DNA from: an uncultured bacterium
GTDB taxonomy: Bacteria > Planctomycetota > Phycisphaerae > Phycisphaerales > SM1A02
Direction of reading: 5' to 3'
Length of the DNA stretch: 36,422 nucleotides
Assembly (NCBI GenBank): GCA_903831295.1
Contig: CAIKXA010000107.1
Coordinates: forward strand, 1 to 36,422
Shown in pieces: positions 1-36,422 of the stretch (positions are counted from its first letter, which is position 1; every line of letters begins with the position of its first letter). The position numbers and the translations under genes are program-made. A model generated the notes under the pieces. The model was given only the letters and a program-made list of their open reading frames with translations. It ran no database searches and was not told the origin of the DNA.

Positions 1-3000
1 AAAATTCCGGTCGAGCGCCGTCCACAACAAACACCGCGTTCTGACCAAGGATCACATTTTCATAACGGTGATCCACGGCCACCGCGTCCACGCCCGCAAG
101 CGTGCCGTCGTCGGCATGCAAACTTATCCGTTGCATTCGATACGCAAGCCATTGAGTTTGATATGGCAACACCGTGATTGCATTTGCTTTGGACGACGGA
201 TCATCGGTTGGAATGACAAATGGCAATGGGTTGGATCGTCCAGTGGACAAGTTCAAGGCGGCCACGGATCCAGCGCGCTCAAGCAACAAGCACCACATGC
301 CCGCGATTTGCGCGGGCGGTGAATCCTTATAGCGGCGATCTTGTTGCACCCAACGAGTTGGAAGATTTGCATCGAGTTCCAAAGCGGCGACCACTTCGTC
401 CGTGGCCACAAGCACGCAATCAGGAAGAATGCGTAACCAACGAACTCGACCCCATTCTTCTGGCAACATCCGTTGCGTGATAATGGCGCCAGTCTGGCAA
501 CTGAGAACTTGGATCAACGACGGATTGTTCGTGAGATCATCGATCGCGATCGCCTCGCGTCCGGCCACGCACACCAATTGCGAAGTGGTGTCAGCGGCGT
601 CAATGGCATGCATGGAAGATGCGAATGTCCATTGAGTTGCGCCACTCGCGTTGTTCACCGCGATCATCTCGCCAATATTTCGCAGCAACACGCTCACGGG
701 CCCTGCGCGGACACACGTGATTGCGGCCGCTTCGGCGCGTTCGGTTGCGGTGGCTGATTCAATTGCCTCAAGGCGAGGCGCTTGAAAAAGAGCCGCGGCG
801 GAATTCAGCCTCCATGCGATTTCACCAGTGTTTGGATTCAACGCAACCAACGCGCCGTCATCGCGAGACTGCGCGCACCAAAGCACAATGTTTGGAATCA
901 TGGCCATCACCATTGGATCGCGATCACCAAATGCGCTGCGCCACACAATGCCCAGATCATTTCCGCCACGTAATAAAATACTGGATGGCTCGGCGAACAA
1001 CATGGTTGAACGAGGTCGCTCCGCTTGCGCTTGTGGATCCATGGTCAGCAACCGCCCGGCGAAGGTTGTGCCTCGAGATTGCGCGGACCCCAATTGCGGC
1101 AAGCGCTCTACTGTGTTTGCATGCGGCCAACGCGCGCCGGAGGGCTCGTTCGAATTCATCGACAGACAAATACGCTGCGCTTCCATCCAGCCCATATCGC
1201 GGGCGCGTTGGGCGGCCTCTTGCAAAATATTTTTTACCTCGCCGGCGTTGCTTGAAAGCAAAACCGCCATGTTCACCGCGTTGATGAACGACAACGAATC
1301 ACACTTGAGCATTTCAGCGCGTGCTTGCCGCGCCACGCGTTGTCGGCTGGGCATGTTGGATGTTTGTGGATGCGATAAAACACTTTCAAGCGCCGCCACT
1401 TTCGCGCTGGTGCGCCGCGGATCTTCACCCACCATCTCATCGCGCATGGCTTTGGAATCCAAAATGGAACACCACTGATCCATCGCCACATCGAATTGCC
1501 CCTGCTGCGCGGCGAGATCGCCAATGCGCAACGCGATTGTGGCGTGGTGCGCCGATGAAATCGCGGTGCTGTTTGCAATGGCGAGCAATTGCGCGCGTGT
1601 GTCTTGGTCCATGTCTTTCATGCCCAGCACATCAAGAAGCCTGCGCAATAATTCATCACGCAAATCGCCGGTATTTGCATTGGTGTTCGAGCTGGTGCTG
1701 GTTTGATTGATCGCGCTGGACATGGCCGTGGCGCCATCCAACATCAACGACGACTTGCCCAATGTGCGGCCAAATTCAAGCAGCGCCAGCCCATTGCGTG
1801 GATCGGATGGATTCTTTGCCAGACGATCACGCAGCAATCGCTCGCCTTGTGTGGCCTGCATGGAAAGCGAAACACGTTGCGCATCCACGATGGCGAGTTG
1901 CCCATTTTGCAAAGACAGATTGCCGCCCGCTTGAAGCGGACACTCGCCAAGCGCGCGCCCAGTGGCGGGATCCAGCAACAACACTTTGTTTGTGAGCGGC
2001 ACCGCGAGAAGTGGCTGACCATTTTGATCCGTGCCCAACGCGCATTCTCCGCGCACAGGATTTCTTTCGCTCAACTGATCGGAAAGTTTCCAAAGCGTGT
2101 GGCGCGGATCGTTGATGTCAAGCGCCACAACATCCTCACCCAAAAGATAAATGCGTGATTGATCAGCCAATAAGGATCGAGCCGCGGGAAGTTGCTCGCT
2201 CACGCCAAGCATGGTGGACCACTTGGTGGATCCGTCTTGCGCCGACAAGCACACCAATGTGCTTTGATCGGGCTGAATCCAGAACACGCAATCGTTGGCC
2301 ACCACGGGCGAGGGTAGTTGCCAAGGCGGATTGGCCGCGCGCGGCTCGCGAAGCGGCGCGCTCCATCGACGCAACCAAATCACATGGCCATTGCTTGAGT
2401 CCATTCGCGCCACCACTCCCAAACTTGTGGCGGCAATGACATCTCCATTGAGTTGCGTGGGGGAACTCAGCGGACGCGAAACGGCCAAGCGAACTCCACC
2501 CGCGGCGCCCAATGAATTGGCCCAGCGCAACGCGCCTGTGTCGCGGTCAAGCGCGATCAACCACGCCGCGCTTTCAAGCCGAGAATTACTTTTGCGCGCC
2601 TGCACAACAACCACATCATTGACAATCAACGGTTCTCCGTGCGGAAACAATTCGGCAAACGCATCCGTGCGCGCGAGTCGATCCAAATAAACATCCCACA
2701 AGCGCACGCCGGTTCGCAGGGAAAGCGCGGTAATTTTGGCAAGACCTGATCGCTCCTCCGATAGAGCGTGTCCAGGCAATGTGACCACCACATCATCCGC
2801 GCAAGCCGCCACGGCCAAATCGCTGGGAGCCAAAGTCGCGCGATCACTTGGCGAACCCACGGTTTCTTGCCATCGTCGCAATCCAGTTTGCAAATCGAGC
2901 AAGCGAACAGTGACGCCGTCAGCGATCAGCAAACCATCGGAAGTAAATCGCGCGGTGCTGAGAAGCGCCGAGCCATTGATGGCTGATTCTTGCTGCTCAC

Positions 3001-3766
3001 GAACATGCGATTGCGGATCCAATTGTACGAAGTGCCGATTGAGCCAAGTTTCCGCGATCCACTCGCTCCACAACGGACGCCACTGCGCGATGTCCACAAC
3101 TTTGTCCACGGGAGTTGCGATGTCAGTTTTTTTGGGCGCTGGAGTGATACTAAAACTGGTCTTGAAATTGGCGATATCAAGCGCGGCCTTTTCTAGAAGT
3201 ATTTTTTGTTCAGGCGCCAATGACGGATGACGCAGAGCTTTTTCAATCCAGCGCTGCGCCGAATCCACTCGGCCTTGATCAAGCGACTGCTGCGCGAGTG
3301 TCATCATGGCCTGCAAGCCCGCGGGCGTAAGCGAGCGAAGTTGCGCAACTTGCAAGACCTCGCCCTGATCCAACCTTCGCTGTGCGGCGGCGGATTCCTC
3401 GCGCAACCAACTTTGCATAACCAAGGCGTTGCTCAATAGAAATCGCTCGGCCGCGTCGAGCGTGTTTTGAAACCTGTCGCTAGAGCCATCCCATGGAACC
3501 AATTTATTTGGAAATCGATCCACGGCTTCTTGCAGGGAGCGCGCGCTTTCAGTTGGATTGTTCACGGCGGATTCTTGCGCGCGCCGCAGCAATTCCGCCG
3601 CGGTGGGACTTGTATCTATGGTCACCGGGGCGGATTCCTGGGCGTGAGCGCCGCGCGCCAACAACGCGACGCACAAGGCGACGCACAAGGCGAATGCCGC
3701 GGCGATCTGAAATTGGAAATTGTGATGGGCGACGCGTTTCACGCCTGAACGATACATTGCAACCAT
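1..3766 (-). CDS. Large exported PQQ-like beta-propeller protein (3' end outside window)
   Basis: A single minus-strand frame stays open from the ATG at 3766 to base 1, giving 1255 visible residues with the C-terminus missing. Residues 1-42 form a signal peptide: a basic start, a hydrophobic core with ALCVALCV, and a likely cleavage after GAHA. Residues 40-190 look helical. From about 345 onward PQQ/BamB-type blade motifs recur, such as LIALDRDTGALRW (about 405), LVCLSAQDGSTKW (about 505), LVALNPNTGEIAW (about 970) and MIAVNNASGATQW (about 1030), so there may be two propellers with a helical linker between them. Such proteins are usually periplasmic or envelope scaffolds; the PQQ name reflects the fold, not proven cofactor binding. 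The ATG overlaps the start codon of the divergent lipoprotein gene. A second in-frame ATG at 3757 is an alternative start, and neither has a clear Shine-Dalgarno site. Exact function is unknown. Confidence 0.8.
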   Translation of the reverse strand, partial: MVAMYRSGVKRVAHHNFQFQIAAAFALCVALCVALLARGAHAQESAPVTIDTSPTAAELLRRAQESAVNNPTESARSLQEAVDRFPNKLVPWDGSSDRFQNTLDAAERFLLSNALVMQSWLREESAAAQRRLDQGEVLQVAQLRSLTPAGLQAMMTLAQQSLDQGRVDSAQRWIEKALRHPSLAPEQKILLEKAALDIANFKTSFSITPAPKKTDIATPVDKVVDIAQWRPLWSEWIAETWLNRHFVQLDPQSHVREQQESAINGSALLSTARFTSDGLLIADGVTVRLLDLQTGLRRWQETVGSPSDRATLAPSDLAVAACADDVVVTLPGHALSEERSGLAKITALSLRTGVRLWDVYLDRLARTDAFAELFPHGEPLIVNDVVVVQARKSNSRLESAAWLIALDRDTGALRWANSLGAAGGVRLAVSRPLSSPTQLNGDVIAATSLGVVARMDSSNGHVIWLRRWSAPLREPRAANPPWQLPSPVVANDCVFWIQPDQSTLVCLSAQDGSTKWSTMLGVSEQLPAARSLLADQSRIYLLGEDVVALDINDPRHTLWKLSDQLSERNPVRGECALGTDQNGQPLLAVPLTNKVLLLDPATGRALGECPLQAGGNLSLQNGQLAIVDAQRVSLSMQATQGERLLRDRLAKNPSDPRNGLALLEFGRTLGKSSLMLDGATAMSSAINQTSTSSNTNANTGDLRDELLRRLLDVLGMKDMDQDTRAQLLAIANSTAISSAHHATIALRIGDLAAQQGQFDVAMDQWCSILDSKAMRDEMVGEDPRRTSAKVAALESVLSHPQTSNMPSRQRVARQARAEMLKCDSLSFINAVNMAVLLSSNAGEVKNILQEAAQRARDMGWMEAQRICLSMNSNEPSGARWPHANTVERLPQLGSAQSRGTTFAGRLLTMDPQAQAERPRSTMLFAEPSSILLRGGNDLGIVWRSAFGDRDPMVMAMIPNIVLWCAQSRDDGALVALNPNTGEIAWRLNSAAALFQAPRLEAIESATATERAEAAAITCVRAGPVSVLLRNIGEMIAVNNASGATQWTFASSMHAIDAADTTSQLVCVAGREAIAIDDLTNNPSLIQVLSCQTGAIITQRMLPEEWGRVRWLRILPDCVLVATDEVVAALELDANLPTRWVQQDRRYKDSPPAQIAGMWCLLLERAGSVAALNLSTGRSNPLPFVIPTDDPSSKANAITVLPYQTQWLAYRMQRISLHADDGTLAGVDAVAVDHRYENVILGQNAVFVVDGARPEF
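3666..3693. repeat. 12-bp tandem duplication inside a signal peptide
   Basis: The unit GACGCACAAGGC is present twice back to back (3668-3679 and 3680-3691), with period-12 identity extending to 28 bases. On the minus strand it encodes the duplicated Ala-Leu-Cys-Val in the hydrophobic core of the propeller protein's signal peptide. It keeps frame and may be a slippage product. Confidence 0.85.
3753..3758 (+). promoter_or_regulatory. Leaderless-type -10 (TACATT) for the LEA14-like gene
   Basis: TACATT is followed by exactly 6 bases and then ATG at 3765. No Shine-Dalgarno site is visible. The spacing would place transcription start on the ATG. No good -35 is seen. Confidence 0.4.
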
Positions 3767-4286
3767 GTCCAAGTGCGCATGTGCAAATGTCAAACCAAAG
3801 TCACCCCCTCGATCGGCGCGCGGATGGTTTCTTGCGTTGGCTTTGGGGTTTATTTCCAACCTTTGTGCATGCACCACTCCACCCGCAATTTCCGTGCTTG
3901 CCGTGGACGTGGTTGAAGTTGGAAGCACCGCGAATGAGGTGGCCATACGCCTGCAACTCACAAATCCAACCAAGGTTGCAATTCGAATTGACACTTGGAA
4001 TTATACGGTTCGCGTGCGCGAAGACCAGGTGTATTCAGGGCAATGGGTTGCCGCCATCACTATTCCGCCGGAAAGCAGATTGCTGACGGCGATCCCAGCG
4101 GTGGTGCCAATTCAAAATCAGCCTGGACCGGAATCGCCTTGGAGCATCGATGGATCATTGCGGTATTTGGAAACCAGCCGCTTCAGCCAGCTTTTGTACG
4201 ACCTTGGATTGAATCGTCCCAGCGCGCCGTTCACGGCTTCTGGACCAGGAATGGGTTCAGGTGGAACGATTCCCAGCGCGGGCTAG
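3765..4286 (+). CDS. LEA14-like (LEA type 2) lipoprotein
   Basis: This 173-residue protein has a basic N-terminus, a hydrophobic stretch at 21-33 and a lipobox-like L33-C34-A35-C36, so it is probably exported and lipidated at Cys36. The remainder resembles the LEA type 2 / WHy domain: an immunoglobulin-like beta sandwich with the pattern 'evairLqLtNPtkvairi..w.Ytv'. Members are linked to desiccation or stress tolerance in plants, and the bacterial lipoprotein forms have no settled role. The C-terminal 30 residues are Gly/Ser/Pro-rich. The gene is divergent from the beta-propeller gene and their ATGs overlap in the sequence CATG. Family assignment is by fold-like pattern and so is moderate. 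Confidence 0.65.
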   Translation: MSKCACANVKPKSPPRSARGWFLALALGFISNLCACTTPPAISVLAVDVVEVGSTANEVAIRLQLTNPTKVAIRIDTWNYTVRVREDQVYSGQWVAAITIPPESRLLTAIPAVVPIQNQPGPESPWSIDGSLRYLETSRFSQLLYDLGLNRPSAPFTASGPGMGSGGTIPSAG

Positions 4287-4338
4287 TTTCGATTGGGCAA
4301 CATAAAATTACAGGCGTGACGGCGGTTCAACGCGCGCG

Positions 4339-6540
4339 CTACAAACTGCTTGAATGTTCAAGACTCTGATGCCGCTGCGTTTCAACATTCATTAAATGTT
4401 GATGCACTCCAATGGCGCGTGGATCGGTTGGATCCAACTGCTCCCAACGAATTCGCTCATACGTTCCATCGCCACGCATCTGCCATGACTGACGGCAATC
4501 ATTCAAGCACGTTTGAATCACATCCCAAAGCCGCGCACGATGCTCCAGAAGCAAAATTGGAGTGGCCGCTTCAACACGCGTTTGTAAATTACGATACATC
4601 CAGTCGGCGCTACCGATGAACATTTCGCCGTCGAGTGGATTTTTCTTGCCCGCTTGGAACCAGAAAATTCTGCTGTGCTCCAAGAAACGCCCCACCACGC
4701 TGCGCACGCGAATGTTGTCGCTGAGACCAGGAACTCCTGGCCGCAAACAGCAAAAACCTCGGACAATCAAGTCAATTTGAACGCCAGCTTGGCTGGCGCG
4801 ATAGAGCGCGTCCATGATGCCGCGGTCCTCAAGTTGATTCATCTTTGCGATGATGCGGCCCGGCATTTCAGGCTTGGTGAGTTCAATCTCCTGCTCGATC
4901 AATTGCACGAAACGTTTCTTCATGGCCACCGGCGCGATCAGCAGGCGAAGATAATCGCGCTGACGGCTTCGACCGGTCATGTAATTGAAGAGGCCCGTCA
5001 AGTCCTCCGTGATTTGCGCGTCGCATGTCAACAAACCAATGTCCTCGTACAACCGCGCGGTCTTGGAATTGTAATTACCCGTGCCGATGTGTCCGTAGCA
5101 ACGAATGCCGTCGGCCTCTTGGCGCACAACCAACGCGGTCTTGGTGTGGGTCTTGAGTCCAACCACGCCGTAGGCCACGTGCACGCCCGCGTCCTCCAAC
5201 TTTCTCGCCCAACGAATATTGCGCGCCTCGTCAAAGCGCGCGCGCAATTCAACCAACACCGCAACTTGCTTTCCACTTTCGGCGGCCTGAATGAGGCTGG
5301 TGATAAATGGACTATCGCCACTTGTTCGGTACAAACTTTGCTTGATGCAAAGCACTTTTGGATCCTTCGCGGCCTGCTCAATGAAGTGCTCGATGCTGGC
5401 CTCGAAACTTTCATAAGGATGGTGCAGCAACACGTCGCCCTTGCGAATTCGCGCGAAAATATCGTAGTTTCCGTGGCCAACCTGCGGGGGCTTCAGCGGA
5501 GTCCATGGGCTGAAATGAAGTGTCGCATCATCCAAATCCGCGATCTCGTTCAGCGCTCCATACTCCAGCAGGCCGTCGGTCTCGTAAATATCCGCCTCGT
5601 CAATTTCTAGTTCGTCCATAAGAAATTTAAGAATGCGAGGGTTCGCGTCGCTTGGAATTTCCATGCGCACCACGCGGGCGAATCGGCGCTCGCGCAGTTG
5701 CTGCTGTATCGCCTCAAGCAGATCGTCGGCATCATCGTTGTCGTTGTCTATCTCAGCGTTGCGCGTCACGCGAAATGGAAGCACCTTCAGGATTTCCATT
5801 CCGGGAAAAAGCTCGTCTAAATTATGCTGGATGATGTCTTGCAAAGGAATCCAACGGCGCGTTCCTGGCACGCAGTACAAGCGAGAAGGAATCTCGGGCA
5901 CTTTCACGCGCGCAAAAAGTTGCTCGCTCTCACCGGGTCGTTGCAACATCACGCCAAGACTGACGCTCATGTTGGAGATGAATGGAAACCGATGTCCTGG
6001 ATCGACCGCCAACGGCGTCAGGATTGGAAACACATTGTGGCGAAACCACGCGCGAGCCTCATTCTGCTCGTCGATGTTCAACCCATCCCATTTCAGAAGA
6101 TCAATTTGCTTCTCGCGAAGCGCTGGCAAAAGCTCATTTTTTAGCGTGTTTGCCTGGGATTTGGCCATGGCTACAACGCGCTCCCGAATGCCGGCGAATT
6201 GTTGCGCGGGCGTGAGCGACTCCACCACCGGTCCGACGCGCCCCTGCTCAATCTGGTCGCGCAACGAACCCACGCGCTTCATGAAAAACTCATCTAGGTT
6301 GCTTGAGAAAATGGAAAGAAAACGAATTCGTTCCAACAATGGCGTTCCAGAATCGTTGGCCATGTCCAACACTCGGCGGTTGAATTCAAGCCACTCAAAA
6401 TCACGGTTCAAAAATCGCGCGGGATCCGTGAGAGCCGTGAACGCGCTTGAAGACAACGCACTGGCATCGGCCGCGGGATCAAGTTGAATGCGGGTGCGTT
6501 TCACCGCGCCACCTGATTTGGCGCGAAGCATGCTTCGCAT
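4339..6540 (-). CDS. ppk1: Polyphosphate kinase 1
   Basis: PPK1 reversibly transfers the gamma phosphate of ATP to the end of a polyphosphate chain. The 733-residue product contains the N-terminal FLNRDFEWLEFNRRVL segment (about 43-58), which is highly typical, followed by the head and the two phospholipase-D-like catalytic domains. The autophosphorylated histidine is H465 in GLKTHTK, followed by YGHIGTGNYNSKTARLYED. The second catalytic histidine is H622 in FLEHSRIFWF. Their 157-residue separation equals that of H435 and H592 in E. coli. IGSADWMYRN marks the C-terminal domain. At 733 residues it is somewhat longer than the E. coli enzyme. The start overlaps the end of the upstream COG0720 gene by 40 bases (31 if the ATG at 6531 is used), suggesting co-transcription. 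No ppx gene is adjacent. Confidence 0.97.
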   Translation of the reverse strand: MRSMLRAKSGGAVKRTRIQLDPAADASALSSSAFTALTDPARFLNRDFEWLEFNRRVLDMANDSGTPLLERIRFLSIFSSNLDEFFMKRVGSLRDQIEQGRVGPVVESLTPAQQFAGIRERVVAMAKSQANTLKNELLPALREKQIDLLKWDGLNIDEQNEARAWFRHNVFPILTPLAVDPGHRFPFISNMSVSLGVMLQRPGESEQLFARVKVPEIPSRLYCVPGTRRWIPLQDIIQHNLDELFPGMEILKVLPFRVTRNAEIDNDNDDADDLLEAIQQQLRERRFARVVRMEIPSDANPRILKFLMDELEIDEADIYETDGLLEYGALNEIADLDDATLHFSPWTPLKPPQVGHGNYDIFARIRKGDVLLHHPYESFEASIEHFIEQAAKDPKVLCIKQSLYRTSGDSPFITSLIQAAESGKQVAVLVELRARFDEARNIRWARKLEDAGVHVAYGVVGLKTHTKTALVVRQEADGIRCYGHIGTGNYNSKTARLYEDIGLLTCDAQITEDLTGLFNYMTGRSRQRDYLRLLIAPVAMKKRFVQLIEQEIELTKPEMPGRIIAKMNQLEDRGIMDALYRASQAGVQIDLIVRGFCCLRPGVPGLSDNIRVRSVVGRFLEHSRIFWFQAGKKNPLDGEMFIGSADWMYRNLQTRVEAATPILLLEHRARLWDVIQTCLNDCRQSWQMRGDGTYERIRWEQLDPTDPRAIGVHQHLMNVETQRHQSLEHSSSL

Positions 6541-6878
6541 TGCGGCGCTTCAACCACGCGGACTTCCTTTATACGCACACCACTTGGCAACCTCGCGCCA
6601 ACTTGCTCCGCAATATGTCGCGCCACAAGTTCCGCAGTTGGATTGATCCGATCAAATGGCGCGGTCTCATTCAAGGAGCGGTTGTTGAATGGATGGATGA
6701 CCTCATCGAGTGAATTTTGCAGCAGATGAAAATCACAAAGCAATCCATCGGAGTCAAGCGCGTCGGCGCACACCGCCACGGTGACTTGCCAATTGTGCCC
6801 ATGCATGGGCTCGCGCACTCCCGCCATCACAATGGCGTGCGCCGCGGAAAATGTGCGTTGAATTCGAAGTTCAAACAT
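6501..6878 (-). CDS. 6-pyruvoyl-tetrahydropterin synthase / QueD family (COG0720) protein with altered active site
   Basis: This 125-residue protein has the full T-fold pattern of COG0720. The zinc ligands are present: H14 (FSAAH), H26 and H28 (HGHNW). The C-terminal KEVRVVEAPQCEA segment with the conserved Glu is also present. QueD converts dihydroneopterin triphosphate to 6-carboxytetrahydropterin for queuosine; paralogues serve biopterin or folate synthesis. Here the catalytic Cys expected four residues before the first His of HGH is Arg22, and a Glu sits at 23, giving ExxHGH. The usual FDHRxLN dyad reads FNNRSLN, so Asp and His are both Asn. An ExxHGH form is, as I recall, typical of the PTPS-III subgroup that can replace FolB in folate synthesis. 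The function is therefore uncertain. The ATG at 6878 is preferred over the upstream TTG at 6905 because it gives the standard N-terminus and sits 7 bases after TATACT. ppk1 follows it. Confidence 0.8.
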   Translation of the reverse strand: MFELRIQRTFSAAHAIVMAGVREPMHGHNWQVTVAVCADALDSDGLLCDFHLLQNSLDEVIHPFNNRSLNETAPFDRINPTAELVARHIAEQVGARLPSGVRIKEVRVVEAPQCEACFAPNQVAR

Positions 6879-6885
6879 GAAATTG

Positions 6886-6891
6886 AGTATA
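6886..6891 (-). promoter_or_regulatory. Leaderless-type -10 (TATACT) for the COG0720 gene
   Basis: On the minus strand TATACT lies exactly 7 bases before ATG at 6878. It has five of six matches to TATAAT. No Shine-Dalgarno site is present, and no convincing -35 is seen. Confidence 0.5.
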
Positions 6892-6948
6892 TGGTCTGCC
6901 CGCAAATGTGCCGCAATATTGAATGTTTCACCGCGATGTGGAAATCGT

Positions 6949-6954
6949 TATTGT
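6949..6954 (+). promoter_or_regulatory. Leaderless-type -10 (TATTGT) for the GlmM-like gene
   Basis: TATTGT is followed by 6 bases and ATG at 6961. TTTCAC lies 17 bases upstream as a weak -35. There is no Shine-Dalgarno site. Confidence 0.45.
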
Positions 6955-6960
6955 TTCACG

Positions 6961-8364
6961 ATGAACTCCGCACCTTTGATGCTTAGTGTTTCCGGCGCTC
7001 GGGGCATTGTTGGAAAAACCATGACGCCGCAAGTGGCGCATGCGTTTGGTTTGGCTTTCGGTTCATGGTTGATTGAGCATTCAAATAAAGCGCCGCATGT
7101 GATCACTGGCCGCGATGGCCGCGAAAGTGGCGCGGAACTTTTGGAGCATGCCATCGAAGGCTTGCTTCGCGCCGGTTGCCGCGTGACGGATCTTGGCGTT
7201 GCCATGACTCCGACCGTTGGAGTGATGGTGTTGCATACGCATGCTGACGGCGCGCTGATTTCAACCGCGAGCCACAATCCAATTGAGTGGAATGGTTTCA
7301 AATGCCTTGACGCGTCGGGCGCCGCACCGCCGGTGGAGCAAGCGAATGAAATCATTGAGGGATTTAAAAAAAGATGGAATCCAAACAATGTTGAACGCGC
7401 GCCAACGCCGACGCATGCCATGAATCAAGTGGTCCGCCAAACCGACGCGGATGAGATTCATGTGCGCCGCGTGCTGGAGTTGATCGACCGCGAAACAATT
7501 CGCGCCGCGAAACTGAGCGTGGTGGTTGACAGCGTCAACGGCGCGGGTTGCCGCGCTGTTGGCTTGTTGTTGGATCAATTGGGCGTGCGCCTTGAACACC
7601 TCAATGGCGTGGTCACTGGCTCATTTGCGCACACCCCGGAACCAACCGAAGCCAATTTGCATCAACTCGCTGACGCCGTTGCAAAAGGCTCATTTACCTG
7701 CGGTTTCGCGCAAGATCCAGATGCAGATCGCTTGGCGATTGTGGATGAGAACGGCCGCTACATTGGCGAGGAATATACATTGGCGCTGTGCGCGCTGCGC
7801 GTGCTTGAACGCGTTGGCTCTGGCGCTATGGCCACCAATCTCAGCACCAGTCGCATGATTGATTCTGTCGCGGCAAAATTTTCCGGCAGCCGCGTGTATC
7901 GCAGCGCCGTTGGCGAGGCGAATGTTGTGGCCGCCATGAAAAATTCCAACAGCGTGATTGGTGGCGAAGGCAACGGCGGCGTGATTTGGCCTAGCGTGTG
8001 TTGGATCCGAGATTCACTCAGCGGCATCGCGCTCACGCTTGAACTTCTGGCCACACGCGGCAAAAAATTATCTGTGATCGCGGCGGAAATTCCCGCGGTG
8101 TCGATGATCAAACGCAAACTTGAACTTTCAGGCATTGGTGGAATTGCGGCGGTAAAGCCCGCGCTTGATCGCGTAGCCACGGCATTTGCCGGCGCCAAAG
8201 TTGACACGACCGATGGCGTGCGCATTGATTTGCCAAACGGCTGGGTGCATTTGCGCGCCAGCAATACCGAGCCCATTATTCGCCTGATCGCCGAGGCGGC
8301 GACGGCGATTCAGGCCAACGCCTTGGCCGATGAAGTGGCCGTAATCGCCGGATTACCTGCGTAA
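6961..8364 (+). CDS. glmM: Phosphohexose mutase, probably phosphoglucosamine mutase (GlmM-like)
   Basis: This is a 467-residue alpha-D-phosphohexomutase. The phosphoserine loop TASHNP places the active Ser at 104, close to Ser102 of E. coli GlmM. The metal loop DPDADR puts its three Asp at 252, 254 and 256. A GGEGNGG sugar-binding loop lies near 336-342, and the phosphate-binding RASNTEPIIRL loop is at the C-terminus. The opening SVSGARGIVG and the GEGNGG form resemble the GlmM group of archaea and Bacteroidetes more than E. coli GlmM, so a phosphomannomutase role is possible. Converting GlcN-6-P to GlcN-1-P would feed UDP-GlcNAc synthesis together with the UDPGP-family gene at 11442. The frame is open back to 6877, but ATG 6961 avoids overlap with the divergent gene and has a well-placed -10. 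Confidence 0.85.
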   Translation: MNSAPLMLSVSGARGIVGKTMTPQVAHAFGLAFGSWLIEHSNKAPHVITGRDGRESGAELLEHAIEGLLRAGCRVTDLGVAMTPTVGVMVLHTHADGALISTASHNPIEWNGFKCLDASGAAPPVEQANEIIEGFKKRWNPNNVERAPTPTHAMNQVVRQTDADEIHVRRVLELIDRETIRAAKLSVVVDSVNGAGCRAVGLLLDQLGVRLEHLNGVVTGSFAHTPEPTEANLHQLADAVAKGSFTCGFAQDPDADRLAIVDENGRYIGEEYTLALCALRVLERVGSGAMATNLSTSRMIDSVAAKFSGSRVYRSAVGEANVVAAMKNSNSVIGGEGNGGVIWPSVCWIRDSLSGIALTLELLATRGKKLSVIAAEIPAVSMIKRKLELSGIGGIAAVKPALDRVATAFAGAKVDTTDGVRIDLPNGWVHLRASNTEPIIRLIAEAATAIQANALADEVAVIAGLPA

Positions 8365-8374
8365 ATACACGGAC

Positions 8375-8929
8375 TTATTTTTGGAAGACCGCGGGCAATT
8401 TGCTTTCGCACATGACGTGCTTTGGTGGCGTGGTGGAGCAATCAATATGCACCATGAAAAATCCGCCACCTTTATGCTTGCGAACCGCCGGCCACATGAT
8501 GTGACGATCTGTCCAAGGAATATTTTGCTGCTCCACTTCGCCTAGCGCAACCCACTCCAACCGCCCCTCGTCAAATTCATTCTCGGGAATAAGCGCGGGG
8601 TCAATCAAACGAGTTGTCTCGAACAAGAAAATCAGCCAGTGCACCTGGCCTTGATAGCCCTTCTCGCTGACCACTCCCATGCAGCGCACATCGTCACTCG
8701 CAAGCGTGATGCTGGCCTCCTCGGAAATTTCACGGATGGCGCATTCATGCGGACCCTCGCCTTGGCTGATTTCAAGCTTGCCACCAATGGGGCTGCACAT
8801 TCCAATGTTGGGTTGCTTCTTGCGATGCAACAAAAGGACGCGCCCCTGCTTGTCCCACAAATAGCATAAAACAGCCACTTTATAAGGCAAATTCTCAACG
8901 CTGTATTGCGCGGAATGAAGATCGCTCAA
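8375..8929 (-). CDS. Nudix hydrolase
   Basis: This 184-residue protein is last in the pdxJ-dapA-Nudix operon. It carries a Nudix helix with REISEEASI at the C-terminal side. Nudix enzymes cleave nucleoside diphosphates linked to another group, with Mg or Mn. Two deviations are visible. The loop between the first Gly and the first Glu has 7 residues instead of 5 (GKLEISQGE), and the last Gly of REUxEExGU is Ser. The strand LLLHRKKQPNIGMCSPIGG before the box is typical. The substrate cannot be deduced. The start is TTG at 8929, which overlaps the dapA stop in TTGA (8926-8929), so translation is probably coupled to dapA. Confidence 0.85.
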   Translation of the reverse strand: MSDLHSAQYSVENLPYKVAVLCYLWDKQGRVLLLHRKKQPNIGMCSPIGGKLEISQGEGPHECAIREISEEASITLASDDVRCMGVVSEKGYQGQVHWLIFLFETTRLIDPALIPENEFDEGRLEWVALGEVEQQNIPWTDRHIMWPAVRKHKGGGFFMVHIDCSTTPPKHVMCESKLPAVFQK

Positions 8930-9864
8930 TGCACCCTCTCTGTTTGAGTTACGCCGCGCTGGCCTGACATCAAGCCCGCGTGATGTAAAAGTTCGGCGAT
9001 TGTTTTTTGCGTTGCCGCGGTCGCGCCCACCAATGGCAATCGAACGGCGCCGCTGTCGCGGCCCAAGATTTGCATGGCGGTCTTGATGGGAACTGGATTG
9101 GTGTCCAATGAAAGCAAGCCCTTGGACAGCGGCAAAAGTTTTTCATGAATCACGCGCGCCGCGGCGAAATCATTTTGAACGCACGCTTGAATCAGCGACT
9201 GCACCAACGCAGGCATGACATTGCTGACCACGCTGACAACGCCAATGGCGCCGACAGCCGCGAAGGCAAGCGTGAGCACATCGTCACCCGACAAGATTGG
9301 CATGGCGCAGCGACGGCGAATTTCTGTGGCGGATTCAATGCTGCCGGTGGCCTCCTTGATGGCGACAATATTTGGATGCTTGGACAAACGCTCCACTGTC
9401 TCCGGCAAAATTGCCACGCCGCAGCGGCCGGGAATGGAATACAGCACAACGGGCAAGTCGGCCGCGTCGGCGACATGCATGAAATGCTGGTAAATGCCCT
9501 CTTGATTCGGCTTGTTGTAATACGGCGCGACATGCAACGCGGCGTCCGCGCCCAGCGCCGCGACCAACTTGTGCAACTTCACCGCGGTGGCGGTGTTGTT
9601 GCTTCCGGCGCCGGCCATCACCTGCATACGCAGCGACTTGGCGGTCTCCACCGCAGTGGCCACAACCTGCTCGTGTTCCTGTGCGCTCAATGTTGGCGAT
9701 TCGCCAGTGGTGCCACACGGAACAATTCCCGCCACGGCGCCTTCCGCCTGCGCGCGGATTTGCCGCTTGAAACATTCCACATCAACGCGCGTTGCGTCGC
9801 TGGTGAATGGCGTAACCATGGCCGTCCAACAACCAGACAATGCGAGTGGTTTATTTGAACTCAC
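8926..9864 (-). CDS. dapA: 4-hydroxy-tetrahydrodipicolinate synthase
   Basis: DapA condenses pyruvate with aspartate semialdehyde, the first committed step of the diaminopimelate and lysine branch, in the cytoplasm. The 312-residue product shows the TIM-barrel hallmarks. GTTGE is at 51-55, YYNKP near 115-119, and YSIPGR starts at Tyr142. The Schiff-base lysine K170 is in VAIKEATGS, and SGDD follows. All catalytic residues are present. The start is GTG at 9864, overlapping the pdxJ stop in GTGA (9861-9864), so it is probably translated by coupling. It is the middle gene of the pdxJ-dapA-Nudix operon. No other lysine genes are in the window. Confidence 0.96.
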
Positions 9865-10607
9865 TTGTGATTCTCCATCATGGCGGCTTTGATTTCGCGC
9901 ACGGCTTCTTGCATGCCCACAAAGATAGAGCGGCTGACGATTGAATGCCCGATGTGAAGTTCATGCAATTGCGGCAAGCGGGCGACGGGCCCAACATTGG
10001 CCACATTCAGCGCGTGGCCGGCGTTGAGTTGCAAACCAAGTTCGCGCGCGTGACGAGCCGCCACATGCAACGCGTCAAGTTGATGATCCGATTGCTTTCC
10101 AAGCAACGCGCCCGACTGCGCATGCACCGCGTGAGCCCACGGGCCAGTGTGCAGTTCACAAATGGTGGCGCCCACTTTGCGCGCGGCGTCGATTTGCTTG
10201 CGATCGGCGTCAATAAAAAGACTCACGGGAATCCCGGCGCCCGTAAGCATGCTCACCACCTCGGTGAGCCATGGAATTTGTCCCGCGGCGTCCAGGCCAC
10301 CCTCGGTTGTCAACTCTTGGCGCCGTTCCGGAACCAACATGGCCGTGGCTGGTTGCGTGGCGATGGCAAATCGCACCATCTCCTTTGTCGCGGCCATTTC
10401 CAAATGCAACCGCGTGGACACATGCATCTTCAAGCGCGCCACATCGGCGTCTTGAATATGCCTTCGATCCTCGCGCAGATGAACGGTGATTCCATCGGCT
10501 CCGCCAAGTTCGGCTTGCGCCGCGGCGAGCACGGGGTCGGGTTCGTTGCCCTTGCGCGCTTGGCGAAGCGTGCAAACATGATCCACATTGACGCTCAGAA
10601 GAGGCAC
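9861..10607 (-). CDS. pdxJ: Pyridoxine 5'-phosphate synthase
   Basis: PdxJ condenses 3-amino-2-oxopropyl phosphate with 1-deoxyxylulose 5-phosphate to pyridoxine 5'-phosphate. The product carries [46 protein letters not shown] and a C-terminal [16 protein letters not shown]. These are the family's substrate and phosphate-binding segments, and no expected part is missing. I chose GTG at 10607 (248 residues; E. coli has 243). It gives the standard N-terminus, avoids overlapping divergent phoU, and has TACTCT exactly 6 bases upstream. An in-frame ATG at 10649 is the alternative; it would overlap phoU by 10 bases. PdxJ is first in an operon with dapA and a Nudix gene. Confidence 0.96.
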
Positions 10608-10613
10608 AAACAA

Positions 10614-10619
10614 AGAGTA
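10614..10619 (-). promoter_or_regulatory. Leaderless-type -10 (TACTCT) for pdxJ
   Basis: On the minus strand TACTCT is followed by 6 bases and GTG at 10607. It lies only 5 bases from a candidate phoU -10, TAAGAT at 10625-10630, so the two divergent promoters overlap. Confidence 0.4.
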
Positions 10620-10639
10620 GCCGCTAAGATCAACAAGAG

Positions 10640-11347
10640 ATGAGCGCATTTGACCAACAACTTTCGTTGCTCAAAAAAGAAATGACCGTCCAAGGTCGCC
10701 GCGTGCTGGATTTATGCACGCAAGCGGTGGATTGTTTCTTTGACTCCGACATAGACAAGGCGCGCGAAGTGATCTTGGCCGACGATGCCATCGACAAGGC
10801 CGATGTGGAGATTGAACGCGCCAGTGTGCCCCTGTTGGCGATGGGCCAGACCCAGGAGCACGCGATCCGCTCGGTGCTGACGATTGTGAAAGTGAACAAC
10901 GAACTTGAGCGCATTGCCGACGACGGCGTGACCATTGCCGAGCGCGTGTTTGACGCGCGCCGTTTCACCGAACGAACTCCCGACACGTTTCGCGTGATGG
11001 CCAACAGCGTTCTGGGAATGTTGCGCGACGCCACGCGCTCGCTTGAACGGGAAGACGCCGCGTTGGCGCGCCAAGTGTTGCTGTTCGATGACACGGTGCA
11101 GCGTTTTAAAAAAGAAATATTGTTGGACGCTGAGAATCAAGTGGCAAGCGGAGCCTTCAGTCCGGGCTTCGCATTCCGCTTGCTCACGGTGGTGAAGGCC
11201 GTCGATCGGATCTCGGATCACGCCACCAATATCTGCGAGCAGGTGATTTATTTGCGGCGTGGCTTGATTGTGCGACATAGACCCGATGGATGGAGCGATC
11301 CGGAATTGCCGCAATCAATGGGCGCCGATTCCGGAAATGAAAGTTGA
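10640..11347 (+). CDS. phoU: PhoU family phosphate signalling protein
   Basis: This 235-residue all-helical protein has the two PhoU repeats. Each bears the metal-binding helix: [19 protein letters not shown] (about 77-95) and [19 protein letters not shown]. PhoU binds metal clusters and links the Pst phosphate transporter to the PhoR/PhoB sensor pair, damping the Pho response. No pst or pho genes are beside it, so it may be a stand-alone copy. ppk1 lies about 4 kb away, which is a functional link through phosphate storage but not an operon. ATG 10640 has no Shine-Dalgarno site; TAAGAT lies 9 bases upstream. It is divergent from pdxJ, with a gap of only 32 bases. Confidence 0.93.
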
Positions 11348-11429
11348 CGGCGCGGCATGAAGCAGCGTTCCGGCGAGTGCCTGAAACGTGTCCTTGAATT
11401 GTGTCTGTAAAAAAAATCGAAACTCAATT

Positions 11430-11435
11430 TAAATT
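11430..11435 (+). promoter_or_regulatory. Leaderless-type -10 (TAAATT) for the UDPGP-family gene
   Basis: TAAATT is followed by 6 bases and ATG at 11442. The 40 bases upstream are AT-rich, unlike the rest of the region. There is no Shine-Dalgarno site. Confidence 0.45.
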
Positions 11436-11441
11436 GCAACT

Positions 11442-12857
11442 ATGGATCGAATGCAACAAACAAAAGAACGACTGGATCGCGCTGGACAAGCGCATCTGCT
11501 TGTTGGCGCCGAAAAATTAGGCGCGCCCGAGCTGGTTCGTTTTCTGAATGAAATAAATTCGCTGCCACTGGAAGATTTGGCTGGCATGCTGGCGCAAACA
11601 AGTTCGCAAAAATCCCGCGACTTGTCCGCGCTTGCGCCTCCCAACATCATTCACCACAACGCCGCAAATTCACAGGAGTTTCGCGAAGTTGGCGAAGAGC
11701 TGATCCGCCGCGCAAAGGTGGCGGCGTTCACCGTGGCTGGTGGACAAGGAACCAGGCTTGGTTGGCGCGGACCCAAGGGAACCTATCCAGCCACCGTGGT
11801 CACGGGCAAGCCGCTCTTTCGCGTATTCGCCGAGCAACTACTGGCCACCGAGCGCCGCTACAGCGTGCGCATTCCGTGGTTCATCATGACCAGCCCGCAA
11901 AACGACGCCGACACGCAAGCGTTCTTCGCCGACAATAATTATTTTGGAAGACACAAGCAGGAACACATCTTCATTCCACAAGGAGTGGTTCCATGCACCG
12001 ACGCGGACGGGCGAATTCTTTTGTCGGATGCGGGACACGTTGCCACAAATCCCGACGGACATGGTGGCGCCATTCGCGCGCTGCATCAAACGGGCGCGCT
12101 GAAAGAAATGGTCGCGCGTGGAATCACGCAGTTGAGTTACTTTCAAGTGGACAATCCGTTGGTCCGCGTGATCGATCCCGTTTTCATCGGAGCGCATGTG
12201 TCGGCCAAGGGATCCAGCGGTGAGATGAGCAGCAAGTGCGTGCCCAAGCGCAATGCCGCGGAAAAGGTGGGCGTTCTTTGTAATTTTCCAACTCCCAAAG
12301 GCGACCGCACCACGGTGATTGAATATTCGGATTTGCCGGCAGCCATGGCGCAACAACGCGACGCCGGCGGCGAGTTGGCATTTGGCGCGGCGAACATTGC
12401 GGTGCATGTGATCTCTGTTGAGTTCGCGCAACGCTTGGCCTTGAGCGCGGAAATTAAATTGCCGTGGCATAGGGCGCACAAAAAAGTTCCATGCTTTGAT
12501 CCGGCCACCGGGGCGCACACTCAACCCGACAAGCCGAACGCCTTTAAATTTGAATGTTTTATTTTCGACGCGCTGCCACTGGCGCAATCAAGCGTCACGC
12601 TTCAAACCACACGCATGGAGGAGTTTGCGCCAATTAAAAACGCCGAGGGCGAGGACAGCCCCGCGAGCAGCCACAGAATTCAAAGCGACCGCAATGGCGC
12701 GTGGCTTGAAAGCGTGGGCGTGATTATTCCGCGGCGAACCGATGGCAGCGTGGACGCCAAAATTGAGATCGGTCCACTTGCGGCGCTTGAAGCCAACGAT
12801 TTGCGCAACCGAAACCCCGCGCGATCCATTCGCCGTGGCGAAGAATTTGTGATGTGA
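11442..12857 (+). CDS. UDPGP-family UDP-sugar pyrophosphorylase, UAP1 (AGX) type
   Basis: The 471-residue protein resembles eukaryotic UDP-N-acetylglucosamine pyrophosphorylase over its whole length, not the bacterial GlmU fold arrangement. The nucleotide loop AGGQGTRLG is at 99-107, followed by PKGTYP, IPWFIMTS (near 150), the YFG..HIFIPQG segment, PDGHGG (204-209), QVDNPLV (VDN at 236-238), CVPKRNAAEKVGVLC, IEYSDL, PDKPNAFKFECFIFD and EEFAPIKNAEGEDSP. The reaction is UTP plus GlcNAc-1-P (or another hexose-1-P) to UDP-sugar plus pyrophosphate. The sugar-binding loop reads GHGG where human AGX1 has GNGG, so sugar preference is open. It could work downstream of the GlmM-like mutase at 6961. 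The frame is intact and the start is ATG 11442, with ATG 11451 as the alternative. Confidence 0.88.
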   Translation: MDRMQQTKERLDRAGQAHLLVGAEKLGAPELVRFLNEINSLPLEDLAGMLAQTSSQKSRDLSALAPPNIIHHNAANSQEFREVGEELIRRAKVAAFTVAGGQGTRLGWRGPKGTYPATVVTGKPLFRVFAEQLLATERRYSVRIPWFIMTSPQNDADTQAFFADNNYFGRHKQEHIFIPQGVVPCTDADGRILLSDAGHVATNPDGHGGAIRALHQTGALKEMVARGITQLSYFQVDNPLVRVIDPVFIGAHVSAKGSSGEMSSKCVPKRNAAEKVGVLCNFPTPKGDRTTVIEYSDLPAAMAQQRDAGGELAFGAANIAVHVISVEFAQRLALSAEIKLPWHRAHKKVPCFDPATGAHTQPDKPNAFKFECFIFDALPLAQSSVTLQTTRMEEFAPIKNAEGEDSPASSHRIQSDRNGAWLESVGVIIPRRTDGSVDAKIEIGPLAALEANDLRNRNPARSIRRGEEFVM

Positions 12858-12884
12858 CACGCGCGTTCGGCGCGCAAATACAAA
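12858..12884. other. Convergent gap with a small GC hairpin
   Basis: Between the convergent stops of the UDPGP gene and recJ lies a 5-bp GCGCG/CGCGC stem with a 5-base loop (about 12862-12876). It has no T tract on either side, so it is only a weak bidirectional terminator candidate. Confidence 0.25.
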
Positions 12885-14636
12885 TCACGCGTTGGTGGAG
12901 TTGTCGTGAAAGCGAACGTCTTTCACATGGATCGAAGGCGGGAAGCGTGGATTACTGCTGGGCTTTGGGCAACCCACCGCGTCAAAGCGACGACCAGGCG
13001 TGAATAAATTTCTGTACTGCGCGTTGTGCCAAAATATAAGTTCGCCCTTGGCGCCGGTGTCGTCTTGCACCAATAATTTCAAACCCGTCCCTACAAGAAT
13101 GTCCGTGCGCAAAACTTGAAAGCCGCGCATAAGAATATTTGGATCGGCAAATCCTTGGCCGAATGGCCCAAGCGATTGGATGATTGGGATGGTTTTTTTA
13201 TCTTTGACGTTTCCATATGAAAGTTCGGCGTCTACTTCAAGCGCCGGCTTTTGAACACCGTCTCGCATTTGCATTTTTGCGGCGCTTTCAAAGCGCGGGG
13301 CGAACGCCTCGAATTGATCAAAGTTCATGGAGCCCCCCGCCGCGGCCGCGTGTCCGCCAAAGTTGGTGAAAAATTTGGCGCAGGTGGTCAGGCACTCATG
13401 CAAATCAAATCCAACTGGCGCGCGACCCGATCCCTTCCAACCACTGTCGCTTGCGCCGAACAACATCACTGGACGAGTGAACTCCTCTGAAAGCCGGCCC
13501 GCGGCCAAACCAAGAATGCCAGGATTCCAACTTTTGTCCGCCATAACAATCGCGCAACGATCTTCGGCGTTCAATGACGCCGCTATCGCTTTGGCGCGCG
13601 CTACATCCACCATGTCCTTGGCGTTCTGTTTACGCATTTCATTTAATTCATCCAGTTTCGCCGCCATGTTCTTGCATTCGACTGGGTTTTCATTTAGAAG
13701 CAAATCCAGCGCTTGTGTGGCGTGCTCAAGCCGGCCCGCCGCGTTTAACCGCGGAGCGATTTGAAATCCAATCACGCTTGCGTCCATGATCGGACTGGCC
13801 AACGCGGCGCTAGGTATCAAGCAACGTAGACCTTGCACGGTTGTGTTTTTCAGAACCGCCAAACCGCTTCCAACCACGATGCGATTTTCATCGATCATGG
13901 GCATGACATCCGCGATGGTGGCAACAGCCGCGAGTGGAATTGCCTCATTCACAATCCACTGACGCAGGACCTGAGGCGGTTGATCGCCCGTGCGAATTCG
14001 AATCAAACGCTTGGCCACTTTCAGCGCCACCATTGCGGCACAAATTGGGCGAAACGGCGTGTCGCCTAATTCAGGATGCGCGATCGCCTGACATTGCGGC
14101 AACTGCAAATTTCCATCGCCGTCGTAACGCAATCGATGATGGTCCGTGATCGCCAATTCAATCCCCAACTTTTGCGCATGCAGCGCCTCTTCAATAGAGG
14201 ACCCGCCACAATCAACGGTGATAACGGCTTCAATATCGCGCGCGCGCAAATCATCAAGCGCCTCGTTGTGCAATCCATATCCCTCGATCACGCGGTGCGG
14301 TATGTACGCAATGGGTGATGGCTGCACTTTCAATTCACGAAACAAGCGGATCAGAATCGCCGTGGCGCAAATTCCGTCGGCGTCGTAATCACCGTACACG
14401 GCGATGCGTTTGCCTTGCGTGATCCAACGATCCAAAACCCGCGCCACATTGTCAGCGCCATGCAACGAGCCCGGATCGTGCATCAATGCCAGAGGCGGCT
14501 GAGGCGTGGCGAACAATTGCGCATTGCGCTCGCCCGCAAGTCCGCGACAGCGAATCACCCGCTCGCGCAGACCAATAGAAGAGTCCCGAGCCGGCGCAGT
14601 CGAATGCCATTGGTATCTGGGAAATTCCACATGCAC
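12885..14636 (-). CDS. recJ: Single-stranded-DNA-specific exonuclease RecJ
   Basis: RecJ degrades single-stranded DNA 5' to 3' in recombination and mismatch repair. The 583-residue product has the DHH phosphoesterase motifs in order: DYDADG (83-88), ITVDCG (139-144), TDHH (164-167), and APRLNAAGRLEHA further on. Then come the DHHA1 part with WNPGILGLAAGRL, a GGHAAAAGG segment at about 425-435, and a C-terminal OB-like domain. Length is normal for the family. The frame opens with GTG at 14636; a second GTG at 14630 has TAGGCT exactly 6 bases before it and may be the true start. Neither has a Shine-Dalgarno site. It is convergent with the UDPGP gene and divergent from the adenylate-kinase-like gene. 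Confidence 0.95.
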   Translation of the reverse strand: MHVEFPRYQWHSTAPARDSSIGLRERVIRCRGLAGERNAQLFATPQPPLALMHDPGSLHGADNVARVLDRWITQGKRIAVYGDYDADGICATAILIRLFRELKVQPSPIAYIPHRVIEGYGLHNEALDDLRARDIEAVITVDCGGSSIEEALHAQKLGIELAITDHHRLRYDGDGNLQLPQCQAIAHPELGDTPFRPICAAMVALKVAKRLIRIRTGDQPPQVLRQWIVNEAIPLAAVATIADVMPMIDENRIVVGSGLAVLKNTTVQGLRCLIPSAALASPIMDASVIGFQIAPRLNAAGRLEHATQALDLLLNENPVECKNMAAKLDELNEMRKQNAKDMVDVARAKAIAASLNAEDRCAIVMADKSWNPGILGLAAGRLSEEFTRPVMLFGASDSGWKGSGRAPVGFDLHECLTTCAKFFTNFGGHAAAAGGSMNFDQFEAFAPRFESAAKMQMRDGVQKPALEVDAELSYGNVKDKKTIPIIQSLGPFGQGFADPNILMRGFQVLRTDILVGTGLKLLVQDDTGAKGELIFWHNAQYRNLFTPGRRFDAVGCPKPSSNPRFPPSIHVKDVRFHDNSTNA

Positions 14637-14642
14637 AGCCTA
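14637..14642 (-). promoter_or_regulatory. Leaderless-type -10 (TAGGCT) for recJ
   Basis: On the minus strand TAGGCT is followed by 6 bases and GTG at 14630, favouring that start over GTG 14636. TATAGG overlaps it and is an alternative reading. Confidence 0.3.
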
Positions 14643-14707
14643 TACAAATTTCACTTTCAAATAATCGATTCCCATGGCATACTCCATCACCCACAAGGAG
14701 CCCCACG

Positions 14708-15328
14708 ATGAGTCATCGATACAAGTGCATTCTTTTGTTTGGCGCGCCAGGTTCTGGCAAAGGAACTCAAGGAAAAATTCTTGGACAAGTGCCAGGGTTC
14801 TTTCATCTTGCATGCGGCGATGTATTTCGCTCGCTTGATTTAGCCAGCCCGCTAGGGAAAAAATTCATGACGCACTCCAGCAAAGGCGAACTGGTTCCTG
14901 ATGAATTGACAGTTGAGATGTGGCAGCAAAACATGAAAGCGCAAGTGGCGCTGAGCATCTTCAAGCCTGCCCAAGATTTGCTGGTGCTCGACGGCATTCC
15001 GCGAACAGTGAGCCAGGCCAAAGCGCTGCAGAACTACATCGATGTCCTTGCGGTTCTGCATTTAATTTGTCCCGACCAAAAGGAAATGGTTCGACGGATG
15101 CGCCGCCGCGCCTTGAAGGAAAATCGCCTTGATGATGCGGACGAAAAAGTGATCCATCATCGCTTTGATGTCTATCGAAATGAGACCGAGCCTGTGCTCT
15201 CGTATTATCCCGCCAACATCATCCATGAAGTGCCGGCGACTGAAAGCCCATCAATGGTTCTGATGTCGGTGTTGGATTTGGTGGCGCCGATTCAAGACCA
15301 TCACTTCAAAAATCCACTGACGCTTTGA
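14708..15328 (+). CDS. Adenylate kinase-like nucleoside monophosphate kinase (short LID)
   Basis: This 206-residue P-loop kinase has GAPGSGKGT at 12-20, the NMP-binding segment HLACGDVFR (33-41) and DGIPRT at 95-100 (usually DGFPRT or DGYPRT). The LID region (about 130-152) reads RRALKENRLDDADEKVIHHR. It is short and without zinc cysteines, as in eukaryotic UMP/CMP kinases and short-form adenylate kinases. The reaction is ATP plus AMP (or another NMP) to two NDPs; the sequence does not settle which NMP. Unlike most promoter-proximal genes here, it has a strong Shine-Dalgarno site, AAGGAG, 8 bases before ATG 14708. Upstream lie CATACT and, 17 bases before that, TTTCAA as a candidate promoter. 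Confidence 0.85.
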   Translation: MSHRYKCILLFGAPGSGKGTQGKILGQVPGFFHLACGDVFRSLDLASPLGKKFMTHSSKGELVPDELTVEMWQQNMKAQVALSIFKPAQDLLVLDGIPRTVSQAKALQNYIDVLAVLHLICPDQKEMVRRMRRRALKENRLDDADEKVIHHRFDVYRNETEPVLSYYPANIIHEVPATESPSMVLMSVLDLVAPIQDHHFKNPLTL

Positions 15329-15341
15329 ACCAGCGGAAACG

Positions 15342-16385
15342 TTATGGAACTTCAGGAGCCGGCGCCAAAACTGGGGCGCTTGGCGCGGCAAAGCGCTTTA
15401 AAATAACTTGCGCCTCCAAAACTCTTTGCTGAAGTTGCATGTTTTGCGCGGCGCGCGGATCGCCCGGGTCGGCCTTGTCCAAATCCTCCGCGTTGCCCAA
15501 GGGCATGGCAAGATCAACTGGGCGTTCGATCATTTTTCCGTCTGGACCAATCAACGGGCGCCCTTGCGGGTCGCGCTCGGGTCGACGCAATTTAATCTTC
15601 ACCTCGCGGCCAGGCGAATAATTCTGAATCGATTCAACAAGATCCATCGTGCTGGCAACCTTGTGCCCGTCGATCTCCTCGATCACATCACCCGCGCGAA
15701 GAAATTTCTCGGCCGGCATGCCCACGAGCGTGGCTTGAATCACAACTCCCGGACGATCCAGCGGCGCCTGTCCCATTCGAATTCCAAGCGCGCCGCGAGG
15801 ACGATCCAACACGCGCCGACACGCCGCGGTGAGCAAGCGGCCGCGCGCCTCTTCGCTCAAAGTGAATCGATCAAGCACCGCCCAAATACTTTCGTCCGTA
15901 AAAGATCGATCAAGTAATTTTTGCGACGCCGCCTGGCGAATTTCAAATGATGGATCATCAATTTCCCCAAGCAATTTCAACAACTCAGGTGACGGCTGCA
16001 CAATTTCCAATTTGGCGCGCGACATCGACTCCTCTATGGCGCGATTCTGAAACATGTTTCCAAACCCGCCATTGCCGTTACGCCTGGCGTTGAGTATTTG
16101 CACGGCGCCATCGATATTCACGTTGCCATTGATTGGCTTCACCGCCGCCACTCTATTTTTTTTATTGATGGCCTGATTGTTTGGCGCTTGCGGCAAAAGT
16201 GGATCCGCTATTTTTACAGGCGCGGCGTCTGGATTTGCTCCCGGAATTTCCAAAGGCTGCTGCTGCTGCTGCGCATCTTGCGCGTTTACGGCGGGCGACA
16301 AGAACAGCAACGCCACGCACAAAATACAAAATTCACGCGCGCAATCCAACGCGACTTTCAAGTTTAATTGCAGATCTAATTTCAT
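15342..16385 (-). CDS. Exported PDZ-domain protein
   Basis: This 347-residue protein is last in the tpiA operon. A signal peptide covers 1-35 (core ILCVALLFLS, cleavage after AVNA). It is followed by a Q5 run coded by five CAG codons and a Pro/Asn-rich linker. Residues 130-195 look like short helical (HEAT-like) repeats, with DDPSFEIRQAASQKLLDRSF. A PDZ domain spans about 198-270: GALGIRMG, then FLRAGDVIEEIDGHKV and an IKLRRPE strand. No protease domain is attached, so it is probably a periplasmic peptide-binding adaptor. ATG 16385 overlaps the stop of the upstream kinase gene in ATGA (16382-16385), which implies coupling. The specific partner is unknown. Confidence 0.8.
   Translation of the reverse strand: MKLDLQLNLKVALDCAREFCILCVALLFLSPAVNAQDAQQQQQPLEIPGANPDAAPVKIADPLLPQAPNNQAINKKNRVAAVKPINGNVNIDGAVQILNARRNGNGGFGNMFQNRAIEESMSRAKLEIVQPSPELLKLLGEIDDPSFEIRQAASQKLLDRSFTDESIWAVLDRFTLSEEARGRLLTAACRRVLDRPRGALGIRMGQAPLDRPGVVIQATLVGMPAEKFLRAGDVIEEIDGHKVASTMDLVESIQNYSPGREVKIKLRRPERDPQGRPLIGPDGKMIERPVDLAMPLGNAEDLDKADPGDPRAAQNMQLQQRVLEAQVILKRFAAPSAPVLAPAPEVP
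16256..16272. repeat. CAG/CTG trinucleotide run
   Basis: Five CTG units on the plus strand encode Gln-Gln-Gln-Gln-Gln just after the signal peptide of the PDZ protein. It is a possible slippage site that would not shift frame. Confidence 0.8.
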
Positions 16386-17443
16386 GGCGTGCGTTGCGAC
16401 ATTATCGCGCGCGCCAGATTGGCCGCATTGCTTTGTATCCATAAAGCGCGGCGCAATATCAGCGCCAACATTTTGTCGCCAGGAATAGTGGCGAACATTC
16501 CAGATTTGGCGATTGGGATCGATGCTTCCGCGACGCATGCCTCGATCATAAGCCATGGGACCATGTGGACAAATTTCAACAAAGTCACAGGCTCCACACT
16601 GGAAAATCCGCGCGCAAAAGCCAAGAATAAAGCCTCATCAATTTCGTGCGGCCAATTGTCGATCGCTCGCGAGGGACCGGCGCGCACCGAATACTGCAAG
16701 AGACCGTTGGCCACATCGGCGATCGCTGGTTCGAGTCGCGCGGAATCAAAGTCAAGCACGCCTGAAACACGCTCGCCATTGAAAAGAATATTTCCCGGAT
16801 GCCAATCACCATGCACCACTTGGCTATCAAGTTGGTCGTAGCCAAGATCATCCACTAGCTCGGATGCGTGCTGATACAAGTTTGAAAGTTGTTGACACAA
16901 GTCCATCAACGGCGATTGTGCAACGTGTGGCTGCTGAGCCAAGACCGCCGCGGGAACTCGGCGCAACGCCTCCACCACGATCAAGTTGCCATGAAAACAA
17001 GATGCTTTCACATTTCCGTGCCACTGCATTTTCAAGGCCGCATGGTGCAATGTCGCCAACGCGCGGCCGGCCTCGTGCGCCTGAATCGGTAGGCGCTGCC
17101 AACGTTCCCCGTGAAGGAATAAAAATAATTCATAGATGCCACCCTCGCGAACTTGAAATGTGGATTGATCCCGCGCCACTTGCACAAGCGCGATCGGCAA
17201 TCCGGCGTTGCCCGCGGACATCATCACATGGTGTGCAAACCGAACGCGCTCAATGTCGGCCGTATGCGCAGGCCTGCGCTTCAACACAAATGTTCCGCGT
17301 TCGCATTCCACGCGCAACTTTGAACTTGTTCGACTGCCACCGGACATGGGCGCGAACTCCTTCACAAGACCCACATCCCAATGCCGCAGAATTTCGTTCA
17401 CTTGGTCAAGCGAAAATGTTTCCGCAAGCGCCTCACTCCGCAT
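16382..17443 (-). CDS. APH/choline-kinase-family phosphotransferase of unknown substrate
   Basis: This 353-residue protein is a small-molecule kinase of the protein-kinase-like fold. The catalytic loop is HGDWHPGN (H211, D213, N218) and the metal-binding DFD is at 231-233 (GVLDFDSARLEP). An N-lobe has GGSRTSSKLRVE and a FVLKRR lysine near 55. Relatives phosphorylate aminoglycosides, choline, homoserine or sugars; nothing here identifies the substrate, and resistance should not be assumed. ATG 17443 lies 11 bases inside the end of yicC, with AAGGAG 10 bases upstream, so it is read from the same mRNA. The gene sits between yicC and a PDZ gene in an operon also carrying secG and tpiA. Confidence 0.78.
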   Translation of the reverse strand: MRSEALAETFSLDQVNEILRHWDVGLVKEFAPMSGGSRTSSKLRVECERGTFVLKRRPAHTADIERVRFAHHVMMSAGNAGLPIALVQVARDQSTFQVREGGIYELFLFLHGERWQRLPIQAHEAGRALATLHHAALKMQWHGNVKASCFHGNLIVVEALRRVPAAVLAQQPHVAQSPLMDLCQQLSNLYQHASELVDDLGYDQLDSQVVHGDWHPGNILFNGERVSGVLDFDSARLEPAIADVANGLLQYSVRAGPSRAIDNWPHEIDEALFLAFARGFSSVEPVTLLKFVHMVPWLMIEACVAEASIPIAKSGMFATIPGDKMLALILRRALWIQSNAANLARAIMSQRTP

Positions 17444-18317
17444 TCGCGGCCTGCTCCTTGATTCGATCAATCGCGGTCTTCATTTCAACCACGCGCTTGC
17501 TGATCTCATAATCGGAGGCCTTGCTGGCGATGGTGTTGACTTCACGCAACATTTCTTGCGCCAAAAAATCCAGCGCGCGTCCAACAGCATCAGGGCGCTT
17601 GGGATCCAACAACTGGCGATATTGATCCAAGTGCCCCTCGAGGCGATGCACTTCCTCGGCGATATCGCTGCGTTCGGCGAATGCCGCGACTTCTCGAAGC
17701 AAATCCTCCTCGCGCACAGTGGCTCCAACTTCCGCCAGCAATGTTTGCATACGCGTTCGAAGTCGCTCGCGGTACAACGAGGCAACGTCCGGAACCCGCG
17801 CGGAGATTTCCTTCAAGCGCTCATCCAACGTGGCGCTGAAATTTCCAAGCTGCCCGCGCAACGCCTCGCCCTCGCTCTTGCGCATTTCATTCATGTTGGC
17901 AATGGCTTGATCAAGCAACGCGTCAATGCACGCGCGAGCGGTCTCGCACATGCGCTGCGAACCATCGTCAATGATCACACCTGGAAGCGACACCAACGAA
18001 CTCGCGTCAAGCGAACCCTTGCGTCCATCAGGCATGACGCTTTCAAGTTGCGCCAAATAGTTTTTCAACACTTCGGTGTTGATGCGGCCCGCGCTTCGAG
18101 CTGTTGAATCGGTGGCGCGAACAGTGAGCGTGACGCTGCCGCGCGCAACTTTGGCCGCGAGCTTGGCTTCAAGTTCGCCTTCAAGCGGCGACAATTCGCT
18201 GGGCAAGCGAATCACTCCCTTGAAAAAACGATTGTTGACTGAGCGCACCTCAAGCGAAAGATGCAGGCCTTCGTGCGTACCCGACGCGGCCCCAAAGCCC
18301 GTCATGGAGCGAATCAT
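17433..18317 (-). CDS. yicC: YicC family endoribonuclease
   Basis: This 294-residue protein matches YicC along its length. The N-terminus is MIRSMTGFG with SLEVRSVNNRFFKG. The C-terminal DUF1732 part has LDFLAQEMLREVNTIASKASD followed by a Lys/Glu-rich helix ending in REQ-like KEQAANAE. E. coli YicC is an RNase that helps degrade the small RNA RyhB; stress roles are reported in other species. ATG 18317 overlaps the secG stop in ATGA (18314-18317). It is the third gene of the tpiA-secG-yicC-kinase-PDZ operon. Confidence 0.93.
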   Translation of the reverse strand: MIRSMTGFGAASGTHEGLHLSLEVRSVNNRFFKGVIRLPSELSPLEGELEAKLAAKVARGSVTLTVRATDSTARSAGRINTEVLKNYLAQLESVMPDGRKGSLDASSLVSLPGVIIDDGSQRMCETARACIDALLDQAIANMNEMRKSEGEALRGQLGNFSATLDERLKEISARVPDVASLYRERLRTRMQTLLAEVGATVREEDLLREVAAFAERSDIAEEVHRLEGHLDQYRQLLDPKRPDAVGRALDFLAQEMLREVNTIASKASDYEISKRVVEMKTAIDRIKEQAANAE

Positions 18318-18829
18318 AATTGTTGCGGTTTCGCGGGATTTGTCGCTGGAATAGTTGCAGGCACGGCTGTTGGCGCAGTCTCCTCGGCGGCGGGAGTTTC
18401 TGAAGATGGATTAGAAATTGGCGCCGTGGCTGGCGCGGCTCCATCTGTTGATGGCGCTGTGACTGGAGTCACTGGAATTGCAACCGCAGGAGCGCTGGTT
18501 CCATCGGGCGCTGGCATTGTCGCTGAAGGATTGACTGGCGTGGTTTGCGTGGTCGATTCAGTAACCGTTGGAGTGGAAGTTGTTGGCGCGGCTTGTGGAT
18601 CAAATATGTTCAGCGCCATCGCAAGAATTAAATACACAACGAATACCGAAACTGTTCCAACGGTGAGCGCGTCGCCAGTGCGACCGCCGAAAGCCGTGTC
18701 CGTTCCACCGCCGCCACCAAAGGCGCTTGCAAGTCCGCCACCCTGTGGTCGCTGCACAAGAATCACAAGAACCAATGCGACGCTGACCAAGATGAAAAGA
18801 AAAGTTAAAATGGTGAAGAAGACACTCAT
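18314..18829 (-). CDS. secG: Protein-export membrane protein SecG with a long Pro/Ala/Thr-rich tail
   Basis: SecG is the small subunit of the SecYEG translocon. Residues 1-80 are typical: helix one (VFFTILTFLFILVSVALVLV), the loop LVQRPQGGGLASAFGGGGG, then helix two (SVFVVYLILAMALNIF). The remaining 90 or so residues are a low-complexity Pro/Ala/Thr/Ser tail, making the protein 171 residues where SecG is usually about 75-110. The tail would follow the second helix and is probably disordered. ATG 18829 has AGGAG 10 bases upstream. It starts 13 bases after the tpiA stop, a frequent bacterial neighbour pair. Confidence 0.92.
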   Translation of the reverse strand: MSVFFTILTFLFILVSVALVLVILVQRPQGGGLASAFGGGGGTDTAFGGRTGDALTVGTVSVFVVYLILAMALNIFDPQAAPTTSTPTVTESTTQTTPVNPSATMPAPDGTSAPAVAIPVTPVTAPSTDGAAPATAPISNPSSETPAAEETAPTAVPATIPATNPAKPQQL

Positions 18830-18842
18830 GAAATCCAAACTC

Positions 18843-19640
18843 CTAATTAGGGCGACTGCTTGTCGCCTGTGATGCGCTTCGAAGAATCGAAGCAAAGTCC
18901 GCCGCCTTTAAACTGGCACCCCCAACAAGCGCTCCCTGAATTTCAGGTTGCGAAAACAGGGATGTCGCATTTGCGGAATTCACCGAACCTCCGTAAAGGA
19001 TTCGAGTCGCAGCAGCGAGCGAAGGATCATACAGATCTTCTAAGTCCTTCCGCAGCGCGGCGTGGCTTATGGCGGCATCCTCGGGGCTGGCCGATCTGCC
19101 AGTGCCAATCGCCCAAATTGGCTCATATGCAATTTGAATGGCACCCATGTGGTCCAAATGAATGCCTTTCAAGGCGGCGGAAATTTGGCGGCGACATACA
19201 GCTTCGGTCTGACCAGATTGACGCTCTTGCCAAGTCTCGCCCACGCAAAGCATCACTGAAAGCCCTGTAGAAACAGCAATTGAAACTTTTTCGCCAATCA
19301 ATTCATCCGATTCAGCCAACAACTGACGGCATTCTGAATGTCCTATAATTACAACTTGCACGCCAACATCCAACAGCATCTCGGCGCTCACTTGGCCGGT
19401 AAACGCTCCGTTGGCTTCGGCGCTCACCTGCTGCGCGCCAAGCAGTAATCCGCTGCCTCTAATAATGCTTCCAATGTGCTGTAAATATGGAAATGGCGCA
19501 AATACAGCGGCATCCACGCTTGCGGACAGTGGTTCAAACGCAGCCACCAGCTCCGTGGCCAGCACAGTCGAAGCCTCGCGCGTGCCGTTCATTTTCCAAT
19601 TTCCGCCAATAAACATTCGTTTGGAATTGTGCTGCGTCAT
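18843..19640 (-). CDS. tpiA: Triose-phosphate isomerase
   Basis: TpiA interconverts glyceraldehyde 3-phosphate and dihydroxyacetone phosphate in glycolysis. The 265-residue product has NWKMNG (N14, K16), IIGHSE (H101), AYEPIWAIGTG (E173) and the phosphate loop LYGGSVN, so the active site is complete. The family's GHSERR reads GHSECR here, a mild deviation outside the catalytic residues. ATG 19640 is chosen because TATCCT lies 7 bases upstream. An upstream GTG at 19658 is in frame but would abolish this spacing. It is the first gene of a five-gene operon and is divergent from alaS, with 37 bases between the starts. Confidence 0.96.
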   Translation of the reverse strand: MTQHNSKRMFIGGNWKMNGTREASTVLATELVAAFEPLSASVDAAVFAPFPYLQHIGSIIRGSGLLLGAQQVSAEANGAFTGQVSAEMLLDVGVQVVIIGHSECRQLLAESDELIGEKVSIAVSTGLSVMLCVGETWQERQSGQTEAVCRRQISAALKGIHLDHMGAIQIAYEPIWAIGTGRSASPEDAAISHAALRKDLEDLYDPSLAAATRILYGGSVNSANATSLFSQPEIQGALVGGASLKAADFASILRSASQATSSRPN

Positions 19641-19647
19641 GCCAAGC

Positions 19648-19653
19648 AGGATA
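19648..19653 (-). promoter_or_regulatory. Leaderless-type -10 (TATCCT) for the tpiA operon
   Basis: On the minus strand TATCCT is followed by 7 bases and ATG at 19640. It lies inside the spacer of the opposing alaS promoter, so the two promoters overlap completely. Confidence 0.5.
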
Positions 19654-19665
19654 GCCACAGATTTC

Positions 19666-19671
19666 TAGAAT
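19666..19671 (+). promoter_or_regulatory. Leaderless-type -10 (TAGAAT) for alaS
   Basis: TAGAAT has five of six matches to TATAAT and is followed by 6 bases and ATG at 19678. There is no Shine-Dalgarno site or clear -35. Confidence 0.55.
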
Positions 19672-19677
19672 CGCTGC

Positions 19678-22614
19678 ATGCTCCGCGCCGCCGACATTCG
19701 AAAAACATTTCTGGATTATTTCGCACAACACGCTGGACACACCATTGTGCCGTCAAGTCCGGTGGTGCCGCACGACGATCCCACGCTGCTCTTCACCAAC
19801 GCGGGCATGAATCAATTCAAGGATGTGTTTCTTGGTCGCGGCGCGCGCGATTACAAGCGCGCGGTGGACACGCAGAAGTGCATTCGCGCTGGCGGCAAGC
19901 ACAACGATCTTGAAGATGTTGGACGCGACACATACCACCACACATTTTTCGAGATGCTTGGCAATTGGTCCTTCGGCGATTACTTCAAGAAAGATTCCAT
20001 TGAGTGGGCGTGGGATTTATTGACGCGCGTGTATGGCCTTCCGAAAGATCGTTTGTATGCGACATACTTTGGCGGATCCAAAGAGGCGGGCCTTGAGCCC
20101 GACATGGAAGCCAAGGCGCTGTGGGAAAAATTTCTTCCAGCGTCGCGCGTGCTGCCTGGCAACATGAAGGACAACTTTTGGGAAATGGGCGAGACCGGTC
20201 CGTGTGGTCCATGCAGTGAAATTCATTTTGATCGCATCGGCGGACGCGACGCCGCGGCGATGGTGAACGCAAGCGATCCCGACGTGCTTGAAATTTGGAA
20301 CTTGGTATTTATTCAATTCAACCGCGAAAATGGCGGCAAACTTACGCCTTTGCCCGCCAAGCACGTGGACACCGGCATGGGTTTGGAGCGGTTGGTTTCC
20401 GTCTTGCAGAACAAGCGCTCCAATTATGAAACAGATTTGTGGACGCCGCTCTTCGCGGCTATTCAAGCGGCGACCGGCGCCAAGCCTTATGCCAACACTC
20501 TCACCGATCCCGCCGACATTGCCTACAGAGTTGCGGCGGATCACGCGCGCTGTTTGTGCAGCGCGATCGCCGATGGTGCCGCGCCAGGCAACGAGGGTCG
20601 CAACTATGTGCTGCGGCGAATTCTGCGGCGCGCGGCGCGCATGGGTCATCAACATCTTGGCGCACGCGGAGCGTTCTTGCACAAAGTGGTCGCGGCCGTG
20701 TGCGATTCTCTTGGCGATGTCTTTCCTGAACTTCGCGCGCAACAGCAACGCGTCACCGACATTATTCGCGACGAAGAAATTGCGTTTGGAAAAACACTGG
20801 AGCGCGGCATTGAACTTTTTGAAGTGGCGGCCAAGGCGGCGCGCGCCGCGGGCGGCGTGGTGAGCGCACAAGACGCGTTTCGTTTGCACGACACCATGGG
20901 CTTTCCAATTGACTTGACGCAAGTCATGGCGCAAGAGCGCTCGCTTACTGTGGACGACGTCGGCTATCAAGAACTCATGGAGCGCGCGCGTGAAACCAGC
21001 CGCGCTGGAACGCAAGACGCGGCCCGCATCACGCTTACTCCAGACGCGATTGAGAAACTGCGAACGCTTCACGTGGCGACCACCGACGAAACGCCTAAAT
21101 TTGCTGGGAAATCGTGCACAAGCCGTGTTGAAGCCATTTGGGATGGAAAGCATTTGCAGGAGAAACTAGAAGCCGGAATTCCAGCGGCGGTGATTGTGAA
21201 ACGAACATGCTTTCACGCCGAGGGCGGCGGACAAATTGCCGACAGCGGTTTTATTTTGTCCGAGCATTCCGGCGCGGCGCTGAACGCGGCCATGGAGGAC
21301 ATGGATGAAATGACTGGCGGCGTTCTAAGCGCGGCCAATAGTTCGCTGGGAATGATTGGTGATGTCGCCGCGGTGCCCGCCCAACGCGACTCAGTGGACG
21401 CCGTTGAATTTGAAATCACCGATGTGCAAAATGAGGCTGGATACGTGCTGCACATTGGTCACGTGAAACGCGGCGTGCTGCGCCGCGGCGATAGCGTGAT
21501 CATGGAATTAAAAAAGCCGCGTCGACATTTGGTGGCGGCGCACCACACCGCCACGCATTTGATGAACTGGGCGTTGCGTGAAACCCTGGGTGAAGACGTG
21601 CAGCAGCGCGGCAGTTTGGTGGCCGACGATCGCCTGCGCTTTGACTTTTCATTCACGCGCGCCATGACCAACGACGAAATTGCGGGCGTGGAAAAGTTGG
21701 TGATGGCGCACATCAACAACAACAGCGTGGTGGATGCAGCCAATGCCCCGCTGGATCAAGCTAAAAAAATCGCGGGCGTGCGCGCGGTGTTCGGCGAAAA
21801 ATATCCCGACCCCGTACGCGTGGTTTCCATCGGGGCCACTGTAGCGGCGCTGCTTGCGGACCCAACCAACGCCAAATGGCGCGGCGCCAGCGTTGAATTT
21901 TGCGGCGGAACTCATTTGCCTTCTAGCAAAGAAGCCCACTCGTTTGCCATTATGAGCGAGGGTGCGCTCAGCACTGGCGTGCGCCGTATCACGGCCGTTG
22001 CGGGCGTGGCAGCCACCGCCGCGATTCAAACCGCCAACAATCTTGCCGCTCGCATGGAGCAAGCGCGCGCATTGCAAGGCGCGGAGTTGAACGCGGAAGT
22101 TTCCGAGATCGGTCAACTGATGCAATCACTTTCCATCGCGCATTCTCAAAAACAAATACTCAACACAACCATGGATGCTTTGCGCGACTTGGCCAAAGCA
22201 GCGCGACGCGAGAACGAGGCGGCCACACGCGAAGCCACGCTTGCGCGCATGCAAGAAATGATCACGGCGCATGAGCAAGCGTCTGCCAGTGATGCGTTCG
22301 TCGCGTTGCTAGAAAACGCCGACGCACCAGCGTTGTTGGCGGCGCTGAACATGGCCAAAACGAAATTGCCACAGACCGCAATTTTGCTGGCGTGGTCTGA
22401 TGCCGAAGAAGGAAAAGTTTCTATTGTGGCCTGCGTGCCGGCGGCGCTTATCACCAAGGGTTTGAAAGCCGGCGACTGGGTGAAAGTTGCGGCGCAAGTG
22501 TGTGGCGGCGGCGGCGGCGGCAAACCCGACATGGCGCAAGCTGGTGGAAAAGATCCATCCAAAACCGCCGAAGCCTTGGACGCCGCGCGCGCGCACGCCA
22601 AAAAATTCGAGTGA
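19678..22614 (+). CDS. alaS: Alanine--tRNA ligase
   Basis: AlaRS charges tRNA-Ala and edits Ser/Gly mischarging. The 978-residue protein begins IRKTFLDYF and has TLLFTNAGMNQFKDVFLG, the GNWSFGDYFK segment, and METGP-like MGETGPCGPCSEIH in the aminoacylation domain. The editing domain has the zinc motif HTATH (H623, H627) and CGGTH (C742, H746). The C-Ala domain ends with a CGGGGGGKPDMAQAGG loop. The length is slightly above the E. coli enzyme, with an Ala/Asp-rich insertion near residues 540-570. ATG 19678 sits 6 bases after TAGAAT. It is divergent from tpiA. The same window encodes tmRNA, another AlaRS substrate. Confidence 0.97.
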   Translation: MLRAADIRKTFLDYFAQHAGHTIVPSSPVVPHDDPTLLFTNAGMNQFKDVFLGRGARDYKRAVDTQKCIRAGGKHNDLEDVGRDTYHHTFFEMLGNWSFGDYFKKDSIEWAWDLLTRVYGLPKDRLYATYFGGSKEAGLEPDMEAKALWEKFLPASRVLPGNMKDNFWEMGETGPCGPCSEIHFDRIGGRDAAAMVNASDPDVLEIWNLVFIQFNRENGGKLTPLPAKHVDTGMGLERLVSVLQNKRSNYETDLWTPLFAAIQAATGAKPYANTLTDPADIAYRVAADHARCLCSAIADGAAPGNEGRNYVLRRILRRAARMGHQHLGARGAFLHKVVAAVCDSLGDVFPELRAQQQRVTDIIRDEEIAFGKTLERGIELFEVAAKAARAAGGVVSAQDAFRLHDTMGFPIDLTQVMAQERSLTVDDVGYQELMERARETSRAGTQDAARITLTPDAIEKLRTLHVATTDETPKFAGKSCTSRVEAIWDGKHLQEKLEAGIPAAVIVKRTCFHAEGGGQIADSGFILSEHSGAALNAAMEDMDEMTGGVLSAANSSLGMIGDVAAVPAQRDSVDAVEFEITDVQNEAGYVLHIGHVKRGVLRRGDSVIMELKKPRRHLVAAHHTATHLMNWALRETLGEDVQQRGSLVADDRLRFDFSFTRAMTNDEIAGVEKLVMAHINNNSVVDAANAPLDQAKKIAGVRAVFGEKYPDPVRVVSIGATVAALLADPTNAKWRGASVEFCGGTHLPSSKEAHSFAIMSEGALSTGVRRITAVAGVAATAAIQTANNLAARMEQARALQGAELNAEVSEIGQLMQSLSIAHSQKQILNTTMDALRDLAKAARRENEAATREATLARMQEMITAHEQASASDAFVALLENADAPALLAALNMAKTKLPQTAILLAWSDAEEGKVSIVACVPAALITKGLKAGDWVKVAAQVCGGGGGGKPDMAQAGGKDPSKTAEALDAARAHAKKFE

Positions 22615-22682
22615 TAAGGGGCAAAATAAGCCACTCTTGAAATCATGGCTCATCCGCGCGCAAACCAAAAACTTCGCGTGAT

Positions 22683-22856
22683 TCAAGCCACAAAGTCGCG
22701 TGCGATTTCAACCGCCTCATTGCTAAAGCGCGCTCTCAACTTGTGCAACTTTTTCTCATCGCTTGCGCTCAACCACTCGCGTACGCCATGATGGGCGCAT
22801 GACAAGCACGAGCAATATTCGCAGCGTTCAAAGTGAATCGGCGGTGTTCGCGCCAT
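22683..22856 (-). CDS. Possible small Cys-rich protein antisense to the acs start
   Basis: This is a 57-codon minus-strand frame from ATG 22856 to TGA at 22683. It has C12-x2-C15-x-C17-x2-C20 followed by His-His, a spacing that could bind a metal, then a charged helical tail (DEKKLHKLRARF, NEAVEIARDFV). Its last 39 codons lie in the noncoding gap between alaS and acs, and its first part is antisense to acs codons 1-19. There is no good Shine-Dalgarno site or -10. I do not recognise a family. It may be chance; protein-like composition in the intergenic part is the only support. Confidence 0.2.
   Translation of the reverse strand: MARTPPIHFERCEYCSCLSCAHHGVREWLSASDEKKLHKLRARFSNEAVEIARDFVA
22787..22792 (+). 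promoter_or_regulatory. Possible -10 (CATGAT) for acs
   Basis: CATGAT (four of six matches to TATAAT) is 6 bases before ATG 22799. TTGCGC lies 18 bases upstream of it as a possible -35. It is weaker than the other leaderless candidates. Confidence 0.3.
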
Positions 22857-24793
22857 CTTCCCACTTTGCAAAGGCAATGCCTTCACTGCATGTGCCCGAC
22901 ATGGCCACCTATGAAAAGTTGCACACGCAGGCGCTGAACAATCCTGAAATTTTCTGGGGCGACATTGCAAAACAATTTCACTGGTACAAACCATGGAACA
23001 CAGTGTTGGAGTGGAATTGTCCAGATGCCAAATGGTTTTCTGGCGGCACCACCAACGCGTGCTTCAACGCGGTCGATCGACTTGTTGCAAATGGTCAAGG
23101 CGACGACGTTGCAATTTTGTGGGAAGGCGAGCCCGCGGGCGACAATGGAGACACTCCAGAAATCCGCAAAATTACGTACAAAGAATTGCAGAACGAAGTG
23201 TCGCGCGTGGCCAACATGCTCAAGCGCATGGGCGTTCGCAAAGGCGATGTGGTCACGCTGTACATGGGCATGGTTCCAGAACTTGCTTTCGCCGTTCTTG
23301 CCTGCGCGCGCATTGGCGCGCCGCACAGCGTGATCTTTGGAGGCTTCGCTGCCAGCGCGATTGTGGACCGCGTTCATGACGCAAAGAGCAAAGTGATTGT
23401 GACATGCGATGGCGCGTGGCGACGTGGATCGATTGTTCCCCTGAAAGAAAATGTTGACAAGGCCTGCGAGCAATTGCCCGAAGTGAAAAACATTTTGGTG
23501 CTCAAGCGCGTTGGTAATTCCATCAACATGAAATCGGGACGCGATCAATGGTGGCATGACGCCATTGCCAAAGAAACCACTACCTGCGCCTGCGAGGAAA
23601 TGGAGGCGGAGGAGTTGCTCTTTCTGCTGTACACCTCTGGAAGCACTGGAAAACCCAAGGGAATTCGTCACACCACTGGCGGGTACATGATCTACACCGC
23701 CTACACCGCCAAACTCACTTTCAATTTGCTGCCGCGCGCCGGCCAGATTTTTTGGTGCACCGCCGACATTGGTTGGATCACCGGTCACAGCTATGTGATC
23801 TACGGAATTCTTGCCAACGGCGTGACCACATTCATGTATGAAGGCGCGCCCAACGCGCCCAAGGAGGATCGCTTCTGGCGCATTGTGCAACGACACAAGA
23901 TCACGCATTTCCATACCGCCCCCACCGCCATTCGCGCGTTCATGAAATGGGGCGACGCGCTTCCCGCCGCGCATGATTTGTCCAGCGTGAAATTGCTTGG
24001 CTCGGTTGGCGAGCCCATCAATCCAGAGGCGTGGATGTGGTACCGAGAAAAAATTGGCGGCGATTGTTGCCCAATCATGGACACATTTTGGCAAACCGAA
24101 AGTGGCGGACATTTAATCACGCCGCTTCCAGGTTGCATCCCACTGAAACCGGGCTCATGCACTCTGCCATTTCCCGGTGTGGACGCTGCGATTGTGGATG
24201 AGCAAGGCAACGAACTTCCCGCGAACTCCGGCGGCTTGCTTGTGATACGTAAACCGTGGCCTGGCATGTTGCGCGGCATTCACGGCGACCGCGAGCGCTA
24301 CATTGAAACGTATTGGGGAAAAATTCCAGGCATGTATTTAGCGGGCGATGGCGCGCGCCGCGACGGCGACGGATTCTTTTGGATCATGGGCCGCATTGAT
24401 GATGTGCTGAATGTCAGCGGACACCGCCTTGGAACTGCGGAAGTTGAAAGCAGTTTGGTGGGCAGTAAATTGGTTGTTGAGGCCGCGGTAGTTGGCATGC
24501 CTCACGAGATTAAAGGTACTGGAATTGCCGCGTTTTGCGTGCCTCATCCGGATTATGCGCACGCCGCCGACGACGCGCTTCGCCAGAAATTAATGTTGCA
24601 TGTCACCAATGACATTGGCGCCATCGCGCGGCCAGACATGATTCGTTTCACCACAGGGTTGCCAAAGACACGCTCAGGAAAAATCATGCGCCGACTTCTG
24701 CGCGATGTTGCGGCGGGCAAAGAGACCACGCAAGATGTGACCACGCTTGAGGATTTCAACGTGCTCGCCAAGTTGCGCGAGAGCGAAGAATAA
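22799..24793 (+). CDS. acs: Acetate--CoA ligase (acetyl-CoA synthetase)
   Basis: Acs activates acetate with ATP to acetyl-AMP and then acetyl-CoA. The 664-residue product has the N-terminal FWGDIAKQFHWYKPW, KGDVVTLYMGMVPELA, the P-loop-like LLYTSGSTGKPKG, WCTADIGWITGHSY, GSVGEPINPEAW, DTFWQTESGG, the hinge DDVLNVSGHRLGTAEVES and the C-terminal TRSGKIMRRLLR. That last lysine is the acetylation site in this family. All core motifs are present and length is normal. ATG 22799 is preferred; the frame is open to a TTG at 22763. The gap of 184 bases to alaS suggests its own promoter. It is convergent with ssrA. Confidence 0.97.
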   Translation: MTSTSNIRSVQSESAVFAPSSHFAKAMPSLHVPDMATYEKLHTQALNNPEIFWGDIAKQFHWYKPWNTVLEWNCPDAKWFSGGTTNACFNAVDRLVANGQGDDVAILWEGEPAGDNGDTPEIRKITYKELQNEVSRVANMLKRMGVRKGDVVTLYMGMVPELAFAVLACARIGAPHSVIFGGFAASAIVDRVHDAKSKVIVTCDGAWRRGSIVPLKENVDKACEQLPEVKNILVLKRVGNSINMKSGRDQWWHDAIAKETTTCACEEMEAEELLFLLYTSGSTGKPKGIRHTTGGYMIYTAYTAKLTFNLLPRAGQIFWCTADIGWITGHSYVIYGILANGVTTFMYEGAPNAPKEDRFWRIVQRHKITHFHTAPTAIRAFMKWGDALPAAHDLSSVKLLGSVGEPINPEAWMWYREKIGGDCCPIMDTFWQTESGGHLITPLPGCIPLKPGSCTLPFPGVDAAIVDEQGNELPANSGGLLVIRKPWPGMLRGIHGDRERYIETYWGKIPGMYLAGDGARRDGDGFFWIMGRIDDVLNVSGHRLGTAEVESSLVGSKLVVEAAVVGMPHEIKGTGIAAFCVPHPDYAHAADDALRQKLMLHVTNDIGAIARPDMIRFTTGLPKTRSGKIMRRLLRDVAAGKETTQDVTTLEDFNVLAKLRESEE

Positions 24794-24810
24794 ATTTCAT
24801 CGCATGGAAA

Positions 24811-24855
24811 AATAAAAACGCCGCGCGCGAATCCGTATGAATTCGCCGCGGCGAG
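24811..24855 (-). terminator. Rho-independent terminator of ssrA
   Basis: On the minus strand, just past the tmRNA 3' end, CGCCGCGGCGAAT pairs with ATTCGCGCGCGGCG (one bulge, 8-base loop), followed by TTTTTATTTTT. The T tract is only on the minus-strand side, so it ends ssrA rather than acs. Confidence 0.85.
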
Positions 24856-24858
24856 TAA

Positions 24859-25202
24859 TGGAGCCGAGGGGAGTTGAACCCCTGTGCCGAAACGCCCTGA
24901 CAAGGGCCTCTACGCGCGTAGTCAACTCTTTGATTTCGGATCACCTTCGGCTGTTGACCGCTTGGGATGACCCTATGCATACAAAGTGTCGCGGGAAACC
25001 GCATGCCAGGGTTTCTCCGCCATCCCGATTTTTTTTGGATGACACTCCATCGGGCGTCAAGCGTCATCCATGCAGCCTAATTAGGCTGCGAGTGCGTACT
25101 GCGTATTGGCAGACGTCTTTTTGCATACTTTTTACGTGGCCAGCATGCTCCACGGCGCGCCACCAATGTCTGGAATCGCTCGGTCGATACCGGTACGGCC
25201 CC
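24859..25202 (-). ncRNA. ssrA: Transfer-messenger RNA (tmRNA)
   Basis: tmRNA rescues stalled ribosomes with SmpB by acting as tRNA-Ala and then as a short mRNA for a degradation tag. The 344-nt gene begins GGGGCCG, which pairs with CGGCTCC near the 3' end with the G3-U alanine identity pair. It continues with the conserved TACCGGTATCGACC and ends with a T arm (GGGGTTCAACTCCCC) preceded by GACTACGCGCGTAGA. The tag frame ends ANTQYALAA then TAA (codons 25110-25084, stop 25083-25081). Resumption at GCC 25110-25108 is inferred from the E. coli tag ANDENYALAA; the frame is open up to four codons further 5'. The tag end and stop sit in a perfect palindrome, GCAGCCTAATTAGGCTGC. The terminal CCA is not encoded and must be added. 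It is one-piece, not permuted. Confidence 0.97.
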
Positions 25203-25346
25203 GTCCAAACAAATCCAATTCATTCTCCAAGTATCCGAGTGTAGCCACCTATGCGGAGCAAATGAAAACACATTTCAATTTTTCTTAGGCGATTCATGGG
25301 CAGATAGAATTGTTTTTGCTTGGATACGGCTCTATTGCCAACGCGC
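25203..25346. other. Intergenic region upstream of ssrA
   Basis: These 144 bases lie between the ssrA 5' end and the sthA stop. On the minus strand TACACT occurs about 40 bases before the mature 5' end and could be the -10 of a precursor later trimmed by RNase P. An AAATG/CATTT inverted repeat lies just upstream. I see no terminator for sthA and no small gene. Confidence 0.3.
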
Positions 25347-26771
25347 TCACTTCGCCGCGGCTTCGGCGTCCACGGCGCGGAATCTGTTCAACGCGTTCAA
25401 TGCCGCAACTTTGTAGCACTCGGCAAATGTCGGATAGTTGAAAACCGTGTTCACAAAATAATCCAAGCCGCCACCAAGAGCCAACACCGCTTGACCAATG
25501 TGCACAATTTCCGTGGCTTGGCTTCCAATGCAATGCACGCCCAAAAGTTTGCGCGAGTCACGGTGGAAAATAAGTTTCAACACGCCTTGGTCGTCGCCAC
25601 GAATTTGTCCGCGCGCGCTTTCGGAATAGCGCGCCACGCCAATTTCATAGGGCACCAAATCCTTGGTCAATTCCTGTTCGGTGGATCCCACCATACTCAA
25701 CTCAGGCACGGCATAAATTCCATAAGGCCAATATTTTGGAATAGCCACGTGAGGCAAACCAAACATGTCGCACGCCGCAATGCGGCCTTGCTCGTAACTG
25801 GTGGCCGCCAAGCCTGGCGCTCCAATCACATCACCCGCCGCGTAAATATTTTCAACCGTGGTGCGGTAGCGCTCATCCACTTTAATTCTTCCGCGCTCAT
25901 CCGCGGAAAGACCCACCGCCTGCAAATCCAAACCCTCAACGTTGCCTTGACGCCCCGCGCTGGCCAACACCACATCCGTCACAATCACCTTGCCACTTTT
26001 CATTTCAATGGTCACAGCGGGCTTGGGTCCAACCGAGCGACTGACGCTGGCCACTTCTTCATTCAAGCGGAAAGTCACGCCTTTTTTGCGCATTTGATGC
26101 ACAAGCTCGTCCACTAATTCAGTCTCCATGAACGCGATCGGTCGATCCACTTTATCAAGCACGGTCACCTGCACACCAATCTGCGCGAACATGCTGGCGT
26201 ACTCAATGCCGATCACGCCGGCGCCAATCACCACCATGGTGCGCGGAATTTTTGGCAGCGACAAAATCGTGTCGCTCGTGAAAATACATTCCATGTCTGG
26301 AATCATCTTCACCGGCATGGCCGCGCGGCTACCTGTTGCAATAAGCACAAACGACGTGTGCAACGTGCGATTGATATCCATGCCTTCAACGTGAATTTCA
26401 TTCGGCGTCACAAATCGGCCAAGGCCAGGAATGATTTCAATGTCGTTGCGGTCAAACTGATCCTGCACAACTTCACTCTCGCGTTCCACAACCAAGTCAA
26501 CTCGACTCAACAACGCTTCCATGGTTGGACGTACGGGGCGCGTTCCCAAAGCGTGCATGCTCAGGGTGATGCTGCGGCGCGTCATGCTGCGCACAGCCTC
26601 GCGAAATGTTTTACTGGGAATGGTTCCGGAATGAATGCACGCGCCGCCAATGCCCGCGCCCTTTTCCACCACGCACACGCGCTTGCCAAGTTTGGACGCT
26701 TGCACAGCGGCGCGTTGACCCGCTGGCCCGCTGCCAATCACAACCAAGTCATATTCATACATATCTGTCAT
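25347..26771 (-). CDS. sthA: Soluble NAD(P)+ transhydrogenase (SthA type flavoprotein)
   Basis: SthA passes electrons from NADPH to NAD+ and balances the two pools in the cytoplasm. The 474-residue flavoprotein disulphide-reductase-fold protein has GSGPAGQRAA near the start, then GGACIHSGTIPSKTFREA. The position of the second redox Cys of lipoamide dehydrogenase (CxxxxC) is Thr here, as in SthA (CTHWGT), so disulphide chemistry is not expected. It also has a second GxGxxG (VIGAGVIGIEYASMFA), the FAD segment IYAAGDVIG and the dimerisation domain. ATG 26771 (MTDMYEYD) is chosen; the frame extends to a TTG at 26795. TATCCT lies 11 bases before the ATG. Confidence 0.92.
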   Translation of the reverse strand: MTDMYEYDLVVIGSGPAGQRAAVQASKLGKRVCVVEKGAGIGGACIHSGTIPSKTFREAVRSMTRRSITLSMHALGTRPVRPTMEALLSRVDLVVERESEVVQDQFDRNDIEIIPGLGRFVTPNEIHVEGMDINRTLHTSFVLIATGSRAAMPVKMIPDMECIFTSDTILSLPKIPRTMVVIGAGVIGIEYASMFAQIGVQVTVLDKVDRPIAFMETELVDELVHQMRKKGVTFRLNEEVASVSRSVGPKPAVTIEMKSGKVIVTDVVLASAGRQGNVEGLDLQAVGLSADERGRIKVDERYRTTVENIYAAGDVIGAPGLAATSYEQGRIAACDMFGLPHVAIPKYWPYGIYAVPELSMVGSTEQELTKDLVPYEIGVARYSESARGQIRGDDQGVLKLIFHRDSRKLLGVHCIGSQATEIVHIGQAVLALGGGLDYFVNTVFNYPTFAECYKVAALNALNRFRAVDAEAAAK

Positions 26772-26862
26772 AAGGTTGAGAGAGGATAGCGGCAAAGAGC
26801 GCGGTCCTATTTCAGTTGCACATTCGCATCTTTGTCATTGCCCGATGTGTAATCCCTAAAAA

Positions 26863-28005
26863 TCAGCCGTTTCGCTGCGCAAAATCACGCATGACATCAG
26901 CCAACGCTTTGGCTCCCTCAATGGGCATGGCGTTGTACATACTGGCGCGCATTCCGCCCGTAGCTTTGTGCCCCGCCAATGCGGCAAGCCCGGCGTTGGC
27001 GGCTTCCTTTAAGAACAAAGGCTCATGCTTGGGATTGGCCGCGTGAAAAAGCACGTTCACAAAACTCTGGCATTCCGTTTGCGCGTTGGCTTTCCAAAAA
27101 CCATTTGAGTCTCGAATGGCCGCCAAAACCAAATCGCTGCGCGTCTTCGCGCGGCGTTGCATTTCAAGAAGCCCACCTTGACGAAGAATCCACTGGCACA
27201 TCAAGCCAACAGTGTGCATGCCAAATGTGGCTGGCGTGTTCAAGCGGCTTTCCGCTTTGGCGTGCTCGTCGTAGCGCAACATGCTTGGCAACTTTCGAAC
27301 AGGCGCCTTCAATAAGTCGCGGCGAATCACCACCATGGTCATGCCAGATGGACCAAGATTTTTTTGCCCCGAGGCATACAAGAAAGCGCAGCCCTTCAAG
27401 TCCAGTGGCTCCGCGTAAATATCACTGCTCGCGTCGCGCGCCAACCACGCGCCCGCGGCTGGTTGCGGCGGCGCAACCCAACGCGTTCCCCACACGGTGT
27501 TGTTGGAGCAGTAATGCAAATAGGTTGAGCCCGGCGTGGTCTTCAACTCGCCAGCGCGCGGAGTGCGGCTATATCCAAAGTCCGCGCCCTTCCAAATTTC
27601 ATTGATTTTTCCGACTTCTTTGCCATCCGCGATCGCTTTTGAAGTCCACACGCCGGTGTCTGGATAATCAGCGCTCGCGCCGTCGGCCAGAAAGTTCAGC
27701 GGCAACATTCCAAATTGCTGCGTGGCGCCGGCGGGCAAAAACAACACCGCGTAGTCCTGAGAAATATTTCCAACTTTGCGAAACGCATCTTCGCTCTCTT
27801 GCAAAATCTTCTCAAACAATTCGCCGCGGTGGGAAATTTCCAGAATGCCCGCGCCACCACCGCGAAGATCCACCAAGTCGGCTTGCAGTTGCTCAAGCAC
27901 TTCAAGCGGCATGGTGGCCGGACCCGCTGAGAAATTAAATACGCGCCCTCCAGGCAAAGGGCGAACCGCGCTGGCATGAACCTGACCTTGGGTTGCGTGA
28001 CTCAT
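26863..28005 (-). CDS. serC: Phosphoserine aminotransferase
   Basis: SerC converts 3-phosphohydroxypyruvate and glutamate to phosphoserine, the second step of serine synthesis; it also serves pyridoxal phosphate synthesis in some bacteria, and pdxJ is in this window. The 380-residue product has FNFSAGPATMP near 23-33, GGGAGILEISHRG, LPAGATQQFGMLP, and the PLP lysine K215 in ASGQKNLGPSG. The C-terminal ATGGMRASMYNAM binds substrate phosphate. Its length is slightly above the usual 360. ATG 28005 overlaps the serA stop in ATGA (28002-28005), and GAGGAAAT before it offers a weak Shine-Dalgarno site. It is downstream of serA in one operon. Confidence 0.96.
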   Translation of the reverse strand: MSHATQGQVHASAVRPLPGGRVFNFSAGPATMPLEVLEQLQADLVDLRGGGAGILEISHRGELFEKILQESEDAFRKVGNISQDYAVLFLPAGATQQFGMLPLNFLADGASADYPDTGVWTSKAIADGKEVGKINEIWKGADFGYSRTPRAGELKTTPGSTYLHYCSNNTVWGTRWVAPPQPAAGAWLARDASSDIYAEPLDLKGCAFLYASGQKNLGPSGMTMVVIRRDLLKAPVRKLPSMLRYDEHAKAESRLNTPATFGMHTVGLMCQWILRQGGLLEMQRRAKTRSDLVLAAIRDSNGFWKANAQTECQSFVNVLFHAANPKHEPLFLKEAANAGLAALAGHKATGGMRASMYNAMPIEGAKALADVMRDFAQRNG

Positions 28006-29270
28006 GATTTCCTCACAATCGAAGTGATGCTTGCGCTTAACACATTGGCGTTGCGACGAATGGTGTTCATTTGTTCCTCTGTTGGAGTTTGGTTCAAGTG
28101 AATGCGGGCCAACGCGGCCTCGCCACCATCGTAAATAATATTTTCCATCTCCTCGGCGTTGATGCCCGCTTGGCCCAATGTGTAAAATACATGCGCCAAC
28201 ACGCCGGGACGATTCAAATGCCTCACCGACAACAACGTTGTCGCGGGCGTGGAACGCGCGCGATTCACGCAGTTTGGCGCGGAACCACTCTCCAACCACT
28301 CGCGGATCACGCGCACGGTTTCAGCCGCCACGGCGTGGGCCGCCTGCGTGGTGGAAGCGCCCACATGAAATGTTCCGTACACGCCCGGCACCTTGGCAAT
28401 GGCCTCATCAAATTTCGCGTCATCTTTGTCAGGCTCATGCGCGAACACATCAAGACCCGCGCGAATGCCGCGGCCACGAACCGCCGCCGCCAACGCCGCC
28501 TCATCCACAACTCGACCACTTGAAGTGTTCACGAAAATGGAATTGAGTTTCATGGCGTTCAAAAACTTCTCGCCAATCAACAAGTCTGTCTCCTCATGCA
28601 CGGCCAAACTTACGCTCACCACATCGGCCAACTTTGCCAAGTTGACAATGTTGGCGCAGAAGTGCACGCCCGCCGCGTCAGCTTTCTCCTCCGTGAGTTG
28701 ACGACTCCACGCCACAACACTCATGCCGAAGGCTTTGGCGCGCCGCGCAATTTCCATTCCAACTTGTCCCAAACCAATGACGCCAAGAGTGCGTCCATGC
28801 AAACCCGCGGCCTGCAAATATTCTTTGCGCTTCCATAATCCGTTGCGCATTTCAATCACTTGATCAGGCAAGCGACGATCACACGCAAGAATGTGCGCCC
28901 ACGCCAACTCCGCCACCGCATTGGCATTTCGCCCGGGACAATTGGCGACAAACACTCCGCGACGACTGGCCGCGCCAAGATCAATTTCATCCACGCCGGC
29001 GCCCGCTTGCACCACCAAAGCAAGTTTTGGGCTGGCTTCGATAGCGGCCTCATTCACAACAGTTTCGCGCACCACCAATACTTCGGCTTGCGTATCCGCA
29101 AGGCGCTTAGCCAAATCTTTGGAGGCCAACTCTGGCTCGTACACAACTTCGCAACCCATGTCTTGAATGGCTTGAACACCGTTGCCACCAATGGTGTCGG
29201 CCACCAAAACTTTCACGATGGTTCTAGGAATTGAATTTGAATTTGCGCTGCTTCTAGAAAATACTGTCAT
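28002..29270 (-). CDS. serA: D-3-phosphoglycerate dehydrogenase with ACT domain
   Basis: SerA oxidises 3-phosphoglycerate to 3-phosphohydroxypyruvate with NAD+. The 422-residue protein has the substrate domain (VQAGAGVDEIDL near 87-98), the NAD loop GLGQVG (166-171), the catalytic Glu in LDVFAHEP, the catalytic His in TFHVGAST, and a C-terminal ACT domain (about 345-420) with RPGVLAHVFYTLGQAGIN for likely serine feedback. The segment that in relatives reads NxSRG or NxARG reads NTSSGRVVDE, so the usual catalytic Arg is Ser, with an Arg two residues later. ATG 29270 has TACACT 6 bases upstream; an internal GTG at 29216 is a less likely start. It is upstream of serC and downstream of the DUF1015 gene. 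Confidence 0.93.
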   Translation of the reverse strand: MTVFSRSSANSNSIPRTIVKVLVADTIGGNGVQAIQDMGCEVVYEPELASKDLAKRLADTQAEVLVVRETVVNEAAIEASPKLALVVQAGAGVDEIDLGAASRRGVFVANCPGRNANAVAELAWAHILACDRRLPDQVIEMRNGLWKRKEYLQAAGLHGRTLGVIGLGQVGMEIARRAKAFGMSVVAWSRQLTEEKADAAGVHFCANIVNLAKLADVVSVSLAVHEETDLLIGEKFLNAMKLNSIFVNTSSGRVVDEAALAAAVRGRGIRAGLDVFAHEPDKDDAKFDEAIAKVPGVYGTFHVGASTTQAAHAVAAETVRVIREWLESGSAPNCVNRARSTPATTLLSVRHLNRPGVLAHVFYTLGQAGINAEEMENIIYDGGEAALARIHLNQTPTEEQMNTIRRNANVLSASITSIVRKS

Positions 29271-29276
29271 GCCAAG

Positions 29277-29282
29277 AGTGTA
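29277..29282 (-). promoter_or_regulatory. Leaderless-type -10 (TACACT) for serA
   Basis: On the minus strand TACACT is followed by 6 bases and ATG at 29270. It lies in the 21-base gap after the DUF1015 gene, so serA-serC may have their own promoter in addition to read-through. Confidence 0.45.
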
Positions 29283-29291
29283 TCTAGATGG

Positions 29292-30500
29292 TCACAAAAT
29301 CGACTGAATAAAAAGCCCGCTTGGTATGGTCGCATTGAAAGTTGCCGCGTGACGCGGAATGCTTTCGTTGCCCCGGGCAATCTCTATGAGATCCGCCACA
29401 GACGCTCGAGAAAATATAAATGCCGCGTGTGCCTGCCCTGAATCCACATATTGCGTCAATTGCGCCGGACTGACCGCCGCATTCATGCTGTGAATTTGAA
29501 TGGCTGCTACATCCGCACTGGCCTGGGTCCATGGAGTCAATACCGCCTGTTCAAAGCGGGTGCGCTCCCAATTCGCGGCGTTTGAATGCCCTAATTTGGC
29601 CAGCGGTAATCGCCTTCGCGTCCAAAGACCGCCGCCAGAATTCATGCCGCTATTTGAAGGACGCGAACTCGCCATGTACGTGTCAAAAAATCCAGAAGGT
29701 GGATCGCCCATGTGCTGCTCGCTTGCCACGCCCACGGAATCTTGCAATTGCATCAAGCATGTATTGAGCAAATCCGCATCGCCACCCGAAACCAGAATGT
29801 GGGATGGACAAACCGTGACCCGATCAATGGGCGTAAGCGCAACGGCTCGAAGCACCGGCGTTGCACTTTCAGAATGCATCTCGCGCGCAAACATTTCATC
29901 ACCACTCAACACCATCAATGACTTGAGTTGCCCAACAAGCTCGGCCAACAGCGCCGCGTTCTTGCAAGCCCACACAGTGTGCGTCGCGCCATCCTTGCCT
30001 AAAAAATGCGTCAAGGGTCGCTCATTGGTGTTGTCGTGAATCACATCCGACAACTCATCATGATCTTGATAGGCCAACACAGGAATTTCCGCGTGCGCTG
30101 TCAGCGCCAAATCCCTTTGCCAAGTCTGACGCGCGACATCGTGGTCCGATTTTTGAAATCGCATAAAAGTTGAAATAATACTTGGCGACATCGCCAGCGC
30201 CGCAATCAGCGCCACATGTTTTTCACCGGCGCGAACTTGTCGATAAACGTACATCAGTGGTTGCTCGTCTTGGCAAATCCACTTTTCATTTTTCATGCGC
30301 GCAAACAAAGTCGCTCCCGCGTTGGGCGCATTGAATTTCTCGCGCGCATCTGCGCCAATCACTTGCAGCCACGAATTAGGAAACGCAGCAAGTCTTCGCG
30401 CGGCTTCTTGCGGCGGCAAGCGCATGCCAGGCTCGCAGGATATTTCCGCGCTCTTGGCTGGAATGGGTCGAAATGCTGCGAATGGATGAATCTTGAACAT
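29292..30500 (-). CDS. DUF1015 family protein
   Basis: The 402-residue product opens with FKIHPFAAFRP, the hallmark opening of DUF1015, and has the family length. MYVYRQ near 80 and the HTVWAC segment near 185 also fit. No signal peptide or membrane helix is seen, so it is probably cytoplasmic. Its biochemical role is unknown. It lies 21 bases upstream of serA and reads the same way; as I recall, DUF1015 genes accompany serA and serC in other phyla too, which hints at a role in serine metabolism (no serB is present here). ATG 30500 is chosen over a TTG at 30539 because residues before FKIHPF are not conserved. TACTAT 20 bases upstream is a likely -10, giving a short leader. Confidence 0.8.
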   Translation of the reverse strand: MFKIHPFAAFRPIPAKSAEISCEPGMRLPPQEAARRLAAFPNSWLQVIGADAREKFNAPNAGATLFARMKNEKWICQDEQPLMYVYRQVRAGEKHVALIAALAMSPSIISTFMRFQKSDHDVARQTWQRDLALTAHAEIPVLAYQDHDELSDVIHDNTNERPLTHFLGKDGATHTVWACKNAALLAELVGQLKSLMVLSGDEMFAREMHSESATPVLRAVALTPIDRVTVCPSHILVSGGDADLLNTCLMQLQDSVGVASEQHMGDPPSGFFDTYMASSRPSNSGMNSGGGLWTRRRLPLAKLGHSNAANWERTRFEQAVLTPWTQASADVAAIQIHSMNAAVSPAQLTQYVDSGQAHAAFIFSRASVADLIEIARGNESIPRHAATFNATIPSGLFIQSIL

Positions 30501-30543
30501 GAAAAAAACCTTGTTCGAAATAGTATCCACCCCGATCAACCCC

Positions 30544-30561
30544 GATTTTTAATCAAAAATC
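30544..30561. promoter_or_regulatory. Operator-like palindrome GATTTTT-N4-AAAAATC
   Basis: This is a perfect 7+7 inverted repeat with a 4-base centre in the divergent region, about 20 bases upstream of the DUF1015 -10 on the minus strand. Its lack of a following T tract on either strand argues for a protein-binding site rather than a terminator. Confidence 0.35.
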
Positions 30562-30585
30562 AGGCATGTTGCGCTCAAAGTTCAG

Positions 30586-30687
30586 TCTGTGCGGGCGCCA
30601 TGGGCAAATGTGTCTGGATTGCTCACAAGAAACTTCAGTGGGTTCTTTCAACGGTCGACCTCAAGGGTGGCTTCTGTGCGGAAGCCA
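30586..30687 (+). repeat. Pair of imperfect 15-base direct repeats in the HD-GYP leader
   Basis: TCTGTGCGGGCGCCA (30586-30600) and TCTGTGCGGAAGCCA (30673-30687) match at 13 of 15 positions, 87 bases apart. The second forms the loop and 3' arm of a TGGCTTC/GAAGCCA hairpin. Confidence 0.6.
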
Positions 30688-30720
30688 ATCGCGCTTGAAA
30701 AAACTTTAGAGAGGACCGAC

Positions 30721-31821
30721 ATGAAACTTCAATTAAGCCACGCAGAGTCATTCACCCCTTCTTTGCATATCGAACAACTCCACTCACCAAACCGCTCAGG
30801 CGGACGCTTTGACCGTCTCGCCGCGCGCATGCGCAAAGCAGGTTTGATTTGGGCGCAAGCCGAACCAAGCTACCTTCGAATTTCCAACGCCGATGAATGG
30901 CTCACACGATTGGTGGCGGACAGTTCTTGGATGCGCCGATCGGTTGATCAAGTGGTGACGCAGTGGGCCGCAAACAGTTGCGCTTTAGCTGTTGAAGCAA
31001 TCCCAGGTTGCTGGGTCATTCCAGCCGGCAAAAAAATTCGTTCCGATGGGATGTCTCGGGGACTCGTTGTGGCCATCACAAAAGACGCCATCGGTCAAAC
31101 CGGATCTTTGAACGCATTGTGCCAGTCCGCGGGCGTTGACTTTGAGTTGACACGCGACCTATTGCAACGCGAGCCAGCCATCTTGCGCCAAGAAATTCCC
31201 CGCATCAGCGCCATGCTGTCTTTGGTGCGCCCCGCTCCACTTCGAATCGCAAGCGCAGTTCCAACCGTGGAAGCTCTGTTGCGTGCGATTGAAACCGCAG
31301 ATCAATCCATCCGTGGCCACAGCGAACGCACGTCAAATCTTGCCTGCCGCTTGGCACAAGCTTGCAAACTCTCCCCAACGCAACAAGAAACCGCGCGCGT
31401 GGCTGGGCTGTTGCATGACGTTGGAAAGATTGGAATCCCCACGGAAATCCTGCAAAAACGTGGTCCATTGACCCCGGAAGAGCGCACTTTGGTGAATATG
31501 CATCCCGAAATGGGCAAACAAATTGTCTCAGGCTTGGGAGGCTTGGAGCGAACAGTGCCCGCCGTGTTGTGGCATCACGAACGATGGGACGGCGCTGGCT
31601 ACCCGCACGGATTGTCTGGCGAAAAGATTCCAGTGTTGGCGCGCATCATGTCGGTCGTGGATAGTTTCGACGCCATGCGCCGCAATCGTCCCTACCGTGA
31701 CTGCATGAGCATTGAAACCGCGCTGCAAGAAGTACACAACGGCGCTGGCGGACAATTTGATCCCGCAATTGCCAACACATTCATTGAGATGATCGATCGT
31801 GAGCCAGCGCTCGCCGCTTAA
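30721..31821 (+). CDS. HD-GYP domain protein, probable cyclic-di-GMP phosphodiesterase
   Basis: This is a 366-residue protein. The C-terminal HD-GYP domain (about 183-360) keeps GHSERT (H200), LLHDVGKIGIP (H232, D233), NMHPEMG (H261), HHERWDGAGYP (H285, H286, GYP 293-295) and VVDSFDAM (D314). It is therefore likely active in hydrolysing c-di-GMP or a related dinucleotide. Residues 1-180 are a non-membrane N-terminal region I do not recognise, probably sensory: FDRLAARMRKAGLIWAQAEPS, then an SNADEWLTRLVADSSWMRRSVDQ helix and a beta-rich part to 125. No response-regulator receiver or GGDEF domain is visible. ATG 30721 has GAGAGGA 5 bases upstream; the frame is open to a GTG at 30589, but that stretch holds the hairpins. 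A small sigma-4-like gene follows. Confidence 0.9.
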   Translation: MKLQLSHAESFTPSLHIEQLHSPNRSGGRFDRLAARMRKAGLIWAQAEPSYLRISNADEWLTRLVADSSWMRRSVDQVVTQWAANSCALAVEAIPGCWVIPAGKKIRSDGMSRGLVVAITKDAIGQTGSLNALCQSAGVDFELTRDLLQREPAILRQEIPRISAMLSLVRPAPLRIASAVPTVEALLRAIETADQSIRGHSERTSNLACRLAQACKLSPTQQETARVAGLLHDVGKIGIPTEILQKRGPLTPEERTLVNMHPEMGKQIVSGLGGLERTVPAVLWHHERWDGAGYPHGLSGEKIPVLARIMSVVDSFDAMRRNRPYRDCMSIETALQEVHNGAGGQFDPAIANTFIEMIDREPALAA

Positions 31822-31885
31822 AAAAAATTCAAGAAAATTGTTTTCACCCCTTGCGTGATACTTGGCATGTTGTCACAATCAACAT

Positions 31886-32140
31886 ATGAACTTTGAGGCC
31901 AAGGAAGGCTTCGCTGGTATAGACGCCGCAGAGCATAAGTATAAGACTCTGAAGATGGCGATAGGTTCACTCGCCCCATTTGATAGACACGTGTTACAAC
32001 TTCGCTGGGCCGATGATTTGTCGCGCCACGAAACCGCATCCGTGCTTGACCGAGACCCCGCTTCCGTGTTGGCGGCGGAAAATCGTTTGCGCGCTTGGAT
32101 GCGTGAGCAAATTGAAGTTGCCGAAGTTACCTTGGTCTAA
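31886..32140 (+). CDS. Small protein resembling sigma factor region 4
   Basis: This 84-residue protein has a central segment, LAPFDRHVLQLRWADDLSRH then ETASVLDRDPASVLAAENRL, that follows the sigma-70 region 4 pattern (L..xeR.vl.LR....s..EiA..L......V). This is a helix-turn-helix that in sigma factors contacts the -35 box. No region 2 is present, so it is not a complete sigma factor; it could be a stand-alone DNA-binding protein or bind core polymerase. The N-terminal 30 residues are charged. CACAAT lies 6 bases before ATG 31886 and there is no Shine-Dalgarno site. It starts 64 bases after the HD-GYP gene, so the two may be co-transcribed. It is convergent with the dockerin-like gene, 5 bases away. 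Confidence 0.6.
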   Translation: MNFEAKEGFAGIDAAEHKYKTLKMAIGSLAPFDRHVLQLRWADDLSRHETASVLDRDPASVLAAENRLRAWMREQIEVAEVTLV

Positions 32141-32145
32141 TTTGG

Positions 32146-33189
32146 CTATTGGCCAAAAGCGCCCAGCATCCGACCAAGATCCGAGGAATCTACAAAGCCA
32201 TCTTTGTTGAAATCCGCGGCACAATCAGCACACGGACCAAATTTTCCAAGAAGCGATCCAAGATCCGCTGAATCCACAATCCCCGAACAATTCAAATCTT
32301 CTGGAATGCATGCTGGAAGCGGCTGCACCTTCATTTTTAAATGCGCCGCCTGGGCCAAACCAAATTGCACGTACGCATTTTCTTTGGAGTAGAACGCCGG
32401 ATAGTTGCCAGCCTGTTGCGCCACAAATGTGAGGCTACTCAATGAGAAAAATGTTCGGCCCGCTTGAATACCTTGGCGCAAATAATTTTGAATGTTTGCG
32501 TCCGCCACATTCACTTGAAATGTCATCACGGTGTCTTGCGCGATCAATTGACCCGCGGAGAGACCGGCCACCTGACCGACCGCAAACACGTTTGGTTGAA
32601 ATCCATCGCGCGGATGGTTGGACATGTCCACCAAGTTGTTTGCGTTGTCAAAGCTAGCGGCAAACGCATTGCGAACGCCTGGAGACAAGTAACTGGCGCC
32701 ACTCACGGCATACGCGGAGTTCTCCATGAAGGTTGCCGCCGTGAATCCACCGCGAAATCCAACTCCAGCAAGTTCAATAGGCTGCCCTGCGTCTGGGTCA
32801 TTCACCCGCCGCGAATCCCCCGCGGGAAGGAACATTTGCCATGGATCGGAGGTTGGGTCGTACTGAACAACCATGTCGTTGGCAAATGAAATAGAAACCT
32901 CCGCCTGAATGATTTCGTATTGAACACTTCCAATTGGAACAATTGCGCCCGTATCAAAGGCCAGCAGAATTTGTCCGTCACGGGAATCGAATTGGGTTTG
33001 ATTGTCACGGTCACTTCCAAACGTAGTCAGTACCGTGCGCGTTCCAGGCGTGCTATTAAATGGATACATCCACCGATCCAACGCGGGTTGATTGAGTTGC
33101 AAGTCAATCACATCCGCCAAACTTGGCAAAGTCGATGCAGCAATACAAGACAAAAAGGCGGAAATGAGATGCGAGCGACTATGTTGCAT
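32146..33189 (-). CDS. Secreted protein with C-terminal dockerin-like EF-hand pair
   Basis: This 347-residue protein has a signal peptide at 1-25 (LISAFLSCIAAS, cleavage after LA near 25). The body has no family I recognise; it is rich in beta-strand and Asn/Asp, with a predicted jelly-roll-like composition. The C-terminus has two calcium loops: DLNCSGIVDSAD (298-309) and DFNKDGFVDSSD (326-337). Each is followed by an LGxxLGxFG helix, and CADC lies between them. This paired repeat is common at the ends of secreted planctomycete proteins and resembles type I dockerin, though no cohesin or cellulosome gene is present. ATG 33189 has TATAAG 11 bases upstream. It is divergent from the prepilin-like gene. 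Confidence 0.75.
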   Translation of the reverse strand: MQHSRSHLISAFLSCIAASTLPSLADVIDLQLNQPALDRWMYPFNSTPGTRTVLTTFGSDRDNQTQFDSRDGQILLAFDTGAIVPIGSVQYEIIQAEVSISFANDMVVQYDPTSDPWQMFLPAGDSRRVNDPDAGQPIELAGVGFRGGFTAATFMENSAYAVSGASYLSPGVRNAFAASFDNANNLVDMSNHPRDGFQPNVFAVGQVAGLSAGQLIAQDTVMTFQVNVADANIQNYLRQGIQAGRTFFSLSSLTFVAQQAGNYPAFYSKENAYVQFGLAQAAHLKMKVQPLPACIPEDLNCSGIVDSADLGSLLGKFGPCADCAADFNKDGFVDSSDLGRMLGAFGQ

Positions 33190-33202
33190 TGAACATCTAC
33201 CT

Positions 33203-33208
33203 TATACT
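33203..33208 (+). promoter_or_regulatory. Candidate -10 (TATACT) for the prepilin-like gene
   Basis: TATACT would give a leader of about 100 bases before ATG 33313. It overlaps TATAAG (33201-33206) on the minus strand, the -10 candidate of the divergent dockerin-like gene, so the two are mutually exclusive. Confidence 0.3.
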
Positions 33209-33260
33209 CTTTCACCTTGTTTTTTCCACACAAACATAATTTAATTTGCAAGACAAATCA

Positions 33261-33288
33261 AAAATGGGACCACGCATGTCCGTATTTT
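33261..33288 (+). other. Hairpin in the leader of the prepilin-like gene
   Basis: AAAAT-G-GGAC pairs with GTCC-GT-ATTTT around a 7-base loop (33271-33277), with a small internal mismatch. It lies 24 bases before the start codon. Function is unknown; it is not followed by a T tract. Confidence 0.3.
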
Positions 33289-33312
33289 GCATCTTTCAAG
33301 GGTGGGAAATGC

Positions 33313-34173
33313 ATGTCTTTAATCGGCAAGGCTTTCACCTTGATTGAATTGCTAGTGGTGATCGCGATTATTGCGCTGTTGACCGCAGTTATATTGCCTT
33401 CGCTTTCGGGTGTGCGCGATCGGGCGGCGCAATTCAAAGAACTCTCAGCGCTTCGCAACACCTTGACCGCGTGGAATCAATATGCCACCGATCAAAAAGG
33501 CGCGCTGATTCCCGCGTTCTATGGCAACCCGCCACTTGATGTGCTTCCCGCTTTTTATGAGGATGGCAAACCAATTCCCACCGATGTGTATGGCAGCCAG
33601 CGCGCCGTTGTGTGTCGATGGCCGTGGCGACTCGCTCCGTATTTAGGTCATGATTTTAAATCGCTCACCATGCAAGATGGTGACGATCAGGTCAAGCTCG
33701 CTTCTGGAAATGATCTGGGAAAATATTTGTATTTTTCCAGCTTGTATCCATCATTTGGAATGAACGGAATGTGGGTTGGCGGCGATCAAGAACGATACGG
33801 ATTTCTTGCGGCGGAAATCAAAGGCCAAAGAAATCCGTTGGCAAATTTTTACGCATCGCGAATTGCCACCATCAAACATTCAGAGCGACTCATTGTGTTC
33901 GCCTCAAGTCGCACCAATCAATCCGCTGGAGCAACCGACGCATGCCGTGAAGGATATTTTCGTGTGGAAAGTCCAAACTGGATCGGACCTCAATGGTCCA
34001 CTTACGATCCAATCGTCGCGCAAAGTTGCGGCAATGTAAGCGCGCGCTGGCAAGGCTCCGCAAGCGTGGGCACGGTCAATGGCGCGACGGAGTTGGTTCC
34101 CATTGAAGAGTTGCGAGACATGCGACGCTGGGCCGATCAAGCGACCGATTCGAAATGGCGCTTCTCTCCGTAA
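33313..34173 (+). CDS. Prepilin-type N-terminal methylation protein (pseudopilin-like)
   Basis: This 286-residue protein opens GKAFTLIELLVVIAIIALLTAV, a type IV prepilin leader and helix. Cleavage by a PilD-type peptidase is expected between A7 and F8, with the conserved Glu at mature position 5 (E12). The residue before the cut is Ala rather than the usual Gly. The rest is a globular domain with SVYG-like DVYGSQRAVVCRWPWRLAPYLG (read in parts), CREGYFRVE and a C-terminal TELVPIEELRDMRRWAD. This resembles the large planctomycete family of pseudopilin-like proteins often present in many copies, whose function is unsettled. ATG 33313 is chosen; upstream AAGGGTGGGAA is a weak ribosome-binding site. 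The frame extends to 33217, but nothing before the leader peptide looks real. Confidence 0.85.
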   Translation: MSLIGKAFTLIELLVVIAIIALLTAVILPSLSGVRDRAAQFKELSALRNTLTAWNQYATDQKGALIPAFYGNPPLDVLPAFYEDGKPIPTDVYGSQRAVVCRWPWRLAPYLGHDFKSLTMQDGDDQVKLASGNDLGKYLYFSSLYPSFGMNGMWVGGDQERYGFLAAEIKGQRNPLANFYASRIATIKHSERLIVFASSRTNQSAGATDACREGYFRVESPNWIGPQWSTYDPIVAQSCGNVSARWQGSASVGTVNGATELVPIEELRDMRRWADQATDSKWRFSP

Positions 34174-34234
34174 CGTGAAGTTGCCACTGATCGCACGCTT
34201 TGTTGCGCAACCTTGGCTGCCACCAAAAACTTGG

Positions 34235-36244
34235 CTACTCAGTTGGCTGAGCAGCAGGAGCCACTGGATTTGGCACCGATGGAACTGGATCCGATGTTGA
34301 TTTTTGCAAGGACGTAGGCGGCGCAGGCGTAACGGGCGCTGTCTTTGTACCGCTCGGCGGCAACATGGCTGGATCTGCTGCAGGCATGACATTTGGCAGC
34401 GGCACTTTAATTCCAGAAATAGGCTCCACCACTGGACCAAGTTCAGGCATCTCAAATCCCTTCACATCGGAATTCTTCAAAGCGCTTCCACTTGTATTGT
34501 CAGGTTGATTGCCAACAATATCGCCGTTGTTGATACCCCAACCGCCCCAACCCTTGGTGGCGTCTTGCGCGCTTGGCACAATCAATTCAGAGGTCCAATT
34601 AATTTGTGCCTGACCAAGCTGCGTGCCTGTGGCAAACGCCAAATCAACCAGCGTGATCTGCCAACCAGCCAGCGCCGTCACTTCACGGCTTTGCGCGTCG
34701 CCCAAACGGCTTGCGGCGTCAAGCACATCCGTGCTGGTGCGAATGCCCAAATCAAACTGCCGCTTCTCGGCCTCATAGGTTCTGCCCGCAAGCGCGGTTT
34801 CCAAACGCGCCGCAAGGATGCGCCGCCATGCATTTTGCAAGTTGTCCATGGCATTGAACAACTCTTGACGAATAGTTTGTCGGCGCAAATCACGAGTGGC
34901 CATTCGTTGCAAGCGATTCAACACGGCTTGTTGAATTTTATTTTTGGCAAACTCGTTTCCCAGCGGAATTCTGGCGTTGGCGCTGACTGTGTAGCCATCG
35001 TCTTGTCCCAAGCTCCAGCTCTTTGAAAAATCGTCCGAAGTACCTTGCACGTTGTATTGATAATCCACCGTGAACAAGGGCAATGCCGCGTTGCGCGCCA
35101 AGTCCACATTGGTGGCGTCAATAGCCAGTTGCAACTCCAATTCCAGCATTTCCATGCGGTTTTCCACCGCTTGTTGCGCCAGTTTCTCTGGATCAAATTT
35201 CAACCCCAGCGGCCGCGGTTGGGTGGTTGTAATGACATAAGTCAGCGAGTCCATGTTCAAGTCTGGATCATTGATCAAGCGCTTCAAGTCACGCTGGCGC
35301 AAGCGCAGGCGATTATCAGCGATGATGATATTTTCAATACGGCTACCCAATCCGCTTTCCGCGCGGACAATCTCAATTTGCGCCGCGTCGCCAGCGCTCA
35401 CACGCCTGCGCGCCAACTGCAATTGCGCCAACGCTAGTTCATATTGTTGCTGACGAATATCCAACTCACGCGCGGCGGCGTACACATTCCAATACGACCT
35501 GTCCACATTGGCAAGCAGGCGAATAGATTCCAATTTTGTGCGGGCGTCGGCAATTTGGCTGTTCAACTTTGCCACACGAATGCTGGCGGTATTGGTTTCA
35601 ATACCGGCGCCTCGCAAAAGTGGTTGACTAATTGAAAACGCAAGACCGCTTTGCCAGTTGTCAGTGCCAGTCGCGTTGGCTACGGTTGGATCATTCTGCG
35701 TGGTCAATACTTGCGGCGTGAATGTTCCACCCGTCGCCAAAGGCATTGCTAATCCCGTCGTGAGTTGTTCGGTGGCCAACAAACCACTGGTGGGGTCATT
35801 TCCCACTAAATTGTTCGATTGTTTCTGGTAATTCGCCGTGATTGCGGCCTCAAATTTGGCTTCTTCTTGGCTCACTTGCGAGCGCGCCAAGGCTGGCAAA
35901 TACAACTGCACTTTTAAATCCAGATTGCGCTCCAGCGCCGCGGATCGACACTCCGCCAAGGATAATTTGCGGGTTGGATTGTTTTCTGGCTTGGGCAAAT
36001 TGTCAGCCGCCAAAATTTTCTCAACTTGCTGAAGTGTTTCCGGCGTCTGTGACGATTCCTTGATTGGATTAAAAGTTCCAACTTCATGCAATCGCCTTGA
36101 CGGCGCCGTGTACGGAGTTTCCGCATCTTGAAATAATTCATTTTGACAACCAGACAAAACCGCGACACATGCGAAGGCGACCACAACAAAACCCACACCA
36201 CAATTTCGAACCTTGAGTTTTTTGTGGCGCAACAAATTAATCAT
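34235..36244 (-). CDS. TolC-like outer-membrane efflux lipoprotein
   Basis: This 669-residue protein has a lipoprotein signal ([13 protein letters not shown]; lipobox L30-S31-G32, Cys33). It carries two outer membrane efflux protein repeats: [21 protein letters not shown] near 115-135, long helices with [20 protein letters not shown] and [15 protein letters not shown], then a second repeat with the [13 protein letters not shown] strand and [20 protein letters not shown]. Such proteins form the periplasm-spanning exit channel of efflux or type I secretion pumps. About 120 C-terminal residues (from near 550) are a Pro/Ala/Thr-rich tail ending APAAQPTE, which is unusual; TolC homologues are often 430-500 residues. 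ATG 36244 overlaps the stop of the upstream permease by 8 bases, so the two form one MacB-TolC type operon. Confidence 0.88.
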
Positions 36245-36422
36245 GTCGCAACGCCTCAATTGGATCCAGTCTGGATGCCTTGATGGCGGGGAACATTCCA
36301 AACACAACACCAACAACCGCGCTGAATACAAACGCCAATGCAATGGCCCACGAAGGAACTGTGGCTTGCTCAAGCCTGGCGCCAGGAATCATCCGCACAA
36401 GTATGGCAAATCCTTGGCCAAT
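36237..36422 (-). CDS. MacB-type ABC transporter permease, C-terminal end only
   Basis: Only the last 61 codons are in the window; the start lies past the right edge. The visible end has one transmembrane helix ([20 protein letters not shown]) followed by [17 protein letters not shown] and stop TAA at 36239-36237. The [15 protein letters not shown] ending is the signature of FtsX/MacB-type permeases. With the TolC-like gene it probably forms a tripartite exporter of drugs, lipoproteins or small molecules. The adaptor and ATPase genes would be expected further right. Confidence 0.88.

Follow-up and report, generated by a model that had tools for sequence, protein, structure and literature searches.

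Leaderless genes with a promoter set directly before the start codon are a design known from Actinobacteria and Deinococcus. For TA-led leaderless genes, the relevant part of Zheng et al. (2011, PMC3160421) reads a TANNNT lying some 12 bases upstream of the start codon as a -10 box, with such genes in 207 of 953 genomes. In Deinococcus-Thermus, according to sections of PMC12340547, a -10 motif adjoining the start codon was tested experimentally, and the domain-wide scan of that source (Fig. S7) may include Planctomycetota. The mycobacterial leaderless transcriptome, as outlined in PMC3898074, has TANNNT together with leaderless starts, and a passage of PMC5397173 suggests initiation by "leaderless mRNA and/or RPS1" for Planctomycetes on the basis of one species. 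Our searches of the openly accessible literature on planctomycetes and Phycisphaerae found no paper devoted to leaderless promoters, which, beside the phylum-level hint in PMC5397173, fits the remark of the initial annotation that the design was not known to have been described for this lineage.

The DNA analysed here (the window; 36,422 nucleotides) is contig C107 of an 83.7% complete draft genome of 2.48 Mb, placed in the Phycisphaerales by named relatives of the window's alaS-like gene and by family and order labels. The recurrent TANNNT boxes of the window very probably serve as -10 elements in RpoD (sigma-70) promoters of the ordinary type and, as judged from sequence, the first base of each transcript would coincide with that of the start codon.

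Results

TANNNT boxes in the window and their conservation

Nine genes of the window had been credited with a TANNNT box, and all nine boxes are present, at a spacing to the start codon of 6 bases (seven boxes) or 7 bases (two boxes, 6886 and 19648, both minus strand). They are listed here as putative -10 boxes, with the number of orthologs in which they are kept.

3753 to 3758, plus strand: TACATT, spacing 6 to the ATG at 3765 of a lipoprotein-like gene (3765 to 4286); all 4 orthologs whose start could be used, not counting a fifth that has none.
6886 to 6891, minus strand: TATACT, spacing 7 to the ATG of a QueD/PTPS-like gene (6501 to 6878), whose family match is under its cut-off; at 6 or 7 in 4 of 5 orthologs.
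6949 to 6954, plus strand: TATTGT, spacing 6 to the ATG at 6961 of a GlmM-like gene (6961 to 8364, TIGR03990); 3 of the 4 orthologs whose start could be used.
10614 to 10619, minus strand: TACTCT, spacing 6 to the GTG of pdxJ (9861 to 10607, TIGR00559); 5 of 5 orthologs.
11430 to 11435, plus strand: TAAATT, spacing 6 to the ATG at 11442; 0 of 6 orthologs, near-identical G007 excluded.
14637 to 14642, minus strand: TAGGCT, spacing 6 to the GTG of a recJ-like gene (12885 to 14630); at 6 or 7 in 6 of 7 orthologs.
19648 to 19653, minus strand: TATCCT, spacing 7 to the ATG of tpiA (18843 to 19640, TIGR00419); 9 of 9 orthologs, middle bases variable.
19666 to 19671, plus strand: TAGAAT, spacing 6 to the ATG at 19678 of a gene (19678 to 22614) that we take to be alaS-like by recognition, not by family search; 9 of 9 same-genus orthologs.
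29277 to 29282, minus strand: TACACT, spacing 6 to the ATG of a serA-like gene (28002 to 29270); 3 of 3 orthologs.

When any ATG or GTG within 60 bases is allowed, the probability per gene of TANNNT at two adjacent spacings is 0.037 (largest control 0.050), and the chance P of nine boxes among 24 to 28 genes is 9e-8 to 6e-6. A weaker version at the same spacing had been attributed to acs; CATGAT lies there at spacing 6, and TANNNT occupies that place in 3 of 8 orthologous genomes.

Conservation was counted with one ortholog per gene and genome within the genus, leaving out G007 and the 2 orthologs without a usable start. TANNNT was kept at spacing 6 or 7 in 43 of 52 orthologs, against 0 to 3 at other spacings; the eight boxes other than 11430 account for 43 of 46. 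The TAAATT at 11430 is probably due to chance or limited to one species pair. Among orthologs of less than 80% protein identity, a set that overlaps the 52, 9 of 10 kept the box at 6 or 7 versus 0 of 8 for TANNNT at 12 to 50. Across species the tpiA box reads TATCCT, TAGGCT, TACCCT or TAGCCT, the core being constant and the middle free.

A positional peak across the genome

An independent sample was drawn from the same genome with the window excluded: 60 stretches, 11 of them wholly masked, giving 869 kb of letters. Gene starts were assigned with our own simple hexamer caller, which is blind to upstream signals. A gene counted as promoter-proximal if its neighbour is divergent or if 80 bases or more separate it from the upstream gene, and as operon-internal if it lies within 25 bases of the upstream gene. 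Deinococcus deserti (positive control) and Escherichia coli (negative control) were run through the same pipeline.

Plotting TANNNT by distance from the start codon for first and internal genes, the check proposed in the initial annotation, gave a clear enrichment: 52 of 341 promoter-proximal genes carry it at spacing 6 (p=1.1e-40) and 11 of 341 at spacing 7, control spacings averaging 3.97 genes and never exceeding 8. D. deserti gave a peak (9 of 79) and E. coli none (0 of 47). The box had been described as a mark of promoter-proximal genes, where it is indeed commoner, but operon-internal genes also peak at 6 (15 of 183 versus 0.79); the internal peak is therefore weaker, not absent. These internal boxes are perhaps promoters inside operons.

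A position-specific scan, made on the 40 stretches taken first, compared approximately 53,760 three-base patterns. TA...T at -12 came out on top, with 32 of 203 genes where 4.1 were expected (p=3.7e-19); the patterns next in rank contain G-14, the second one combining it with A-11 and T-7. The scan took the place of an unseeded EM motif search in which TANNNT did not come up and which had settled on a diffuse TTCA-like motif in first genes and on a GGA-like motif in internal ones. A mixture model seeded with TANNNT put the class fraction at 0.32 for first genes, an estimate that depends on this seeding, at 0.11 for internal genes and at 0.02 for a shifted null. Applied to relatives, the seeded model drifted to uninformative solutions in 5 of 7 sets, and the EM results for high-GC relatives were discarded.

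The starts in the window had been picked by eye and 11430 is not conserved, so that chance combined with a free choice of start codons had to be weighed. As a whole this explanation is refuted, its probability being close to nil, by the peak in the independent sample, by conservation and by a count in which any nearby start was permitted equally at every spacing, where divergent genes (window included) still gave 29 of 128 at spacing 6, no other spacing exceeding 11; it may apply to 11430.

Close divergent pairs

In the own-genome sample and the window together, 17 of 105 divergent pairs have 25 to 60 bases between their start codons, and in 14 of these 17 a box stands at 6 or 7 on at least one side. 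Two promoters would fit back to back in such a gap because promoters of this kind are short. In the window the gaps are 37 bases for tpiA/alaS (19640 to 19678), where the two boxes are opposed with 12 bases between them, and 32 for pdxJ/phoU (10607 to 10640), the second partner being the following gene.

10640 to 11347, plus strand: phoU-like gene, divergent from pdxJ, with TAAGAT at spacing 9; spacing 6 to 9 in orthologs.

Elsewhere in the window, positions 16382 to 17470 encode an APH-family phosphotransferase-fold kinase (PF01636) that overlaps its neighbours.

The drift of the box across spacings 6 to 9 in the PhoU-like orthologs favours a reading that takes the box as a sigma promoter yet places the beginning of the transcript elsewhere, at an upstream promoter with a longer leader, the box serving as a second or weak start. 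A promoter untied to translation would have no reason to keep a constant distance, and the fixed spacing, C at -1 and the depletion at short spacings fit a start at the codon itself; we regard a start elsewhere as improbable. That depletion was seen in six Phycisphaerales sets, where TANNNT at spacings 3, 4 and 5 occurs in 3, 2 and 0 of 958 genes versus about 8.5 each (pooled, 5 observed versus about 25.6, summed by hand), whereas a Bacteroidota pool gave 8, 17 and 11 versus 13.5. It is explained if a box so close would put the transcription start inside the start codon.

Anatomy of the box and Shine-Dalgarno sites

Alignment of 62 boxes at spacing 6 showed G at -14 in 56% (p=2e-9), A at -32 in 53% and C at -1 in 53%. 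G-14, the extended -10 position, is present in 45 of 85 boxes (any nearby start, window included) and two bases upstream of the box in five of the nine window boxes (3753, 6949, 10614, 19648 and 29277); T at -15 is not enriched in these 85 boxes (TG in 9, CG in 18). The -35 element had been called weak or absent, and a TTGACA match of at least 4 was indeed found in 17 of 85 boxes versus 19 of 85 in a control region. A-32 was considered as a robust -35 remnant and rejected, as it was not seen in sets other than the genome's own boxes.

A reading of TANNNT as an A/T-rich translation signal in place of a promoter, acting through S1 or through low structure, draws on RPS1 having been offered as an alternative for the A/T-rich bias upstream of non-Shine-Dalgarno genes, one Planctomycetes species included, in the part of PMC5397173 concerned. 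The weaker peak in operon-internal genes, the exact spacing and G-14, which is not an A/T bias, speak against it, and we consider it very improbable.

Box genes had also been said to lack Shine-Dalgarno sites. Such sites are rarer among them (4 of 104 versus 140 of 550), but this is weak evidence and largely mechanical: writing TANNNT into the 550 genes leaves 46 of the 140 sites (p=0.16), which ruled out Shine-Dalgarno exclusion as independent evidence. No 16S RNA gene was found in the 83.7% complete draft genome; at nine loci of relatives the 16S RNA ends in the anti-Shine-Dalgarno CACCTCC, and a table in PMC10783764 covers the anti-Shine-Dalgarno of Phycisphaerae. An AGGAG-type site precedes the adk-like gene (14708 to 15328) in several orthologs, and from its sequence this gene looks leadered. 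Approximately 30 bases upstream of it GGCATA recurs in orthologs, in several of which an AGGAG-type site then follows.

Transcription machinery

Because -35 boxes are weak, a different polymerase requirement had been suggested; the findings make this unnecessary. The genome's own RpoD (647 aa) can be aligned to E. coli sigma-70 over regions 2 to 4, with the 4.2 helix kept, and its region 3.0 reads HMIET, the same as in E. coli. V454 and E458, numbered as in E. coli, are present in it and in 20 others of the order. As described in a section of PMC5101437, E458, R441 and V454 are the readers of the extended -10, which can substitute for a poor -35. G-14 together with an E. coli-like RpoD region 3.0 can thus explain the absent -35, and no special polymerase is needed. 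RbpA was found in 0 of 25 genomes, with a positive Corynebacterium control, and no stand-alone CarD was found in the same 25. The CarD domain occurs only within a long frame, one per genome in 25 of 25 (in G015, one frame in two pieces), of 683 to 1213 aa; these frames are of Mfd-like length and the single example inspected is Mfd-like.

Spread among relatives

On a first look at relatives, G057 (8 of 45) and the named Phycisphaerae taken as one pool (7 of 109) showed a clear spacing-6 peak. It was weak in G056 (4 of 39) and G030 (3 of 33), and G014, G016, G024, G032, G046 and G051 had at most 1 each. With added sequence G014 gave 3 at spacing 6 and 5 at spacing 7 (of 60), and with pooling the family gave 7 of 121.

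Whole-genome pattern counts were compared with a reversed control, a poor match in GC-rich genomes, and a phase-matched control, p<0.001 being required against both. The own genome passed with 83 versus 20 reversed and 17 phase-matched (1 of 1), as did 6 of 6 genomes of the same genus, 9 of 16 of the family, 11 of 19 of the order, 1 of 14 of the same class, 2 of 10 of the same phylum and 0 of 4 Bacteroidota. Median excess per Mb over the phase-matched control was 6.7 in the class (14 genomes), 7.0 in the phylum (10) and 0.2 in Bacteroidota (4). Within Phycisphaerales it was 16.9 in 36 genomes and 5.0 in six genomes of genus g23 and family f4 with low RpoD scores (p=8e-7; ratio test p=0.003), p-values that overstate the difference because the six represent at most two clades. 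Beyond the order the signature is mostly absent despite high RpoD scores; an ordinary RpoD is therefore not sufficient.

Diverged RpoD in g23 and f4, and boxes at spacing 5 in g23

RpoD_Cterm falls below its cut-off in 10 of 10 g23 and f4 genomes (318 to 342 bits; loci L269-L278). It does so in G022 too, where the match ends at the contig end; the remaining full-length RpoD of the order score at least 358 bits, including G054 and G058 from g23's own family, and the incomplete genomes G003 and G008 have no full RpoD. Divergence of g23 and f4 RpoD from the order consensus peaks in regions 3.0 to 3.2, reaching 0.58 (g23) and 0.38 to 0.57 (f4) in the sigma finger, where the rest of the order averages 0.05; regions 2 and 4 stay within the range found outside the order. 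E458 is replaced by D in 4 of 4 g23 and 1 of 6 f4 genomes, whereas all 21 others of the order and all 16 genomes outside it have E. V454 gives way to L or M in 5 of 6 f4, and the sigma finger of g23 shows a gap of one residue.

Boxes in g23 lie at spacings 5, 6, 7 and 8 in 6, 5, 5 and 2 of 117 genes (L172-L176, L306-L310), small numbers from 200 kb of three genomes; other Phycisphaerales have spacing 5 in 0 of 958 genes and 6 to 8 in 168 (versus g23, p=3.5e-7). G051 of f4 has 1 at spacing 5 and none at 6 to 8 (of 54). Nor is spacing 5 confined to g23, since it occurs in 2 of 85 D. deserti and 1 of 57 E. coli genes. Both groups were at first read as without the trait, which in g23 is countered by its excess over the phase-matched control (27/12, 27/6, 33/9 and 25/11). 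With boxes spread to spacing 5, which the whole-genome pattern misses, g23 therefore retains the trait in a shifted or reduced form. Tentatively, and with the odds against it, sigma region 3 may have co-evolved with leaderless start geometry, the distance in g23 coming down to 5 and the signature fading in f4, where region 3 has changed in another way; cause and effect are what we infer here. If true, the distance from -10 to start codon records where the polymerase starts, g23 and f4 are a natural experiment on start-site selection, and the g23 lead links the structure of genes to the geometry with which RNA polymerase selects its start.

Discussion

The independent-sample peak, ortholog conservation, the D. 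deserti and E. coli controls and the depletion at spacings 3 to 5 give in silico support to the leaderless reading proposed in the initial annotation. RpoD (sigma-70) would use a -10 box without a -35, with G-14 in about half; transcripts would carry 0 to 3 leader bases, and translation would begin at a 5'-terminal AUG or GUG without Shine-Dalgarno pairing. By the seeded mixture, about a third of promoter-proximal genes would fall into the leaderless class; Shine-Dalgarno sites serve the others. An uncultured Gram-negative-type lineage would thereby join those with abundant leaderless messages, and for annotation, start codons and promoters of Phycisphaerales could be called together from the box.

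In a difference from the mycobacterial system, the 25 relatives searched here yielded neither RbpA, which the Corynebacterium control has, nor stand-alone CarD; these helpers would therefore not be a general requirement. With the TA-led genes of PMC3160421 the boxes share the TANNNT core about 12 bases upstream of the start, Planctomycetes being absent from the groups named in section 7 of that source. Its account of several low-GC genomes has a TG peak before the box, whereas here G-14 occurs at approximately 53% GC and T-15 is not enriched. The Deinococcus-Thermus motif, as presented in the sections of PMC12340547 concerned, is the same in another phylum, and our own D. deserti sample peak has G-14 in 5 of 9. 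The design is of a known kind, in a little-documented lineage.
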